Origin: Streptomyces sp. NBC_01216
GTDB taxonomy: Bacteria; Actinomycetota; Actinomycetes; Streptomycetales; Streptomycetaceae
NCBI RefSeq assembly: GCF_035994945.1
Contig: NZ_CP108677.1
Coordinates: forward strand, 1,612,001-1,676,000
Length of the DNA: 64,000 nucleotides
Direction of reading: 5' to 3'
In this document: positions 1-64,000 of the stretch, piece by piece
Numbering within the stretch: position 1 is the stretch's first letter
Layout: each line of letters begins with the position of its first letter
The notes under the pieces: generated by a model
What the model saw: only the letters and a program-made list of their open reading frames with translations
The model's database searches: none
What the model was told of the DNA's origin: nothing
Program-made: the position numbers and the translations under genes

Positions 1-784
1 CGTCGGGGGTGAGGATGCCGAGCGCGGCGAGGTACTGGCCGAGGAGGACGGCGGTGGGGGCCGCGGCGACGGCCTCCGCCACCTGCGGGTCGCCTTCGGC
101 GGCCTCGGCGATCTCCGCGAGGACGGCGCGGAAGGCGTCGTCGGGCACGAGCTCCGGTTCGACGTCGCACTCCGTGAGGAGCAGGGGGCGCAGTCCGGGT
201 ACCAGGTCGAGGTGGAGGAGTCGCCGGATGCGGCAGCCGATGGACTGCGGCACCTCCTCGCGGGTGGGGCCGTAGCTCATCAGGCCGTCGGAGTACACGT
301 GTACGGCGCTCTCGGCGAAGACGGCGGCGAGCGCCCGCGCGGGGTTGACCTGGATCGACTCGACGACAAGCTCGACCGGGGCGGTGCCCAGGCCCCAGGC
401 GGTACGGAAGACCCTCTGCCACAGCGGGGCCTCCTCCGGGCGGGGTGCCCAGGAGGCGGGGTGGTGGGGGTGGATCGCCTCGTTCCAGTCGAGGGTGGCG
501 TCGAAGCGGGTGGCGATCCGGTCGTAGCCCGTCATGGTGTCGAGCCGCAGCGCCGTCTCGGGGACCTCGGCGTTGTGCGACAGCAGGAGGAAGCGGCGGG
601 CGTCCGCGGCGGCGCCGAACTGTCCGGCGTCGACGGCGGCGGCCAGGGTGGCGGCGCCGTACAGCGTCGACACCTGGAAGATCTGCACCCGGGGTCCGCT
701 CGTTCCGGCCTCGTCCGGTGCGTTGGGGGCGGCCGTGTCCGGGCGGGCCGCGCCGGTCCGCGCCGGGGTGGGGTCCGTGATCAT
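1..784 (-). CDS. Polysialyltransferase-family protein (partial)
   Basis: This minus-strand frame is open from an ATG at 784 to the left window edge, so about 261 residues of the N-terminal part are present and the C-terminus is missing. The translation resembles the alpha-2,8-polysialyltransferase-like family that is common in Streptomyces. After a Pro/Ala-rich leader of about 30 residues it reads VQIFQVSTLYGAATLAAAV, then FLLLSHNAEVPE near residue 66, and further on VYSDGLMSYGPTR. The last motif is typical of the family, in which a conserved region binds the sugar-nucleotide donor. The start lies 3 nt beyond the TGA of the upstream glycosyltransferase, so the two are translationally coupled and probably act on the same surface polysaccharide. 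The family is known for CMP-sialic acid transfer in pathogens. The substrate here is unknown, and a sialic acid product should not be assumed. Confidence 0.72.
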   Translation of the reverse strand, partial: MITDPTPARTGAARPDTAAPNAPDEAGTSGPRVQIFQVSTLYGAATLAAAVDAGQFGAAADARRFLLLSHNAEVPETALRLDTMTGYDRIATRFDATLDWNEAIHPHHPASWAPRPEEAPLWQRVFRTAWGLGTAPVELVVESIQVNPARALAAVFAESAVHVYSDGLMSYGPTREEVPQSIGCRIRRLLHLDLVPGLRPLLLTECDVEPELVPDDAFRAVLAEIAEAAEGDPQVAEAVAAAPTAVLLGQYLAALGILTPD

Positions 785-787
785 GGG

Positions 788-1753
788 TCAGGCCGCCTTT
801 CCGGTGGCGCGCAGGCCGCGGAGCAGTGTGCTGCGCGGGGTGTCCATGCTCGCGAGCGTCGCGTCGAGTACCTGCTGCGGCATCCTGCGCAGCGCGTCGG
901 AGACGTCGCGCCGGAGACGTCTGGTGACGGCGGGCTCGTAGCGGTCGGCCTTTCCCATGTGGAAGGCGATGAGCGCGCAGTAGGTGCGGACCGCCTTCGG
1001 GAGGAAGCGGTCCGCCTCGGCGTCCGCGGAGACTTCGTCGAGCAGCAGGTCGTACGACGGAATGAAGTCGAGCTGACGGTTGTCGGTGATCTGCGTGAGG
1101 GAGGTGGTGACACCGCGCCGGTAGAACGCGCCGTGCAAGCTGAGGGCCGCGTAGGAGCTGGTGTTCAGGTGCAGGCGCCAGATCCAGAGGCGGTCCTCGG
1201 CGGTGCGCAGGGTCGTCTCGAATCGCGCGGCGCCGTTCGCGAAGAGGTGGCCGGCGTAGATCCCGAAGGGGACGAAGGGATAGTCCACCATCGTCACCAT
1301 GCCGGAGGGCGCGATGCCGTCTCGGGGGTCCATGACGGTGTCGCGCCGTGGGGCCGGCGCGTAGCGGACCGCGCGGGTGCGGCCGGTCGACAGGACGTGG
1401 TCGGTGCGGGCGAAGTCGCAGCCCAGGGCGTCGATTCCGTCGACCATGGCGCGCAGATGGCCGGGGGCGTACCAGTCGTCGCCGTCGAGGAAGGTGACGT
1501 AGTCGCCGGTCGCCGTGTCCAGCCCGGTGTTGCGCGCCTGGGCCACGCCGAGATTGGTCTCGTGGCGGATGACGGTCGTGTTCGGAATCCGGTCGGCCAG
1601 CCGGTCGAGAACGTCCGGGGTGTCGTCCGTGGAGCAGTCGTCGATCAGCAGGAACTCGAAATCCGGGTCCGCGTTGACCGCCAGGCCGCGCAGGGTGTCG
1701 GGGGCGTAGGTCCCGACATTGTGGAACGGTACGACGACGGAAAGTTTCGGCAC
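788..1753 (-). CDS. Family 2 glycosyltransferase
   Basis: This is a GT-A fold glycosyltransferase of about 321 residues. The N-terminus reads MPKLSVVVPFHNVG, followed by a nucleotide-binding region with LLIDDCSTDDTPDVL near residue 40 and a DXD-type metal site in the segment FLDGDDWY near residue 90. Family 2 enzymes transfer a sugar from a nucleotide sugar to a glycan or lipid acceptor on the cytoplasmic face of the membrane. I chose the GTG at 1753 because GGGGA lies 8 nt upstream; the TTG at 1759 would sit too close to that ribosome binding site. The gene lies between a YfhO-type membrane protein upstream and a polysialyltransferase-like gene 3 nt downstream, so a role in making a capsule or wall glycan is likely. 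The acceptor and donor cannot be read from the sequence. Confidence 0.85.
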   Translation of the reverse strand: MPKLSVVVPFHNVGTYAPDTLRGLAVNADPDFEFLLIDDCSTDDTPDVLDRLADRIPNTTVIRHETNLGVAQARNTGLDTATGDYVTFLDGDDWYAPGHLRAMVDGIDALGCDFARTDHVLSTGRTRAVRYAPAPRRDTVMDPRDGIAPSGMVTMVDYPFVPFGIYAGHLFANGAARFETTLRTAEDRLWIWRLHLNTSSYAALSLHGAFYRRGVTTSLTQITDNRQLDFIPSYDLLLDEVSADAEADRFLPKAVRTYCALIAFHMGKADRYEPAVTRRLRRDVSDALRRMPQQVLDATLASMDTPRSTLLRGLRATGKAA

Positions 1754-1844
1754 ACGCAATCCCCAGGGTCACACACGGTCGGTCGAGCGAGGAGCGTCCG
1801 GGCGAGGAGGCCCGAACGCCCGTCAGCGGGCAGGCTAGCGCCGC

Positions 1845-4580
1845 TCAGTTCCCGCCGGACGTGCCCGATGTGCACGCCGGATGAACTCTTCCGGTCCTCC
1901 GGAGGAACCGGTGCCGGAGCGCGGTCGCGAGGAGGCAGAGCAGGGCGGCGGCGCCGACCGCGCCGCCGAGCCGCAGCCCCGGCGGCCGGAAGGAGCAGCC
2001 GACGGTGGTCTGCGTGCCGTCGAGCGGGACGGCGATCAGTCCGAGGTGGCTGCGGGCGGGTACCGGGTCCGCGTCGCCCGCGGCGCAGGTCCAGCCGGAG
2101 ATCCGCGGGACGGCGACGACGGCGGTCCCGGTGCTGCCGGGGGGCAGTTCGGCCGTGAGCGTGTGGCCGGAGGTCCGCACGGAGGTGGCGCCGGTGGCGG
2201 TCGCCGCCTCGACGGCCGTGGTCAGCCGCTCCTCGACGAGACAGCCGACGGGGCGTTCCGGCAGTACAAGCTTCCCGGCGGGGCGCAGCACGATCCGTAC
2301 CTCGCCGGAGTCGGGGACGGTACCGAGCCGTCCCATGGGGGCCATGACGGACGGCGGTCCGCCGGCGAAGGCGACGGGCCGCCGGTCGCCCAGGACCGCG
2401 GTGCCCCGGTATCGGGGCGCCCAGAACCAGACCTGGGCGCCGGCGGGGCAACCGACGGTGAGGGTCACGGCGCCGCGGGGTCCGTTCGCCCGGCGGGGCG
2501 CGGCGGGCACCTCGTAGACGTCGGCGCCGAGCAGCGCCTCCTGGTTGTCGAAGGCGGACGCGCCGTGGCGGAACCCGTGGGCCGTCGGCCGGAGGCCGGG
2601 GCGGACGGTGACGAGCGGCGGCACCGGGGTGTCGGTGACCGTGACGGCGGCTTCGGGCAGCCGGTCGGTGCGCGGCGGGGCCGAGGGGGTGGAACGTATC
2701 CGGGTCCCGACGGAGAACAGCGCGTCGGTCACGGGGTTGTCCAGGCTGACCGGGTGACGGCCCTTGGCGTAGGAGCCGAAGCCGAGCGAGGTCAGGGTGC
2801 CGGAGAGGACCTCGGAGGTGAGGCTGCTGTAGTAGTCGGCTCCCTGACCGCCGACGAGGAGGACGTCGTTGCCGCCGGGGACCTCGCCCGGGTCGGTGCG
2901 GTACCGGGGCCAGGCGTCCTTGCTCGCGGTCGCCTCGGCCGTGTCCGTGTGCCAGGGACCGAGCCTCGGGGACCACGAGACCCTGCTCAGCTGCTGCCGC
3001 TCGATCCTGGCGCCGGTGATCGCGGTCTCGCCGGCCTGCGCGAGGACCAGCAGGACGACGGCCGCGGCGGGCAGGACGCGGGCCCCGGCCGCGCGGTGCC
3101 GGGCGAGGAGGAGGGCCGCCGCGGCGAGCACCACCAGGGCCAGGGCCGCGGCGAAGGCGGGATAGGTCCAGCGGTCGACGACCGGGTTGCCGAGGGAGCT
3201 CAGGGTCAGGACGGTGAGGAGCGTGCCCGCGCCGAGCAGGGCGGGCGTCCGGGGCGGTCCGCTCGCCGTGGAGAGCCAGGCGGCGATCAGCAGCAGGCCG
3301 CAGAGCACGAACGTCTGCCGGTACGGGATGCCGTTGGGCGAGGCTCCGGCGTGCCAGAGGAGGTGGGTGGGTTCCCACTGCATCGAAAGCGCCACCAGGC
3401 AGATCGCCGCCGTCCAGGCCCACCGGACCCCGGCGGCCACGGCACGGTTGAAGGGCAGCGTCAGGGCCAGCGCGAGGGCGGGGGTGCCGATGAAGAGGGC
3501 GGGGCTGGCGACGCTCGCCGTGGCGGGCAGCAGCCGGGCGAAGACCTCCGGCCAGGGGACGGCGGTGAACGACGTCTCGGGTGTGGGCTGCGCGACCCGG
3601 GTCGCCAGGAAGATCACCACGATGAGCGGAGCCGCGAGTCCGATGCCGACGAGCACGGACCGGGCGGCACGCAGCAGTCCGGCGAGACGCCGGCGGGCGC
3701 CGTCGTCGGCGGTGCACAGCCGGACGAACAGCACGACGGCCGCGCCGACGGTGGCCATGTAGGCGGTGTAGAAGTTCGCGTACCAGGCGATGGCGACGAC
3801 CAGGGGGCCGAGGAGGGGCCGCCGGCCGGCGCGGGCCCATTCGCCGACGAGGCAGAGCAGCGGGAAGGCCAGCAGGCCGTCGAGCCACATCGGGACGGTG
3901 GCGGCGTAGTTCAGGGTCCAGCCACACAGGGCGTAGGCCGTGCCCAGGACGGCGGCCACCGGCCAGGGGCCGGGGCGCAGCCTCGGCAGCAGCAGGGCCA
4001 TCGCGGCGGCTGCCGCGCTGATCTTGGCGACGGTGACGGCGTAGAGGGCGAGTTCGATCCGGTCGGCCGGGAAGAGCAGGACCATCAGGTCGAAGGGGCT
4101 GCTCAGGTAGGTGCCGTAGTCGCCGAGGAAGTTGGAGCCGAAGCCGGAGTTCCAGTTGAGGAACAGGTCGCCGTCGGTCTCGCCGAGGAGAAGCCGGCGC
4201 CAGTAGGCGTGGAACGGCAGGTACTGCTGGCCGAGGTCGACGGTGTTGCGGGTGGTGGGCCCGAAGGGATGGCTGCCGGCCAGCAGGCCGCCGAGGCAGA
4301 AGACGAGGCAGCTGAGCAGCGCGGCGGCCGTCGGGGCGCGCCAGGGTGCACCGGGCGCGTTCCGCGGCGGCCGGCCGCGGGGGACGCCCGGGACGGGAGC
4401 GGGGGGATCGCCGCCGGGGGAGGAAGGTCCGGCGCTCCGGCGGTCCCCGGCGGGTCCGTGGGGTCCCGATTCCGACGCCCGCGACCGCCCGTCGTCCCCG
4501 CCCGCCGCGCCGGGGGCGGTCGTTCCCCCGTCGTGTGCGTCTTCCCCTCGGGCGGATGCGGTGTCGGCAGCGGGGGGCAC
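1845..4580 (-). CDS. YfhO-family multi-pass membrane protein
   Basis: This 911-residue integral membrane protein has a Pro/Gly-rich cytoplasmic leader of about 90 residues, then a first membrane helix (LLSCLVFCLGGLLAG) and the YfhO signature region with LFLNWNSGFGSNFLGDYGTY and SSPFDLMVLLFPADRIELAL. About a dozen further hydrophobic segments follow, then a large extracytoplasmic C-terminal region and a final helix. YfhO proteins are GT-C-like polytopic proteins; the Bacillus and Listeria members glycosylate teichoic or lipoteichoic acids. The GTG at 4580 is preceded by GGAGG with a 4-nt spacer. The gene sits 85 nt upstream of a glycosyltransferase on the same strand, which supports a shared role in surface-glycan decoration. 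The acceptor is unknown. Confidence 0.83.
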   Translation of the reverse strand: MPPAADTASARGEDAHDGGTTAPGAAGGDDGRSRASESGPHGPAGDRRSAGPSSPGGDPPAPVPGVPRGRPPRNAPGAPWRAPTAAALLSCLVFCLGGLLAGSHPFGPTTRNTVDLGQQYLPFHAYWRRLLLGETDGDLFLNWNSGFGSNFLGDYGTYLSSPFDLMVLLFPADRIELALYAVTVAKISAAAAAMALLLPRLRPGPWPVAAVLGTAYALCGWTLNYAATVPMWLDGLLAFPLLCLVGEWARAGRRPLLGPLVVAIAWYANFYTAYMATVGAAVVLFVRLCTADDGARRRLAGLLRAARSVLVGIGLAAPLIVVIFLATRVAQPTPETSFTAVPWPEVFARLLPATASVASPALFIGTPALALALTLPFNRAVAAGVRWAWTAAICLVALSMQWEPTHLLWHAGASPNGIPYRQTFVLCGLLLIAAWLSTASGPPRTPALLGAGTLLTVLTLSSLGNPVVDRWTYPAFAAALALVVLAAAALLLARHRAAGARVLPAAAVVLLVLAQAGETAITGARIERQQLSRVSWSPRLGPWHTDTAEATASKDAWPRYRTDPGEVPGGNDVLLVGGQGADYYSSLTSEVLSGTLTSLGFGSYAKGRHPVSLDNPVTDALFSVGTRIRSTPSAPPRTDRLPEAAVTVTDTPVPPLVTVRPGLRPTAHGFRHGASAFDNQEALLGADVYEVPAAPRRANGPRGAVTLTVGCPAGAQVWFWAPRYRGTAVLGDRRPVAFAGGPPSVMAPMGRLGTVPDSGEVRIVLRPAGKLVLPERPVGCLVEERLTTAVEAATATGATSVRTSGHTLTAELPPGSTGTAVVAVPRISGWTCAAGDADPVPARSHLGLIAVPLDGTQTTVGCSFRPPGLRLGGAVGAAALLCLLATALRHRFLRRTGRVHPACTSGTSGGN

Positions 4581-5095
4581 GCGTCCTCCGGGGTCTGTCG
4601 CGCGGCGCGCGGGTACGAGGGCCCGGACGTCGCGTCACGGGCCGAGCGCCATTACCGCCGAGCCGGGCGACCCGTACCCCATCGGCAGGCGGTCTGCGGG
4701 TACACCGGAGGTGAACTCCCGGTGGCGTACGCGGCCGAAGGCGGCCGAGGATGGTCGCTCGTGGGCGCGCTTCTCCCGTCCGGCTTTCGCAGTGTCGTTG
4801 AAAAAAACCCGAGTTTCCGCCAAGTCTCGCTGTCGTGTCTCGTGCCGGCCGGGGCCCCCGGCGACTCCTCGCCCGTGCTCTGACCTGAGGGTCGTCGGCT
4901 ACGGCGGGTGCTGACCTCTGTCGCGTGCGTGACCGGAACCGAGCCGGGGACCGGCATACCACCTGGCCTTTCACCATGAACTGGCCAGTACGCACCGAGT
5001 GGCGCGATTCGCTTCCCCCAAAGCATCACCCTGCGACCATCAACGCCAACGAAAATCAGCGCATCCACCACCGGACTGCCATGGGGGGAGTGACC
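4581..5095. promoter_or_regulatory. Divergent intergenic region between YfhO gene and Crp-like gene
   Basis: This 515-bp stretch separates the leftward glycan cluster from the rightward accessory block and must carry the promoters of both. Its right half (about 4970-5080) is less GC-rich than the flanking coding DNA, as expected of a promoter region. I see no convincing gene in it. Short frames on both strands have neither a ribosome binding site nor a plausible composition. I could not identify a clear TGTGA-N6-TCACA Crp site by eye. Confidence 0.45.
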
Positions 5096-5803
5096 ATGGG
5101 GCTGCTCGGTGAGGAACACGCGTTCGCGCGTGCTCTGACCGCCCAGGAGAACGAGAGCGTGATGGCGCTCGGGAGCCGGAAGTCCTACGCCGCCGACGCC
5201 CATCTCCTGACGGAGGGCGACCGTTCACGTCACGTCATGATCATCTTACGGGGGTGGGTGACCGTCTCCGTCGCCACCGACCGTGGTGCCACCCGGCTGA
5301 TACTCGGCCTGCGCGGCCCCGGCGAACTGCTCGGCGAGATGGCCGCCCTGGACAGCCGCCCCCGGAGCGCCACCGTGCGCGCGCTGGGCCCGACGGAGGC
5401 CCAGGTCATGACGGGGGACGCCTTCCGCCGCTTCCTCGCCCTCCACCCGCGGGTCAGTGGTCTGGTGATGCGCCAACTCACCTTCCGGCTCCGCAGCGCC
5501 GACCAGGAGCGTTCCGCGCTCGCCTCGCTCACCGTGCTGCAGCGACTGGCCGCCCGGCTCGTCGAACTCTCACGGTCCGATTCCTCCCACCCCTACGCGC
5601 CCTCCGCTCCGGACGGCCACGCCGGCTCGGCCGTCCACCTGGCCCAGGACGAACTGGCCGCCACCGTGGGCGCCACCCGCGAGGCCGTCGCCAAGGCCCT
5701 GCGGCTGCTGCGTACCCAGCGTGTCGTGCGTACCGGCAACCGCCTGGTGGAGGTACTCGACCCCGCGCTGCTCGCCCTTCTCGCGGAGGGTCATCAGGAG
5801 TAA
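5096..5803 (+). CDS. Crp/Fnr-family regulator with cyclic-nucleotide-binding domain
   Basis: This 235-residue protein has an N-terminal cNMP-binding beta-roll and a C-terminal winged helix-turn-helix. The phosphate-binding cassette (about residues 75-95) is well preserved: GELLGEMAAL, then an Arg followed by SATVRA. The conserved Glu and Arg that contact the cyclic phosphate and ribose are both present. The HTH region (about residues 180-225) contains HLAQDELAATVGATREAVAK. The ATG at 5096 was chosen over 5081 because GGGGGAG lies just upstream at 5 nt spacing. The gene is followed 96 nt later by a nucleotidyl cyclase homologue on the same strand, so it may be the receptor for that gene's product and may regulate the locus. 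Other Crp/Fnr members bind different ligands or none, so ligand identity is inferred. Confidence 0.88.
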   Translation: MGLLGEEHAFARALTAQENESVMALGSRKSYAADAHLLTEGDRSRHVMIILRGWVTVSVATDRGATRLILGLRGPGELLGEMAALDSRPRSATVRALGPTEAQVMTGDAFRRFLALHPRVSGLVMRQLTFRLRSADQERSALASLTVLQRLAARLVELSRSDSSHPYAPSAPDGHAGSAVHLAQDELAATVGATREAVAKALRLLRTQRVVRTGNRLVEVLDPALLALLAEGHQE

Positions 5804-5899
5804 CGCGCTCGCCCGGTCGTGTGTAAACGGCTACAGACGGCCAAGGTCCCGGGCCGGATGCTGGAGGGACGGCAGGACGAACACGACAGGGGGCAGGGC

Positions 5900-6751
5900 A
5901 TGGACCGCGACGCGACGGATGTCACCGAAGCGCACTACGAGTTGGTGATCAGCGTCGACGCGCGGCGTTCCGGCGCGTACGACGACGTCGACAGGCCGCG
6001 GATGCGCGAGCGGATCTACCGGATCCTCGAAGCGGCCTTCACCCAGGCCAAGGTGGTACGCGACGCCGTCCACATGGAGGACCGCGGCGACGGGGTGCTG
6101 CTGTCGGTGGCCGGCCGGGTCGCCGTGACCCGCCTGCTCGGCCTCTGGATGGTCGAGGTGCACGAGAACCTCCGGAACGAGAACCGGACCCTGCGCGTCC
6201 CGTTGGGCCTGCGGGTGGGCATGCACGTCGGTCCGGTCCGGCACGACGAGCGGGGGATCAGCGGACGCGCGGTCGACCTGGCCTGCCGGCTGGCCGACTC
6301 CCCCGTCGGGCGAAGGCTGTTGGACGCCGAGGAGGCCGACCTCGTCCTGGTCGCCTCGGAATCGCTGTACGAGGACGTGGTCCGGGGCGGCGGCAAGTTC
6401 ATCGAGCCCGCGCGCTACTCCCCCGCCCTGCTGACCCTCAAGGAGGGGGCGGTCACCGCCTGGTTCCAGCTTCCCGGACGGGCGGCCCCGGTGATCCCGG
6501 ACGGCGATCCACGGCCGGTCCCGGACCCCGCCGCGCAGAACGGCCGGTCCGGCGGCGGGAAGCCGGGCCCCGGCGGCGGCGACGCCGCCGCGCACCCCGG
6601 GCCGGACACGGACACCACCGACGACGCCGACGACGACGCCGGGGCCCGGTACACCGTCCACGGCGACATGTCCCAGCACCGCGACAACACCTACTGGCAG
6701 CCGGTGCACATCGGCCGGACCACCGGTGACACCGGTCGCCGGAAGGGCTGA
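5900..6751 (+). CDS. Divergent class III nucleotidyl cyclase homologue
   Basis: The N-terminal 190 residues of this 283-residue protein match the class III adenylate/guanylate cyclase catalytic fold. The two metal-binding aspartates appear to be kept: Asp20 in VISVDARRSGAY and Asp64 in RGDGVLLSVAG. The purine-selecting Lys position, four residues before Asp64, is Glu60. The transition-state motif reads GRAVDLACRLAD, so the usual Asn is Asp while the Arg is retained. These changes fit altered base specificity, such as the pyrimidine cyclases of Pycsar systems, or weakened activity. A Gly/Pro/Asp-rich linker follows, and the last 35 residues hold a short tail, VHGDMSQHRDNTYWQPVHIG. The ATG at 5900 has a G-rich ribosome binding site; an in-frame ATG at 5859 is an alternative. 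The gene ends 5 nt before the NTPase gene and is clearly in its operon. Confidence 0.75.
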   Translation: MDRDATDVTEAHYELVISVDARRSGAYDDVDRPRMRERIYRILEAAFTQAKVVRDAVHMEDRGDGVLLSVAGRVAVTRLLGLWMVEVHENLRNENRTLRVPLGLRVGMHVGPVRHDERGISGRAVDLACRLADSPVGRRLLDAEEADLVLVASESLYEDVVRGGGKFIEPARYSPALLTLKEGAVTAWFQLPGRAAPVIPDGDPRPVPDPAAQNGRSGGGKPGPGGGDAAAHPGPDTDTTDDADDDAGARYTVHGDMSQHRDNTYWQPVHIGRTTGDTGRRKG

Positions 6752-6756
6752 GCGAC

Positions 6757-9291
6757 ATGGCCGACGACCAGTACACGGACGACGCCGCCGAACCGGCGCC
6801 GCGCCACGGTCCCGACGGGCGCTCCGCCGAGGCCGAGGACCGGCCCGGGGCCGGACGGAAGGGTGACGGGCCGCGCGGGGCGGAACGTGGAGCCGACGGC
6901 GAGGACGAGTCCGCCGACCCCGAGGCCGCGGAACGCGACCGGGAGCGGGAGCGCGCGGCGGGACGCTTCAAGGAGCACACCCGCGACCCGCTCGCCGAGG
7001 AACAGAGCGACGACCCGGCCGGACCCACCGACCTCGCCGCCGCCGCGCGGGCCCGCCGGTCCACCCGGACGCTCTTCGAGAGCGGCCGGGACCTGCACAG
7101 CTTCGACCGTTCGTACATCGGCAGCGCCCACATCGGCGACATCCATCTGCGGATGGACGCCCGCCAGTCCGGCGCTGCGACGCGCACGGGTCCGGTACCC
7201 GACGAGGAACTGCGCGCCCTGCGCCGGATCCACGTGGAACCGCAGGGCTACTCCCGGCTGCGGGACGCGCTCCGCGCCCGGCGGCTCCTGGTGCTCGGGG
7301 CGGCGCCGGGCACCGGTCGCACCAGCACCGCGCTCTCCCTCCTCGACGAGGTCACCGCCTCCGCCGGGCCCGGTCCCGGCCACGCGGCGGGCCCGCGGGT
7401 GCTGCGGGTCGATCCGGACGGCGGTGTGCGCGGCCTGGTCGCCCTGGCGGCCTCGTCCGACGCGGCCCCGGGCGACGACGGCGGTCCGGATCTCCCCAGC
7501 ACGGGCTACCTCCTCGAACTCGCGCTCGCCAGACCGGGCGCGGTGCCGCCCGACGCCATGGACCTCGACGGTCTGGCCGCGGCCCTGGACGCCCACGGCT
7601 CCTTCGCGGTGATCGTCGTGCCGCTCGGTTCGGCGGCGAACCCGCTGCTCGCCGGCCGCTACGGCATGCTCTGCCCGCCCGCGCCCACACGCGAACTGCT
7701 CACCACGCGGCTCAGGGAACGTCTGGAGGACCACGTCGCCGCGGGCGGCCCGTCGGGGGCGGACGACGCCGCCGCCCGGGTCGAGGCCCTGCTCGGCCGC
7801 GCCGAGTCCCTGGTGGACCGGCGCGACGTCAGGGACGCGGTCGGACTCGGGGACCTGCGCCCCGCGGAGGCCGAGCTGCTCGCCTCGCTGCTCGCCGGCC
7901 ACCTGCTCGACGAGGTGTCCTCCGAGGAGTTGCTGGCCGGCTGCCGGAGCCTCGCCGCGGACCAGGCCCAGGAGTGGTTCACCGGCGTGGACCGGACCCT
8001 CGCCACGACACCCGAAGCGGACGACCCCACGACACGCGCGAACGCGGCGGCGCTCTTCCACCCCGTCGCGTTCCGTATCGCGCTCGCCGTCCTGGGCGGC
8101 GCACCGCACAGCGCCGTGGCCGCCGCCGCTCATCTGCTGACCTGGGAACTGTCCGTGCAGTGCGATCCGGAGAACGCCCCCGCGCGCCCGCTGTTCTGCG
8201 ACGATCCCGTCTCCGACCTGGCGCTCTCGCGCGCCGAACTCACCGACGGCCGGGTCGAGGTGGCGGGTGCCGAGGTCGACGCGCGACTGATCTGGTACCG
8301 CGGCTCCGCACTGCCCTCCGCGGTGCTGGCCGAGGTGTGGGACCGGCACTTCCCGGCCCGGACGCCGGTCGTGCGCTGGCTGCGGCTGCTGGCGGACGAC
8401 CCCCGGCCGCATATCTGGATGCGCGCCGCGGTGGCCGCCGGCGAGCTGTGCGTCAGGGACTTCGACCACGGTTACGCGGAACTGGTCCGGCCGCTCGCCG
8501 AGGCGTCCGGGCCCCGCCGGAGGATCTTCGCGGCCACCACCCTGGACCAGGCGGCCGGCCACCCCTCGCACGCCCGGGCGGTGCGCACGCTGGTGGCCGA
8601 CTGGAGCCGGTCCGGGACGAAGCCACTGCGCTGGACCGCGGCGATGACGCTGGGCTACGGGTCCGCCGCGGCCACGACCGACGACGCCCTGGACGCGCTG
8701 GCCCGGATCGGGGTGCGCGACGACGGGGAGCAGCTGGCCGTCGCCTCGTTCAACGTCGTCCGGCTGCTGGCCCTCCCGGACAGCGCGACGGTGCTGCGCC
8801 GGATGGCCGACTGGACCCATCACAAGCGCGCGGCACACCAGGACCTCGGGCTGGTCACCACCGTGCGCCTGGCCCTGAGCGAGGTGGACGAGGTACTGAC
8901 CGACGGGCCGGGCTCGCCCCTGGCGGACCTCGGGGACTGGCCGCTGCCGCTCGCGCTCGCCGTGACCCGCCCGGAACTCGTCGGGCCGATGGCCGACCTG
9001 ATGTGGACGGCGCTCAACACCGCGCGTTCCAGGGACGTGGCCGTGGACTCGTTGGAGGTCCTGCTGCGTTCCGCCGTGCGCAAGGACGGCACGGAGTGGA
9101 CCCGGCCGGGGTTGGCCGCGCTGCTGCCGGCGCTGGCCACCGAGGAACACGACCGGCGGCGGCTCGACTGGCTGCTGCGACGCATGATGAACGATCCGGA
9201 GAATCCGCTCCCCGACGCGCAGGCGCGCGCCCTGTGGTGGCTCGCCGTCACACCGGGGGACCGGACGGACGAGGAGGACAGGCATGGCTGA
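6757..9291 (+). CDS. P-loop NTPase with C-terminal helical repeats, STAND-like
   Basis: This 844-residue protein begins with a highly charged, probably disordered segment of about 100 residues. Next comes a short segment, SYIGSAHIGDIHLRMDARQ (about residues 118-135), that resembles the tail of the cyclase homologue upstream. A Walker A loop, LVLGAAPGTGRTSTALSLL, lies near residue 180. A candidate strand for Walker B reads FAVIVVPLGS, but the usual acidic residue is not obvious there. From about residue 400 the protein is Ala/Leu-rich and helical, with repeating segments such as AAVAAGELCVRDF and RRIFAATTLDQAAG, consistent with HEAT-like repeats. The layout recalls signal-transducing STAND NTPases used in bacterial conflict systems. 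The ATG at 6757 follows GGAAGGG, and the gene overlaps the next one by 8 nt. A precise family is not assigned. Confidence 0.66.
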   Translation: MADDQYTDDAAEPAPRHGPDGRSAEAEDRPGAGRKGDGPRGAERGADGEDESADPEAAERDRERERAAGRFKEHTRDPLAEEQSDDPAGPTDLAAAARARRSTRTLFESGRDLHSFDRSYIGSAHIGDIHLRMDARQSGAATRTGPVPDEELRALRRIHVEPQGYSRLRDALRARRLLVLGAAPGTGRTSTALSLLDEVTASAGPGPGHAAGPRVLRVDPDGGVRGLVALAASSDAAPGDDGGPDLPSTGYLLELALARPGAVPPDAMDLDGLAAALDAHGSFAVIVVPLGSAANPLLAGRYGMLCPPAPTRELLTTRLRERLEDHVAAGGPSGADDAAARVEALLGRAESLVDRRDVRDAVGLGDLRPAEAELLASLLAGHLLDEVSSEELLAGCRSLAADQAQEWFTGVDRTLATTPEADDPTTRANAAALFHPVAFRIALAVLGGAPHSAVAAAAHLLTWELSVQCDPENAPARPLFCDDPVSDLALSRAELTDGRVEVAGAEVDARLIWYRGSALPSAVLAEVWDRHFPARTPVVRWLRLLADDPRPHIWMRAAVAAGELCVRDFDHGYAELVRPLAEASGPRRRIFAATTLDQAAGHPSHARAVRTLVADWSRSGTKPLRWTAAMTLGYGSAAATTDDALDALARIGVRDDGEQLAVASFNVVRLLALPDSATVLRRMADWTHHKRAAHQDLGLVTTVRLALSEVDEVLTDGPGSPLADLGDWPLPLALAVTRPELVGPMADLMWTALNTARSRDVAVDSLEVLLRSAVRKDGTEWTRPGLAALLPALATEEHDRRRLDWLLRRMMNDPENPLPDAQARALWWLAVTPGDRTDEEDRHG

Positions 9292-10402
9292 GGGCTTCGG
9301 CGCGGCGGCGGGCGAGAACCCCGGGGGCCACGCGGTCTCCGGCGCGGGGCCCGCCGGCCCGTTCCTGCGGGAGTACCAGCCGACGGGACCCTTCCGGCAG
9401 TCGGGCGCCAGGACGGCCTCGGTGCTCTTCTACCGGAACGGCGGCTACAGCGTGGCCAGCGTCTCCGGCGTCCGGCACCACGACAAGCGGGCGCTGGCCC
9501 GGCCGCACACCATCTGCGAGATCGCGCTGGGCACCTTCGTGACCCGGCTGGAGCTGGAGCTGCCCGCGGCGGGAGGCGCCACGTTCTTCAAGGCGGAGGT
9601 GGACATCCACTGGACGGTGTCCGATCCCCACCTGGCGGCCACCGAGGTGGTCACCGACGTCGCCGAGCGCCTCACCGCCCCGACGCTGGAACGCCTGCGC
9701 GAGGTGACCGCCGAGTTCCCGGTGAGCCAGGCCGAACAGGCCGACCGGGCCCTGACGCGGCACTGCGGGGGCGGGCGGTGGGACGACCTGGGCGCCGAAC
9801 TCGGCCTGCGGGTGCGGCTGTATGTGCGGCTGCGGGTGGATGACCGGACGATCGCGCACATGGACGGACTACGGGCCGCGCACGCGGAGGCGGAGGTGAC
9901 CCGCGTCCACCAGGACACCTTCCGGAACATGCTGCGGGGCGGCGAGCTGGACCAGCTGAGCTACATGCTGGCGGCCAGGCCGGAGGAGGCCAAGGACTTC
10001 CTGGAGAAGATCCGGCAGGAGGGCCGGCAGGACGAGAAGGAGCGCGTCGACCGGCTCTTCGCCATGGTCGCCAGCGGCCAGATCCAGTCCTCGGAGGTCG
10101 AAGCGCAGGCTCTGGAACTCCTCAACCGGGGGCGGCACCGCGTCCAGGGGCCGATCGGCTCGTTGCCTCCCCACAGGTCCGCACCGCAACTGGAGCCGGG
10201 TGCGGCACCCCGGTACACGCCGGACTGGGTGGCGGACGAACCGCCCTCCCGGGCTCGGCGCGGGCCGGACACCGCCGAGGCCGGGCCGGGCGGAGGGGAC
10301 CGCGCTCCGTGGGAGGACGCCGACGCGCACGGCGAAGCGGATCCGCCGCGTCGCGGGAGCCGCGACCGGGACGACGGCTGGTCCTGGGCGGAGGAGGACT
10401 GA
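9284..10402 (+). CDS. SPFH/band-7-like protein
   Basis: This 372-residue protein appears to have an SPFH-like core. After a disordered leader there are beta-rich segments (SVLFYRNGGYSVASVSGVRH), then FFKAEVDIHWTVSDPHLAAT around residue 105-125. The x-W-x-V-x-D-P pattern there is the hallmark seen in prohibitin/stomatin/flotillin domains. A helical region rich in charged residues follows (about residues 190-285), probably for oligomerisation, and the last 90 residues are Pro/Arg/Asp-rich and disordered. SPFH proteins form membrane-associated scaffolds or rings. No clear transmembrane segment is visible here, so membrane contact would come through a partner such as the downstream membrane effector. 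The gene overlaps both neighbours (8 nt and 1 nt), which means tight translational coupling. Confidence 0.6.
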   Translation: MAEGFGAAAGENPGGHAVSGAGPAGPFLREYQPTGPFRQSGARTASVLFYRNGGYSVASVSGVRHHDKRALARPHTICEIALGTFVTRLELELPAAGGATFFKAEVDIHWTVSDPHLAATEVVTDVAERLTAPTLERLREVTAEFPVSQAEQADRALTRHCGGGRWDDLGAELGLRVRLYVRLRVDDRTIAHMDGLRAAHAEAEVTRVHQDTFRNMLRGGELDQLSYMLAARPEEAKDFLEKIRQEGRQDEKERVDRLFAMVASGQIQSSEVEAQALELLNRGRHRVQGPIGSLPPHRSAPQLEPGAAPRYTPDWVADEPPSRARRGPDTAEAGPGGGDRAPWEDADAHGEADPPRRGSRDRDDGWSWAEED

Positions 10403-10953
10403 TGGCGGGCGGCGGGGGTCCGGAAACGTCCCCCGACCGGGTCGCGCCGGTGCCGGACGGGGGTCTGCACGGGCGCGACCCGGCGGGGGAACGCATCGCT
10501 GAACGGCTGTTGAACACGATTCGGGAGGACCTGGGCCGGGCCGACTCCAAGGCGGCCGTCCTGCTCTCCGGGGCGCTGGCGCTGCCCGCGTTCCTGATCG
10601 GGTGGCACGGCGCGCCGGACTGGCGCGGCGCGGCCGACATCGCGCTGGTGGTCGCCGGCGTGCTCTGGGCCGTCGCGGTGACCGCGCTGGTCCGGGCCCT
10701 GATGCCACGTACCGGCACGGTGCGCGGGCGGCCGGGCGTGACGTTCTTCGGCGACCTGCTGCCTCCGCGGGATTTCGCGCGGCTGTCCGCCGAGGTCACC
10801 GAAGCCGGCCGCGACCCGGTCGGCTGGCTGCTCGTCCAGGCGGTGGACGTCAGCTCGATCCTGTCCGCGAAGTACCGGGCCATCCGCTGGGGGGTCACCG
10901 CGCTGACCCCGGCGGCGGCGCTGGCACTGGTCTGGAGCCTGACCGCGCGCTGA
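10402..10953 (+). CDS. Pycsar effector-like transmembrane protein
   Basis: This small 183-residue membrane protein has a hydrophilic N-terminus of about 45 residues, the conserved segment LGRADSKAAVLLSGALA (residues 44-60), two adjacent transmembrane helices (about 51-69 and 78-100) and a C-terminal helix (about 160-181). A D-x-KA motif at the mouth of the first helix, followed by a paired helix, is characteristic of the Pycsar effector transmembrane family (PycTM), whose members damage the inner membrane when their cyclic nucleotide is made. The gene is the last of a cyclase-NTPase-SPFH-effector operon. Its ATG overlaps the upstream TGA by one base, and a perfect hairpin terminator follows within 2 nt of its stop. 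It is the best candidate for the toxic output of that operon. Confidence 0.75.
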   Translation: MAGGGGPETSPDRVAPVPDGGLHGRDPAGERIAERLLNTIREDLGRADSKAAVLLSGALALPAFLIGWHGAPDWRGAADIALVVAGVLWAVAVTALVRALMPRTGTVRGRPGVTFFGDLLPPRDFARLSAEVTEAGRDPVGWLLVQAVDVSSILSAKYRAIRWGVTALTPAAALALVWSLTAR

Positions 10954-10954
10954 G

Positions 10955-10993
10955 CCGGGCCGTGGCCGCCGGCGGGCGGCGGCCACGGCCCGG
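10955..10993 (+). terminator. Perfect 16-bp hairpin terminator
   Basis: The arms at 10955-10970 and 10978-10993 are exact reverse complements of 16 nt separated by a 7-nt loop. The hairpin starts directly after the TGA of the Pycsar-effector-like gene. No T-run follows, as is common for Streptomyces terminators. It separates the cyclase operon from the vWA/tubulin-like module. Confidence 0.8.
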
Positions 10994-11164
10994 CGTGTGC
11001 GGTTCCCGGGCGCCGGAAGGCCCTCGGGGCTGCCGGGGCGGGCCGGCGAACACCGGAGGCGTCCGGGCGGTACGTGACCGCCCGGACGGCTCGGCGCCGC
11101 GGCCCGGCCCACGCCGTCGGCGCACCACCACGCAACGAAGCAGAGACGAACCAAGGGGACGGCC

Positions 11165-13507
11165 GTGAGAGCAGTCAGAGGAAGACGACGGACACGAGGG
11201 GACCGGGAGCGTGGCGCGGCGGCCCGCGCTTTGGGCGGCGTGGCGGTGCTGTTGTCCCTGCTGGCGCCGACCGCCCCGGCGACGGCACCGGCGGCGGACG
11301 CGCGTCCCGCCTTCGCGTCGGTGAACTACGTGGTCGCCGTCGACGAGTCGGCGAGCCTCGCGCAGCGGGACATGGAGGCAGAGAAGGCCGCCGCCGCGCG
11401 CATCGCGCTGGGCGACGTGTCGTCGTCCTCACAGGTGACGGTCTTCGGATTCGCGGCCGCCGAGTCCTCCGACCAGCGCGCGCTGGACCCGGTGTGCCCG
11501 AAGACCACCCTGGACGCGGCGGGGCGCGCGTCGATCGGCCGCTGCGTCGCCAAGCTCCGCGGCCGCAAGAAGAGCGAGGGCACCGGCACCGACTTCCCGA
11601 GCGCGATACGCCAGGCCGTCCACGAGCTGAGCACCGGCACCGATCCGTCGGTGCCCCGGGTCCTGTTCCTGCTGACCGACGGCGAGATGGACGTCAGTGG
11701 CAGCCCGCAGTACGGCGACCCCGCGCACCGCGAGGCCGAGGGCGAACGGCAACTGGAACGGGAGCTCAAGAACGCCGCGGCACAGAACGTCCAGATCTGG
11801 CCGCTCGGCTTCGGGCCCAAGCCGGACAAGGCCCAACTCGACCGGATGGCCGCGGGCGGCTACCAGAAGGGCTGTGTCGAACTGCCCTCCGCGCGGCCCA
11901 GGGCCGACAAGGTCTCCGGCGCGAAGGACGTCGGCCCGACGCTGGAGAAGATCTTCGCCGCCGCGCACTGCCTGCGGTACCAGCCGGGGCCCAGCGGGCG
12001 TCCGCCCAGCACCCTGGAGATCGGTATCTCGCCGCTGGCGACGGTCGGCAGCATCGTCGTCGACAAGGGCGACCCGGCCGTGACGGTCACCTACCTCGAT
12101 CCGAACGGGCACCCCGTTCCCACTTCGGGCAAGTACCGGGCCTCGGAGTTCGAACTGGCGGGCGCGGGCGACGCCGTGGAGGCGCTGAGGATCACCGACC
12201 CGGTGCCCGGCGTCTGGAAGGTGAAGGTCGAGGCCCCCGAGGGGCACCGTTCGTTGCCGGTCGGCGTCAGCGTGCTGTGGCAGGGCGAACTGCGCGGTGC
12301 CATCACCATGAACCCGCCCTCGCCGCAGGCCGGTGAGGAGACCACGGTGACCCTGCGCCTGCAGACCCGCGAGGGCTACGAGATCAAGGACCCGCGCGAC
12401 TACGCCGGACTGCGGGTCAGCGGCCGGCTGACCGGCGACGGCTTCGCGCCGCTGGAGCTGCGCCTCGCCGACGACGGCAAGGCCCCGGACGACAGGAAGA
12501 GCGACGGCTCCTTCACGGGCACCGTGCGGGTCCCCAAGAGCGCCGACGGCGCGCTGAAGGTGAGCGGGACACTGACGGCTTCGGGGCTCGCCGCCGACAC
12601 CCGCAGCGAAAGCGGACAGATCGCGCCGGGCACGCTGACCGTGACCACCGCCCTCACCCTGGCCGACGCGGACGTCCACCCCGGTGCCCGGTTCACCGGC
12701 ACGCTGGCCGTCCACAACACCGGCGACACCCCGCACACCCTGCGGCTGTCCGTCGCCGACCTCGCCTCCGGACTGCTGTCGGTCGAGCCGGCCGAGATCG
12801 AGCTGAAGCCGGGCGACTCCGGGACCCGGACGGTGACCGTCGAGGTCGCTCCGGCGGCCGTCTTCGGCGACCGTCTCGGCGACGACGGACTGCGGCTCGG
12901 CGGCACGGTGACCGTCGTGGACACCACCGACGAAGACCGGACACTGGTGCGCTCCCCGCTGTCGGTCCGGGTCACACCGGAGCCCGGCGCCTGGGACGCG
13001 TTCTGGGACGCGTACTGGGGGGCGTTCCTCGGTGCGGTCCTGCTGATCGCGCTGGTCGCGGCCGTTGCGCTCGCCTGGTCTCGCCTGCGCCGCGCCCGCC
13101 GTGACCCGCACGGACTGGTCCTGCGGCTCGTGTCCGAGGCGGGTGACGTCCTCGGCGAGCACACGGCGGGCCACGGCCAGCGCCAGTGGTACGGGTTCGC
13201 CGTCGTCGAGGCCCACCGCGATCCGCGCATCGAGCGCCGGAACAACGGCCCGTACGCGGTCCGGCGCAGCCCCGAGGGCGGCGCGGTCCTGCGCACCCGC
13301 GGCGGCGGGACCGCGCGGCTCCCGGCCGGCGGACGCGTCCCGCTGACCGACACGCTGAGCCTCTCGCTGGGCGAGGAGACCCGCGCCGCGAAGACCCGTC
13401 GGACACGGCCCGGAAAGGGTGGGACCGGTCGGAGCGGGCGGACGACGGGCCCCACTCCCCCGCCCGCCGAGGGCGGGGCGTCGAGCCCCTACGAGACCTA
13501 CCTGTGA
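11165..13507 (+). CDS. Secreted, membrane-anchored vWA-domain protein
   Basis: This 780-residue protein has an Arg-rich N-terminus and a hydrophobic signal segment (ALGGVAVLLSLLAPTAPATA) ending near residue 47. A von Willebrand factor A domain follows. Its MIDAS metal site is intact: Asp60-x-Ser62-x-Ser64 in VVAVDESAS, Thr in GTGTDF and Asp in LLTDGEMD. The middle region (about residues 280-600) is beta-rich and Ig-like, with segments such as LAVHNTGDTPHTLRLSV that resemble CARDB/NEW3-type domains. A single transmembrane helix lies at about 618-643, and the C-terminal cytoplasmic domain of about 130 residues ends in a Lys/Arg-Gly-Pro tail. The GTG at 11165 follows AGGGGAC. The protein could report an extracytoplasmic interaction to the tubulin-like and GTPase proteins encoded downstream. 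Confidence 0.85.
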   Translation: MRAVRGRRRTRGDRERGAAARALGGVAVLLSLLAPTAPATAPAADARPAFASVNYVVAVDESASLAQRDMEAEKAAAARIALGDVSSSSQVTVFGFAAAESSDQRALDPVCPKTTLDAAGRASIGRCVAKLRGRKKSEGTGTDFPSAIRQAVHELSTGTDPSVPRVLFLLTDGEMDVSGSPQYGDPAHREAEGERQLERELKNAAAQNVQIWPLGFGPKPDKAQLDRMAAGGYQKGCVELPSARPRADKVSGAKDVGPTLEKIFAAAHCLRYQPGPSGRPPSTLEIGISPLATVGSIVVDKGDPAVTVTYLDPNGHPVPTSGKYRASEFELAGAGDAVEALRITDPVPGVWKVKVEAPEGHRSLPVGVSVLWQGELRGAITMNPPSPQAGEETTVTLRLQTREGYEIKDPRDYAGLRVSGRLTGDGFAPLELRLADDGKAPDDRKSDGSFTGTVRVPKSADGALKVSGTLTASGLAADTRSESGQIAPGTLTVTTALTLADADVHPGARFTGTLAVHNTGDTPHTLRLSVADLASGLLSVEPAEIELKPGDSGTRTVTVEVAPAAVFGDRLGDDGLRLGGTVTVVDTTDEDRTLVRSPLSVRVTPEPGAWDAFWDAYWGAFLGAVLLIALVAAVALAWSRLRRARRDPHGLVLRLVSEAGDVLGEHTAGHGQRQWYGFAVVEAHRDPRIERRNNGPYAVRRSPEGGAVLRTRGGGTARLPAGGRVPLTDTLSLSLGEETRAAKTRRTRPGKGGTGRSGRTTGPTPPPAEGGASSPYETYL

Positions 13508-13512
13508 CGCGT

Positions 13513-13554
13513 GGGCGGGCCGGTGGTGCGCGGGGGCTCCGCGCACCCCGCCCG
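13513..13554 (+). terminator. Hairpin downstream of the vWA gene
   Basis: An inner 8-bp stem (13526-13533 with 13539-13546, 5-nt loop) is extended by GGGCGGG at 13513 pairing with CCCGCCC at 13548. It starts 5 nt after the stop of the vWA gene and about 100 nt before the tubulin-like gene. It may terminate or partly attenuate transcription, so the vWA gene could be expressed at a different level from the genes after it. Confidence 0.6.
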
Positions 13555-13652
13555 CCCCGGCCCCCGTGCCGCACGGCCGTCGCGCCGCGCGGCACCCCCT
13601 GAGTACCGATGACGGAACGGCCGCCGCTACGGCCGCAAGCGGGAGGGAACCC

Positions 13653-16600
13653 ATGAAAATCTTCCAGCCGATGCTCTTCGTCGGCCTGGGCGGCACCGGG
13701 GGTCTGGTCGGCGCCGAGCTCGAACGCCGGCTGCGCGCCGAGTTGTGCGGTCCGGACGGTGTGGCGCTCAGCCGCCAGGGCGGCCACGCCCCCTACCAGC
13801 TGCCCGACTGCCTCCAGTTCGTGTACGCGGACTACAGCGAGTCCGATCTCCAGCGGTTGCCGCAGTTCAACGTCGACCCGTCGCTGCGGGCCGCGTACGC
13901 CCGGACCTCCCGGGTCACGCACAACCTGCTGCCGAACTTCGACAGTTCACCGGAGGTCACCAAGATGCTCCGGGCCAGCGTGCGGGAGGAGGTCGCCGAC
14001 TGGCTGCCGCCGCGCGTGGACGAGCCGAAGGTGACCCCGCTGCACAGCGGCGCGGGCCAGCTGCCCACCGTGGGCCGCGCGGCGCTGTTCGCCACCCTGC
14101 GGCACAGTCTCGGCCCGGTGCTCGAACCGCTGCTCCAGGCGATCGACGCGATCGCCCGTTCGGCCGGTGAGCTGAGCGAACTCGGCGGCGGCAAGGTCAA
14201 CGGCTGCGACGTGTTCGTGTCCTTCTCCGTCGCCGGAGGTACCGGTGCCGGAATCTTCCTGGACTACCTGCACCTGATCAACCATGCTTTCCAGCTGCGC
14301 CGTTTCGACGGGGTGAAGATCTATCCCCTGGTCATGATGCCCTCCTCGTTCTCCTCGTCCACGGGCGGCGGGCGGGAGGCGGACCTCAACGCGGCCCGCG
14401 CGCTGGTCGACCTGTTCCGGCTGGTGGACGGTCAGAACGCGCCGACGGAGGGCTCCGAGATCGGTGACCTGGACCACGAGTCCGGGCTCGGTGTCCGCTA
14501 CCCGGGCACGCAGGCGATCCGGTTGCGGACCGGCATCCTGCCGACGGCGTTCCTGTTCAGTCCGACCGCCGGTATCCGCCAGGACGACCTGCGCCGGTCC
14601 ATCGTCTCCCTGGTGATGTCGCTGATCGGCACCGAGCCGGGCGACGGCCGCTCCCGGGGCCGGATGACGGCGGCCGACGACGACTTCCAGACCTTCGCGG
14701 CCAGCTTCATCAACAGGGGCGTGCACCGCAGTGCCCTGTCCCCCACCGGCATCGGCCGGCAGGGCGTGTCCACCAGCCTGGTGGCTTCCATGACCGCCCC
14801 GATGGACCAGCTGGCCGATCTGGTGGCTGGCCGGCTGCTGCGGAAGGCGGTCACGGACCTCGTGGAGCGGCCCCGCGGCGAACTGCGGGACACGGCGGTG
14901 CCGATGGTCCGTCAGCTGTTCGCCGACTCCCACCTGGAGGAGCTGTGGGAACGCAGGCAGCTGCCGGTCACCGAGCCCGATCCGCTGCCGCGCGGCAGCC
15001 GGGCCATCGAGCACGCCCTGAACGAGCGGATCGCCGACATGCAGCGGCTGCTGTCGGACCTGCGGTCGGTGGCGGACCGTCAGGCCGCCTCGATGGCGGA
15101 CCGGTTCGCCCCGCGGCCCGCCATCGACAAGCTGCTCCAGAGCGTCGACCCGTTCCTCGCCGAGCGGGTCGTCAGAGGTGTCCCGGGCAGCGACGAGCCG
15201 ATCGTCCGGATGGGCTTCCTGGGCATGCTCAACAGTCGTGCGCTGGCCCCGCAGCGTCCGCCGGGCGTGACCGACCAGCCGCCCAAGAACCCGCGGATCA
15301 AGGGCCGGATGGCCGGGATGTCGCCGGCCCGCTGGGGCGACGACGACGTCCAGGCGGCCCTGCGGGAGCAGGACGCCTGGTACCAGTGGCGCAGCCGCGC
15401 GCTGTGGCACGAGGCGTGGCGGGAGCAGCAGCAGCGCTGGCAGTCGCAGGCGGACGCGGCCGGAATCGACCTCGGGCGGCTGGTGAACGCCTTCCGCAAG
15501 CACTCCGACCAGGAGCGCAAGGTGTCGCAGCAGAAGGGCCTCGAACTCTACGAGGACCGGACCGGGATCTCGTACTTGTTGCCGCCGCAGCGGACCCTCA
15601 ACCACTTCTACGAGGACCTGGTCGCCCGGCTGATCCGGCGTGAGGGTCTGCGCGAGCACGACGACGAGGCCGCGCTGCTGCTCACGATGCTCGACGGGGA
15701 CACCTGGCGCGCCGTCCACGCGCAGAGCCGGCGTCACCCGGACGGCGCGGTGGCCACCGTCAAGGCCCAGTTGGAGGGCCGGATCACCCGGTTGTTCGCC
15801 GAGTCCGGCGAACATCTGGAGGAGCGGCCGCTGCTGCCGGCGATGAGCACCCTGCTCTCCGCCGCCGCGGGTGACGCGGACGCCACCGACCAGGTCAGCA
15901 AGGAGGCGCTCGACCTGTTCGGCCGGAAGCTGACCGGGCTGCTGCCGGTGGGGTTCACCCCCGAGGGAACGGGTCCGCTACGGGTCCTCGTCACGTATCC
16001 GCGGGTACAGGCCGTGGAGGAGGTGCAGGAGTACCTCGGCAAGGCGCTGCGGCTGCCGTCGGACGCCAATAACTCCGTGGAGTACCGGGGGGTGGAGAGC
16101 GATTCGATCACCGTGGTGCTGTTCCGCAGCGAGATGAGCCTGACCCAGGTGCCCGAGGCCCGTAAGGTGCTGCGCCAGTGGGCTCGGGCGAAGGACTCGG
16201 AGCAGGCCCAGGACGTGCTGCGCTGGCGTCAGCGACTGGGATTCCGGGACAGCTGGATGGTGAGCAGCGAGGAGGACCGGCGCACCATCCTGCACCGGAT
16301 CCTGTGCTGCGTGTGGAACGGTCAGGTGGACGTGTTCGACGGGGACCCGGCGTCGCCGGGGCGGGTGCGGCTGCGGCTGTTCCCCGAGACGGGCGAGCAC
16401 GTGCCCGGTGTGCGGCTGCGGCTGGGGGACTTCCCGGGCGGGGTGTCGAGCTGGGCGGAGTTGCTGCGTTCGTACGAGCGCTGGACCGTCCTCGACGACG
16501 AGCGGACCGTCGAGGACTACTGCCGGGAGCTGATGGGGGCGCAGCCGCTGGGGCTCGCCCGCAGCGGGAGCGAACCGCATCCGCTCTTCGTGGAACTCGT

Positions 16601-17492
16601 CGAGAAGATCGCCCCGCTCCAACTGGACCTGCTGGAGGAGCGCCGGGCACGCGGCGGCGAGCGGGTCGAGGGCTGGGTGCGGCCGCTCTGGGAGTTCTGG
16701 GCGGAGACACTGCCGGCCGCTCTGGACATGGAGTTCGGCGACCAGCGGGCGATCCAGCCGACGCTGCGCACGCTGCTGGAGCACGTGCGCGGCGGGGCCC
16801 GGGTGCCCCACGCCCGCAAGGAGGCGGTGGAGCGACGCCGGCCCGTCGCCGATGACGACGACTGGGGCACGGCCCCGCGGTCGGCGACGAGGGGCGCCTC
16901 TCCTTCCGGTGGCCTCACGGAACACGGGGGCGACCGGGTCCCACAGGGCGAATGGGGTACGCGTGACGACCGGGGCGTACGGAACGACCGGGGCTCAATG
17001 GACGAGGGAGGTCACGGGGAGTTCGGAGGCGAGCGGGCCGGCCGGTCCGGCTGGGCGGACCATGCCGACCGGGACCCGGACGCCCGGGACACCGGGGGCG
17101 ATCCGACCGACCGTGGGGCGGACCGGACGGAGCAGGAGGAGCGGACACACTGGCCCGTCCGGTCGGACCGGCCCGCCAGGTCGGGCCCGCCGGAACCGGG
17201 GAGCCGAGCCCCCTGGGAGGGCCGGGGGGGCGGCACCGGGCCGGACGGGTGGGGCGTCGGCCCGCGACGGGAACCCGGTCCGCACGACCCCGCGGACGAC
17301 ACCGGGCGCGGCGACGGGGCCCGGAACGGCTCCCGGGAGCGGGCCGGCGGACACGCGGACGGCGACGACGGCCGGCCGTGGGCGCCCTGGGACTCCCCCC
17401 GTGTCTCCGGTGCCGCGGACGGTGCCGGCGACGCCCGCACCCCCGAGGGCGACCGTGCCCGCCGCAACCCCTGGGACGGTGACGCGGAGTGA
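13653..17492 (+). CDS. Tubulin/FtsZ-like GTPase protein (Tubulin_2 type)
   Basis: This 1279-residue protein starts at an ATG preceded by GGGAGGGAAC. Its N-terminus has the Rossmann entry LFVGLGGTGGLVGAELERRL (about residues 8-27). The tubulin signature loop appears as SVAGGTGAGIFLDYL at about 192-206, the equivalent of the GGGTGTG/S phosphate loop in FtsZ and tubulin. It belongs to the large bacterial tubulin-like family found in conflict-type operons rather than to the cell-division FtsZ, which is about 400 residues. The region from 300 to 1060 is a long helical and mixed segment of unknown fold. The last 220 residues (from about 1060) are low-complexity Asp/Gly/Arg/Pro-rich. Its stop overlaps the GTG of the next gene (GTGA). 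It could assemble filaments as a scaffold or sensor. Confidence 0.82.
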   Translation: MKIFQPMLFVGLGGTGGLVGAELERRLRAELCGPDGVALSRQGGHAPYQLPDCLQFVYADYSESDLQRLPQFNVDPSLRAAYARTSRVTHNLLPNFDSSPEVTKMLRASVREEVADWLPPRVDEPKVTPLHSGAGQLPTVGRAALFATLRHSLGPVLEPLLQAIDAIARSAGELSELGGGKVNGCDVFVSFSVAGGTGAGIFLDYLHLINHAFQLRRFDGVKIYPLVMMPSSFSSSTGGGREADLNAARALVDLFRLVDGQNAPTEGSEIGDLDHESGLGVRYPGTQAIRLRTGILPTAFLFSPTAGIRQDDLRRSIVSLVMSLIGTEPGDGRSRGRMTAADDDFQTFAASFINRGVHRSALSPTGIGRQGVSTSLVASMTAPMDQLADLVAGRLLRKAVTDLVERPRGELRDTAVPMVRQLFADSHLEELWERRQLPVTEPDPLPRGSRAIEHALNERIADMQRLLSDLRSVADRQAASMADRFAPRPAIDKLLQSVDPFLAERVVRGVPGSDEPIVRMGFLGMLNSRALAPQRPPGVTDQPPKNPRIKGRMAGMSPARWGDDDVQAALREQDAWYQWRSRALWHEAWREQQQRWQSQADAAGIDLGRLVNAFRKHSDQERKVSQQKGLELYEDRTGISYLLPPQRTLNHFYEDLVARLIRREGLREHDDEAALLLTMLDGDTWRAVHAQSRRHPDGAVATVKAQLEGRITRLFAESGEHLEERPLLPAMSTLLSAAAGDADATDQVSKEALDLFGRKLTGLLPVGFTPEGTGPLRVLVTYPRVQAVEEVQEYLGKALRLPSDANNSVEYRGVESDSITVVLFRSEMSLTQVPEARKVLRQWARAKDSEQAQDVLRWRQRLGFRDSWMVSSEEDRRTILHRILCCVWNGQVDVFDGDPASPGRVRLRLFPETGEHVPGVRLRLGDFPGGVSSWAELLRSYERWTVLDDERTVEDYCRELMGAQPLGLARSGSEPHPLFVELVEKIAPLQLDLLEERRARGGERVEGWVRPLWEFWAETLPAALDMEFGDQRAIQPTLRTLLEHVRGGARVPHARKEAVERRRPVADDDDWGTAPRSATRGASPSGGLTEHGGDRVPQGEWGTRDDRGVRNDRGSMDEGGHGEFGGERAGRSGWADHADRDPDARDTGGDPTDRGADRTEQEERTHWPVRSDRPARSGPPEPGSRAPWEGRGGGTGPDGWGVGPRREPGPHDPADDTGRGDGARNGSRERAGGHADGDDGRPWAPWDSPRVSGAADGAGDARTPEGDRARRNPWDGDAE

Positions 17493-20119
17493 GTACCCCC
17501 GAGGACATCGGCGCCGTCGTCCACCTGGACCTCCGGTCCGGGGCGGCGGAGATCGGCGACGCCCCGGCGCTGCGGGCCAGGGTCGCCCGGGAGCTGGGAC
17601 AGGCGGGACTGCCGGAACCCGACCACCCGCTCTTCCTGGTCGTGGACACCCCCGCCGGGCTGACCGACCATCAGCGGCAGTACGAACTGCTCGCCGCCTA
17701 CCGCGCGCTGGGCGAGGTACGGCTGCTGGTGCTGCTGGTGGGCAGCGCCCCCGGCACGTACGCGGGGGCGGACGAGGCGTTCCGGGCGGACCGGCGTCTG
17801 GTGCGCCCCGCCGTGCTGCGCTCCTCCGGCACCGCCCTGCTGTGGGCGGGCGATCTGCGCTCCGCCCGGACGGCACTCGAACAGCCCGCCCCCGACGAAC
17901 CTCAGGCGCTGGCCGTCCTGGTGGACCTGCTGTCGGTCCCGGACGTGTTCCTGCGGGTGCTCGACGAGGTGCGCACCCTGCCGGATGCCGTCGCCGCGCC
18001 CGGAGTGCGGCTGCTGGAGCAGGATCTGCCGCCGGAGGTCCGCGACCACGCCTGGCGCGACGCGCTCACCCGGTTCGCGGGCGAGGACGGCTCGCCCCGG
18101 CCGGATGCCCCGTCGGCCGCGTGGTCCGCCACGGACCTGCCGGAGCCGCTGCGGGGCCTGGTGGCCGGCCGGGGCGCCGGCGACCAGCCGCACCGGGAAC
18201 CGGGGGGCGCCGCCGAGAGCGCGTACCGGGCGTGCGCGGAGGCCCTGGACGAAGCGGAGGACGCGCTGGCGGACCTGCGGTCCCTTCCCGGGCTGCTGAG
18301 CTCCCGCGGCAGGGAGACCCTGGAGGCGGATCTGGAACGGGCGGACCGGGCCCTGGGAGAGTACCGGGAGCTGGTCGCCACCGCGCTGCACAGCGGCGGG
18401 TCCGGTGCGTCGGCCGAGGCCGCGGAACGGCTGACGGCGCTCGGGCTGCGCGTCCCGTCGGCGGAGGGCGTGGGCGAACGGATCGGCGAGGGCCTGCGGG
18501 AGTTCGCCGGCCGGCTGCTCGGGCAGGGGCTCGCCCTGCGCGCGGTCGCCCAGCGATTCACGGCCCTCGCCGGCCGGGTGGAGCCCGTGCCGGGTTCGGC
18601 GCTGCTGCCCCGGCTCGCCGGACACTCCGCCGACGCGGTGGCCCGCCGGGCGGCGGAGCCGGGCGGCCCGGTGTCCCCGGCCACGACCGGAGTCACCGCG
18701 GTGGCGGCGCTCGCGGGGCTGCTCGGCGGGCTGTGGCAGGGCCCGTCGGCCGCCCTCGCGCTCGCCGTCCCCCTGGTGGTCCTCGGCGCGGCACTGCTCG
18801 GCGCCGCCCGGCTGCGGGACGGCGCGCGTCCAGGGCACCGGCCCGTCGGCCCCCGGATCGCGGCCTTCTTCGGCGCCGCCGCCGGAGTCGGCCTGGCGTA
18901 CGCGACAGGGCCCGCGCTCTGGCTGAGCGCGGTGGGCCTGACCGCGGGGCTGGTGCTGGCGGTGGAGGCGGCGCGCCGGCGGTGGCGCACCGCGGCGGAC
19001 TTCTGGGCCGCCCACCGGGGCACCGCCGTGGTGCGCGGCGCCCTGGACGGACTCGACGCCCTGCTCGCCGAGGCGGTGCGGGAGCACTGGGCCGCCGAGG
19101 AACGCCTGTACTGCGCCGACGCCGCCCGGTCCGTGGCGGGGATGCTGCGGGCGACGGCGGCCGCAGCGGACGGCGAGGCGGTGGCCGCGCCGGAACGGCG
19201 CACCGCCGGTCAGGCGACCCCCGGAGGCCCGGCCGCCGAGGACGACTGGCTGTGCAGCGCCTCGGCCCTGGAGACGGCCGCCTTCGCCATGCCCGGCGAC
19301 GGCGGCGCGGACGACGACTGGGCGAGCGCCTACGCGTGGGAGGACGGGCCCGCCCGGGAACCGGTCGAGGGACGGTCCTCCGCCGCCGGCTCGGACTCGT
19401 GGGAGGGGACCGGCACGTGGCAGGACTCGCAAGGACCGTGGCGGGACCGGACCGCCGCGGTGCCGCGCTGGCTGGAGCGGGAGAGCGGTGACGGCGGGCC
19501 GGAGCTGGTCACCACGCTGGCCGGAGATCTGACGGACGCGGCGCTGGCCGCGATGGCGCCGTACTGGGGTGCCGTCGAGCGCGGGCAGGCCGGTGCGTCG
19601 GCCGGGCGGCGCACCGAGGAACGGGTCCGCGAGCTGCTCGCGACGGCCCGCCGTCACCTGCGGGTCAACGGCGTCCTGGCCCCGCCTCCGTTCGCCGCCC
19701 GGCACCGCACGCGCAGCGCCTCGGCGAAGCTGCTGGGCACCGATCCGTACCGGGTCGCCGAACTGGTCGGAGCGGAACCGGACCGGCAGACCGTGGTGCA
19801 GCTGTCGTCTCCCGAGCAGAGCACGCTGCTCAGCCGTGATCCGGCCGCGGCGGTGTGGATCAGGTTCGCTCCGGACGCCGTGCGCGGCGAGGTCGAGACG
19901 GCCTGGCGGGCGAGCGGTACCGCATGGGCTGAGGAGACCTTGTGGACCGCGTCGGGGCGGTACGCGGGCCTGATCCGGCTCACGCCGCTGCGCATGGGGG
20001 TGGTGGACACCGTCCGGCCCCGCCAGGGAGCCGAGCCGGCGGACCTCCCCGGGCCGGCGGACCCCCCCTACGTCGACCGGGCGGACGCATACGGGCGCGG
20101 GGACGGGGACCGCTGGTGA
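17489..20119 (+). CDS. Multi-pass membrane protein of the tubulin-like/GTPase operon
   Basis: I do not recognise the family of this 876-residue protein. The N-terminal 170 residues look alpha/beta, with hydrophobic strands followed by LFLVVDTPAGL and VRLLVLLVGSAPG; the D-T-P-A-G element resembles a GTPase G3 motif, but no P-loop precedes it. A Leu/Arg/Glu-rich helical region follows. At about residues 393-495 there are four hydrophobic stretches (AVAALAGLLGGLWQ, ALALAVPLVVLGAALLGAAR, IAAFFGAAAGVGLAYATGPA and LWLSAVGLTAGLVLAVEAAR), interpretable as four membrane helices. The C-terminal half (to 876) is soluble, acidic in its middle and mixed alpha/beta at the end. The GTG overlaps the upstream stop by 4 nt, so it is coupled to the tubulin-like protein and may anchor it to the membrane. 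Confidence 0.6.
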   Translation: MSTPEDIGAVVHLDLRSGAAEIGDAPALRARVARELGQAGLPEPDHPLFLVVDTPAGLTDHQRQYELLAAYRALGEVRLLVLLVGSAPGTYAGADEAFRADRRLVRPAVLRSSGTALLWAGDLRSARTALEQPAPDEPQALAVLVDLLSVPDVFLRVLDEVRTLPDAVAAPGVRLLEQDLPPEVRDHAWRDALTRFAGEDGSPRPDAPSAAWSATDLPEPLRGLVAGRGAGDQPHREPGGAAESAYRACAEALDEAEDALADLRSLPGLLSSRGRETLEADLERADRALGEYRELVATALHSGGSGASAEAAERLTALGLRVPSAEGVGERIGEGLREFAGRLLGQGLALRAVAQRFTALAGRVEPVPGSALLPRLAGHSADAVARRAAEPGGPVSPATTGVTAVAALAGLLGGLWQGPSAALALAVPLVVLGAALLGAARLRDGARPGHRPVGPRIAAFFGAAAGVGLAYATGPALWLSAVGLTAGLVLAVEAARRRWRTAADFWAAHRGTAVVRGALDGLDALLAEAVREHWAAEERLYCADAARSVAGMLRATAAAADGEAVAAPERRTAGQATPGGPAAEDDWLCSASALETAAFAMPGDGGADDDWASAYAWEDGPAREPVEGRSSAAGSDSWEGTGTWQDSQGPWRDRTAAVPRWLERESGDGGPELVTTLAGDLTDAALAAMAPYWGAVERGQAGASAGRRTEERVRELLATARRHLRVNGVLAPPPFAARHRTRSASAKLLGTDPYRVAELVGAEPDRQTVVQLSSPEQSTLLSRDPAAAVWIRFAPDAVRGEVETAWRASGTAWAEETLWTASGRYAGLIRLTPLRMGVVDTVRPRQGAEPADLPGPADPPYVDRADAYGRGDGDRW

Positions 20120-20177
20120 CCCGCATCCCGCACCCCTGCCCACGGCCCACGCAGGCACGAAAGGACGGCGACCGCAG

Positions 20178-22286
20178 GTGACCCGCAGCTCCACCTCCCC
20201 CGGCACGGGGCCGGACCCCGCGCGGGGGAACACCCTCGCCTTCACCGTTCCCTCGGGACGGCGGCGCGTGGCCCCGGCACGTCTCGGCCCGGAGGGCCGT
20301 CGCGATCCCCTCCTGCCCCAGCAGATCCGCAACGGCATCCTCGACGACGAGGGCCTGCCGTTCGTCCAGGTGCGGCTGTCCGCCGCCGACGCGGCGAACC
20401 CCGCCTCCCGCGCGCTACTCGACACGGAAGCGGGCACCGCCCTGCGTCTGCACCGGGCGCTCGCCGACACGGAGTACGCCTCGCTCTTCCCGACGATCCT
20501 CGGGTACGAGCTGGACACGGCCGAGCCGTTCCTGCTGTACGCGGCGCCACGCGGTGTCCCCACCGCGCGCACCCATGTGATGTCGGCGACCGACCAGCGC
20601 GTCCTCGCCCGCGAGCTGCTGCTGGCGCTGTGCCTGCTGGACGGTCAGGGCCTGGTGCTGCGCGGCGTCTCGCCCGCCACCGTCCTCTGGGACGGCGCGT
20701 CCGTCCAGCTCTGGGGCCTGGAGAGCGCGGCCCCCGCGGGCAGGCCCAGGACCCCGTGGGGTCGGGCGCCGTACAGCTCCCCCGAGCAGCGTCGCGGCCA
20801 CGGGCTGGTCGAGGCCCGCGACAGCGTGTGGAGCGCCGCGCAGGTCCTGTACCAGCTCGTCACCGGCAGGCCGGGGCCCGACGACCGGGCTCCTGGCGAC
20901 CTCGCCGAGCACCGGGTCCTCGCCGAGACCCTGCGCGGTGCCTTCGCCCCGCTGGCGGCCGACCGGCCGGCACCGGCCCGGCTGCTCGACCTGCTGGCCC
21001 CGGGAGCAGCGGGTCGGGTCGCCGTCCCCGCGCCCGTCGAGGGGCCGAACCCGCAGAGGGAGGCGTTCGAGCACGCGCTGCGACTCAAACGCGAGGCCCC
21101 GCCCGCCGATCCGGGGCCGGCCGCCGAGCGGGGCGCCGGCGAGGTGCTCTGCCCGTACTGCCTGGAGACCATCCGGCTCGACCTCGGCGCGCTGTTCGTC
21201 ACCGACAGCAGGATGCAGTACCAGGCGTTCGACCCGGCGGAGATCACCAACCCCCTGCGCCGCCAGGACGTCATGCGGGGGGCCGTCCAGAAGTGCGCGG
21301 GGGATCCGGACTTCCCCGACCACTTCATCCCGGTGCCCTACCTCACCTACGGCCGGCCGCTGACCGTCGCCATGGTCGGCCAGTCCTCCGCGGGCAAGAG
21401 CCATCTGCTCACCCAGATGATCGCGGAGATCACCGACGGCGGCCTGGAGCCGTACGGCCTCACCGCGCAGTCGGTGAACCCGGAGCAGCACGCGCGGTTC
21501 GTACGGGAACGGGTGCAGCCGCTGCGCAACGGACAGGTCCTCGGCCACACCGGCTCCGTGGCGGGCAGGGGCTACGCCCGCTTCGCCGAGTCCCTCCTCC
21601 TCACCGACGCCCGGGGGCGGGTCCGCCCGGTCGCCTTCTTCGACCTCGGCGGCGAGGACCTCGTCCGGACCGACTCCACCCTCCGGTTCCTCCTCGGTGT
21701 CGACGCCCTGGTCTTCGTCGTCGATCCGGCGCTGGCGCTTCCGCTGCCGCACCTGGACCACGCCCGGGAGCGATGGGGGCTGGAGGTGAACCGGGACGGG
21801 GACCTGGCCTTCGGCACCGTGCTGGACCGGCTGCCGAAGAACGGCCCGTATCTGGACGTGGCGGCGGCGATGGTGCTCGGCAAGGCCGACCTCCTGCGCT
21901 TCGAGGCACCGGTCGACCGGTGGCTGGCCGAGCCGCGGCGCGCCGCGCTCGACCCCGAGCGGATGCGGGAGGAGAGCCGGGACGTCTACGGCCTGTTGCG
22001 TCAGCACGCGGGCCAGGCGTGGCTGCGTCCCTTCGACACGGTGCGCCGCTGCACACTGCACGTCGCCTCGGCCACCGGGGGCCAGGAGGAGCACGGCCGC
22101 TATCCGACGGGGTCGAAACCGCGCCGGGTACTGGAGCCGCTGGTGTCATTGCTCGCGATGCACGGCCTGATCGACGTGCCCGGTGGTGTCGAGGCGTTGA
22201 CCGTGGGGGCGGAGCCCGCCTGGGAGTCGGTGCCCCCGACGGACGCCCACGGTCCGGCGGAGACGGTCGGAGGAGGTGCGGAGTGA
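20178..22286 (+). CDS. Pseudokinase-zinc finger-GTPase fusion
   Basis: This 702-residue protein has at least three parts. Residues about 60-300 resemble a protein kinase, but the catalytic HRD loop is LRGVSPATVLWDG and the DFG position is LWGLES, so the catalytic Asp and metal Asp are missing. The APE-like PYSSPEQ and VWSAAQVLYQLVTG are kept, so this is a pseudokinase. A CPYC zinc knuckle (Cys325, Cys328) with a later Cys near 372 starts the next part. The GTPase part has a P-loop AMVGQSSAGKSHLLTQM (about 397-412), a G3-like FFDLGGEDL (about 487-495) and a G4-like VLGKADLL (about 566-573). It most resembles the double-GTPase (DO-GTPase) families described in bacterial conflict systems. The GTG start is 58 nt after the previous gene, and the stop overlaps the next start. 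Confidence 0.72.
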   Translation: MTRSSTSPGTGPDPARGNTLAFTVPSGRRRVAPARLGPEGRRDPLLPQQIRNGILDDEGLPFVQVRLSAADAANPASRALLDTEAGTALRLHRALADTEYASLFPTILGYELDTAEPFLLYAAPRGVPTARTHVMSATDQRVLARELLLALCLLDGQGLVLRGVSPATVLWDGASVQLWGLESAAPAGRPRTPWGRAPYSSPEQRRGHGLVEARDSVWSAAQVLYQLVTGRPGPDDRAPGDLAEHRVLAETLRGAFAPLAADRPAPARLLDLLAPGAAGRVAVPAPVEGPNPQREAFEHALRLKREAPPADPGPAAERGAGEVLCPYCLETIRLDLGALFVTDSRMQYQAFDPAEITNPLRRQDVMRGAVQKCAGDPDFPDHFIPVPYLTYGRPLTVAMVGQSSAGKSHLLTQMIAEITDGGLEPYGLTAQSVNPEQHARFVRERVQPLRNGQVLGHTGSVAGRGYARFAESLLLTDARGRVRPVAFFDLGGEDLVRTDSTLRFLLGVDALVFVVDPALALPLPHLDHARERWGLEVNRDGDLAFGTVLDRLPKNGPYLDVAAAMVLGKADLLRFEAPVDRWLAEPRRAALDPERMREESRDVYGLLRQHAGQAWLRPFDTVRRCTLHVASATGGQEEHGRYPTGSKPRRVLEPLVSLLAMHGLIDVPGGVEALTVGAEPAWESVPPTDAHGPAETVGGGAE

Positions 22287-24397
22287 GCGACTTCCAGGGG
22301 TGGACGGCTCCGGGCGCCGGTCCCACCGGTCCATCCGGTGCGGTGCACCAGCTGGTGTTCCGCTGGGACGGCAACCAGGGCGGCAGGCAGGACACCGGAA
22401 TGACCGCCGTCGCCCATTCCTGCGCGCCCGGACGCGCGGCGGAGCTGGGCCGCGAACTCGGGCCCCTGCTGTGGGTGTCCGGAACGGCGGCCACCCGGCC
22501 CAGCATCGTCCGTACCGTCACCCGCGACGACGCGGGACACGGTGAGGTCATCCTCGTCCGGCGCTGGCCCACCCACGACCGGGCCGGCCGGCCCAGCACC
22601 GTCAGTCATGTACTCGTGGGCGGGACGAGGACCCTGAAGACCCGTCAGTGTCTGGGCCTGGCCTACAAGGGATGGGGCACGCGGGAGTCCGCCGAACGCG
22701 CCTCCGGGCGGCTGCCCACCCTGCGGAGCGCGGAGCTCGACGACCTGGCGCGCCGAAGACTCCTTGTCATGGGGAAGCGACTGCCGACGGTGCGGGACGC
22801 GTTGGTGCAGGTGACCGCCGCATGGCTGCGTGACCCGGCGCAACGGGTGTCACTGCTGGCCGACGGGGAGGAGAAACCAGGCTGGCCTGATCCGGAGGGA
22901 ACGCCCCTGGTGTACCTGGGGCTGTTCCTGCTCTTCGGTTCCTGGCTGGGTCAGGAGTGGACGTTCGCCACCCACGACACGGTGGACACCCATCCGCTGC
23001 GGCTGATGTCCGTCCCGCTCTGGGAACCGGACGCGGGCGGCGCGGGCCCGCTGGCCCGGGTCTCCGGGGACCGCCCCGCACCACGCGGAGACGTCGAACA
23101 GCGGGCGGCGGCCCTGCTGGTCGACCGTCTCCTGACCCACCCGCTGGGCGATCGCCCCGGGCTGCCGCAACTGACCGAGGAGCTCCGGGGCGCCGCGACA
23201 CTGGACTGGTCGCGGCGCAGGGCCCTGCTGGAGCGTGTCCTGGACACCGAGCGGCGCTCCGCGTCCGGCGGGACCGCCCCGCACCACCCCGGGGAGCCCG
23301 GACGTGAGCCGGGGATACAGCCCGGACGGAGCCCGGAGCGTGCGACGGCCCGCGAACCCGAGCGAACGACCGGGTGGGTGGCGGAGACGGAGGACGCCGC
23401 TCGACGCGCCCAACTGTCGCTGTCCCGGCACCCGCTGGAGCGGCCTCCGGTGTCACGGCCCGCGCCGCGGGGCCGCGCACCGGAGGCGGTCCGGGGCACG
23501 GTCCCGGCTACCGGGGCACCGGGGTGGGAGCCGGCGCAGTCCCCGGACCTTCCGCCGGCCCGTCCGACGACACCCACGCAGGCCGCCTCGTCCGCCGGGG
23601 CCGGGCCGTCGCTCCACGAGGAACTGCGAACGTACCGGGGTCCCGCGAGGCAGAGCGTGCTGGCGGCCCGCCTCCGCCAGACGCCGGACGAGCACCTCCT
23701 GGAGGCCCTGCGGACCCCCGGGCTGCCGCCCTCCGCCGTGGACCTGCTGTTCGCGGAACTGCGACAAGGTCCTCGTCTCAGGGCACGTACGCTGCCGGTG
23801 CGCCACGCGCTGTGCACGGAGGTGCTCCGCAACCACCTCTCGCTCGCCGCCGGCCCACCGGACCCCGCGTCCGACTCCCGGACGGCCGGGGACGACCGGG
23901 CGGAACGGGCCGCGGAGCTGTTCACCTGGGCCGTGGCCCCCCTGGCCCGGGAGGAGCGCCATCTGCGGGACCTGCAGGAGCTGTTGCACCGGATGACCCA
24001 CGACCGTCGCCCCGCCGCGAGTGCCTGGCTCCGCCGGTGCGTCACCGAACCGGAGAACGGAGTCGTCCCCGATCTCCCGCCCGTGCTCTGGCAGCAGGTG
24101 GTCCGGATGGTCGTCCGCCAGGGCGCGGCCACGGCCCAGGCCGGACCGTCGGCGGCGGTTCCCCCGGGCGGCTCCGTATCCCCCGCCCCGGTCGTTCCCT
24201 CCGCGACTGTGGTGCCTCCCGCGTTCCCGGCCGGGACGGGCAGAGACGGGCCGGCGTCGTCGCCTCCCGCCGGTCCGGAGATCCACTCCGTCGGCGGACG
24301 ACTCTCCGAGCTGGCGACGCGGCCCGGCTGCGTCCTGGGGACGGGCGCGTTCGCGGTGCTCGCCCTGATCGTCACGATCGTGGTGCTGTTCGTGTGA
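22283..24397 (+). CDS. GTPase-associated protein 1 (GAP1)-like, tail-anchored
   Basis: This 704-residue protein has an N-terminal segment (GAVHQLVFRWDGNQGG, then VAHSCAPGRAAELGRELGPLL and VILVRRWPTHDRAGR) that matches my memory of the N-terminal and middle domains of the GTPase-associated protein GAP1 of Streptomyces GTPase conflict systems. A Pro/Arg-rich disordered linker (about residues 320-450) leads to an all-helical region. The final 23 residues, CVLGTGAFAVLALIVTIVVL and a few more, form one transmembrane helix, so the protein is tail-anchored. Its GTG overlaps the TGA of the GTPase gene by 4 nt (GTGA), which is the strongest sign that the two proteins act together. No catalytic motif is evident. 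The family assignment rests on recognition plus context. Confidence 0.68.
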   Translation: MSDFQGWTAPGAGPTGPSGAVHQLVFRWDGNQGGRQDTGMTAVAHSCAPGRAAELGRELGPLLWVSGTAATRPSIVRTVTRDDAGHGEVILVRRWPTHDRAGRPSTVSHVLVGGTRTLKTRQCLGLAYKGWGTRESAERASGRLPTLRSAELDDLARRRLLVMGKRLPTVRDALVQVTAAWLRDPAQRVSLLADGEEKPGWPDPEGTPLVYLGLFLLFGSWLGQEWTFATHDTVDTHPLRLMSVPLWEPDAGGAGPLARVSGDRPAPRGDVEQRAAALLVDRLLTHPLGDRPGLPQLTEELRGAATLDWSRRRALLERVLDTERRSASGGTAPHHPGEPGREPGIQPGRSPERATAREPERTTGWVAETEDAARRAQLSLSRHPLERPPVSRPAPRGRAPEAVRGTVPATGAPGWEPAQSPDLPPARPTTPTQAASSAGAGPSLHEELRTYRGPARQSVLAARLRQTPDEHLLEALRTPGLPPSAVDLLFAELRQGPRLRARTLPVRHALCTEVLRNHLSLAAGPPDPASDSRTAGDDRAERAAELFTWAVAPLAREERHLRDLQELLHRMTHDRRPAASAWLRRCVTEPENGVVPDLPPVLWQQVVRMVVRQGAATAQAGPSAAVPPGGSVSPAPVVPSATVVPPAFPAGTGRDGPASSPPAGPEIHSVGGRLSELATRPGCVLGTGAFAVLALIVTIVVLFV

Positions 24398-24712
24398 GGG
24401 CGTGACGGCCGGCGCGGTCCTCCGTCAGTCGACCGTGACCGGCAGCACGCCGACCTGCCGGCGGCTCCTCGGCGCTCTCGATGACGGGGGGGGACATGAC
24501 CGTGGATGTCACGAAGTCTCATGATCTTGTGAATGTGCTGGTCGGCCGTGACCACGAGCAGGTAGTGGGCCTTCTTCTCTTCTCCCGCGGTAGCTCTGCC
24601 TGCGGGTACGCGCGCCCCCGCCGCCTCGGCAGCACACGGCGTGGGCGGGGAGCCGGCGTCCCAAGGGTGCCCGGGGTGTCGGCAGCACCCTGAGGTCTCC
24701 CCAGGCAGGGGC
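24398..24712. other. Junction between accessory block and tdk, with a possible degraded reading frame
   Basis: This 315-bp gap holds no intact gene. On the minus strand a protein-like frame runs through AHYLLVVTADQHIHKIMRL and DIHGHVPP to a run of eight G at 24486-24493. On the far side of the run a different minus frame ends in VLPVTVD at a TGA at 24425-24427, resembling the VLPVTSG end of the adjacent thymidine kinase. The two sites share the 15-nt string GTGACCGGCAGCACG (24432-24446 and 24723-24737, plus strand). This may be a decayed gene or a duplicated tdk tail left by insertion of the accessory block. Chance similarity is also possible. Confidence 0.35.
24616..24650. terminator. GC-rich inverted repeat downstream of the accessory block
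   Basis: CCCCGCC at 24616-24622 pairs with GGCGGGG at 24644-24650, with further partial pairing inside (GCC with GGC). A smaller repeat, CCCGC/GCGGG, lies at 24584-24606. The hairpin sits between two convergent genes, the GAP1-like gene and tdk, so it could end transcription from either side. Confidence 0.45.
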
Positions 24713-25363
24713 TCAGCCGGAGGTGACCGGCAGCACGTCCGGCGACAGAGCCGCCGCTCGGGACGTCGCGCTGGTCATCCGCTTGCGATGGTGCCGGCGG
24801 CAGAGGACCTCGTAGCCGACGACCTCCGCGGCCCCGCCCACGTCGCCCACCACGACCTGCTCGCCCTCGACGACCATCTCGCCGCCCACCGTGCGCGCGT
24901 TGTGGGTGGCACGGGCGCCGCACCAGCACATCGCCTCGACCTGGAGCTGCTCCACGCGGTCCGCCAGCTCGATCAGCCGCTGCGAGCCGGGGAAGAGCTT
25001 GGTACGGAAGTCGGTGGTGATACCGAAGGCGAACACGTCGAGGTTCAGATCGTCGACGATCCGGGCCAGCTGGTCGATCTGCTGCGTCAACAGGAACTGG
25101 GCCTCGTCCACGATCACGTAGTCGACCTTCCCGCCCCGCGACATCAGCTCCACCACGAACCCGTAGAGATCCAGCTCCGGTGCGGCCTCCACCGCCTCCG
25201 TCACCAGGCCCAGCCGGGACGACAGCTTGCCCTCCCCCGCACGGTCATCGCGCGTGAAGATCACGCTCTGCAGGCCCCGCGCCGAACGGTTGTGCGCGAT
25301 CTGGAGCGCCAAAGTCGACTTCCCGCAGTCCATCGTCCCGGAGAAGAACGCCAGCTCAGACAT
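24713..25363 (-). CDS. tdk: Thymidine kinase
   Basis: This is a 216-residue type II thymidine kinase, which phosphorylates thymidine to dTMP with ATP in the pyrimidine salvage pathway. The Walker A loop is FFSGTMDCGKST (Lys15), the Walker B/lid region reads VIVDEAQFL, and the lasso region contains FGITTDFRTKLFPGS. Two Cys/His pairs (CWCGARATHNAR and LCRRHHRK) form the structural zinc site of this family. Length and motif order are normal. It starts the leftward block of conserved core genes and lies directly next to the accessory island, whose last gene points toward it. Confidence 0.96.
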   Translation of the reverse strand: MSELAFFSGTMDCGKSTLALQIAHNRSARGLQSVIFTRDDRAGEGKLSSRLGLVTEAVEAAPELDLYGFVVELMSRGGKVDYVIVDEAQFLLTQQIDQLARIVDDLNLDVFAFGITTDFRTKLFPGSQRLIELADRVEQLQVEAMCWCGARATHNARTVGGEMVVEGEQVVVGDVGGAAEVVGYEVLCRRHHRKRMTSATSRAAALSPDVLPVTSG

Positions 25364-25619
25364 CAGGACGACAGGGCCTTTCGGGATGAACGACGACGGG
25401 CACGCCCCGCACGGGCGGACAGGGGAGCTCCCCGCACGGCCCCGACCTTGACACGGGCAGGGGCCGGCGGACGCCCGAGCGGACCGGTCGGGTTTCCGCC
25501 GTCCGTGGCTGCGGAGAGGAACGCCGGCTCGGGCATCGGAGGTCCGGGACCTTTCGAGTCTGGGAACAGGGAGGCCACGGGGAGCCGGCCTGGACGGGGC
25601 GGTAGGGGGCGGGAGGTGG

Positions 25620-26834
25620 TCAGGAACGGACTTCGAGGAGGGGCACGAACTGCTCCGCGGGCGTCATGGAGCCGTGGACGCCGACCATGGCCGACTCGTG
25701 GGGTTCGTTGACGGAGGCGGTGATCACGACGTCGTCGTGGGCGGCGGCGACGACGTCTCCGATCCGCCCGTGCACCCGCTCGTCGACGCCGTCTCCCGGA
25801 CGGCCGAACCAGCCGAGCGCGACGGCCTCCTCGCGGCTCGCCACCCAGAACTGCTCGCCGAGCACCTCACGCCAGCAGGTCAGGACATCGGCCTCGGCGC
25901 CCGGGACCGCGTAGACGTGGCGGGCACGTCCCTCTCCGCCGAGCAGGGCCACGCCCGCGCGCAGCTCCCAGTCCTCGTCGAAGTCGATGCGGGACTGCTC
26001 GTCGAAGGGGATGTCGACCATGCCGTGGTCCGCCGTGACATACAGCGCGGAGCGGGGCGGCAGCTGTTCGGCGAGTCGCTGGACGAGCCGGTCGACGAAC
26101 ATCAGCTGGCCGCGCCAGGCGTCCGAGTCGACGCCGAACCGGTGACCGGCTCCGTCGAGTTCGCTGTAGTAGGTGTAGATCAACGAACGGTCCCCGGCGG
26201 CGAGCTGCCCGGCCGCGAAGTCCACGCGTTCCTCGCCGGAGAGCCTTCCGTGGAACGTCCCGCCGCTCAGCGCGACCTTGGTGAGCGGGGTGTCCCGGAA
26301 GGCCGGCGAGGAGACCTGGGCGGTGTGGACCCCGGCGTCGTGGGCGAGCTGGAAGACGGTCGGGTAGGGCTGCCAGACCCGCGGAGGGGTCCACGGCTTC
26401 CAGCGCAGCTGGTTCATCAGCTCCCCCGTCGCGGGGTCGCGGACGGTGTAGCCGGGCAGACCGTGCTCGCCGGGGAACCGTCCGGTGCCGACCGAGGCGA
26501 GCGAGGTCGCGGTGGTGGCGGGGAAGCCCGCGGTGATCGGCCGCCCGGTGCCGCCGCGCGAGGTGGCGAGCAGCGAGGTGAGGTAGGGCGCCTCGTCCGG
26601 ATGGGCCTTGATCTGCTCCCACCCGAGTCCGTCGATCAGGAAGACGCAGTTCCGGTCGGCCGGGCCGAGGTCGGCGATGCGCGCCTCGCATCCCGGTACG
26701 CCCTGACCGGCGGCGAGCGTCGGCAACAGGTCGGCGAGCGAACCGGTGCCGTACGCGGGGACGGGCGCGGTGTCCAGGGCGAGCGGGACGGGTTCGTCCG
26801 GCCACCCGGAGGTGACGGTGGTCGGCTGCACCAT
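25620..26834 (-). CDS. Alkaline phosphatase-superfamily nucleotide pyrophosphatase/phosphodiesterase
   Basis: This 404-residue protein belongs to the type I phosphodiesterase/nucleotide pyrophosphatase family. It shows FLIDGLGWEQIKAH near the N-terminus (first metal Asp), the nucleophile Thr in AGFPATTATSLASVGTG, and late metal ligands in TADHGMVDIP. These enzymes use two zinc ions to hydrolyse phosphodiester or pyrophosphate bonds. No signal peptide is evident, so it is probably cytoplasmic. The ATG at 26834 overlaps the TGA of the DUF5998 gene (TGATG), so the two genes are co-translated. The natural substrate is not known. Confidence 0.88.
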   Translation of the reverse strand: MVQPTTVTSGWPDEPVPLALDTAPVPAYGTGSLADLLPTLAAGQGVPGCEARIADLGPADRNCVFLIDGLGWEQIKAHPDEAPYLTSLLATSRGGTGRPITAGFPATTATSLASVGTGRFPGEHGLPGYTVRDPATGELMNQLRWKPWTPPRVWQPYPTVFQLAHDAGVHTAQVSSPAFRDTPLTKVALSGGTFHGRLSGEERVDFAAGQLAAGDRSLIYTYYSELDGAGHRFGVDSDAWRGQLMFVDRLVQRLAEQLPPRSALYVTADHGMVDIPFDEQSRIDFDEDWELRAGVALLGGEGRARHVYAVPGAEADVLTCWREVLGEQFWVASREEAVALGWFGRPGDGVDERVHGRIGDVVAAAHDDVVITASVNEPHESAMVGVHGSMTPAEQFVPLLEVRS

Positions 26835-27418
26835 CAGCGGGTCGCCGCGGTGGCTTCGGAGAGGGACTGGGCGAAGGCCAGGGTCTGGCGGACGGTGTCC
26901 GGGCCGTCGCCGGCGTCGCTGACGCGCAGGCTCAGGTCGTCGGCGGTGGTGTTCCCGGTGTACCCGTGGTCGGCGTCGCAGTTGGGGTCGCCGCAGGCGG
27001 CGGGCTCCAGGTCGATCCGCGAGACGGCGCCCCACCCGATGGTGAGGACCACCTCGCGGGGCAGCGTGCCGGGGGTGTACGACTCGGGGTTGGCGACGAC
27101 GCGGGACACGACGACCGAGGAGATCCGGTCGAGCTTGACCGATTCGGTGGAGGTCGTGGCGTACGGGGTCGGGGAGCTGGTGTCGGCGTTCTGTTCGTCG
27201 GTGTGGCTGACGATGAACCGGTTGGCCGTGAGGACCAGCACGGTGACGTGGCGGCGGACCTCGTTGGAGTCGAACGTCGTCTCCTGGTGCACCAGGTACG
27301 ACGCGATCGTCTCTCCACCGACGGCGGCCTCCACCGCCTCGGCCACGAGGGCCGGGTAGTAGCCGCTGCGCTCGATCGCCGCGCGCAGCCCCTGGGTCGT
27401 CGTACCGGTCTTTGCCAT
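26834..27418 (-). CDS. DUF5998-family protein
   Basis: This 194-residue conserved actinobacterial protein starts MAKTGTTTQGLRAAIERSGY. It has a helical N-terminus (YPALVAEAVEAAVGGE), then a beta-rich core with repeated hydrophobic strands (VRRHVTVLVLTANRFIVSH; ISSVVVSRVVANPES; REVVLTIGWGAVSRIDLEP) and a pair of cysteines in CGDPNCDADHGY. The core may be a pleckstrin-homology-like fold, but this is a guess. The ATG at 27418 fits an AGGA 8 nt upstream better than the in-frame ATG at 27427. It is translationally coupled to the phosphodiesterase gene downstream, and the two stay linked in related Streptomyces as I recall. Function unknown. Confidence 0.8.
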   Translation of the reverse strand: MAKTGTTTQGLRAAIERSGYYPALVAEAVEAAVGGETIASYLVHQETTFDSNEVRRHVTVLVLTANRFIVSHTDEQNADTSSPTPYATTSTESVKLDRISSVVVSRVVANPESYTPGTLPREVVLTIGWGAVSRIDLEPAACGDPNCDADHGYTGNTTADDLSLRVSDAGDGPDTVRQTLAFAQSLSEATAATR

Positions 27419-27543
27419 GGACTCCATCCTAATCCGTCGGAAGGGGCGCTCCGGGACGCTTGGGCACGCTCGCCTTCCGGGGCGTGGACCTCGGGGCGGC
27501 CCGAGCGGGGTCGGGTGAGAGGCGGGCAGGGCCCGGCGGCCGG

Positions 27544-30507
27544 TCAGTAGCCGGGAAGCCGGCGCGGGCCGAGGTCGGTGCGGGGCGGGGGCGGGGCGAG
27601 ACGGACCGCGGCACCGAGCACGGAGAGGCCGCGCGGGGCCACGACGACGGGTTCGAGGGTGACCGCGACCACCTCGGGGTGGTCGTCGACGAGCCGGGAG
27701 ACGCGGAGCAGCAGTTCCTCCAGGGCGGGGGTGTCGACGGGGGCGGAACCGCGCCAGCCGAAGAGCAGCGGGGCGGTACGGATCGAGCGCACGAGTTCGG
27801 CTGCGTCCCGGTCGGTGGCCGGGACGAGCCGGTGGGACATGTCGCCGAGCAGTTCGGAGGCGGCCCCGGCGAGCCCGAAGGAGAGGACGGCGCCGACAGC
27901 GGGGTCGATGGCGGCGCGGACGACGGTGTCGACGCCCCGGGGCATCATGGCCTGGACGACGAGGTGGAGCTCCTCGGGCTTGCCGAGTGCACCGGTCATC
28001 TCGGCGTACGCGGTGCGGAGTTGCGCCTCGCCGGCCAGGTCGAGCCGGACGCCCCCGAGGTCGGGTCGGTGGCGCAGGTGGGGTGCGGTGGTCTTCAGGG
28101 CGACGGGGTAGCCGAGGCGGGCGGCGGCTTCGACGGCGTCGTCCGGGCTCGGTGCGGGGAGCGTCGGCCGCACCGTGATCCCGTAGCGCCCGAGCAGTTC
28201 CGCCGCCGCTTCGGTGCCGAGGGTCACACCGCCGGGCGCGGCACCGTTCCCGAGCAGTCGTTCGATCTGTCCGGCCGCCCCGCTCTCGTCGATGTCCTCG
28301 TACTCCGGCACCCGCCCGGGTTCGGCGGCCTGCCGTCGCCACTGGCCGTACCGGACGGCTTCGGCGAGTGCCCGCACGGCCCGCTCGGCGGCCGGGTAGG
28401 CGGGGATGCCGTCGGCGGCGAGCCCGTCGGGGAGCGTGACGGCGGTGGGGTTGGGGGCGGCGGCGAGGGCGGGGTCCGGGGCGCCGGTGGCCGAGGGGAC
28501 GGGCGGCACCGGTCCGGCGGGACCGCGGGGGCCGGTCGCCCCGTTCGTGGGTCCGGACGGTCCGGAGGGCACCGTGCGGGAGGGGACCCCGACGGCGGGC
28601 TCAGGTGCGCGGGACGCCGTCCGCGGCCTGGTGCTCGTGGCCGCCGAGAGCGCCTCCGCCAGGCCGCCCATCTCGACGTGGACCACGACCACCGGCTTCG
28701 CGGGGCCGGGGGCGGAGGCGACCGCCGCGCGGAGATGCGCCGCGAGGACCTCCCCGTCGCCGGACTCGACCGCGCCGTTGTCACCGACCCAGGGGATCGC
28801 GGTCACCACCACGGCGTCGTTGGCCTCGTCGACGAGCGCCGCCGCGAGCGCGTCGCGGAAGTCGGCCGGGCTCGCGGAGGTCGTCAGGTCCAGCGGACGC
28901 AGCGGACGCAGCCCCTCGGTCAGGCAGGCGTCGTAGGTGAGCAGCCCCAGCGACTCCGAATTGCCGAGGATGGCCACCCGCGGACCGGCCGGCAGCGGCT
29001 GGCCCGCGAGGAGCAGGCCCGCGTCGACCAGTTCGGTGACCGTGTCCACCCGGATGACACCGGCCTGGCGCAGCAGCGCTGAGACCGTCGCGTGCGGGAT
29101 GCGGGTGACCGGGACCCGGTGTCCGGGTGGCGCGCTTCCGCTGTGCCGGGCGCCCTTGACCACGACGACCGGTTTGACCTCCGCCGTCCGCCGGGCCAGT
29201 CGGGTGAACTTGCGGGGGTTGCCGATGGACTCCAGGTAGAGCAGGACGACGTCCGTCTCCGGGTCGTCGTACCAGTACTGGAGGAAGTCGTTGCCGGAGA
29301 CGTCCGCGCGGTTGCCCGCGGAGATGAAGGAGGAGATTCCGGCGCCGCGCCGGTGCAGGCCGGCCAGCAGGGCGATGCCGATCGCGCCGGACTGGGTGAA
29401 GAGACCGATCCTGCCGGCCGCCGGCATCCTCGGGGCGAGCGAGGCGTTGAGCGGTCCGTCCGCCGAGGTGCTGATGATCCCGAACGCGTTGGGCCCGATG
29501 ATCCGCATTCCGTACGAACGGGCCTGCCGCACCAGCGCGCGCTGCCGGTCCCGCCCTTCCGGTCCGCTCTCCGCGTAGCCGGCGGACAGCACGACCAGGC
29601 CGCGCACCCCGTGCTCGCCGCAGTCGGCGACGGCCTCGGGCACCCGTTCCGCGGGGACGGCGACGACCGCGAGGTCCACCGGTTCCCCGATGTCCCCGAC
29701 CGAGCGGAAGGCCGGAGTTCCTTCGAGCAGGGCGCCGTGTCCGGGCTCCAGGGCTCGGTTCACGGCGTACGTGCGTCCGGTGTAGCCGGAGGCGAGGAGG
29801 TTGCGCAGCACGGTGCGGCCGACTCCGCCGGGGGTGCGCCCGGCGCCGATCACGGCGACCGAGCCGGGGGCCAGCAGTCGCTGGACGGAGCGGGCCTCGG
29901 CGCGCTGCTCCCGCGCGCGCTGGACGGCGAGCGACCGGTCGGTGGGTTCCAGGTCGAGGTGGAGCCGCACGGCGCCGTCCTCGAAGCTGCGTTTCTGGGT
30001 GTATCCGGCGTCCGTGAAGACCTTGATCATCTTCGTGTTCGCGGGCAGTACCTCGGCGGCGAAACGTCTGATGTCCCGCTCGCGGGCCACCGCGGCGATG
30101 TGCTCGAGCAGAGCCGACGCCACACCGCGCCCCTGGTGCGCGTCCTGCACCAGGAACGCGACCTCGGCCTCGTCGGCCGGGGCCGTCGCGGGCCGGCCCG
30201 TCGCGTCGATGCGGTCGTAGCGTACGGTGGCGATGAACTCCCCGCCGACGGTCGCCGCGAGCCCGACCCGGTCCACGAAGTCGTGGTGGGTGAAGCGGTG
30301 CACGTCCTTGGCCGAGAGTCTCGGGTAGGGCGCGAAGAAGCGGTAGTACTTCGACTCGTCCGAGACCTGCTCGTAGAAACTGACCAGCCGGTCGGCGTCG
30401 GCGGCGGTGATGGGCCTGATGCGCGCGGTGCCGCCGTCACGGAGCACCACGTCCGCCTCCCAGTGGTCGGGATAGGCGTGTTCAGGCTGTTCCGACGCGC
30501 TCTGCAT
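27544..30507 (-). CDS. GNAT acetyltransferase fused to ADP-forming acyl-CoA synthetase-like domains (Pat-type)
   Basis: This 987-residue protein has an N-terminal GNAT domain (about residues 20-190; RIRPITAADADRLVSFYEQ and the acetyl-CoA loop VQDAHQGRGVASALLEHIA). It is followed by a CoA-binding domain (SVAVIGAGRTPGGVGRTVLR), a succinyl-CoA synthetase-like flavodoxin domain (IGLFTQSGAIGIALLAGL; ISAGNRADVSGNDFL) and a C-terminal ATP-grasp domain (TLGTEAAAELLGRYGITVRP). The GNAT-first order is the reverse of enteric PatZ/Pat and is typical of actinomycetes, where such enzymes acetylate Lys residues of acyl-CoA synthetases. The SHTGALAG-type loop around the phospho-His of true CoA ligases reads GHRVPVTRIPHATV, suggesting a regulatory rather than ligase role. 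A Pro/Gly/Ala-rich insert sits before the ATP-grasp part. Confidence 0.88.
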   Translation of the reverse strand: MQSASEQPEHAYPDHWEADVVLRDGGTARIRPITAADADRLVSFYEQVSDESKYYRFFAPYPRLSAKDVHRFTHHDFVDRVGLAATVGGEFIATVRYDRIDATGRPATAPADEAEVAFLVQDAHQGRGVASALLEHIAAVARERDIRRFAAEVLPANTKMIKVFTDAGYTQKRSFEDGAVRLHLDLEPTDRSLAVQRAREQRAEARSVQRLLAPGSVAVIGAGRTPGGVGRTVLRNLLASGYTGRTYAVNRALEPGHGALLEGTPAFRSVGDIGEPVDLAVVAVPAERVPEAVADCGEHGVRGLVVLSAGYAESGPEGRDRQRALVRQARSYGMRIIGPNAFGIISTSADGPLNASLAPRMPAAGRIGLFTQSGAIGIALLAGLHRRGAGISSFISAGNRADVSGNDFLQYWYDDPETDVVLLYLESIGNPRKFTRLARRTAEVKPVVVVKGARHSGSAPPGHRVPVTRIPHATVSALLRQAGVIRVDTVTELVDAGLLLAGQPLPAGPRVAILGNSESLGLLTYDACLTEGLRPLRPLDLTTSASPADFRDALAAALVDEANDAVVVTAIPWVGDNGAVESGDGEVLAAHLRAAVASAPGPAKPVVVVHVEMGGLAEALSAATSTRPRTASRAPEPAVGVPSRTVPSGPSGPTNGATGPRGPAGPVPPVPSATGAPDPALAAAPNPTAVTLPDGLAADGIPAYPAAERAVRALAEAVRYGQWRRQAAEPGRVPEYEDIDESGAAGQIERLLGNGAAPGGVTLGTEAAAELLGRYGITVRPTLPAPSPDDAVEAAARLGYPVALKTTAPHLRHRPDLGGVRLDLAGEAQLRTAYAEMTGALGKPEELHLVVQAMMPRGVDTVVRAAIDPAVGAVLSFGLAGAASELLGDMSHRLVPATDRDAAELVRSIRTAPLLFGWRGSAPVDTPALEELLLRVSRLVDDHPEVVAVTLEPVVVAPRGLSVLGAAVRLAPPPPRTDLGPRRLPGY

Positions 30508-30682
30508 GGGGTCAGCCTACGGCCGGTGCCGGAGCATGGCATCGGTCGCGCACGCCGTGCGCGCCATGCAAGGTAGGAAAGCCGCACGGCCGTTCCGGCG
30601 CCCGCCCGGAGGTCGGCACGAGCACCTCGCAACCCATGAGAGACTGGTCTAGACAACCGGCCAAGACTTGAAGGGCAACACC

Positions 30683-30964
30683 ATGGCTGAGCGCCGCGTC
30701 AACGTCGGCTGGGCCGAGGGCCTGCACGCCCGTCCCGCCTCCATCTTCGTCCGTGCCGCCACGGCCTCCGGCGTCCCCGTGACCATCGCCAAGGCCGACG
30801 GCAACCCGGTGAACGCCGCGTCCATGCTCGCGGTGCTCGGCCTGGGCGCCCAGGGTGGCGAGGAGGTCGTGCTCGCCTCCGACGCCGAGGGCGCCGAAGC
30901 CGCTCTGGACCGCCTGGCGAAGCTGGTCGCCGAGGGCCTCTCGGAGCTGCCCGAGACCGTCTGA
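30683..30964 (+). CDS. ptsH: HPr phosphocarrier protein
   Basis: This 93-residue HPr carries phosphate from enzyme I to the EIIA components of the sugar phosphotransferase system. The active-site His15 lies in EGLHARPAS, and the regulatory Ser is at about position 47 in NAASMLAVLGLG. Length and fold are typical. The ATG at 30683 has GAAGGG 7 nt upstream. The gene is transcribed alone, divergently from the acetyltransferase gene (175-bp spacer), and is followed by a clear hairpin terminator. The rest of the PTS is not in the window. Confidence 0.95.
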   Translation: MAERRVNVGWAEGLHARPASIFVRAATASGVPVTIAKADGNPVNAASMLAVLGLGAQGGEEVVLASDAEGAEAALDRLAKLVAEGLSELPETV

Positions 30965-30979
30965 CCGGCCCGCCCGCGG

Positions 30980-31021
30980 GAGCCGCGTCCGTCCGGATTC
31001 CGGAGGGTGCGGCTCTTTCGT
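30980..31021 (+). terminator. Rho-independent terminator of ptsH
   Basis: GAGCCGC at 30980-30986 pairs with GCGGCTC at 31009-31015. An inner TCCGG/CCGGA stem stabilises the loop, and TTTCGTTT follows. It starts 15 nt after the ptsH stop. Confidence 0.8.
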
Positions 31022-31198
31022 TTATTCGGGAACGATAGGGACTCCATGCGCGCCGTCCGGGCGCACCCCGCCTTTCCCCGCCGGGAGCGTGGGTACGCCG
31101 CATTTCTCGTCCCGGCGCATCGCATGACACGAATCAACCGATTCCCGGGCAGCGCGAATAGGCCCCCGCATTACCTCTCTTTGTATACGGCGCCGCTG

Positions 31199-31873
31199 TT
31201 AATTCCGGATACTCACGGTGTTTACGGCAGGTTGCGAAGCCCTCACACGGCCGCGCCTGGGCCGGTACAGCGCCAGCGAGCGCTCGGCGTGCAGCGCGGT
31301 GAGGGCCCGCGCCCGCTCGGCGTCGCCCCGCGCCACCGCGTCCACGATCGCGCCGTGCTCCGCCCACTCCTCCCTGGGCCGGGGCGCCGGTTCCACCGCG
31401 TACATCCAGGCGATCTTGTGCCGTAGCTGGGTGAGCAGCGCCGTCAGCGCCGGACTGCCGGCGGCCTGCGCCAGCGTCTCGTGGAACCAGCCACCCAGGG
31501 AGCGCAGATCCTCGCCCTGCCCTCGCCTGGCCCGTTCCTGTCCCAGCCTGACCAGGCCGCGCAGCACCTTGAGATGGGCCTCGGTGCGGCGCTGGGCAGC
31601 CCGGGCGGCACCCAGCGGCTCCAGCAGCACCCGCATGTCCAGCAGGTCCGCCGCCTCCTGTTCGGTGGGCTCGGCGACGTGGGCGCCCGCGTGCCGGCGG
31701 GTGACCACGAACCCCTCGGACTCCAGCGTGCGCAGTGCCTCGCGGACCGGGACGCGGGAGACCCCGTAGCGGCGTGCCAACTGCTCCTCGGTCAGCCGGG
31801 TGCCACGCTCGAAGACCCCGGAGACGATGTCGTCCCGGATCGCCGTGCATACCGACTGCGCGGGAATGCGCAT
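31199..31873 (-). CDS. GntR-family regulator, FadR subfamily
   Basis: This 224-residue regulator has an N-terminal winged helix (about residues 5-70; GTRLTEEQLARRYGVSRVPV then REALRTLESEGFVVTRR) and a C-terminal FCD ligand-binding domain of helices (ADLLDMRVLLEPLGAARAAQ, WFHETLAQAAGSPALTALL and HGAIVDAVARGDAERARAL). FCD domains usually bind a metal and a small organic acid. The ATG at 31873 follows GGAGG. The gene stands alone between ptsH and the M23 peptidase gene, both ends being bounded by terminators, so its target is not obvious. In S. coelicolor a GntR gene sits at the same place next to ptsH, as I recall. Confidence 0.9.
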   Translation of the reverse strand: MRIPAQSVCTAIRDDIVSGVFERGTRLTEEQLARRYGVSRVPVREALRTLESEGFVVTRRHAGAHVAEPTEQEAADLLDMRVLLEPLGAARAAQRRTEAHLKVLRGLVRLGQERARRGQGEDLRSLGGWFHETLAQAAGSPALTALLTQLRHKIAWMYAVEPAPRPREEWAEHGAIVDAVARGDAERARALTALHAERSLALYRPRRGRVRASQPAVNTVSIRN

Positions 31874-32016
31874 GTTCGACCTCCGCCTTAATCCGCCTTA
31901 ATCCGCGCGAAACCCATCCGGTGGACGTCCGTTCGCCGACCTTGCGGTGACTCTATTGCAGGAGGGCGGCATTTCCGAAGGCCACGGAGGTTCCATGGAT
32001 ATCTTTTGGCCTGTAG

Positions 32017-32047
32017 AAAAGCCCCGGCTCTGTACGAGCCGGGGCTT
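32017..32047. terminator. Bidirectional-looking terminator between the GntR and M23 genes
   Basis: Exact 13-nt arms (32017-32029 and 32035-32047) form a stem with A-rich 5' and T-rich 3' flanks and a 5-nt loop. It lies 16 nt beyond the stop of the M23 peptidase gene, which reads leftward into it. It is the most canonical intrinsic terminator in the window. Confidence 0.92.
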
Positions 32048-32063
32048 TCTGACGCGTGCGGGA

Positions 32064-32834
32064 TCAGACGTTCACACCGCGGGCGCGCAGGTAGGCGATC
32101 GGGTTGATGTCCGAGCCGTACTCGGCGGTGGTGCGGGCCTCGAAGTGGAGGTGGGGTCCGGTCGAGTTGCCGGTCGAGCCCGAGACGCCTATCCGCTGAC
32201 CGGGAGTGACGGCCTGACCGACCGAGACACTGATGGCCGCGAGGTGACCGTACTGGGTGTACGTGCCGTCGTGCATCCGGATGACGACGTTGTTCCCGTA
32301 CGCACCGCCCCAGCCGGCCTCGACCACGGTGCCGGAGCCCACGGAGACGACCTTGGTGCCCGAGGCGGCGTGGAAGTCGACGCCGGAGTGGCTGCCGGAG
32401 GACCAGAGCGCACCCCCGGTCTTGTAGCCGGTGCTGACGTACGAGCCGGCGACGGGAAGCTGGAAGGAGGCAAGGCGCTTGCGCTCGGCCTCGCGGGCGG
32501 CGCGCTCCTTGGCCTGGCGGAGTTCCTTGGCCCGGGCCTCGGCCTTGCGCTTGGCCTCGGCGGCGGCCTTCTCGCGGGCGATGGCCTCGACGGCCTCCCG
32601 CTCCTGAGCGACGGCCTGGACGCTCACCGTGTCCACCAGGACGTCGGCGACCACGGCCTGGTTGAGGCCGGTGTCCTCCAGGGAGGGGGCCTCCGTGTCG
32701 GCTGCGAGCGCCGGGGAGGCGAGGGTTCCGATGACGCCGGTGGTGGCGAGGGTGGCGACGCCGGCGATGCCCGCGCCACGGCGCGCCAGACGGCTCGGAG
32801 CACGATGTTTCCCGGTGGCACGGGTGAATGCCAT
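32064..32834 (-). CDS. Secreted M23 peptidase (LytM-type cell-wall hydrolase)
   Basis: This 256-residue exported protein has a twin-Arg-containing N-terminal region (SRLARRGAGIAGVATLATTG) and a likely signal peptide cleavage after SPALA, near residue 44. A Lys/Glu/Ala-rich coiled coil (about 75-125) precedes the C-terminal M23 domain. The zinc ligands are visible as HSGVDFHA and HLHFEA, with YGHLAAI between. M23 enzymes cut peptidoglycan cross-bridges during growth, sporulation or germination. The domain is full length and all ligands are present. Expression is probably controlled by the c-di-AMP riboswitch directly upstream, as for other Streptomyces wall hydrolases such as rpfA. Confidence 0.93.
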   Translation of the reverse strand: MAFTRATGKHRAPSRLARRGAGIAGVATLATTGVIGTLASPALAADTEAPSLEDTGLNQAVVADVLVDTVSVQAVAQEREAVEAIAREKAAAEAKRKAEARAKELRQAKERAAREAERKRLASFQLPVAGSYVSTGYKTGGALWSSGSHSGVDFHAASGTKVVSVGSGTVVEAGWGGAYGNNVVIRMHDGTYTQYGHLAAISVSVGQAVTPGQRIGVSGSTGNSTGPHLHFEARTTAEYGSDINPIAYLRARGVNV

Positions 32835-32862
32835 GGAGGGGCTGATTCCTTTCCTTCCTTCT

Positions 32863-33006
32863 CGCCTACCGGGTTAGCTGACGGGTTCGGAGCAGGAAGG
32901 TCTCCTACGGGCCCCTCCGCACGGCGGCGAAGGCGTCCGATTCACCCCAGGGACTTCGCGTGGGTCCCCGGCTCCCCAGGCTCGCGCCTGACGGGGACTC
33001 GGCGAT
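32863..33006 (-). promoter_or_regulatory. c-di-AMP riboswitch (ydaO/yuaA type)
   Basis: The minus-strand leader upstream of the M23 gene carries the conserved ydaO elements in order: GAGCCGGGGACCC-like (around 32975), GGGGTGAATC (around 32945), GTAGGAGACC (around 32905), CCGAACCCGTCAGCTAACC (around 32885) and GGTAGGCGA (around 32866). The 3' GGCGA pairs with TCGCC at the 5' end (33001-33005), closing the P1 stem. In actinomycetes this RNA binds cyclic di-AMP and turns off cell-wall hydrolase genes. It ends about 30 nt before the ATG. Exact ends are estimated. Confidence 0.9.
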
Positions 33007-33160
33007 GGCTGTCCGATTGCCGCGGGTGCGACGGGTGCAACGGGCGGACAGCCGGATCGAAGCTAAGCGGACCGTCTTTCAATCACCAAACAGACACGCT
33101 TGTTTGTAAGACATGCCACAGGGCATACGATCACCCAATCCTGCAATTCGGACATAGCGA

Positions 33161-33192
33161 AGGACCCCGGCATACCGCTGCGCCGAGGTCCT
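33161..33192 (-). terminator. Terminator downstream of the M16 pair
   Basis: AGGACC at 33161 pairs with GGTCCT ending at 33192, and CGG pairs with CCG inside the stem, giving a near-perfect stem with one bulge. It lies 35 nt past the stop of the leftward M16 gene. Confidence 0.65.
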
Positions 33193-33226
33193 CCCGCCCG
33201 GGATGCCGGTGCCCCGGCCGCCCCAA

Positions 33227-34624
33227 TCAGCCGCTGACGACCGTCACTTCACCGATGCCGAGCGCGCGCACCGGCTCCGCGATCTCGGCGGCGTCACCCA
33301 CCAGGACGGTGACCAGGCGGTCCACCGGGAAGGCGCTGACGACCGCGGCCGTCGCCTCGACCGTGCCCGTCTCCGCGAGCCGCGCGTACAACTGCGCCTG
33401 GAAATCGTCCGGAAGGTGCTGCTCGACCTGGTCCGCGAGCGTCGCTGCGACGGAGGCAGCCGTCTCGTACTTGAGAGGCGCCACGCCCACCAGGTTCTGC
33501 ACGGCCACGTCCCGCTCGGCGTCCGTCAGCCCGTCGGCGGCCAGGGTGCGCAGCACCTGCCACAGGTCGTCGAGCGCCGGTCCGGTGTGGGGAGTGTCGA
33601 CGGATCCGCTGATGGCGAGCATCGAGGCACCGTGACCCGCGCCGTCGGAGCGCAGCACCTGGCCGAAGGCACGAACGCCGTAGGTGTAGCCCTTCTCCTC
33701 ACGCAGGACACGGTCCAGGCGGGAGGTGAGGGTGCCGCCGAGGCAGTAGGTGCCGAGCACCTGGGCCGGCCACACACGGTCGTGCCGGTCGGCGCCGACG
33801 CGGCCGATCAGCAGCTGCGTCTGGACGGCTCCGGGGCGGTCCACGATGACCACGCGGCCCGTGTCGTCGGCCGTGATCGGCGGCATCGGGCGGGCCTCGG
33901 CCGTGTCGCCCGTCCAGGCGCCCAGCGTCTCGGCGAGGATCTTGTCGAGGTCCACGTCGGTGAGGTCGCCGACGATCACGGCGGTGGCCGTGGCGGGCCT
34001 CACGTACGCCGTGTAGAAGGCGCGGACCGCGGCGGCGTCGATCGCGGCGACGGTCTCCTCCGTGCCCTGCCGCGGCCGGGACATGCGCGAGCCGGCCGGG
34101 AAGAGCTCCCGGGAGAGTTGCTTGGCGGCCCGGCGCCCCGGGTTCGCCGTCTCGTGCGGGATCTCGTCGAGCCGGTTGCGGACCAGACGCTCGATCTCGG
34201 TCTCGACGAAGGCCGGCGCGATCAGGGCCTCGGCGACCAGACCGAGCGCCTTGGGCAGCCGGGAGACGGGAACCTCGAGGGAGACGCGCACGCCGGGGTG
34301 GTCGGCATGCGCGTCGAGGGTGGCGCCGCAGCGCTCCAGCTCGGCGGCGAACTCCTCGGCGGAGTGCTTGTCGGTGCCTTCGGACAGGGCACGGGCCATG
34401 ATCGTGGCCACCCCGTCCAGACCCTCCGGCTCGGCGTCCAGCGGGGCGTCGAGGAAGATCTCGACGGCGACCACCTGCTGGCCGGGGCGCGGGCAGCGCA
34501 GCACGGTCAGACCGTTGTCCAGCGCGCCGCGGTCCGGGGCCGGGAAGGCCCACGGGCGGGCGTCGCCCGGCTGGGGCTGCGGGTGGAACTCCATGCTCGT
34601 CAAAGACGCGGCAGTGTCGGTCAC
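33227..34624 (-). CDS. M16-family peptidase homologue without the catalytic motif
   Basis: This 465-residue protein has the M16 (insulinase/mitochondrial processing peptidase) fold. It contains LDNGLTVLRCPRPGQQVVAV at the start, the characteristic Y-x-P-like region RAFYTAYVRPATATAVIVGD in the middle, and the R/Y motif SRLDRVLREEKGYTYGV in the second half. The zinc-binding HxxEH sequence is missing: the equivalent segment reads GVATIMARALSEGTDKHSAE. It is therefore likely the non-catalytic partner of the neighbouring active subunit, as in alpha/beta processing peptidases. Its GTG overlaps the TGA of that subunit (GTGA), which implies equimolar synthesis of a heterodimer. Confidence 0.9.
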   Translation of the reverse strand: MTDTAASLTSMEFHPQPQPGDARPWAFPAPDRGALDNGLTVLRCPRPGQQVVAVEIFLDAPLDAEPEGLDGVATIMARALSEGTDKHSAEEFAAELERCGATLDAHADHPGVRVSLEVPVSRLPKALGLVAEALIAPAFVETEIERLVRNRLDEIPHETANPGRRAAKQLSRELFPAGSRMSRPRQGTEETVAAIDAAAVRAFYTAYVRPATATAVIVGDLTDVDLDKILAETLGAWTGDTAEARPMPPITADDTGRVVIVDRPGAVQTQLLIGRVGADRHDRVWPAQVLGTYCLGGTLTSRLDRVLREEKGYTYGVRAFGQVLRSDGAGHGASMLAISGSVDTPHTGPALDDLWQVLRTLAADGLTDAERDVAVQNLVGVAPLKYETAASVAATLADQVEQHLPDDFQAQLYARLAETGTVEATAAVVSAFPVDRLVTVLVGDAAEIAEPVRALGIGEVTVVSG

Positions 34625-35967
34625 TGGTCCGCTCCCTCTTCCTCGTCGCTGTCGCTCTGCTCGGCGGTGACCGGCTCGTAGACCAGCACCGCGCGGTTGT
34701 CCGGACGCAGCCGTGCCTGGGCGACCGCCCGCACCTCTTCGGCGGTGACGTCCAGCACCCGGTTCACCGCGGTCAGGGCGAGCTGCGGGTCACCGAACAG
34801 GACCGCGAAGCGGCACAGTTCGTCGGCCCGGCCGGCGACGGTGCCGAGGCGGTCCAGCCACTCGCGCTCCAGCTGGGCCTGGGCCCGTTCCATCTCCTCC
34901 GGCGTCGGGCCCTCGGCCGCGAAGCGGGCGAGCTCCTCGTCGACGGCCGCCTCGATCTCGGGCACCTCGACCCCGCCGGAGGTCTTGACGTCCAGCCAGC
35001 CCAGCGAGGGGGCGCCGGCCAGCCGCAGCAGTCCGAAGCCGGCCGCCACCGCCGTGCGGTCCCGGCGGACCAGACGGTTGTGCAGCCGCGAGGACTCGCC
35101 GCCTCCGAGGACGGTCAGGGCCAGGTCGGCGGCGTCGCACTCACGCGTGCCGTCGTGCGGCAGCCGGTAGGCGGCCATCAGCGCACGGGCCGGCACCTCC
35201 TCCTCGACCACCTCGCGCAACTGCTCGCCGATGACGTCGGGCAGGGCCCCGTCACGCGGCGGCAGCTTGCCGTCGTGGGACGGGATGGAGCCGAAGTACC
35301 TCTCGATCCAGGCGAGGGTCTGCGCCGGATCGATGTCCCCGACGACCGACAGGACGGCGTTGTTCGGAGCGTAGTAGGTGCGGAAGAAGCTCCGGGCGTC
35401 CTCGAGGGTGGCCGCGTCCAGGTCGGCCATCGAGCCGATCGGCGTGTGGTGGTACGGGTGGCCCTCCGGATAGGCGAGGGCGGTCAGCCGCTCGAAGGCG
35501 GTGCCGTAGGGGACGTTGTCGTAGCGCTGACGGCGCTCGTTCTTGACCACGTCCCGCTGGTTCTCCATGGAGGCGTCGTCCAGCGCGGTGAGCAACGAGC
35601 CCATGCGGTCCGCCTCCAGCCAGAGCGCGAGCTCCAGCTGGTGGGTGGGCATGGTCTCGAAGTAGTTGGTGCGCTCGAAGCTCGTCGTGCCGTTGAGCGA
35701 ACCGCCCGCGCCCTGCACCAGTTCGAAGTGGCCGTTGCCGTGGACCTGCTTCGACCCCTGGAACATCAGGTGCTCGAAGAGGTGGGCCAGGCCGGTGCGG
35801 CCGGCCACCTCGTGGCGCGAGCCCACGTCGTACCACAGGCAGACCGCGGCGACCGGGGTCAGGTGGTCCTCGGAGAGCACCACGCGCAAGCCGTTGGCCA
35901 ACCGGTGCTCGGTCGCTGTCAGGCCGCCGGAGCCGGCCTCGGCTGTGGCCGTGTGACCCATGGGCAT
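34621..35967 (-). CDS. M16-family zinc metallopeptidase, catalytic subunit
   Basis: This 448-residue M16 peptidase has an intact inverted zinc site: HLFEH (His62, Glu65, His66) in [16 protein letters not shown], and the distal Glu in [16 protein letters not shown]. Later it has [13 protein letters not shown]-type and [20 protein letters not shown] elements. These enzymes cut short or unfolded peptides inside a clam-shell chamber. The ATG at 35967 is preceded by GAAGGGA at 7 nt. It forms a coupled pair with the motif-less homologue downstream. In Streptomyces this pair lies beside parC, as here; homologues have been linked to processing of small peptides, but the substrate is not shown by sequence. 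Confidence 0.93.
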
Positions 35968-36190
35968 GTACGTCCCTTCGATCGCGATATGGAAAAGTCC
36001 TGCCACTGTATGCAAGCGCACCGACACCTGGCGAAGTTCCCCCAGGTTCGGGCGTCCCCCTTCCGGGTGGCGGGGCGCTCGCGTACGCCCGACCACCGGC
36101 CTTTACCGGGTCGCGGTCGGCGTTGTCACCGGGACGGTCCACAATGGTCCGCGTCAGATCAACCTTGTTGGTGAAGGAGCCGCAGCCGCG

Positions 36191-38647
36191 ATGGCCCGCC
36201 GCAGCACGAAGACACCGCCGCCGGACGACGCGTTCGAGGAGAGAATCCTCGACATCGACGTCGTCGACGAGATGCAGGGCTCCTTCCTCGAGTACGCGTA
36301 CTCGGTGATCTACTCCCGCGCGCTGCCCGACGCGCGGGACGGCATGAAGCCCGTACAACGCCGCATCGTCTACCAGATGAACGAGATGGGACTGCGTCCC
36401 GACCGCGGCTACGTGAAGTGCGCCCGCGTCGTCGGCGAGGTCATGGGCAAGCTGCACCCACACGGCGACGCGTCGATCTACGACGCCATGGTCCGCATGG
36501 CCCAGCCGTTCTCCATGCGCGTCCCGCTGGTCGACGGCCACGGCAACTTCGGTTCGCTCGGCAACGACGACCCGCCGGCCGCCATGCGGTACACCGAGTC
36601 CCGGATGGCCGCCGCCGCCATCATGATGACGGAGTCGATCGACGAGGACACCGTCGACTTCGCGCCGAACTACGACGGCCAGGAGCGGGAGCCGGTCGCA
36701 CTGCCCGCCGCGTACCCGAACCTGCTGGTCAACGGCGCGTCCGGGATCGCGGTCGGCATGGCGACGAACATGCCCCCGCACAACCTCGGCGAGGTGATCG
36801 CGGCCGCCCGCCACCTGATCCGATACCCGAACGCCGATCTGGAAGCGCTGATGCGCTTCGTGCCGGGTCCCGACCTGCCGACCGGCGGCCGGATCGTCGG
36901 GCTGAACGGCATCAAGGACGCCTACGAGAACGGCCGCGGCACCTTCAAGATCCGCGCGACCACCACGGTGGAGAACGTGACAGCCCGACGCAAGGGCATC
37001 GTCGTCACCGAACTGCCCTTCACGGTCGGCCCCGAGAAGGTCATCTCGAAGATCAAGGACCTGGTCGGCTCCAAGAAGCTCCAGGGCATCGCGGACGTCA
37101 AGGACCTCACCGACCGGGCCCACGGCCTGCGCCTGGTCATCGAGGTCAAGAACGGCTTCGTGCCCGAGGCGGTCCTGGCGCAGCTCTACAAGCTGACGCC
37201 GATGGAGGAGTCCTTCGGTATCAACAACGTGGCCCTGGTCGACGGCCAGCCGCTCACACTGGGGCTCAAGGAGCTCCTCGAGGTGTACCTCGACCACCGC
37301 TTCTCGGTGGTCCGGCGCCGCTCCGAGTTCCGCCGGGGCAAGAAGCGCGACCGCCTGCACCTGGTCGAGGGTCTGCTCGTCGCGCTGCTCGACATCGACG
37401 AGGTCATCCGCCTCATCCGTTCCAGCGAGAACTCCGCACAGGCCAAGGAGCGCCTGATCGAGCGGTTCTCGTTGAGCGAGATCCAGACCCAGTACATCCT
37501 GGACACCCCGCTGCGCCGGCTCACCAAGTTCGACCGGATCGAGCTGGAGACCGAGCGCGACCGGCTCAACGGCGAGATCGACGAGCTGACCGGCATCCTG
37601 GAGTCGGACAGCGAACTGCGCAAGCTGGTGTCGGCCGAACTGGCCGCGGTGTCGAAGAAGTTCGGCACCGACCGCCGCACGGTCCTGTTGGAGTCGGCCG
37701 GTGCGCCGGTCGCGGCGGTCGCGCTGCAGGTCGCGGACGACCCGTGCCGGGTGCTCCTGTCCTCGACCGGTCTGCTGGCCCGTACGGCGACGGCGGAGGT
37801 GCCCGCGGCGGAGGACGGCAGACGCGCCAAGCACGACGTGATCGTCTCGGCGGTACCGGCGACCCAGCGCGGCGAGGTCGGAGCCGTGACCTCGGCCGGC
37901 CGGCTGCTGCGGCTCTCGGTCATCGACCTGCCGCAGCTTCCGGACACCGCCTCGGCCCCCAACCTCGCGGGCGGGGCTCCGCTGACGGAGTTCCTCACCC
38001 TGGAGGACGACGAGACGGTGGTCTGCCTGGCCACCCTCGACGAATCCTCACCTGGTCTGGCACTGGGCACACTTCAGGGTGTGGTCAAGCGGGTGGTACC
38101 GGACTATCCGGCGAACAAGGACGAGCTGGAGGTCATCACCCTCAAGGAGGGTGACCGGATCGTCGGCGCGACCGAGCTGCGCACCGGGGACGAGGACCTG
38201 GTGTTCATCACCTCAGATGCGCAGTTGCTCCGCTACCAGGCGTCCCAGGTACGCCCCCAGGGACGTCCGGCGGGCGGCATGGCGGGCATCAAGCTCGGCG
38301 CCGGCGTCGAGGTGATCTCGTTCGCCGCCGTCGATCCGGCGGCCGAGGCGGTCGTGTTCACGGTCGCGGGCTCCACGGGCACGCTGGACGACTCGACCGG
38401 CACCTCGTGGAAGCTGACCCCCTTCGACCAGTACCCCCGCAAGGGCCGTGCGACGGGCGGCGTCCGCTGCCAGCGCTTCCTGAAGGGCGAGGGCCTGCTC
38501 ACCCTGGCCTGGTCCGGTCCGGCTCCGGCGCGGGCCGCCCAGCGCAACGGCACACCGGTCGACCTTCCGGAGGTCGACCCTCGCCGGGACGGCTCGGGTA
38601 CTCCGCCGACCGGCGCGGTCGCGTCCGTGGCCGGCCCGGTCGGCTGA
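36191..38647 (+). CDS. parC: Topoisomerase IV/gyrase-like subunit A
   Basis: This 818-residue type IIA topoisomerase A subunit breaks and rejoins DNA. The catalytic Tyr is at about residue 134 in [10 protein letters not shown]. The quinolone-determining region reads [20 protein letters not shown], with Ala94 at the place of the usual Ser and Ser95 next, as in mycobacterial GyrA. A C-terminal beta-pinwheel DNA-wrapping region follows (about residues 500-790). The window also holds the matching B subunit at 42.5-44.6 kb. In S. coelicolor the pair at this chromosomal position is the topoisomerase IV set (parC/parE), distinct from gyrA/gyrB near the origin; I use that naming from synteny. The ATG follows AGGAG with a long 12-nt spacer. 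Confidence 0.9.
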
Positions 38648-38737
38648 CGCCGCGACCAGGCGAGGCTCGCCGGGCGCGGCACGAGCGGTGCCACGACACG
38701 AACGCCCCCTTCCCACACGCTGTCAGGCGGGGAGGGG

Positions 38738-38779
38738 GCGGCGGCGTCCCCGGGCGTCGGGGCCCGGGGACGCCGCCGC
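38738..38779. terminator. Perfect 17-bp hairpin between convergent genes
   Basis: The arms at 38738-38754 and 38763-38779 are exact reverse complements of 17 nt with an 8-nt loop. It lies between the ends of parC and the CobW-family gene and can serve both strands. Confidence 0.85.
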
Positions 38780-38889
38780 CATGCGCGTCAGCCCGGTGGC
38801 CGCGGGGCGAGGGCCGGGACCACCGGAGAGGTCGGGAGGGAGACCCCCGGCCAGGGCACACCGCTCCTTCGCCGACGCGGCCACCCCCG

Positions 38890-39990
38890 TCACGAGGTGA
38901 CCGGCGTGCGCCCGTCCTCCGCCCCGGCACCCGGGTCGATCTCCTCCGCTGCCTCCTCCGAACGCGGTACATAGCGCAGGACGCCCCACATGCCGTGCTC
39001 GTCGGGGACGTCCCCCGGGCCGTCCAGCTCGCAGCCGGTGAGCGCCTCGCGCAGGGTCGGCACGTCGATACCCGAGCCGATGAGGACGAGCTGGGTCAGC
39101 CTCTCCTCACCGTCGGGCCAGGGCTCGGGGAAGAACCGCAGGAAGCGGCCGACCGCGTGGACGGCGTAGCGGTTGGTCGGATCGGCCGGACCGAAGTCGA
39201 CGAAGCCCTTGATCCGGTAGAGGCCCCGGGGCCGGGAGTCGAGGAAGGCCATCAGGCGCCGCGGGTGCAGGGCGGTGCCGGTGGCGACCGACAGGGTCTC
39301 GTAGCGGGCGTGCGGATGTCCGTCGCCGGCACCGTCATCGTCCTCGTACAGCAGGTCCTCGATGGACAGCTGACCGTCGATCTCGCCCTCCGGGACGACC
39401 CGGTCGAAGAGCACCTCGGGATCGACCCGGCCGTGCGAGGCACGGATCACCGCGGCACGGCCGGCCAGCGCGGCCACCGTCTCGTGGACGGCGTCGAGTT
39501 CCCGTGTGCCCACCCGGTCCGCCTTGTTCACGACGACGAGGTCGGCGAGGGAGAGGTGCCGGTCGGTCTCCGGGTGCCGCTGACGGGTGGCGGAGAACTC
39601 GGCGGCGTCGACGACCTGGACGAGACCGCCGTACATGATCCGCCCGTTCTCGCTGGCGAGCACCATGCGCACCAGCTCCTGCGGCTCGGCGAGCCCGCTC
39701 GCCTCGATGACGATCACGTCGAGGCGGGAGGAGGGCCGGGTGAGGACGTCCAGGTAGGCGTCCAGTTCGCTCACGTCGACGGCGCAGCACATGCAGCCGT
39801 TGCCGAGCGAGACGGTCGACCCGACCTGCCCGGCGACGGTCATGGCGTCGATCCCGATGTCCCCGAAGTCGTTGACCATCACTCCGATCCGGGTCCCCCG
39901 GGCGCTGCGCAGCAGATGGTTGAGCAGCGTCGTCTTGCCCGAACCGAGGAACCCGGAGAGGACGATGACGGGGATCTGCTGCGTGCTCAA
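38890..39990 (-). CDS. CobW/COG0523-family GTP-binding metallochaperone
   Basis: This 366-residue G3E GTPase has the P-loop VIVLSGFLGSGKTTLLNHLL at its N-terminus, the metal-binding CxCC motif in LGNGCMCCAVDVSEL, the Walker B-like VIVIEASGLAEPQ and the guanine-specificity VVVNKADRVG. The C-terminal CobW domain contains GLYRIKGFVDFG. Family members hand metals such as zinc or cobalt to client enzymes using GTP. Translation probably begins at TTG 39990, with GGAG 5 nt upstream; no ATG or GTG fits as well. A His/Asp-rich loop (EDDDGAGDGHPHARY) could add a metal site. No zinc-uptake regulator site was recognised upstream. Confidence 0.88.
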   Translation of the reverse strand: MSTQQIPVIVLSGFLGSGKTTLLNHLLRSARGTRIGVMVNDFGDIGIDAMTVAGQVGSTVSLGNGCMCCAVDVSELDAYLDVLTRPSSRLDVIVIEASGLAEPQELVRMVLASENGRIMYGGLVQVVDAAEFSATRQRHPETDRHLSLADLVVVNKADRVGTRELDAVHETVAALAGRAAVIRASHGRVDPEVLFDRVVPEGEIDGQLSIEDLLYEDDDGAGDGHPHARYETLSVATGTALHPRRLMAFLDSRPRGLYRIKGFVDFGPADPTNRYAVHAVGRFLRFFPEPWPDGEERLTQLVLIGSGIDVPTLREALTGCELDGPGDVPDEHGMWGVLRYVPRSEEAAEEIDPGAGAEDGRTPVTS

Positions 39991-40148
39991 GGGAACTCCG
40001 GTGCTCGGCGAAGCCTCCAGGATAGGCACCGCCCCGGGCGGCGCCCCCCGGGGCCGCCCGCTCCACCGCTCACGGCCGGTCCACCCGGGACAGGCGACCG
40101 GGCGGGCGTCTCGCCCCGGGCCGTGAGCGAGCCCGCCCGTGAGCGGGT

Positions 40149-41747
40149 TCAGACCGCGCCGGCTCCCGTGAGCGCGCGGACCTCCGTCTCCGCGTACCGG
40201 GCCTCGTCCGGCGGTTCGGGGGAGGTGACGGTCCCGAGCCAGCCCGAGAGGAAGCCCAGCGGGATGGAGACCACACCGGGGTTCTGCAGGGGGAAGACGT
40301 GGAAGTCGACGCCCGGAACGAGGGCGTCCGGGCTGCCGGAGACCACCGGGGAGAGCAGCACCAGCAGGACCGCCGGGACAAGCCCTCCGTACACCGACCA
40401 CACCGCGCCCCGGGTGGTGAATCTCCGCCAGAAAAGCGAGTACAGCAGCGCGGGCAGGTTGGCGGAGGCGGCGACCGCGAACGCGAGGCCGACCAGGAAG
40501 GCCACGTTGAGGTCGCGGGCGAGAAGGCCGAGTCCGATCGCGACCGCCCCGATTCCCGCGGCGGCGACGCGGGCCACCGCGACTTCGCCGTACCGCCGGG
40601 CGTGCGGGGCCCTGCGGCGCAGCGAGGCGTACAGGTCGTGGGCGACCGACGCCGAGGAGGCGAGCGTGATGCCGGCGACGACGGCGAGGATGGTCGCGAA
40701 GGCGACCGCGGCGACGACGGCGAAGAGCACGGTGCCGCCGGTCGAGCCGGCGCCCCCGCCGAGGTCGAGGGCGAGCAGGGGTACGGCGGTGTTCCCCGCC
40801 GCGTTGGAGGCGCGGACGGCGTCGGGGCCGATGATCGCCGCCGCCCCGAAGCCGAGGACGATCGTCATCAGGTAGAAGCCGCCGATCAGGCCGATGGCCC
40901 AGACGACCGAGCGCCGGGCGGCGCGGGCGGTCGGCACGGTGTAGAAGCGCGACAGGATGTGCGGCAGACCGGCGGTGCCCAGGACGAGTGCGATGCCGAG
41001 GCTGATGAAGTCGAGGCGCGCGGTCCAGCCGCCGCCATAGCGCAGCCCCGGACCGAGGAAGTCCGCCCCGTGGCCGCTGCGTTCGGCGGCGGTGACGAGC
41101 AGCTGGTCGAAGTCACCGTGGAAGCGAAGCAGGACGAGCACGGTGAGCGCGATCGTACCGGCCATGAGGAGGACGGCTTTGACGATCTGGATCCATGTGG
41201 TGGCGCGCATTCCGCCCAGGGTCACGTAGACCACCATCAGCGCACCGACGCCGATCACGGTCCAGGAACGGGCGGACTCGCTCGTACCGCCCAGGAGGAG
41301 GGCGACCAGACTTCCGGCGCCGACCATCTGGGCAACCAGGTAGAGCACGGAGACGGTGACCGAGGAGGAGCCCAGGGCGATCCGCACCGGGCGCTCTGCC
41401 ATCCGCGAGGCGACGACATCGGCGAGCGTGAAGCGGCCGCAGTTGCGCACCAGTTCGGCGACCAACAGCAACACGACGAGCCAGGCGACCAGGAAGCCGA
41501 CGGAGTACAGCATGCCGTCGTAGCCGAAGAGCGCGATCAGGCCGGAGATGCCGAGGAAGGAGGCGGCGGACATGTAATCCCCCGCGATGGCGAAGCCGTT
41601 CTCCATCGGGGAGAACAGCCGGCCGCCGGCGTAGAACTCCTCCGCCGAGCCGTGCCGGTCGCGGCTCACCCAGGTCGTGATCCCCAGGGTCACCGCGACG
41701 AAGGCGCTGAAGAGCAGCAGCGCCAGGGTCTGGTGGTCGCCGGTCAA
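40149..41747 (-). CDS. Sodium:solute symporter (cation/acetate-type)
   Basis: This 532-residue member of the SSS family has about 13 membrane helices. Family hallmarks include ENGFAIAGDYMSAASFLGISG (positions about 50-70, split here by one residue), YLVAQMVGAGSLVALLLGG, and the stretch around GTAGLPHILSRFYTVPTAR in the middle. These resemble ActP/MctC carboxylate transporters, which import acetate, pyruvate or propionate with Na+ or H+. The TTG start at 41747 overlaps the stop of the DUF485 gene by 4 nt (TTGA). The pairing of an SSS symporter with a small DUF485 membrane protein is standard for monocarboxylate uptake systems. The actual substrate remains inferred. Confidence 0.9.
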   Translation of the reverse strand: MTGDHQTLALLLFSAFVAVTLGITTWVSRDRHGSAEEFYAGGRLFSPMENGFAIAGDYMSAASFLGISGLIALFGYDGMLYSVGFLVAWLVVLLLVAELVRNCGRFTLADVVASRMAERPVRIALGSSSVTVSVLYLVAQMVGAGSLVALLLGGTSESARSWTVIGVGALMVVYVTLGGMRATTWIQIVKAVLLMAGTIALTVLVLLRFHGDFDQLLVTAAERSGHGADFLGPGLRYGGGWTARLDFISLGIALVLGTAGLPHILSRFYTVPTARAARRSVVWAIGLIGGFYLMTIVLGFGAAAIIGPDAVRASNAAGNTAVPLLALDLGGGAGSTGGTVLFAVVAAVAFATILAVVAGITLASSASVAHDLYASLRRRAPHARRYGEVAVARVAAAGIGAVAIGLGLLARDLNVAFLVGLAFAVAASANLPALLYSLFWRRFTTRGAVWSVYGGLVPAVLLVLLSPVVSGSPDALVPGVDFHVFPLQNPGVVSIPLGFLSGWLGTVTSPEPPDEARYAETEVRALTGAGAV

Positions 41748-42295
41748 CGCTGGAACCCCCGGGTCATCTCCTGGGTGTCCCAGCGCAGTTCCAGCGCCGC
41801 CCCGTCCCGGTGCAGGCGGGCGTGCCGGGCGTAGGCCCAGGTCAGAAGAAAGGTGGTGAGGAACTGGCCGAGACCGGCGACCATCGCCACGTTCACCGCT
41901 CCGACGACCGGCCGGGCCATCAGCCCCGGCGCGGCGGTCGCCGCGACGACGTAGGCCAGGTACCAGAGCAGGAAGGCGAGGCTCGCCGGAACCACGAAGC
42001 GCCGGTAGCTGCCGCGGACCTCCCGGAACGCCGGGCTGCGCTGGACCTCCCGGTAGATGTCGGCGGCGTCGTGGGGAGCCCGCCGCGGGCTCGCCACAGC
42101 GCCGGGCGTTCCGGAGCGGGCGTCCGGCGCCCCGTACCGGTCTCCCGGCGCGGCGCGCCCCGCCGGGCCGCCCGTGACCGCCGAGCCCGTCGGTTCGGCG
42201 TCGTCGGCCGGCTCGCCCCAGCCGGAGGCCAGGGCGTCGTACCAGGGGTCGTCGAACCGCACCGCGGGGGCGCCGGGCCCCTCCTGCTTCTCCAC
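41744..42295 (-). CDS. DUF485 membrane protein, partner of the symporter
   Basis: This 183-residue protein has a Pro/Gly/Asp-rich cytoplasmic N-terminus of about 90 residues, then the DUF485 domain with RSPAFREVRGSYRRFVVP and two membrane helices (ASLAFLLWYLAYVVAATAAP and VAMVAGLGQFLTTFLLTWAY). It ends in a short charged tail. DUF485 proteins accompany acetate-type symporters and are thought to be accessory subunits. The GTG at 42295 follows AAGGAGAG; a longer frame beginning near 42340 lacks a ribosome binding site. It overlaps the symporter gene by 4 nt. The N-terminal extension is longer than in enteric YjcH. Confidence 0.87.
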   Translation of the reverse strand: MEKQEGPGAPAVRFDDPWYDALASGWGEPADDAEPTGSAVTGGPAGRAAPGDRYGAPDARSGTPGAVASPRRAPHDAADIYREVQRSPAFREVRGSYRRFVVPASLAFLLWYLAYVVAATAAPGLMARPVVGAVNVAMVAGLGQFLTTFLLTWAYARHARLHRDGAALELRWDTQEMTRGFQR

Positions 42296-42489
42296 CGGTG
42301 AACTCTCCTTGTCAGCGAACCGTTTCGGCCGCGTGCACAAGGATGGACAGAGCAGGAAGATCCCGGACTCTCCTCCTCCCCCACTTCACCCCATCAGGTG
42401 ACGGAGGCATGGCCCCGCCCGGACCGACGGGCCCGCGCGGAGGTCCGGGCGCGCACGCGTGCGCGGCGCCGGTCCGCGCGCCTCCCGCG

Positions 42490-42511
42490 CCGGGCCGCCG
42501 TCGCGGCCCGG
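42490..42511 (-). terminator. Hairpin downstream of parE
   Basis: CCGGGCCGC at 42490-42498 pairs with GCGGCCCGG at 42503-42511 around a 4-nt loop. It lies 11 nt past the parE stop on the minus strand. Confidence 0.7.
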
Positions 42512-42522
42512 GGGGGGTGGCG

Positions 42523-44640
42523 TCAGGCGTCGATGCGTGAGCGGTCCAGGGTCGCCGCCGAGCTCGTGATGAACTCCTTGCGCGGGGCCACGTCGTTGCC
42601 CATGAGCAGGTCGAAGACCTGCTCCGAGGACTCCAGGTCGCCGATGTTGATCCGGCGCAGGGTGCGGTGGCGCGGGTCCATCGTCGTCTCCGCCAGCTGG
42701 TCGGCGTCCATCTCGCCGAGTCCCTTGTAGCGCTGGATGGCGTCCTTGTAGCGGATGCCCTTGCGCTGGTACTCGAGCAGGGTCTGGCGCAGCTCGCTGT
42801 CCGAGTAGGTGTACACGTACTTGTCCTGGCCGCGCTTGGGCTGGACGAGTTCGATGCGGTGCAGCGGCGGCACGGCCGCGAAGACCCGGCCGGCCTCGAC
42901 CATGGGCCGCATGTAGCGCTGGAAAAGGGTCAGCAGCAGGGTGCGGATGTGGGAACCGTCGACGTCGGCGTCGGTCATCATGATGACCTTTCCGTACCGC
43001 GCCGCGTCGATGTCGAAGGTCCGGCCCGAGCCCGCTCCTATGACCTGGATGATCGCCCCGCACTCGACGTTCTTGAGCATGTCCGAGACGGAGGACTTCT
43101 GGACGTTGAGGATCTTGCCCCGGATCGGCAGCAGCGCCTGGAACTCACTGTTCCGGGCGAGCTTGGCGGTGCCGAGCGCCGAGTCCCCCTCGACGATGAA
43201 GAGCTCGCTGCGCCCCACGTCGTCGCTGCGGCAGTCGGCGAGCTTGGCCGGCAGCGAGGAGGACTCCAGCGCGGTCTTCCGGCGCTGCGCGTCCTTGTGC
43301 TGGCGGGCCGCGATACGGGTCCGTGCGGCGGCCACGGCCTTCTCCAGGACCGCGCGGGCCTGGGCCTTGTCGTCGCGACGGGTGGACGTCAGGAAGCCCT
43401 TCAGCTCCTTGGCGACCACGTTGGCGACGATCCGGCGGGCCGCGGAGGTGCCGAGCACCTCCTTGGTCTGGCCTTCGAACTGCGGCTCGGCCAGCCGGAC
43501 GGTCACGACAGCGGTGAGCCCCTCCAGGGCGTCGTCCTTGACGATGTCGTCCTCGGCGACGCGCAGCAGCTTGGCAGAGCGCAGGACCTCGTTCACGGTC
43601 TTGGTGACGGCCTGCTCGAAGCCGGAGACGTGGGTACCGCCCTTGGGGGTGGCGATGATGTTCACGAAGGACTTGAGCATCGTGTCGTATCCGGTGCCCC
43701 AGCGCAGCGCGATGTCCACGCCCAGTTCCCGGGTGACCTCGGTCGGGGTCATGTGCCCCAGGTCGTCGAGGACCGGGACGGTCTCCTTGAAGGTACCCGT
43801 GCCGGTCAGCCGCTGGACGTCGCAGACCGCCTTGTCCTGTGCCAGGAACTCACAGAACTCGCTGATGCCGCCGTCGAAGCGGAAGGTCTCCTCGCTCTTG
43901 CCCACGCCGTCCAGGTCCCGCTCGTCCCGGACGACGATGGTCAGACCGGGCACGAGGAAGGCGGTCTGGCGGGCGCGCTGGTGGAGGGTCTCCAGGGAGA
44001 GCTTGGCGTCCTTGAGGAAGATCTGGCGGTCGGCCCAGTAGCGCACACGGGTGCCGGTGCGGGCCTTGGGAACACGTTTGCCCTTGCGGAGACCGTTGCC
44101 GGGGTCGAAGGGGCTGTCGGGGCCCTGCTCGATGAAGATTCCGGGGACGCCCCGGCGGAAGCTGATCGCGTGGGTGGCGCTGTTGCGGTCGACCTCGACG
44201 TCCAGCCGGGCCGAAAGGGCGTTCACCACGGAGGCGCCCACGCCGTGCAGGCCGCCGGAGGCGGCGTAGGAGCCGCCGCCGAACTTCCCGCCGGCGTGCA
44301 GCTTGGTCATGACGACCTCGACCCCGGAGAGCCCGGTCTTGGGCTCGACGTCCACCGGGATGCCACGGCCGTTGTCCTGGACCTCGACGGACCCGTCCTC
44401 GTGGAGGATCACGTTGATCCGGTCACAGAAGCCGCCGAGGGCCTCGTCGACGGAGTTGTCGATGATCTCCCAGATGCAGTGCATCAGGCCGCGACTGTCG
44501 GTGGACCCGATGTACATGCCAGGGCGTTTGCGAACCGCTTCGAGCCCTTCGAGTACGAGCAGGTGCCGCGCGGTGTAGTTGGAACCGTCACGGTCTGCGG
44601 TCAGCAGCGCACTCGACGGCACGGACGTTTCGGCGGTCAC
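42523..44640 (-). CDS. parE: Topoisomerase IV/gyrase-like subunit B
   Basis: This 705-residue type IIA topoisomerase B subunit hydrolyses ATP to drive strand passage. The GHKL ATPase motifs are IIDNSVDEALGG, VQDNGRGIPVDV and SGGLHGVGASVVNALS. The transducer domain follows (about residues 230-410), and the TOPRIM metal site is seen in FIVEGDSALGTAKL and DADVDGSHIRTLLL. Length and order are normal. The GTG at 44640 gives MTAETSVPSSALLTADRDG. It is separated from parC by the CobW and symporter genes on the opposite strand, the arrangement I remember from S. coelicolor. Confidence 0.92.
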   Translation of the reverse strand: MTAETSVPSSALLTADRDGSNYTARHLLVLEGLEAVRKRPGMYIGSTDSRGLMHCIWEIIDNSVDEALGGFCDRINVILHEDGSVEVQDNGRGIPVDVEPKTGLSGVEVVMTKLHAGGKFGGGSYAASGGLHGVGASVVNALSARLDVEVDRNSATHAISFRRGVPGIFIEQGPDSPFDPGNGLRKGKRVPKARTGTRVRYWADRQIFLKDAKLSLETLHQRARQTAFLVPGLTIVVRDERDLDGVGKSEETFRFDGGISEFCEFLAQDKAVCDVQRLTGTGTFKETVPVLDDLGHMTPTEVTRELGVDIALRWGTGYDTMLKSFVNIIATPKGGTHVSGFEQAVTKTVNEVLRSAKLLRVAEDDIVKDDALEGLTAVVTVRLAEPQFEGQTKEVLGTSAARRIVANVVAKELKGFLTSTRRDDKAQARAVLEKAVAAARTRIAARQHKDAQRRKTALESSSLPAKLADCRSDDVGRSELFIVEGDSALGTAKLARNSEFQALLPIRGKILNVQKSSVSDMLKNVECGAIIQVIGAGSGRTFDIDAARYGKVIMMTDADVDGSHIRTLLLTLFQRYMRPMVEAGRVFAAVPPLHRIELVQPKRGQDKYVYTYSDSELRQTLLEYQRKGIRYKDAIQRYKGLGEMDADQLAETTMDPRHRTLRRINIGDLESSEQVFDLLMGNDVAPRKEFITSSAATLDRSRIDA

Positions 44641-45072
44641 GCGGTTCGCTCCTCGCTGAATTTGAAATCTGGCCCGGTGGGTAAGGCTCGGCGTCGGTCA
44701 CCGGTTCAGAGGGTACCGATGCCTGGTAGAGCCGTTGCCACGCCACCCTCCTGAATTCTCATGCTAGTCCAGGGTCGTATGGATGTTCGATCCCTCGAAG
44801 GGGTGACGCGAACATCACGTTCCCTTCCAGGCATGAACCATTTAGGCTCCGGGCACGTCCTCATGAACAACCGGCAACCCAGCCGGGAGGACGAACCGAC
44901 CCAAGCAACGCGAAATCCGTAGAGCGACGCAATACGGCTCATTCGCCGCCAACCGGCAGCAGACAGCCACCTTGGTAGGAAGTTTCAAGGAAAAGCCACG
45001 AGCGGGAACGTTTTCGGCCTGGTTGGATGTTGACCCTGGTACGACAGCTCGTCGAGCTAGAGAAGAGGCGAC
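44641..45072. promoter_or_regulatory. Divergent promoter region of parE and the DUF7455 gene
   Basis: This 432-bp region is clearly less GC-rich than the coding DNA and lies between two divergent genes, so it holds the promoters of both. A TTGACC hexamer at 45028-45033 points rightward, but no well-spaced -10 was found. A GGGAAC at 45003 with GTT about 19 nt later resembles an ECF promoter, off by one in spacing. No coding frame in it looks real. Confidence 0.45.
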
Positions 45073-45303
45073 GTGACTACTGTTCTGACCCCCGCGAGCC
45101 CCCTGACGGCCGCTGACCGCTGCGACCGCTGCGGCGCCCAGGCGTACCTGCGCGTCGTCCTGACCAGCGGTGGTGACTTGCTCTTCTGCGCGCATCACGG
45201 GCGCAAGTTCGAGCCGGAACTCAAGAAGATCGCCGCGGAAATACAGGATGAGACGGACCGGCTCACCGACGTGCCGGCCAAGGCAGTAGACGAGGACCGC
45301 TGA
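45073..45303 (+). CDS. DUF7455-family small zinc-ribbon-like protein
   Basis: This 76-residue actinobacterial protein reads TAADRCDRCGAQAYLRVVLT near the N-terminus and LLFCAHHGRKFEPEL in the middle. The CxxC and CxxH pairs suggest a small zinc ribbon. The C-terminus is a charged helix. The GTG at 45073 follows AAGAGG. It is transcribed divergently from parE. Function is unknown, but the family is widely conserved next to this topoisomerase/sigma factor region in Streptomyces. Confidence 0.88.
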   Translation: MTTVLTPASPLTAADRCDRCGAQAYLRVVLTSGGDLLFCAHHGRKFEPELKKIAAEIQDETDRLTDVPAKAVDEDR

Positions 45304-45343
45304 CGCCTCGCAGCCACGACGAGCCATGGGCCGGTCGCTGACC

Positions 45344-45362
45344 GGACGACGGGCGGTCGTCC
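45344..45362 (+). terminator. Small hairpin after the DUF7455 gene
   Basis: GGACGAC at 45344-45350 pairs with GTCGTCC at 45356-45362, loop of 5 nt. It lies 40 nt past the stop. Confidence 0.5.
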
Positions 45363-45504
45363 CCGCAGTCAAGGGGGGCGGCCGCCCGTTCTCGCACCGC
45401 GCCGTCGCTCCCGGGCACACCGGCCCGGTAGTCCGGTCACCCAGCCCCGCCGCCCGGCACCGGCCGGGAGCGGCGTTTCACGCCACCAGCGGTGGGACGC
45501 CGGC

Positions 45505-46362
45505 TCAGAGCCCGTCGGGTGACCTTCGACCGACAGGCTCTCCGCCGGCCGGCACGGACGGAAGGACGGCGGAGACCCGGGTGTACACGCCCGGATTCTC
45601 GGCCTGTCCACAACCACTGCCCCAGGACACCAGGCCGATCAGTCGGCCGTGCGCAACCAGCGGCCCGCCGCTGTCGCCTTGGCAGGCGTCCCTGCCTCCC
45701 CGTGGGTCTCCCGCGCAAAGCATGGTCGCGGCCTCGTACCGTGCGCCGAATCCACCCGGATACGCCCGTTCACAGGACGCGTCCGACAGCACCTGGACCC
45801 GCGCCGTACGCAGTGCCGAGGCGTAGCTGCCCCTGCCGTCCACGTCACCCCAGCCGTAGACATCCGCCTCCGTACCGGGGCTCTCGGCCGCGTCGCCACG
45901 GCTCGCGACCCCGATCACGTACGACTCCGGCAGCGGGGTCGCGAGGGTCAGCACGGCGAGGTCTCCGGAGTTGCTCCTCGGGTCGTAGTCCGGGTTGATC
46001 CAGGTGTCCGAGATCCGGATCTCCTGGCCTTCCTGTCCGCGCAGCGAACTCCGGCCCGCGATCACCTTGAAGTCGGGAAGCCGGGACGGCTCGCCGCCGA
46101 GCACCTCACGGCCGAGGCAGTGGGCCGCGGTGAGCACCCGCGTGGGCGCCACGACCACGCCACCGCAGAACTGGCCCGCGCGCGTACGTCCGAACCGGTC
46201 ACGACTGGAGAGCGCCACGACCCAGGGCACCTCTTCGATCCGGACGGGCTGGCCGCCGACGACGACGCCGCCGGCGAGCGCGGGTGCGGCGGTGGCGGGC
46301 GGCCCCGCCGCCGTGACGAGGCCCAGCGCAGCGATCACTGCGAGGGCGAGGGGACGACGCAT
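45505..46362 (-). CDS. Secreted trypsin-like serine protease (S1)
   Basis: This 285-residue chymotrypsin-fold protease has a signal peptide (RRPLALAVIAALGLVTAAG, cleavage near ATAAPALA). A VVGG-type mature N-terminus follows (GGVVVGGQPVRIEEVPWVV), so activation may be zymogen-like. The catalytic triad is visible: His81 in VLTAAHCL, Asp in NSGDLAVLTL and Ser in ACQGDSGGPLV. The DACQGDSGG context predicts trypsin-like specificity for Arg/Lys. Three likely disulfides are suggested by the paired cysteines, including FCGG/AHC and GSGCGQAE. The ATG at 46362 has AGGAGG upstream. It is monocistronic next to hrdB. Confidence 0.93.
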   Translation of the reverse strand: MRRPLALAVIAALGLVTAAGPPATAAPALAGGVVVGGQPVRIEEVPWVVALSSRDRFGRTRAGQFCGGVVVAPTRVLTAAHCLGREVLGGEPSRLPDFKVIAGRSSLRGQEGQEIRISDTWINPDYDPRSNSGDLAVLTLATPLPESYVIGVASRGDAAESPGTEADVYGWGDVDGRGSYASALRTARVQVLSDASCERAYPGGFGARYEAATMLCAGDPRGGRDACQGDSGGPLVAHGRLIGLVSWGSGCGQAENPGVYTRVSAVLPSVPAGGEPVGRRSPDGL

Positions 46363-46565
46363 AGAGCCTCCTGACTCTCCGGTACGGTCCGTCAACTCAG
46401 CGTGGTCCAGCCGCTCTCTCCGTGCACCCCCAGGCCGCGCCCGGCGGTCTCGCGGCTCCCGTTCCTGCCGCCCCGGGCCTCCTCGCCGGTCCGCCCGAGG
46501 GGCACGCCCACGGAGACGAAGGCGGCCAGGGCCTCACGGCCCGAAGAGACCTCCGTGGAGGGCAC

Positions 46566-46598
46566 CGCCGGGCACCCCGGCGGCCGGGGTGCCCGGCG
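46566..46598. repeat. Perfect 15-bp inverted repeat between hrdB and the protease gene
   Basis: The arms at 46566-46580 and 46584-46598 are exact 15-nt reverse complements with a 3-nt loop. It lies in the noncoding 432 bp between the hrdB stop and the protease start and could be a second-line terminator for hrdB. The rest of this gap shows no gene. Confidence 0.75.
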
Positions 46599-46666
46599 AC
46601 GGAGAAGTGCGCCACGCCGGTCGACGGGAGCCCCTGGCGAGATCAGCCGAACCGGCCGCCCACACA

Positions 46667-46699
46667 GAACGCCCGGCCGGAGAACCCGGCCGAGCGTTC
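46667..46699 (-). terminator. hrdB terminator hairpin
   Basis: GAACGC and CGGCCGG at 46667-46680 pair with CCCGGCCG and GCGTTC at 46685-46699, with one mismatch/bulge and an AGAA loop. It lies about 95 nt past the hrdB stop. Confidence 0.7.
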
Positions 46700-46794
46700 C
46701 ATTTCTCCCGCTCACGGCCTCGGCGACGCCGTCACGCGTCGCACCGTGCCCCTGGATACCGCCCGCCGGGGCACCGGCCGTTCATACCTTCCGA

Positions 46795-48336
46795 CTAGTC
46801 GAGGTAGTCGCGCAGCACCTGCGAACGCGACGGGTGACGCAGCTTCGACATCGTCTTGGACTCGATCTGACGGATCCGCTCGCGCGTCACGCCGTAGACC
46901 TTGCCGATCTCGTCCAGCGTCTTCGGCTGGCCGTCGGTGAGACCGAAGCGCATCGAGACCACGCCGGCCTCGCGCTCCGAGAGGGTGTCGAGGACCGAGT
47001 GCAGCTGCTCCTGCAGAAGCGTGAAGCTCACCGCGTCGGCCGGAACGACGGCCTCGGAGTCCTCGATCAGGTCACCGAACTCGCTGTCGCCGTCCTCACC
47101 CAGCGGGGTGTGGAGGGAAATCGGCTCGCGGCCGTACTTCTGGACCTCGATGACCTTCTCCGGGGTCATGTCGAGTTCCTTGGCCAGCTCCTCCGGGGTG
47201 GGCTCGCGGCCCAGGTCCTGGAGCATCTGGCGCTGCACACGGGCGAGCTTGTTGATGACCTCGACCATGTGCACCGGGATACGGATGGTGCGGGCCTGGT
47301 CGGCCATGGCGCGGGTGATCGCCTGACGGATCCACCAGGTGGCGTACGTCGAGAACTTGTAACCCTTGGTGTAGTCGAACTTCTCGACGGCGCGGATGAG
47401 ACCCAGGTTGCCCTCCTGGATCAGGTCCAGGAAGAGCATGCCGCGGCCGGTGTAGCGCTTGGCCAGCGAGACCACCAGACGGAGGTTGGCCTCCAGCAGG
47501 TGGTTCTTGGCGCGGCGGCCGTCCTCCGCGATGATCTCCAGCTCGCGCTTGAGCTTGGGAGCGAGCTTGTCGGAGTTCGCTAGCTTGTCCTCGGCGAACA
47601 GGCCGGCCTCGATGCGCTTGGCGAGCTCGACCTCCTGCTCCGCGTTGAGCAGGGGGACCTTGCCGATCTGCTTGAGGTAGTCCTTGACCGGGTCGGCGGT
47701 GGCACCGGCGACGGCGACCTGCTGCGCGGGAGCGTCGTCCTCGTCCTCGTCGGACAGGACGAAGCCCTTGGCCTCGCCTTCGGTCTCTTCCTCTTCACCC
47801 TTGCCGGGCGCGGCGTCGTCGACGAGCTCCTCGCCCTCGACGGCCTCGTCGGCGTCCTTCTTGGACGTGGCCTTCTTCGCCACCGCCTTCTTGGCGACGG
47901 TCTTCTTGGCCGCCGTCTTCTTGACGGCGGTCTTCTTCGCGGCCGCCTTCTTGGCGGGGGCCGCGGCCTCGTCGGCCGGGTCCACGCCCTCCGCCGTCGC
48001 CGACGCGGCCGAGACGGCCTTCGTCACGGTCGTCCTGGCGGTGACGGTCTTGGTGGCGGTGCGCTTGGCCGGGCTCTTCGCTGCGACGCTCTTGCGGGCG
48101 CGCTTCGGCGACTCCGCTGCACTGACCATCAGCGTCACACCCTCTTCCTCGAGGATCTGGTTGAGGCTGCGCAGAACATTCTTCCACTGGGTTGGCGGAA
48201 TCTGGTCAGCCTCGAAGGCCCGACGCACGTCATCGCCGGCGATCTGCCCATCAGCCTTTCCCCGCTCGATGAGCGCCATCACAGACTCGGACTCGGCGAT
48301 CTCCGGCGGGAGCGTACGGGATGTGCTGGCCGACAC
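46795..48336 (-). CDS. hrdB: Principal RNA polymerase sigma factor HrdB
   Basis: This 513-residue sigma-70 group 1 factor drives housekeeping transcription. The N-terminus ([20 protein letters not shown]) is a short region 1.1-like part, followed by the Ala/Lys-rich linker (about residues 75-170; repeated [10 protein letters not shown]-like units) typical of Streptomyces HrdB. Region 1.2 starts at [16 protein letters not shown]. Region 2 contains [20 protein letters not shown] and [16 protein letters not shown]. Region 4 carries [20 protein letters not shown]. The GTG at 48336 has AGAGG 6 nt upstream and is preferred over TTG 48342. Adjacent whiH matches the S. coelicolor order SCO5820-SCO5819. 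Confidence 0.97.
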
Positions 48337-48712
48337 GAACAACCTCTCGGAACGATGGAAAACGGCTTCCGGCCCCGCCCATGATCGGGCCGGAGCCGAC
48401 GACCGTCGGAGGGGAATGTACCGACGGCGCGGGCTGGACCGGGGAACTGCACAGCGCCTGGGGCGGCTGCCGTATTCCTTCCTCGGTCGTACCTCTTAAG
48501 TCATCGCACGGCTCCGAGGAGTGTTACGCCCAATCCACGTGGCCCGAGTCACACCCCATATGCGACACATCTACACAGACGGGTAAATGGTTGCACATGA
48601 GAGCCGCCGAAGCGCGTGCCGCCCCGGGGGACGCGCCCCGATCCCCGGGATCCCCACGAGTCCGGCAGCGCGCGAGGCCGCCGGCGGCGTACTCCCGGCC
48701 ACGACCCGCGGG
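48337..48712 (-). promoter_or_regulatory. hrdB leader and promoter region
   Basis: This 376-bp gap between the whiH stop and the hrdB start contains the long hrdB leader. The stretch at 48530-48600 is the least GC-rich and is the likely core promoter. In S. coelicolor, hrdB has two promoters, one recognised by the stress sigma factor SigR. Here a GGAAT on the minus strand near 48475 resembles a SigR -35, but no correctly spaced GTT was found. A palindromic region with ATGATC and GGGCCGG/CCGGCCC-like parts lies at about 48372-48410. Confidence 0.4.
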
Positions 48713-49600
48713 TCAGTGCTCGCGCGGAGCGGGAACGACGCGCTCCACGTCCGGATGGACGGTGAGAAGCTGCCGCATGGCCGTCTCGGCGGCCACGGCG
48801 TCCCCGGCTGCCAGGGCGTCCACGATCCGCGCGTGGTGCACGATGCAGGACTCGCCTGGACGGTCACAGCCGGTGACGGGACCGCCGGAGACCTGGAGTG
48901 CGGCGGCGACGATGCCGGCGAGGTGCTCCAGCATGCGATTGCCGGCGAGCTGGATGAGCAGGGAGTGGAACTCGGCGTCCGCGCGGGAGAAAGTGATGCC
49001 GTCGCCCTGGGCGAAGGCGTGCCCCATGATCTCGACCATGTCGGACAGTCGCTGCTGGACGTCCTCGCGGCCGTGTCCGGCGGCGAGCCGGGCGGCGAGG
49101 GGCTCGATCGTCCAGCGCAGCTGGTTCAGCTCACGACGCTGGTCGTCGCGCTGAGGCCCGAACGCGCGCCATTCGATGATGTCGGGGTCCAGGAGGTTCC
49201 AGTCGCTGACGGGCCTGACACGGGTACCGACGTTGGGGCGGGCACTGACGAGACCCTTGGCCTCCAGGACGCGCAGCGACTCGCGCACGACGGTACGGGA
49301 GACCTCGAAGCGCTGGCCGATCTCCTCGGGGACCAGCGGGCGGTCGGCGCCCAGATCGCCGGAGACGATCATCTGCCCCAGTTGCTGGACGAGCTGGCCG
49401 TGCAGCCCGCGGCCGCGACTGCCGGCGGTGCGGCGGCCCACCCGGCCGAGGTCCGTCTCCACCCCTTCCCAAGAGGGGGGACCCACGCGATCGGCGACGG
49501 GCGCCTCCGCGTAGGGGTAGCGATCGAGATCACCCGGGGCGCCGAGACCGGAGTCGACGGGGCGGGCGGAGGACATCATGGTGCGCGCAAGGGTACTCAC
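48713..49600 (-). CDS. whiH: Sporulation regulator WhiH (GntR family)
   Basis: This 295-residue GntR/FadR-type regulator has a disordered N-terminal 55 residues (SARPVDSGLGAPGDLDRYPY), a winged helix at about 65-130 (GLHGQLVQQLGQMIVSGDLG and VPEEIGQRFEVSRTVV then RESLRVLEAKGLVSARPNVG) and an FCD-like helical C-terminal domain. Position next to hrdB, GntR class and length identify it as WhiH (SCO5819 equivalent), needed for sporulation septation in aerial hyphae and controlled by sigma-WhiG. The GTG at 49600 has AAGGA 5 nt upstream. A sigma-WhiG-like -10 element is visible about 65 nt before the start. Identification rests on synteny and family, not on an alignment. Confidence 0.88.
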   Translation of the reverse strand: MSTLARTMMSSARPVDSGLGAPGDLDRYPYAEAPVADRVGPPSWEGVETDLGRVGRRTAGSRGRGLHGQLVQQLGQMIVSGDLGADRPLVPEEIGQRFEVSRTVVRESLRVLEAKGLVSARPNVGTRVRPVSDWNLLDPDIIEWRAFGPQRDDQRRELNQLRWTIEPLAARLAAGHGREDVQQRLSDMVEIMGHAFAQGDGITFSRADAEFHSLLIQLAGNRMLEHLAGIVAAALQVSGGPVTGCDRPGESCIVHHARIVDALAAGDAVAAETAMRQLLTVHPDVERVVPAPREH

Positions 49601-49664
49601 GTCATCCTTTGTCGGCGCAGCTCTCGTCACCCTTGAGGTCTTTGGTGAAAAGCACACGAAAGGG

Positions 49665-49690
49665 TGATCGGCACCCCCTACACAATTGAC
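49665..49690 (-). promoter_or_regulatory. Possible sigma-WhiG promoter of whiH
   Basis: On the minus strand GCCGATCA (plus 49665-49672) matches the WhiG -10 consensus GCCGATAA at 7 of 8 positions. A TCAA lies 13 nt upstream of it, where a TAAA-like -35 with about 15 nt spacing would be expected, so the -35 match is poor. The -10 is about 65 nt from the GTG of whiH, which is known to be a WhiG target in S. coelicolor. Confidence 0.5.
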
Positions 49691-49761
49691 GATTGATCGG
49701 GCATTGCGGGCTATTTTCAAGAGGGTTGTCGGCCGGGCAGACAGTTTCGACCCGGGAGTGA

Positions 49762-51549
49762 TCACCAACGCGCCTTGCGGCTCAGTCCCGTGAACAGATA
49801 GGCGAAGAGAAGCGTCGTCAACGCGAGCGCCAGCGCCACTCCCACGGGCTGGACGAGGACGCGCACCGCGCCTTCGAGCCAGCGGTCCACGGCGGACGGC
49901 CAGGTGATCCTGGCGAACTCCCTCAGTCGGCCGGGCAGCCCGGCCACCGGACGGACCGAAGGGCCCGAGACGACCTTCCCCAGCAGGGGTACGAGCACGA
50001 TCGGCACGGCGAGCACCGCGGCGACGCCGGCCGCCGCCGCCCGGAACACCCCGGCTCCGAGCACCCCCGCCCAGGCACACCCGACCAGCAGTCCCAGCCA
50101 ACTCGCGCACAGAGTCGGCCAGTTTTCCGGAACCGGGATCAAGTCGCCGCCGTAGACGAGGCGGAGGACCTCGAGGTCCGCCACCACGACGACCACGGCC
50201 AGGAAGAGGCCGGCCGCGGCGGCGACCGTCAGTTTGGCGAGCAGCAGGCCGAGGCGGCGGGGGACGGTGCCGCGACCCGTGGTGAGGGCGGGATAGCGGT
50301 ACTCGTCGCCGAAGGAGAAGGCGCCGAGCAGGCCGGCCCCGAGTGCGGCGGGCGGGAGGGGCGAGAGCGCGGGCCATCCGGCCAGCGCGGTGGGCAGAGG
50401 CGTCCCGCCGCCCCGTGCGAGCAGGACCGCGATCAGCGCGGAGAGGCCGACGGTCGCCACCAGGACGAGCCAGGTACCGGGAACGCCCAGCAGGCGACGG
50501 ACCTCGTACCGGAGCGGGCGCAGCGGGGCACGCGCGGGCCGCCGTCGCGACGCGCGCCCGACGTCCGCCCCGGAGACAGCCCCGGACACGCGCCCCGGCA
50601 CCGCCTCCGGCGTGGGTCCGGCGGTGTGGCGGGCGCGGGCGGCCTCGGTTTCGGCGGGGACAGGCCCCGGGGCGGAGCCGCTTTCGCCGGCCTCGTCGGC
50701 CAGGCGATGGATGAGCACGCCGTGCCGGAAGGCGGTCTCGCCGATCGTCGCGCAGTCGCTGCCGTAGATCCGGAGGCGGTTCCCGTTCTCGGCGACGACC
50801 TCGACAGGGCGGCGGGCGGCGCGGGCCTCCCGGGTCAGGACGGAGGCCAGTCGCGCGGCGTGCGGCGTGCGCACGGCCACCCGGGGCCGCAGCCGGGTAC
50901 GGGCGAAGTCGGCGGCGTCCTGGTCGGCCACCAGACGGCCACGGTCGACGGTGACGACACGGTCGGCGTGACGGGCGGCCGTCCTGGCGTCCTCGGTGGT
51001 GAACAGGACGGTGCCGCCGTCCTCCGCGTGGCCGCGCAGCAGCGCGTAGAGCCAGTCGCTCTCCCGCGCACAAAGACCCGCTCCCGGCTCGTCGAGCAGG
51101 AGCGTGTGCGGTTCGCCCAAGAGTGCGCAGGCGAGGCCGAGTCGACGGTCCATCCCGAGCGGAAGGGTCCCGATGCGCTGGTCGTGGACGCCGGTGAGGC
51201 CCACGACCCGCAGCATCTCGTCGGCCTGGGACACCGGCACCCCGGCGGCGGCACACAGCATCCGCAACTGACCGCGCAGCGTGCGTGAGGGATGTCCGGC
51301 GACATCGCCGAGCATGACCCCGACCTCGCCCGGCGGGTGGGCGACGCGATGGAGCGGGCGGCCCCGGAAGTAGGTCACGCCACGGCCCGGTTCGAGCTCG
51401 AGCATCAGCCGCAGGATGGTCGTCTTGCCGGATCCGGCGGGGCCGAGCAGCGCGGTCACGTGACCCGGCCGCGCCTCGAAGGTCAGATCGTCCACGACGG
51501 GCGGCAGGTCGCGACGGGGGCTGCTGGTGAGTCCGATGGCCTGGAGCAT
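49762..51549 (-). CDS. ABC transporter: ATPase fused to membrane domain
   Basis: This 595-residue protein carries an N-terminal ABC ATPase (Walker A LLGPAGSGKTTILRLML near residue 35; Walker B LLLDEPGAG) joined to a C-terminal membrane part with about six helices (GTWLVLVATVGLSALIAVLL onward) from about residue 340. The ABC signature is poor: the usual LSGGQ is replaced by LPLGMDRRLGLACALLG. The segment between the domains is Pro/Ala-rich. The membrane part resembles ABC-2-like permeases (FSFGDEYRYPALTTGRGTVP). The ATG at 51549 follows GAGGGA. It stands between whiH and a NUDIX gene, as in S. coelicolor (SCO5818 position). Substrate unknown. Confidence 0.88.
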   Translation of the reverse strand: MLQAIGLTSSPRRDLPPVVDDLTFEARPGHVTALLGPAGSGKTTILRLMLELEPGRGVTYFRGRPLHRVAHPPGEVGVMLGDVAGHPSRTLRGQLRMLCAAAGVPVSQADEMLRVVGLTGVHDQRIGTLPLGMDRRLGLACALLGEPHTLLLDEPGAGLCARESDWLYALLRGHAEDGGTVLFTTEDARTAARHADRVVTVDRGRLVADQDAADFARTRLRPRVAVRTPHAARLASVLTREARAARRPVEVVAENGNRLRIYGSDCATIGETAFRHGVLIHRLADEAGESGSAPGPVPAETEAARARHTAGPTPEAVPGRVSGAVSGADVGRASRRRPARAPLRPLRYEVRRLLGVPGTWLVLVATVGLSALIAVLLARGGGTPLPTALAGWPALSPLPPAALGAGLLGAFSFGDEYRYPALTTGRGTVPRRLGLLLAKLTVAAAAGLFLAVVVVVADLEVLRLVYGGDLIPVPENWPTLCASWLGLLVGCAWAGVLGAGVFRAAAAGVAAVLAVPIVLVPLLGKVVSGPSVRPVAGLPGRLREFARITWPSAVDRWLEGAVRVLVQPVGVALALALTTLLFAYLFTGLSRKARW

Positions 51550-51865
51550 CGCTATCCCTCGCGGTAGAGGAGACCGCTCCGCGGCAGGGCGGCTTGCGAA
51601 GCAAGATAACGCCAAATTTCGGACTTTTAGTGCAGGTTGCCGCTTCCGGGGCGCCTCGGTCGGGCCGCGGCCCCGCCTCCCGCGTCCGCGGCGTCGACAG
51701 GGCGAGAGGTGACGGGACGAACAGCCGTCGGGGGCGGGAGGCGGCCTGGCGAGCGGAGGACGGGCTGGCGGGCAACGTCGGCGGGAGGACGACGCGCGGG
51801 CGGAGGGACGGAACGGCGGGCGGACGGCGGCCGTCCGCCCGCCTCCTGCCGGACCCCGGGACTTG
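51550..51865. other. Intergenic region upstream of the ABC gene
   Basis: This 316-bp gap has a less GC-rich patch at about 51600-51640 that probably contains the ABC gene promoter (reading leftward) and, at 51815-51843, the terminator of the NUDIX gene. No gene is evident in it. The middle 170 bp are GC-rich and repetitive in composition. Confidence 0.5.
51815..51843 (-). terminator. Perfect 13-bp hairpin terminator of the NUDIX gene
   Basis: The arms at 51815-51827 and 51831-51843 are exact 13-nt reverse complements with a 3-nt loop. It lies 23 nt past the stop of the leftward NUDIX gene. Confidence 0.8.
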
Positions 51866-52636
51866 TCAGACCTCCGGCCGGAGCATGGGCGGGTTGAGCA
51901 GGGTCGCCCCGCCGGCCCTGAACAACTGGGCGGGGCGGCCACCCTGACGGGTGGTGGTACCGCCGGCCGGGACGAGGAAACCGGGGGTGCCGGTCACCTT
52001 CCGGTGGAAGTTGCGCGGATCCAGGGCGACACCCCATACCGCCTCGTACACCCGCCTCAACTCACCCACCGTGAACTCCGTCGGGCAGAAAGCGGTGGCC
52101 AAGGAGGAGTATTCGATCTTGGAGCGGGCCCGCTCGACTCCGTCGGCGAGGATTCTGGCGTGATCGAAGGCGAGTGGTTCCGGCCCTCCGCCCTCCCCTC
52201 CGGAAGCCTCCTCGGTGCCCAGCAGTTCCTCGACAGGAGCCCAGCGCGCGCTGTTCGCGTCGCCGCCCGCGCGCGGCGCGGGCAGGTCGGGCGAGAGCGC
52301 CAGGTGCGCCACGCTGACCACACGCATCCGGGGGTCACGGCCCGGATCACCATAGGTCGCCAGCTGTTCGAGATGGGCTCCGTTGCCGGGCGCGGGCGCC
52401 GACGCGGCGGGATCGTGGACGCAGAGCCCGGTCTCCTCGACCAGCTCGCGCGCCGCGGCGGCGCCGAGGTCCTCGTCGTCGCGCACGAATCCGCCCGGCA
52501 ACGCCCACCGCCCCCGGAAGGGCGGTTCCCCCCGTCGCACGACCAGGGCGCACAGCGCGGGACCCCGCACCGTGAGCACTACCAGGTCGACGGTGACGGC
52601 AAACGGAGGAAAGGCCGACGGGTCGTAGGGAGACAT
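51866..52636 (-). CDS. NUDIX protein with NrtR-like winged-helix C-terminus
   Basis: This 256-residue protein has an N-terminal NUDIX domain (FAVTVDLVVLTV..., then LPGGFVRDDEDLG and AAARELVEETGL). The NUDIX box G-x5-E-x7-RE-x2-EE-x-G is intact, so hydrolysis may be retained. The C-terminal part (about residues 155-240) reads TEFTVGELRRVYEAVWGVAL and DPRNFHRKVTGTPGF, the winged-helix segment typical of NrtR and ADP-ribose-responsive regulators of NAD metabolism. The ATG at 52636 lacks a strong ribosome binding site. A longer N-terminal frame to 52741 exists but is not NUDIX-like. A role as regulator or as enzyme cannot be decided here. Confidence 0.87.
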   Translation of the reverse strand: MSPYDPSAFPPFAVTVDLVVLTVRGPALCALVVRRGEPPFRGRWALPGGFVRDDEDLGAAAARELVEETGLCVHDPAASAPAPGNGAHLEQLATYGDPGRDPRMRVVSVAHLALSPDLPAPRAGGDANSARWAPVEELLGTEEASGGEGGGPEPLAFDHARILADGVERARSKIEYSSLATAFCPTEFTVGELRRVYEAVWGVALDPRNFHRKVTGTPGFLVPAGGTTTRQGGRPAQLFRAGGATLLNPPMLRPEV

Positions 52637-52745
52637 GCCGCGATCATAGTCGTCTTCCTGACGATAAACACGTCCCACAGGTACACCCACCACTCCCCGC
52701 TCTCCTCCCCGAAAGAAACTCGGCACGTGACACGCGCCCACGCGC

Positions 52746-54794
52746 TCACCCTCCCAGCTGAAGGCCCTCGGCTGCCTCCTCCACCATGCCCAGACCCAGC
52801 CGGCTCACGCGGAGCGCGAACGGCTCTCCCGCGACCGTGAGCCCTGACAGACGCACCGCGCCCAGGGGAGCCGACCCCAGCGGCTTCAGGGCGATGGTTC
52901 CTCCCGGGGCGTCCGGCCGGACGCCGGCGAGTGCCGTCAGCAGCTGGACCGCCGCAGCCGCCGCCACGGCGGCGGGACGGCAGGCGGCCGGGTGCGGCAC
53001 CGGGACCCCTCCGCCCGTGCGCTGCTCCCCCGCGTACATCTCCGGGAGCCGGTAGCCGAACGACTCGGCAGCGTCGAGCAGCCCGCGCGTGAGGAACTGT
53101 GCTCCCCTCTCGTGCCCCGCCGCGGCGAGCCCGGCGACGGCGACCGCCGTCTCGTGGACCCGCACAGCACCGGCGCGGTGCCCGAAGGGGTTGTATCCGG
53201 GTTCGGCGGCACCGAGGCTCCGCAGGCCCCATCCGGAGTCCAGCGCCGGCGAGCCGAGCAACCGTGCCAGCTGGTCGGTTCCGGCCGCGTCCAGGAGGCC
53301 GGGCGCGTACCGGCCTCCGCCCAGGAGGCCGGTGTCGAGGAGATGGGCCGCCCAGCCTCCGAGCAGGTGCCGGGGCGCCCCGTCCGGTGTCCGGGCCACG
53401 ACGGGCCGGCCACCGGAGGGATCGTCGAGCCAGAACCGCTCACGGAACCGGGCGCGCTGAGTGTGGGCGAAGGCGAGGAGCTCCTCTCCTCCCGGGCGGC
53501 CGCAGGCGTCGAGCAGGTCGGCGCCGAGGACGGCTGCCCGGTGGGCGTGGGCCTGCGTCTCGGCCCTCCAGGGGCCGGCGGGGCACGGGTCCGGGACCAT
53601 GGCGCCCGGCCCGCCGGCGGCACGGAGCCAGCGCAGACAACGTTCGGCGCTGGGGAGCAGCTCCGCGAGGTCCTGCTCCGGAAGGCCCCAGCGCCTCGCC
53701 TCCGCCAGCACCGTCGGGAAGGCGAGGGTGGCCTCGATGCCGGTGCAGCGAGGCGGGAGGTGAGGTCCCGCGTCTCTGAGCGGGCCGGGAATGCGCCCCG
53801 TATCGGGTCCCGGCCCGTCGAGCTGGGTGCGGGCCAGCGCGCGGAGGGTGCTGACGGCCAGCCGGGTACCGAGAGGCAGGGTCATGCGCGCGGCCCAGAG
53901 GGTCTCGGCGCCGGCCGGGCCGCAGCGCCAGGGCACCCCGGCGGCGAGATGGACGTCGGCGGACCGTACGGCATCACGCCGGAGCAGGGCACGCAGATCG
54001 TCGAGGGCGACGCGCAGCAGCTCCCCGACCCGTGGGTCGTCGCCCTCGGCCCGCGCCTCGGCGAGGACCTGGCCTCCGGGACGGGACGTGACGGACGTCC
54101 CGGTGCCGACGGGCCGTGACGTCCGGGCGCCTCCCCTGACCCGGAGTTCGATGGTGCGACTCTCGCCGGGCGCCAACTCGATCTCCCAGCGCAGCAGTCC
54201 GGCCGCGGCCAGCGCGTCCATGGGCGGCGGTGCGGCGGTGACGGCCGCGTACCTTCCGTCGTCGGTGGTCCAGCGCATCCCGGTGCCGTGGACGCTCGCC
54301 GCGAGCTCGGTCCCGGGCATGCCCGCCGCCACCGCCCCCAGATCCGCGAGATCCGTCGCCAGGGCCACTTCCACGGGGAAGCGCACCGGGCGGGCCGCCG
54401 AGCTGCGCAGGACGATCCGTTCGGTTCCGTCGGCCGTGCGAGAGCGCTCGACGGTGAGACCGGGGTCGGGCCCGGCGTCCGCGGCGGTGCGCAGGACGCC
54501 GAGGAACACGGCGCGGTCAGCGGCGGCCGTCCGGCCCTGGAGCGGGAGGGGCTCCCGGCCCGCGATCCGCAGGACGCAACGTGACAGGAGACGTCTTCCG
54601 GCGACGTAGACGCCTTCGAGGCCGTGGCCGGTGAGCTGCCCGTGTTCGGCGCAGACGGTGAGCGCGGGCAGGGCGACGCAGAGGAGCGCGTGGTGCACGG
54701 CGGGCAGGTCTCCCGCCCGCGGCGCGCCCGCGGCGCCCGGAGCGAGCGGGGGCCCGGGGACGGGGCCGGAGGCCGGGGCGGTGCTGAGGGCCAT
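52746..54794 (-). CDS. Glycogen debranching-type protein (GH63-like/amylo-alpha-1,6-glucosidase-like)
   Basis: This 682-residue protein has the N-terminal glycogen-debranching domain (CAEHGQLTGHGLEGVYVAG near residue 45, then RILSRCVLRIAG-like elements) and a C-terminal (alpha/alpha)6 barrel. Typical barrel features include AARMTLPLGTRLAVSTLRAL, PRCTGIEATLAFPTVLAEAR, and an AVRVHETAVAVAGLAAAGH segment. In related Streptomyces and mycobacterial proteins the family acts on glycogen-like or trehalose-derived glucans. The barrel normally has two acidic residues for hydrolysis. A Trp/Asp pattern such as LRWLRAAGG and FRERFWLDDPSGG is present, but I cannot confirm the catalytic pair. It lies 109 nt upstream of the NUDIX gene and may share its transcript. 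Confidence 0.82.
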   Translation of the reverse strand: MALSTAPASGPVPGPPLAPGAAGAPRAGDLPAVHHALLCVALPALTVCAEHGQLTGHGLEGVYVAGRRLLSRCVLRIAGREPLPLQGRTAAADRAVFLGVLRTAADAGPDPGLTVERSRTADGTERIVLRSSAARPVRFPVEVALATDLADLGAVAAGMPGTELAASVHGTGMRWTTDDGRYAAVTAAPPPMDALAAAGLLRWEIELAPGESRTIELRVRGGARTSRPVGTGTSVTSRPGGQVLAEARAEGDDPRVGELLRVALDDLRALLRRDAVRSADVHLAAGVPWRCGPAGAETLWAARMTLPLGTRLAVSTLRALARTQLDGPGPDTGRIPGPLRDAGPHLPPRCTGIEATLAFPTVLAEARRWGLPEQDLAELLPSAERCLRWLRAAGGPGAMVPDPCPAGPWRAETQAHAHRAAVLGADLLDACGRPGGEELLAFAHTQRARFRERFWLDDPSGGRPVVARTPDGAPRHLLGGWAAHLLDTGLLGGGRYAPGLLDAAGTDQLARLLGSPALDSGWGLRSLGAAEPGYNPFGHRAGAVRVHETAVAVAGLAAAGHERGAQFLTRGLLDAAESFGYRLPEMYAGEQRTGGGVPVPHPAACRPAAVAAAAAVQLLTALAGVRPDAPGGTIALKPLGSAPLGAVRLSGLTVAGEPFALRVSRLGLGMVEEAAEGLQLGG

Positions 54795-54909
54795 GGGTGG
54801 TGTTCCGCGCTCTCTGTGCGATCCGGACGGCCGGTGGGCCGTCGGCGGCACGGGCCGTACGGCTCCGCCACAGAACTGAACGCCGGCACGGGCGGCCGGG
54901 TCACGGGCG

Positions 54910-56340
54910 TCACCGCCCGCTCCTCGTCCCGCGTTGCCCACCGCGGCGGGTACCGGTACCCCGGAGGGGCCCGGACGGAGTACCCGGACGGCTGCAGGCG
55001 TTCGGTCCGGTCTTGTTCGCCGCCCCCGGCCGCGCGGCCCGCCGCGCCGCCCGCCGACGTGCCGCCCGGTCCTCCGCGCTGCCGGGAGGCTCGGTCGTGG
55101 TGGGGGCTTCGGCCGGTTCCGATGTGTCCGGCTCCTCCCGGGTCCGACGCTCACCGCGCAGGCAGCGCCGGAGCGACTCGGGGTCGAGTCCCTCGTTGCA
55201 TGCCTGGTGCAGCAGGCGTGCGAAGAGGTACGCGGGGTCGGCTTCGAGCGCGAGGCCGAGGGCGACGCGGGCGGTCGGCTCGTCCCCGGTGGACCAGGCC
55301 GCCCAGCCGGCCAGGGCCAGTGGCGCGGCGGCGTGCTCCTCGAACGGGGTGACGCAGCGGCGGGCCAACGCGCGCCACAGACGGAGCGCGGCGGCGCCCT
55401 CACGGCCCTCCATCCATTCCGCGGCCCGGTCCCGGGTGTCCCGGTCCTGGAGGCCGAGGATCAGGGCGGCCGCCTCGTCGGCGGTCAGCAGCCGGTCGTC
55501 CACCGCGTCGGCCTGTGCTGTTCCTGTCCGGCCCCGGACCGCTTGGGACGCCGAGTCTCGCGGTGCCGGTGCTTCCGTGGCCGGGTCGCTCGCAGGTGGG
55601 GCGTCGAAGCGCCGCATCACCTCCGCGGCCAGCGTCAGTGTCGCTTCCCTGACCTCCAGCCGGCCCTGTCCGGCGGGATCGTCGAGGATCTTGGGCACGA
55701 GCACGGTGGCGGCGGCGTCCAAGGCCGTGCGCTGCCGTGCGCCGTCCGGTGCGTCGCACGGCCGGAACCTCGCCCGCATCTCCCGCAGGGTGCCGCGTAC
55801 CTGGATCCCGGCGTAGGCGGCGGCCGCCGCCATCACCGAGGTGCCGGTGAGCGCGAGGGGAGTTCCGTCCTCGGGGCAGCAGCGCGGGTCGGGACAGCAG
55901 TAGGAGAAGTACAGGCCGTCGGAGATGCACAGGGCCTCGTAGACCGGGATGTCGAGGGCACCGCACACGGTGCGGAGGCGCTGCGCGAAGGGGCGCAGGC
56001 GTTCCGTCACCCGACGGCCCGTCTCGCCGGGAGCGGGGTCCTGGCAGAGGAAGACGACGATGCCGTCCGGCCGGGCGCCGCCGCTGAGGGCGCTTCCCTC
56101 GACCAGGCTCACGGCGAGGTGCTCCGCCGTGGCGGGCCATTCCTCCGGCGAGTCCGGGATGCCCAGCCTGACCCGGCCGCCGAAACGGCCCTGCTCGCCG
56201 TGGAGCGCGACGAGCACCACGGAGTCGCTGGGGTGGAATCCCAGCATGAAGGGCAGGGCGTCGGCCAGTTCGGCGGGTCCGCGCAGGGTGATCTGATGCG
56301 TTTGGGGCGTTACACGGGAATCATGCCGGTTCGTGTTCAT
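54910..56340 (-). CDS. DUF4192-family protein
   Basis: This 476-residue actinobacterial protein starts MNTNRHDSRVTPQTHQITLR. The DUF4192 core has LADALPFMLGFHPSDSVVLV, then IVVFLCQDPAPGETGRRVTE and the conserved cysteine-rich signature YFSYCCPDPRCCPEDGTPLA, possibly a metal site. A second half (about residues 260-410) holds helical repeats (RDRAAEWMEGREGAAALRLW, LALAGWAAWSTGDEPTARVA), similar to TPR-like units. The last 70 residues are low-complexity Arg/Ala/Pro/Gly. Function unknown. It is divergent from recQ with only 121 nt between the start codons, so the two may share a promoter region. Confidence 0.88.
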   Translation of the reverse strand: MNTNRHDSRVTPQTHQITLRGPAELADALPFMLGFHPSDSVVLVALHGEQGRFGGRVRLGIPDSPEEWPATAEHLAVSLVEGSALSGGARPDGIVVFLCQDPAPGETGRRVTERLRPFAQRLRTVCGALDIPVYEALCISDGLYFSYCCPDPRCCPEDGTPLALTGTSVMAAAAAYAGIQVRGTLREMRARFRPCDAPDGARQRTALDAAATVLVPKILDDPAGQGRLEVREATLTLAAEVMRRFDAPPASDPATEAPAPRDSASQAVRGRTGTAQADAVDDRLLTADEAAALILGLQDRDTRDRAAEWMEGREGAAALRLWRALARRCVTPFEEHAAAPLALAGWAAWSTGDEPTARVALGLALEADPAYLFARLLHQACNEGLDPESLRRCLRGERRTREEPDTSEPAEAPTTTEPPGSAEDRAARRRAARRAARPGAANKTGPNACSRPGTPSGPLRGTGTRRGGQRGTRSGR

Positions 56341-56461
56341 GGTCACGACGGTCTCGCGGACACCTCCGCGTGCGAAACCCCTGTGGATAACTCCCGCGCC
56401 GGTTGTCCACAGATTCGCGGCCCGTTCGCCGAATGTCCGAGGCATCGGGTTGCATGGAGAC

Positions 56462-58645
56462 ATGACCCACGCAGAACGACCCGAAGACCGCGCCACCCTC
56501 CGCGCCACCGCCGATGCCGTACTCGCCCGCCTCGTCGGCGACGCCACGGGCAAGGCGAGACTGCGGGAGGACCAGTGGCGCGCCATCGAGGCGCTCGTCG
56601 CGGAGAAGCGGCGGGCGCTGGTCGTTCAGCGGACCGGGTGGGGCAAGTCCGCCGTGTACTTCGTGGCGACCTCGCTGCTGCGCGAGAGGGGCAGCGGTCC
56701 GACGGTGATCGTGTCCCCGCTGCTCGCGTTGATGCGCAACCAGGTGGAGGCGGCGGCCCGGGCGGGCATCCGCGCCCGCACCATCAACTCGTCCAACACG
56801 GAGGAGTGGGAGACGGTCCAGCAGGAGGTGTCCGCGGGCGAGGTGGACGTACTGCTGGTCAGCCCCGAGCGGCTCAACAATCCGGACTTCCGCGACCAGG
56901 TGCTCCCCCGGCTCGCCGCCGCCACGGGCCTGCTGGTGGTGGACGAGGCGCACTGCATCTCCGACTGGGGTCACGACTTCCGGCCGGACTACCGGCGTCT
57001 GCGCACGATGCTGGCCGAGCTCCCGGCCGGGGTGCCGGTGCTCGCCACCACGGCGACGGCCAACGCCCGGGTGACCGCGGACGTGGCCGAGCAGCTCGGG
57101 ACGGGTGCCGGGTCGGACGCGCTGGTGCTGCGCGGTCCGCTGGACCGGGAGAGCCTCAGCCTCGGCGTCGTGCGTCTGCCGGACGCCGCCCACCGGCTCG
57201 CCTGGCTGGCGGACCACCTCGGGGAGCTCCCTGGGTCCGGCATCGTCTACACCCTGACGGTCGCTGCGGCCGAGGAGGTGACGGCCTATCTGCGGCAGTG
57301 CGGGCACACCGTGTCGTCGTACACGGGACGCACCGAGAACGCCGAACGCCAGCAGGCCGAGGAGGACCTGCTGGCGAACCGGGTGAAGGCGCTGGTGGCG
57401 ACCTCCGCCCTGGGGATGGGCTTCGACAAGCCGGACCTCGGCTTCGTCGTCCACCTCGGCTCGCCCTCCTCGCCCATCGCGTACTACCAGCAGGTGGGCC
57501 GCGCCGGCCGTGGCGTGGAGCACGCCGAGGTGCTGCTGCTGCCGGGCAAGGAGGACGAGGCGATCTGGCAGTACTTCGCCTCGGTCGCCTTCCCGCCGGA
57601 GGAGCAGGTGCGCCGCACCCTGGACGTGCTGGCCCACGCGGACCGACCGCTGTCCCTGCCCGCCCTCGAGCCTCTGGTCGAACTGCGCCGCACGCGGCTG
57701 GAGACGATGCTCAAGGTGCTGGACGTGGACGGTGCGGTGCACCGGGTGAAGGGCGGCTGGACGAGTACGGGCCGGCCCTGGAGCTATGACACGGAACGCT
57801 ACGCGTGGGTGGCCCGTCAGCGTTCGGCCGAACAGCAGGCCATGCGGGAGTACGCGGCGACCACCGGTTGCCGGATGGAGTTCCTACGGCGTCGGCTCGA
57901 CGACGAGGCGGCGGCCCCGTGCGGCCGCTGCGACAACTGCGCGGGGTCCCGCTTCGACCCCAAGGTGACCGACACCGCGCTCGACGCCGCCAAGGGCGAG
58001 CTCGGACGCCCCGGGGTGGACGTGGAGCCCCGCAAGATGTGGCCGACCGGACTCGCCGCGGTCGGCGTCGATCTGAAGGGCCGTATCCCCGCGACCGAAC
58101 AGTCCTACGGCGGAAGGGCGCTGGGAAGACTTTCGGACATCGGCTGGGGTAACCGGCTGCGTCCGATGCTGTCGGAACAGTCGGCGGACGGCCCGGTTCC
58201 GGACGATGTCGTGCAGGCGGTGGTCCATGTGCTCGCCGACTGGGCCAGAGGTCCGGGGGGTTGGGCCTCCGGGGAGCCGGACGCACCGGCACGGCCGGCC
58301 GGAGTGGTCACGGTCGCCTCGCGCAGCAGACCACGGCTCGTGGGCTCGCTCGGCAGCCGGATCGCCGAGGTCGGGCGGATGCCACTGCTCGGTTCGGTGG
58401 AGTACGCGCCGGAGGCGGAGGAGTTGCGGATCTCCCGGACGAACAGCGCCCAGCGGGTGGTCGGACTCCACCGGGCGCTCACGGTCCCGCCGGAGCTGGC
58501 GGAGCGGCTGGCCTCCGCGGACGGTCCCGTCCTGCTCGTCGACGACCTGTCGGACAGCGGTTGGACACTGGCTGTGACGGCTCGTCTGCTGCGCCGGGCA
58601 GGGGCGGATGGCGTGTTCCCGATGGTGCTCGCCGTCCAGGGGTGA
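56462..58645 (+). CDS. recQ: RecQ-family DNA helicase with C-terminal phosphoribosyltransferase-like domain
   Basis: This 727-residue ATP-dependent 3'-5' DNA helicase has the RecQ motifs LREDQWRAIEAL (motif 0), TGWGKS (Walker A, Lys62), DEAHCISDWGHDFRPDY (Asp161), ATTATANARVTADV, GMGFDKPDLGFVVHL and YYQQVGRAGR (motif VI). The zinc-binding RQC region has CGRCDNCAGS (Cys487, 490, 493). Beyond it there is no HRDC domain. Instead the last 100 residues carry VLLVDDLSDSGWTLAVTARL (from about residue 685), which is a PRPP-binding motif of phosphoribosyltransferases such as ComF. The RecQ part is complete. The ATG at 56462 follows GGAG with a short spacer. It is divergent from the DUF4192 gene and followed by an uncharacterised gene. 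Confidence 0.92.
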   Translation: MTHAERPEDRATLRATADAVLARLVGDATGKARLREDQWRAIEALVAEKRRALVVQRTGWGKSAVYFVATSLLRERGSGPTVIVSPLLALMRNQVEAAARAGIRARTINSSNTEEWETVQQEVSAGEVDVLLVSPERLNNPDFRDQVLPRLAAATGLLVVDEAHCISDWGHDFRPDYRRLRTMLAELPAGVPVLATTATANARVTADVAEQLGTGAGSDALVLRGPLDRESLSLGVVRLPDAAHRLAWLADHLGELPGSGIVYTLTVAAAEEVTAYLRQCGHTVSSYTGRTENAERQQAEEDLLANRVKALVATSALGMGFDKPDLGFVVHLGSPSSPIAYYQQVGRAGRGVEHAEVLLLPGKEDEAIWQYFASVAFPPEEQVRRTLDVLAHADRPLSLPALEPLVELRRTRLETMLKVLDVDGAVHRVKGGWTSTGRPWSYDTERYAWVARQRSAEQQAMREYAATTGCRMEFLRRRLDDEAAAPCGRCDNCAGSRFDPKVTDTALDAAKGELGRPGVDVEPRKMWPTGLAAVGVDLKGRIPATEQSYGGRALGRLSDIGWGNRLRPMLSEQSADGPVPDDVVQAVVHVLADWARGPGGWASGEPDAPARPAGVVTVASRSRPRLVGSLGSRIAEVGRMPLLGSVEYAPEAEELRISRTNSAQRVVGLHRALTVPPELAERLASADGPVLLVDDLSDSGWTLAVTARLLRRAGADGVFPMVLAVQG

Positions 58646-58861
58646 AACAGGGAGTGAACAATGGGCAACTGGGCAGGGATATGAGAGTCATACCGGCGTA
58701 TTCCAGTCAGCGGCCTCAATTGCTCGTTGCCGCCCGTGCACAGGCCGAGCAAGAATTGGGCATCGCCCCGCACGGCCCGTACGCGGTCCCGAAGGACCGT
58801 GCCGTGGTGCGCCCTCATTCGACCCTGCCCGCCCTGCGGGCGCGTTTCCGAAGGGAGGACC

Positions 58862-59491
58862 GTGACCTTCGGATTCGCTCCGTCCGCAGCCACCTCGATC
58901 AGTTCGTCGTCCGGGTCCGCCAGCCACCTCGCTCGGATGCTGGAACCGGCCGAGTGGACCGCGGCAGGAATCCCGCTACTGCGCAATCCGCGTGAGGTCG
59001 TCAGCGGTCTGCACAGCCGCCACCGACCGACGCCCTCGACCGCGATCGTCGCCGTCCTCGACCCCGAGGAACGCCTCACGGCCAGCGCGTCGTTCGTCCG
59101 TCGCGCCGTGCCGGCGGACGGCTGGGAGTTCCGCAACGCGCTCCTCGCCCATCTGCGCCGGGTCATCCCGCACGACCTCCGCAGGCGCTCCCCGGTACGG
59201 ACCGCGGTCCTGCTCTACTGCCGCGATGGTGACGAGCGCTGGACCCAGGAGGACGGCGCCTGGATGTGGGGACTGCGTGACGCGTGCACCCTCCACGGAC
59301 TGCGCTGCGGTGCGTACATCACGCTGACCCGCGGCGGCTGGCAGGTCCTGGGCGAGGGCCGGGGCGGTCGGCAGCCAGGCGCCGACTCCCGTCCCGTCCC
59401 TCTCGGAGAGGCGACCTCCGAGCTGGGTGCGCTCACCCCGCGGACGGCCGGTGGCGCCGCCGAACCTCTGCGCCGCGCCGCGGCACGCTGA
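58862..59491 (+). CDS. Conserved hypothetical protein (possible degenerate RadC/JAB-like)
   Basis: This 209-residue protein begins with a Ser/Ala-rich leader (FAPSAATSISSSSGSASH). A core follows with STAIVAVLDPEERLTASASF, then RTAVLLYCRDGDERWTQED and ACTLHGLRCGAYITLTRGGW, ending WQVLGEGRGG. The pattern of strand, acidic loop, helix and I-x-L-x-x-x-G-W resembles a degenerate RadC/JAB domain, but the HxH-x-S/D metal motif is missing, so this is a weak comparison. The GTG at 58862 follows AGGGAGG. It lies 216 nt after recQ in the same direction and could be cotranscribed with it. Confidence 0.7.
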   Translation: MTFGFAPSAATSISSSSGSASHLARMLEPAEWTAAGIPLLRNPREVVSGLHSRHRPTPSTAIVAVLDPEERLTASASFVRRAVPADGWEFRNALLAHLRRVIPHDLRRRSPVRTAVLLYCRDGDERWTQEDGAWMWGLRDACTLHGLRCGAYITLTRGGWQVLGEGRGGRQPGADSRPVPLGEATSELGALTPRTAGGAAEPLRRAAAR

Positions 59492-59522
59492 GACCTTTCA
59501 CGCAGCGGACCGGTCGGCACGG

Positions 59523-59549
59523 CCCGGCCGCCCTCCAGGGGCGGCCGGG
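59523..59549. terminator. Hairpin between convergent genes
   Basis: The arms at 59523-59533 and 59539-59549 are exact 11-nt reverse complements, 5-nt loop. It lies between the ends of the rightward 58.9 kb gene and the leftward 59.6 kb gene. Confidence 0.72.
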
Positions 59550-59574
59550 TCAGGACCGCGTACGGCGTGGCGGC

Positions 59575-60207
59575 TCAGACACGCACGTCGAGCACGGCGT
59601 TGATGCGCTGCGGGTCGCCGCAGACGATGAGCAGCGAGGTGGCGCGTCCCGCCGCGAGGGGCAGGAAACCGGCGGTGGCCTCGTCGGCTCCGCCGTTGAC
59701 GGCCACGACCACCACGGGCCGGGCGGCCACCTGTCCCACCGCGGCGGCGTCCGCGAAGAAGACGTCGTCGTGGGCGTCCTGCTGCGCCCAGTAGGCGGCT
59801 TCTCCGAAGGACAGCTCATGTGCTGCCCAGGGGTGTTGCTCGCCGGTGGTGAGCAGCAGGATCTCGCCCGGTGCGCGACCGGACTCCAGGAGGAGGTCCA
59901 CGGCCTCTTCGGCCGCGTCGAGCGCACCTTCGAAGGAAGCGGGGATCAGCTGGATCTGCGGGCCGGACGGCTGCTCGGAACGTTTCTCCGGGCCGGACGG
60001 TGTCGACTGGCCGGCACCGGGGTGCTGGCGCTGTACCGGCGGACCGGGCCTGGCCGGTCCGGGGACGGGACGTCCGGGCCGCGGTGCGGTCGCGGAACGC
60101 GGTCCGGGTACGGGACGGGGACTCGGCACGGGGCGACCGGCGGCCGTAGCGGCGCGGGGACCCTGGGCACTCTCGTGAATCTGAGGCTCCTCGGGGATGA
60201 GAGGCAT
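59575..60207 (-). CDS. Conserved hypothetical protein, helicase C-terminal-like
   Basis: This 210-residue protein has a Pro/Ala/Gly/Arg-rich first 75 residues. A folded part follows, with EAVDLLLESGRAPGEILLLT, HDDVFFADAAAVGQVAARPV, VVVVAVNGGADEATAGF and RATSLLIVCGDPQRINAVLD. The order of a short helix, a VVAVNGG strand and an LLIVCGDP strand resembles the end of UvrD-like or other superfamily 1 helicases, but the protein lacks any P-loop and could be a small truncated or decoy version. The ATG at 60207 opens MPLIPEEPQIHESAQGP. It sits 93 nt downstream of rnhB on the same strand. Confidence 0.68.
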   Translation of the reverse strand: MPLIPEEPQIHESAQGPRAATAAGRPVPSPRPVPGPRSATAPRPGRPVPGPARPGPPVQRQHPGAGQSTPSGPEKRSEQPSGPQIQLIPASFEGALDAAEEAVDLLLESGRAPGEILLLTTGEQHPWAAHELSFGEAAYWAQQDAHDDVFFADAAAVGQVAARPVVVVAVNGGADEATAGFLPLAAGRATSLLIVCGDPQRINAVLDVRV

Positions 60208-60300
60208 GGGTGGATGTCTATCAAACGCCGGTGCGATGCGATCCGGCGGGTTGGTGCAAATCGTGCGACCCGGCTGCCGAGGCGGACTCCGCCGGGTGGT

Positions 60301-61008
60301 TCAGAAATCGAAGCCGAGTTGGCCCCCGTATTCCCTTGCGACCGCCTCGGCGGAGACACGGACCTTCTTGAGGTGCCGCCACCGGGGCAGTGCGTCGAGG
60401 TACGACCAGGAGAGGCGGTGATACCGGGTGGGTCCCCGCTCCTCCAGAGCCGCCTTGTGCACCGGCGAAGGGTAGCCCGCGTTGGCCCCGAAGGCGTAGG
60501 CGGAGCATTCCGCCTCGGCCTCCAGTCCGGCCATCAACGCGTCGCGCCGCACCTTGGCGAGGACGGACGCCGCGGCGACGGCGACACAGGACTGATCGCC
60601 CTTGATCACCGTACGGACCTTCCAGGGGCTTCCCAGGTAGTCGTGCTTGCCGTCGAGGATCACCGCGTCCGGACGCACCGGCAGGCCCTCCAGCGCGCGC
60701 ACCGCGGCCAGCCGCAGCGCCGCGGTCATGCCGAGCGCGTCGATCTCCTCGGGCGAGGCGTCCCCGAGTGCGTAGGCGGTGACCCACTTCTCGAGCTCCT
60801 CGGCCAGGGCGGTACGACGTCTGGGCGTGATCAGTTTGGAGTCCGTGAGCCCCGCGGGGGGCCGACGCAGTCCGGTGACGGCCGCGCACACCGTGACGGG
60901 TCCGGCCCACGCGCCGCGACCGACCTCGTCGACCCCGGCGACGATCCTGGCGCCGGTGGTGGCTCGGAGCGACCGCTCGACGGTGTGGGTGGGTGGTTCG
61001 TACGGCAT
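60301..61008 (-). CDS. rnhB: Ribonuclease HII
   Basis: This 235-residue RNase HII cleaves the RNA strand at ribonucleotides in DNA-RNA hybrids. The catalytic acids are found in [16 protein letters not shown] (Asp27, Glu28), in [11 protein letters not shown] (third Asp) and near [17 protein letters not shown] (fourth Asp). The conserved [13 protein letters not shown] is intact, and the C-terminus is normal. The ATG opens [14 protein letters not shown]. In Streptomyces rnhB lies near recQ, as here. Confidence 0.95.
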
Positions 61009-61681
61009 GGCGCCAGCAAGGGTACGCCGAGGGGCCCCGCCAGCGATACCCGGATTCCCCCTCCGATGCCGGGCGAACCCCTCACGAGCGCCGTACGCGG
61101 CCCGCGCGGGTGGCCGCCGTGCTCACCAGCGGCACCGCGGCATCGTCGATCACGGCAACGATCTCGATCTCCACCCTTCGCTGCCGCACATTCTCGAACG
61201 GTGCGTCATCAGCGCCGAAATGACGTCGAGTACAGCCGAGTCCACAGGTCACCGGTGCGACGGCCCCACACTCGGCCGCTCCAGAGACACCGCTCCACAA
61301 CGCTCCGGAAGCACCGGACGGAGGGCTCGGTCACTCCGCTGAAGCCCAGCTCCTGAAGCAGTCGGCGGCCAGTCGGCAGCCTCGCTGTCGCATTCGTGAA
61401 CGACCACGCGGGGCGAAGCACAGCCCGGAGCCCTTCGCGTCCCGAACCCGTCTGCACAGCTCGCAGAGGTCGTCGCGCAGCGGACGGGCGGTGGGCCGGC
61501 CTGGCCCTCCTGGTAGCGGCCCGGGGTACGGCGATGGCACGGCGAACCACCGGACCGCGGACCCGCTCCTCTCATCACGAGGAGTGGGAGCGGGGAAGTC
61601 CGCCGGGTGGCCACCTGGCGGACGCGGCCCCCTCCGGGTCCTCGACGGAGCGGGGGCGCGGGCCCCCGGCGAGGAGGCCCG
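61009..61681. other. Noncoding or degraded region between rnhB and the DUF4173 gene
   Basis: This 673-bp stretch has no convincing gene on either strand. A minus-strand frame ending at 61082 includes [20 protein letters not shown], which resembles the end of a RidA-like protein (VEIEAIAVI-type), but the matching start is missing and the frame upstream is poor. The part at 61250-61550 contains only short overlapping frames with low plausibility. It may hold a decayed gene plus the promoter of rnhB. Confidence 0.4.
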
Positions 61682-63529
61682 TCAGGAAGCGCCGAACGGG
61701 TCGTCCTGCCCAGAGGGCAGGAAGTCCTCCCGTGGGACCGCTCCGACGCAGGTGCCGGGATTCGGGTCGATCCCTCGAGCGGCCAGGATCGCGCGGGCCC
61801 TGGCCTCCGACCGGCTCGTGGCGTACCGATGGCCGTCGTCCTCACGGAGCCGGGCCTCGATCTCCTTGAGGGCGCAGGAGCGCTGCGGCTCGGGCAACTC
61901 GTCCAAGGCGGGGACCGCGTCGGCCGAGAGCCCCTGGAGGTACCGTAGATCGATCTTGCCAAGACGGTCGTAGCGTTCCACGTTGCGCTCGGCGACCAGC
62001 GCGTCCGGCGAGACCAGCCCGAAGACCAGGACGGCCAGCGCGGCGCTGACAGCCAGGGCGCGTGACAGGAGACGTGCCCCGAACACTCCCGCGACCATGA
62101 TCAGCAGGAGCACCAGGCCCAGCCACATCTCCATCGCGGCGACCGACACGCGCAGCCGGGTCAGGCCGTACGCGTCGACGTAGAGGTCCATCCTGCGCAG
62201 GGCGGACGCGACGACGACGAGGGTCGGCACACAGAACGTTCCGAGCACGGCACGGACGAGGCTGACGTCACGCCTGCCGGAGTGGGGCGCCCAGCGCAGG
62301 GCGAAGGCGATCACGACGAGGGTGAGCAGAGTAGCCGTGAGGAGCTGCCAGAAGCCCTGCCGCGCGTACTGGGCGTAGGTCAGCCCGGTTTCGCTGAGGA
62401 CCTTGTCGTACCCGCCGAAGAGCGCGGCGAGCTGGACCGCGTTGAAGGCCGCGAAGAGCAGGTTCATGACGAGCAGAGGAAGGGCCCATTCCAGCCTCCC
62501 ACGTGCCCGTCCGGGCGCGATGACCGTGCGGTCCCAGCGCAGCGGGGCGGCGGCGGTACGGGCGACCGCGACGGCGCCGCCGATGCCGAGCAGGAAGAAC
62601 GACAGCCTCCAGGGTGCCTGGACCGGCGAGGCGTCCGGGATCATGGAGCCGAGCAGGTCCGCGAAGGCCGCGTCGGCTCCGGCGAACAGGGCGCCGAAGA
62701 CGACCAGCAGGACGAGCGCCACACCGGTCGTCCGCAGAACCGGTCCCCATCGGCCGCGGGAGGCCCCGGCCCGGTCCCGCACGCCGCGCCAGACCCAGGA
62801 CGTTCCGGCACCGAGGGAGTCGACCAGACCGACGGGCCCGAACAGGATGCTCGGCCAGCCCCCGCCTCCGTGAAGGGCGAACGAGGTCAGGACGAGAGCG
62901 GAGACGAGGGCGAGGAAGGTCGGCCGGCCGGCGTCGTTCAGGGCGGGTACGGCGAGGAGCGCCAGTCCGCCGACGGCCCAGACGAGCGTCCAGGGGCGAA
63001 GCCGGCGTCCCGACGCACGCGCGGCGAACGAGGCGGCGAGGATCGCGGGCACGGCCACGATCAGCACGTTCGGTCCGGGGCCCTCGTCGAGGAGCAGCGC
63101 GCTGAGGAGGCCGGTGGCCAGGACGCCCCAGAGGGTCGAGGCCGTCACCGGGGAAGGATCGGCGGGGCGCAGGGCTGCGAACCGGCCGAGACTCGGAGGT
63201 GGAGGCGTCCGCGGCGGCTGCGCAACCGCCCCTCCGGGGCCGTGCGCTACGGGTCCACCGGAAGGGGTGGCACCCGCCCGCTGGCGCGGAGGCCCGGCCT
63301 GTCCGACGGACGTGGCCACCGGGACCGTACCGGGTGCCGGACCCGCGCCGGTCTCCGACGCCTTGGCGGACCTGGCGCCGGTTTCCCGACCCGCCCCCGA
63401 CGTGGGGGCCGGAACGTCCGCCGGCCCCGGCCCGTGCTCCCGCGCATGGCCCTGTTCCGGTACCGGTGTGGTCCCGGCAGGACCGCGGTCCTCCGGCGGC
63501 GGTGGTGCTGCGGACGGTGTGTCGGACAC
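61682..63529 (-). CDS. DUF4173-family membrane protein
   Basis: This 615-residue integral membrane protein opens with a Pro/Gly/Ala/Arg-rich disordered cytoplasmic leader of about 115 residues, then about ten or more helices (TLWGVLATGLLSALLLDEG, VLIVAVPAILAASFAARA, TGVALVLLVVFGALFAGAD). A segment with LFAGADAAFADLLGSMIPD and YDKVLSETGLTYAQYARQGF is typical of DUF4173 (related to DUF4153). A C-terminal soluble tail of about 100 residues contains RYDRLGKIDLRYLQGLSADA and a single Cys near ETPQRSCALKE-like text. The start is GTG at 63529. Function unknown; homologues are common in Streptomyces. Confidence 0.85.
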   Translation of the reverse strand: MSDTPSAAPPPPEDRGPAGTTPVPEQGHAREHGPGPADVPAPTSGAGRETGARSAKASETGAGPAPGTVPVATSVGQAGPPRQRAGATPSGGPVAHGPGGAVAQPPRTPPPPSLGRFAALRPADPSPVTASTLWGVLATGLLSALLLDEGPGPNVLIVAVPAILAASFAARASGRRLRPWTLVWAVGGLALLAVPALNDAGRPTFLALVSALVLTSFALHGGGGWPSILFGPVGLVDSLGAGTSWVWRGVRDRAGASRGRWGPVLRTTGVALVLLVVFGALFAGADAAFADLLGSMIPDASPVQAPWRLSFFLLGIGGAVAVARTAAAPLRWDRTVIAPGRARGRLEWALPLLVMNLLFAAFNAVQLAALFGGYDKVLSETGLTYAQYARQGFWQLLTATLLTLVVIAFALRWAPHSGRRDVSLVRAVLGTFCVPTLVVVASALRRMDLYVDAYGLTRLRVSVAAMEMWLGLVLLLIMVAGVFGARLLSRALAVSAALAVLVFGLVSPDALVAERNVERYDRLGKIDLRYLQGLSADAVPALDELPEPQRSCALKEIEARLREDDGHRYATSRSEARARAILAARGIDPNPGTCVGAVPREDFLPSGQDDPFGAS

Positions 63530-63754
63530 GGGGCCCCCTCCCGGCCCGGTCCCGGCAGGACCATGGCGACGGAAGGCTGCGGTCCGGGCGTCTCGTCGGC
63601 GCGCCTCTCATGATCAGCGCTACGAAGTGGCCGACTCCAAACGCCGGTCCGGCTCCCTGGCCGGGGCCGGACGGCGCTGTGGCGGGACCGTGACACTGCG
63701 CCCCGATCGAACACGGCACTCGCGAGTCGAGTCGTCCCGAAAGGCCCGGACGGT

Positions 63755-64000
63755 TCAGGAAGAGGTACCGGCCAAAAGCCAGTCCGGGAGGGCCTCGGTC
63801 TGTTCCGACCAGGTGGCGGGAGGTGCGCCGATGCCCGCGGCGGCGGCGACCACACCGCCCGCGATCGCACACGTGGTGTCCACGTCGCCGCCCACCTGCA
63901 CGGTCGTCCAGAAGACCCGCTCGAAGTCGTCGAGCCCGCGCGCGGCCGACCACAGTGCGAACGGCACGGTGTCGTGCGCGCTCGTGCGCCGGCCGCTGCC
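63755..64000 (-). CDS. ADP-ribosylglycohydrolase-family protein (C-terminal part)
   Basis: Only the last 81 residues are present; the gene runs past the right window edge, where its start lies. The segment ERVFWTTVQVGGDVDTTCAI, followed by AGGVVAAAAG, carries the GDVDT motif (metal-binding Asp residues) typical of the second dinuclear magnesium site in DraG/ARH enzymes. These remove ADP-ribose from proteins or O-acetyl-ADP-ribose. The end is a normal helix and tail, so the gene is likely intact. The 225-bp gap between it and the DUF4173 gene contains no gene. Confidence 0.85.
   Translation of the reverse strand, partial: GSGRRTSAHDTVPFALWSAARGLDDFERVFWTTVQVGGDVDTTCAIAGGVVAAAAGIGAPPATWSEQTEALPDWLLAGTSS

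Follow-up and report, generated by a model that had tools for sequence, protein, structure and literature searches.

The window, by which we mean the whole 64,000-nucleotide stretch of DNA analysed, is filled between positions 5096 and 24397 by ten plus-strand genes (crp, cyc, ntp, spfh, pyc, vwa, tub, mem, dog and gap). The genes were called from open reading frames and third-position GC, and these bear out the ten co-directional genes that a first-pass annotation of this DNA had claimed. The flanks are also as claimed there, with minus-strand glycan genes on the left and minus-strand tdk on the right, and the remaining window is largely minus strand on the basis of the open reading frame table alone, apart from some plus-strand frames, for instance 35960-38647 and 56333-58645. 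The features considered are:

4800..4821, plus strand: AACCYGAGTT element, conserved, upstream of crp
5096..5803, plus strand: crp, Crp-family transcription factor; cyclic-nucleotide pocket intact, Asp136 at the base-reading position
5817..5838, plus strand: CRP-type cis-element between crp and cyc, core TGTGTAAACGGCTACA at 5820-5835
5900..6751, plus strand: cyc, class III nucleotide cyclase relative; Asp20/Asp64 metal pair, Glu60/Gly119 substrate pair
6757..9291, plus strand: ntp, P-loop NTPase of STAND-like type carrying HEAT repeats; Arg in place of the Walker A Lys
9284..10402, plus strand: spfh, SPFH/Band-7 domain followed by helices; no TM predicted by hydropathy scan
10402..10953, plus strand: pyc, two-helix PycTM membrane effector
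11165..13507, plus strand: vwa, vWA domain with DxSxS motif, weak Ig-like matches and C-terminal TM
13653..17492, plus strand: tub, tubulin-like GTPase with a long C-terminal region
17489..20119, plus strand: mem, membrane protein (hydrophobic segments)
20178..22286, plus strand: dog, N-terminal kinase-like region, zinc ribbon (CPYC) and DO-GTPase
22283..24397, plus strand: gap, GAP1-like by position; C-terminal TM

Neighbouring genes overlap at ntp/spfh (8 bp), spfh/pyc (1 bp), tub/mem (4 bp) and dog/gap (4 bp), and gaps of 96, 5, 211, 145 and 58 bp lie at crp-cyc, cyc-ntp, pyc-vwa, vwa-tub and mem-dog, respectively. We refer to the leading five genes as module 1 and to the other five as the tubulin/GTPase half.

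Gene products and DNA elements

The labels given by the first-pass annotation fared unequally. Crp, PycTM, vWA and tubulin were recognised by Pfam in the window proteins themselves, the cyclase, NTPase, SPFH and DO-GTPase labels stand through profiles of relatives or through the fold, and the GAP1 label is without profile support. The window proteins of cyc, ntp, spfh, mem and gap had no Pfam match at E<=0.1. When referring to profile counts among relatives, it should be considered that these are numbers of alignment members, the window protein included, and that the alignments are selections (35 sequences for cyc, 35 for ntp, 30 of the 32 chosen for spfh, 18 of 21 for dog, 19 of 21 for gap and 21 of 23 for mem).

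The Crp protein matches PF00027 (1.1e-18) and PF13545 (HTH_Crp_2; 5.1e-12). Its Asp136 aligns with Ser128 of E. coli CRP and is Asp in 52 of 52 unit loci, as well as in 10 of the 12 loci that have module 1 alone. According to the available part of PMC11224242, the cGMP receptor XC_0249 has Glu at this position. Between crp and cyc, TGTGTAAACnnnYACA is found in 49 of 52 loci and the looser TGTGn8YACA in 50 of 52. Within the 1.14 Mb of these 52 loci (both strands), the strict motif has 49 occurrences, every one of them preceding cyc, and the loose motif has 70, with about 20 copies elsewhere. The element is a single copy in its own 7.7-Mb genome, even when up to 2 mismatches are allowed, and is presumed to be the binding site of the local Crp. 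In the table of paired positions, which was selected on the core and in which the outer pairs alone are informative, position 9 (n = 54) gives 11 pairs, 35 G-G and 8 others that are unpaired. Chance occurrence of the strict motif was ruled out by these 49 occurrences before cyc in 49 of 52 loci, and a coding start of cyc was ruled out because the spacing between the element and this gene is spread over all three reading frames (18, 17 and 14 of 49). The AACCYGAGTT element lies about 230-330 nt upstream of crp in the window and in 25 named loci, some loci being too short, and is a partial palindrome in several of them.

Against PDB chains, the profile of cyc relatives shows weak similarity to Ma1120 (1.7e-7); the predicted model has a pLDDT of 82.9. 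The metal aspartates D20 and D64 are present in 53 of 53 loci, E60 and G119 of the guanylyl-type pair in 52 of 53 each, and the transition-state Arg in 51 of 53, with Asp at the Asn position in all 53. E-G is the substrate pair of the guanylyl cyclase Cya2, as given in the available part of PMC4215837, and cyc has the metal Asp pair and the Arg in common with both Cya2 and Ma1120. Ma1120 also lacks the Asn of the N-R pair and is active nonetheless (PMC4215837), which is no proof for cyc. The product of cyc is possibly cGMP, but this call is weak, as Asp136 is also found in loci with module 1 alone, where the Glu60 position of the cyclase is K, A, E or Q, and as Ma1120 K101E/D157G still prefers ATP (PMC4215837). 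Four residues ahead of the second metal Asp, the Arg that serves EaPycC for CTP (R142, ahead of D146; PMC11224242) is a Glu in cyc. No PADLOC model matched cyc at E<=0.1.

For ntp, nSTAND3 was matched in 14 of 35 members (best 3.6e-5) and HEAT_2 in 5 of 35. The Walker A Lys position is Arg in 63 of 67 sequences, Lys in two and a gap in two; the functional Walker A of STAND NTPases is thus replaced, and switching by this NTPase is doubtful. Band_7 was matched in 4 of 30 spfh members (best 3.3e-7), and a PDB sequence search with spfh found nothing. The predicted model (pLDDT 75.9) is an SPFH-domain fold, with Foldseek matches to prohibitin (2.3e-8), stomatin and HflK/C and a TM score that reaches 0.69 against the SPFH domain of stomatin; of the 29 matches at E<=0.001, 28 are described as SPFH complexes (among them prohibitin, stomatin, HflK/C and flotillin) and the remaining one as vault. 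The pyc protein matches PF18967 above its curated cut-off (6.4e-18) and the PADLOC PycTM model (2.7e-13).

In the tubulin/GTPase half, vwa matches PF00092 (8.9e-6), with DESAS at residue 60, TM at 612-642 and weak Ig-like matches; FNIII was unmatched in Pfam for the window protein. The tub gene encodes a single 1279-aa protein with a C-terminal extension (PF13809, 1.5e-67), and the tubulin signature is found in 60 of 62 sequences. Hydrophobic segments of mem lie at 140-159, 418-443 and 474-495, and no Pfam family was matched in more than one of its 21 members. The window dog protein alone matches DO-GTPase2 at 0.0059, under the curated cut-off, and its relatives match DO-GTPase2 in 9 of 18 (best 5.3e-7), DO-GTPase1 in 4 of 18 and Pkinase in 1 of 18; a kinase-type PADLOC match was also obtained (5.7e-6), and the alignment columns show GQSSAGKS, DLGGED (with the Walker B Glu) and CPYC (zinc ribbon). 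The gap gene follows directly 3' of dog and has a hydrophobic segment at 679-704. Pfam holds GAP1 models, and no GAP1-named family was matched in the 19 gap members at E<=1.

Recurrence and mobility of the block

Recurrence was analysed in 57 named loci that a single scan had yielded; its query was the tubulin of the window, and it reaches close relatives only and measures neither the frequency of distant systems nor that of module 1 without tubulin. All ten genes, in the same order and strand, are present in 39 of these loci (the last gene being cut in three), and the block is thus more than a chance association. Contig ends cut 14 loci, in which gene order is kept as far as the sequence reaches, and four present a deviating arrangement. 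The order and strand are constant from 91% tubulin identity down to 52% (L075). The first-pass annotation had seen two modules side by side; in Streptomyces, they recur as one ten-gene unit, occurring together in other strains and at other loci, as its proposed search had anticipated. Failure of the modules to co-occur, which it had named as a refutation, is not what the 39 loci present, although each half is also found alone (L036, L068, L070, L071, L072, L078-L080 and others). In L076 and L077, pyc is unmatched with little or no room for it, so that PycTM is not an indispensable part of the unit; in L077, crp is also on the opposite strand.

The pyc-vwa gap is at least 57 bp in 50 of 53 loci (counted without L032), and vwa may thus have its own promoter; in the diverged loci L073-L075, this junction is 8, 8 and -4 bp. 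The between-module distance correlation, calculated without L055 and L032, is r = 0.985 (n = 40) and 0.898 in the close set (n = 32), with 0 of 2000 permutations each, while the distances of crp to the other genes of the close set correlate at only 0.22-0.42. Among 61 genomes, that of the window included, tubulin is present in 11, an NTPase match of more than 300 bits in 10, and both are adjacent in 9.

As the tubulin is present in 11 of the 61 genomes and tdk in 52, an ordinary core locus is ruled out for the block. The neighbours of tdk differ in strains without the block, as had been predicted, and an apparent empty site in a relative (G015) fits the proposed acquisition as a unit. The flanks fall into 22 similarity clusters downstream (35 flanks) and 24 upstream (38 flanks), although the stretches compared span just about 1-2.5 kb, so that the cluster counts may be inflated. 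Tubulin divergence disagrees with tdk divergence, which could come partly from old sub-lineages. Taken with the varied neighbours and the apparent empty site, this disagreement fits spread of the block by horizontal transfer. A plasmid search with tub gave one match, an 11.85-Mb Nonomuraea record that is probably a chromosome, and none with ntp; a phage search with ntp and a search of viral contigs with tub and crp gave no match. VMAP-C is present in 9 of the 11 tubulin genomes and in 35 of the 61 overall. In G007, a VMAP-C gene adjoins the unit in divergent orientation, and L045 has, within a VMAP-C locus, a tubulin of 74% identity that forms a fusion with another protein.

Proposed working and alternatives

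As the ten genes recur together in fixed order as a mobile unit, they probably work as a single defence system. Our preferred reading, held with moderate confidence, is of one mobile ten-gene conflict (immunity-type) system that is gated by a cyclic mononucleotide. The role in defence, the binding by Crp, the identity of the messenger and the order of events are what we infer. The STAND-like protein, held near the membrane with the SPFH scaffold, would sense an invader or envelope damage and release the cyclase, which would produce a cyclic nucleotide, possibly cGMP. This messenger would act on the local Crp, which at the conserved element before cyc would raise expression of the unit, and on PycTM, which would perturb the membrane. 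In a parallel arm, the DO-GTPase and its GAP1-like partner would control whether the tubulin-like protein assembles at the membrane, and vwa and mem would link this assembly to the outside, the infected compartment being sealed or killed. It is unlikely, though conceivable, that this amounts to cGMP-gated immunity, in which a single messenger, with a receptor-regulator and an operator dedicated to it, would tie a pore-type effector to a tubulin machine under GTPase control as an infection-triggered cytoskeletal response of mycelial bacteria.

The block could instead be a system that moves horizontally and controls the envelope or development rather than immunity, in which a cyclic-nucleotide Crp circuit runs a tubulin/GTPase cytoskeletal machine on the hyphal membrane or wall. 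Tubulin and SPFH proteins have ordinary cell-biology roles too, and the hydrophobic segments of vwa, mem and gap, the Crp circuit and the named matches (Streptomyces, Streptacidiphilus and one Actinomadura, in a close-relative scan) are in line with such a role. Developmental genes, however, are usually core, whereas the tubulin is patchy (11 of 61 genomes) with many flanks, and the PycTM effector and the L045 tubulin fused within a VMAP-C locus also argue against this explanation, which we consider somewhat unlikely.

That two independent, mechanistically unlinked defence systems are joined by co-transfer only is quite unlikely in our judgement, even though either half occurs alone, the wide pyc-vwa gap leaves space for a vwa promoter, and the strict element stands solely before cyc. 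Pairs in islands usually shuffle, while here the ten genes keep order and strand from 91% to 52% tubulin identity, with the distance correlation of 0.985 and the short junctions of the diverged loci. A Pycsar in the strict sense (pyrimidine cyclase and PycTM) with passenger genes is highly improbable: PycTM does match both the Pfam and PADLOC models, but no PADLOC model recognises cyc, pyc is unmatched in L076 and L077, and cyc has Glu at the Arg of EaPycC (PMC11224242).

Under our preferred reading, two predicted conflict-gene families would be brought together in a single unit that can be defined and transferred and that has its own cis-element and mutable catalytic residues. The role of tubulin/DO-GTPase systems becomes directly testable, with the messenger and the switch predicted, and the unit suggests a way to tie a cytoskeleton-like machine to immune signalling in multicellular bacteria.

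Comparison with known systems

Pycsar, as described in the available part of PMC11224242, has in common with the block a cyclase gene near a PycTM effector and the presence of a CNBD protein, whereas here the cyclase was not recognised as PycC and its pair is of the guanylyl type, the CNBD is in a transcription factor, and there are further genes. VMAP/MoxR-vWA ternary systems couple a cNMP cyclase and Band-7 as effector domains (Kaur et al. 2020, PMC7159879); the unit, in contrast, has no MoxR ATPase or VMAP gene, and its vwa has a C-terminal TM. The same source, in the part available, ties CRP-like regulators to some standalone peptide-processing systems, describes tubulin effectors as rare and reports mutual exclusion of GAP1-N2 and VMAP in actinobacteria, unlike the 9 of 11 tubulin genomes with VMAP-C here.

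Tubulin-theme GAP1-N2 systems are mobile and present in actinobacteria, with a vWA protein having FNIII and beta-rich parts and a second FNIII protein with HRDC (PMC7159879). No such HRDC-FNIII protein was recognised in this block, and the ten window proteins, searched as single sequences, gave no Pfam match to HRDC or FNIII at E<=0.1. The leading Crp/cyclase/STAND-like/SPFH/PycTM half is extra here and unmentioned in the available part of PMC7159879. The first-pass annotation knew of no described system with both modules; this stands for the combination, as no fusion of a tubulin-theme system to a cyclic-nucleotide/PycTM half turned up in the searches or in the literature, available in part, but not for the tubulin/GTPase half, which is published. 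That half fits the tubulin-theme GAP1-N2 kind, with GAP1 lacking profile support, and has in common with it a single tubulin with a long C-terminal region, a DO-GTPase that bears a zinc ribbon, a gene placed where GAP1 would be and a vWA protein that is probably membrane-bound (PMC7159879).

Gene content and family assignments

The first-pass annotation had placed ten co-directional plus-strand genes between the glycan cluster and the conserved core gene tdk, and ORF analysis bears this out, with the minus-strand glycan cluster on one side and tdk on the other. The features considered here are as follows:

4800-4821: AACCYGAGTT element, upstream of crp
5096-24397, plus strand: ten genes, in the order crp, cyc (cyclase), ntp (STAND-like NTPase), spfh, pyc (PycTM), vwa, tub (tubulin), mem, dog (DO-GTPase) and gap; crp to pyc are the first half (module 1), vwa to gap the second

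The Crp, PycTM, vWA and tubulin labels are backed by family searches with the window proteins themselves, and other labels were reached through relatives. For cyc, a profile match to PDB chains (1.7e-7) supports a class III cyclase. The SPFH label comes from Band_7, matched by 4 of the 30 aligned spfh proteins, and from a predicted fold that has prohibitin, stomatin and HflK/C as top matches. Of 35 aligned ntp proteins, 14 match nSTAND3, hence the STAND-like label, and some of the 35 show HEAT repeats; dog is assigned by DO-GTPase2 in 9 of 18 members, its alignment columns showing a zinc-ribbon and DLGGED. The gap product is putatively GAP1-like, only by position and a hydrophobic C-terminus. 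In ntp, the Walker A Lys is replaced by Arg in 63/67 sequences, which counts against an active STAND switch. In alignment A1, Biotin_lipoyl strongly matches one cyclase relative (3.3e-18), which may reflect a fused gene or an artefact of gene calling.

Recurrence of the two halves

Scanning named genomes with the window's tubulin protein yielded 57 loci from relatives. The complete ten-gene set, with order and strand conserved, was found in 39 of these (the last gene being cut in L054, L056 and L057), and 14 more end at a contig edge and agree with this order as far as their sequence goes. The expectation that the block genes occur together elsewhere was thus confirmed; of the earlier picture of two modules side by side, the presence of both stands, yet they recur as one unit. 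Four loci deviate. L012 lacks dog and gap matches. In L036 (Streptomyces adustus, 846-7131), the place of the first half ahead of vwa-tub-mem-dog-gap is taken by three other proteins: a phosphorylase/kinase-like one (its kinase match is weak), an SF1 helicase and one of 411 aa. In L045 (Streptomyces muensis, 5338-10464), a 1708-aa protein within a VMAP-C locus (abhydrolase-EAD2, VMAP-C-EAD2 and a presumed MoxR-like AAA gene) ends C-terminally in the tubulin, which is 74% identical to that of the window; the other nine unit genes have no match within the locus. L055 (Actinomadura terrae, 17413-19315) links the same parts differently, with cyclase and crp relatives downstream rather than upstream of the DO-GTPase. 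In L032, ntp and vwa may carry frame breaks, as gene lengths there are odd.

Among 61 genomes, own genome included, the tubulin was found in 11 and an NTPase match above 300 bits in 10, the two being adjacent in 9; G018 and G041 carry a tubulin without an adjacent NTPase, and G014 an NTPase without a tubulin. Weaker NTPase matches occur in 14 genomes, of which only G041 has a tubulin, on another contig, and no adjacent tubulin was seen in the 11 of these 14 stretches examined (L072, L078-L087). The most diverged neighbours, L076 and L077 (G036 and G040), are less regular: no pyc was matched in them and there is hardly any space, if any, where one could lie; in L077, crp is on the opposite strand. 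Between pyc and vwa, 50/53 loci leave a gap of 57-423 bp, but in three diverged loci it measures only 8, 8 and -4 bp. Between the two halves, distances show a correlation of 0.985 across 40 loci (0.898 for the 32 close loci), neither value being reached in 2000 permutations; crp distances correlate weakly with those of other genes in the close set (0.22-0.42). There is good evidence that the two halves form one unit.

Probable control element and candidate messenger

Between crp and cyc lies TGTGTAAACGGCTACAGAC, which has the shape of a CRP site (TGTG-N8-YACA). The strict form is found in 49/52 loci, with 49 matches across their whole 1.14 Mb, and the loose form in 50/52, with near-matches by eye in L035 and L039; the own genome holds a single copy, allowing up to 2 mismatches. 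The element-to-cyc distance is spread over all three frames. Of 54 sites, 11 are Watson-Crick paired (A-T, C-G or G-C) at position 9 counted from the centre, 35 are G-G (mostly in the main clade) and 8 are otherwise unpaired, so that the dyad evidence is moderate. Overall, there is fair evidence that the element would be a dedicated control element of the unit, and we infer that the local Crp may bind it. A second conserved element, AACCYGAGTT upstream of crp, is shared by the window with 25 named loci.

The cyclase keeps its metal Asp pair in 53/53 sequences and Arg130 in 51/53, the usual Asn position being Asp in 53/53. Glu60 and Gly119 (each 52/53) align with K101 and D157 of the class III cyclase Ma1120, for which passages of PMC4215837 describe raised guanylyl activity in K101E/D157G, ATP still being preferred, and a natural E-G pair in the guanylyl cyclase Cya2. 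At the CRP Ser128 position, Crp has Asp in 52/52; a passage of PMC11224242 gives Glu at this position for XC_0249, a receptor of cGMP. Since 10/12 module-1-only loci combine the same Crp Asp with a cyclase whose Glu60 position is K, A, E or Q, cGMP as the messenger should be considered a lead only.

Probable mobility and known systems

The block was also expected at other loci, and in five relatives with both on one contig (G004, G007, G015, G030 and G035) it lies 160 kb to 2 Mb from tdk, which is itself present in 52/61 genomes. Of 16 examined tdk stretches, only that of G015 places the two glycan genes of the window close to tdk: they follow it after 2.9 kb that contain two small genes, and the arrangement looks like an empty site. 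Flank similarity gave 22 clusters among 35 downstream and 24 among 38 upstream flanks. Identities to the window disagree between tdk and tubulin across ten genomes (tdk/tubulin, %: G007 87/88, G004 84/50, G015 83/51, G001 81/86, G018 78/61, G035 77/53, G030 76/88, G036 74/50, G040 69/47, G041 69/43), to which old sub-lineages could contribute. Taken together, this is fair evidence that the block probably moves horizontally. Three module-1-only operons (L082, L084 and L087) adjoin a 1299-aa gene, presumably rpoC, suggesting that this version of the module sits at a constant site in the core genome. G012 has three tdk matches, one with an internal stop.

A description of the ten-gene fusion was not found in the literature searched, subscription papers and supplementary files being outside its scope. 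According to passages of Kaur et al. 2020 (PMC7159879), GAP1-N2 neighbourhoods are of the tubulin theme in about 52 percent of cases, and in actinobacteria this theme and VMAP systems are mutually exclusive. Here, however, VMAP-C co-occurs with the tubulin in 9/11 genomes (35/61 overall), and in G007 (L105:1050-7568) VMAP-C and other genes are divergent from, and adjoin, the ten-gene unit. That the unit acts in defence we only infer; the block itself is genuine and recurrent, combining two known kinds of system.
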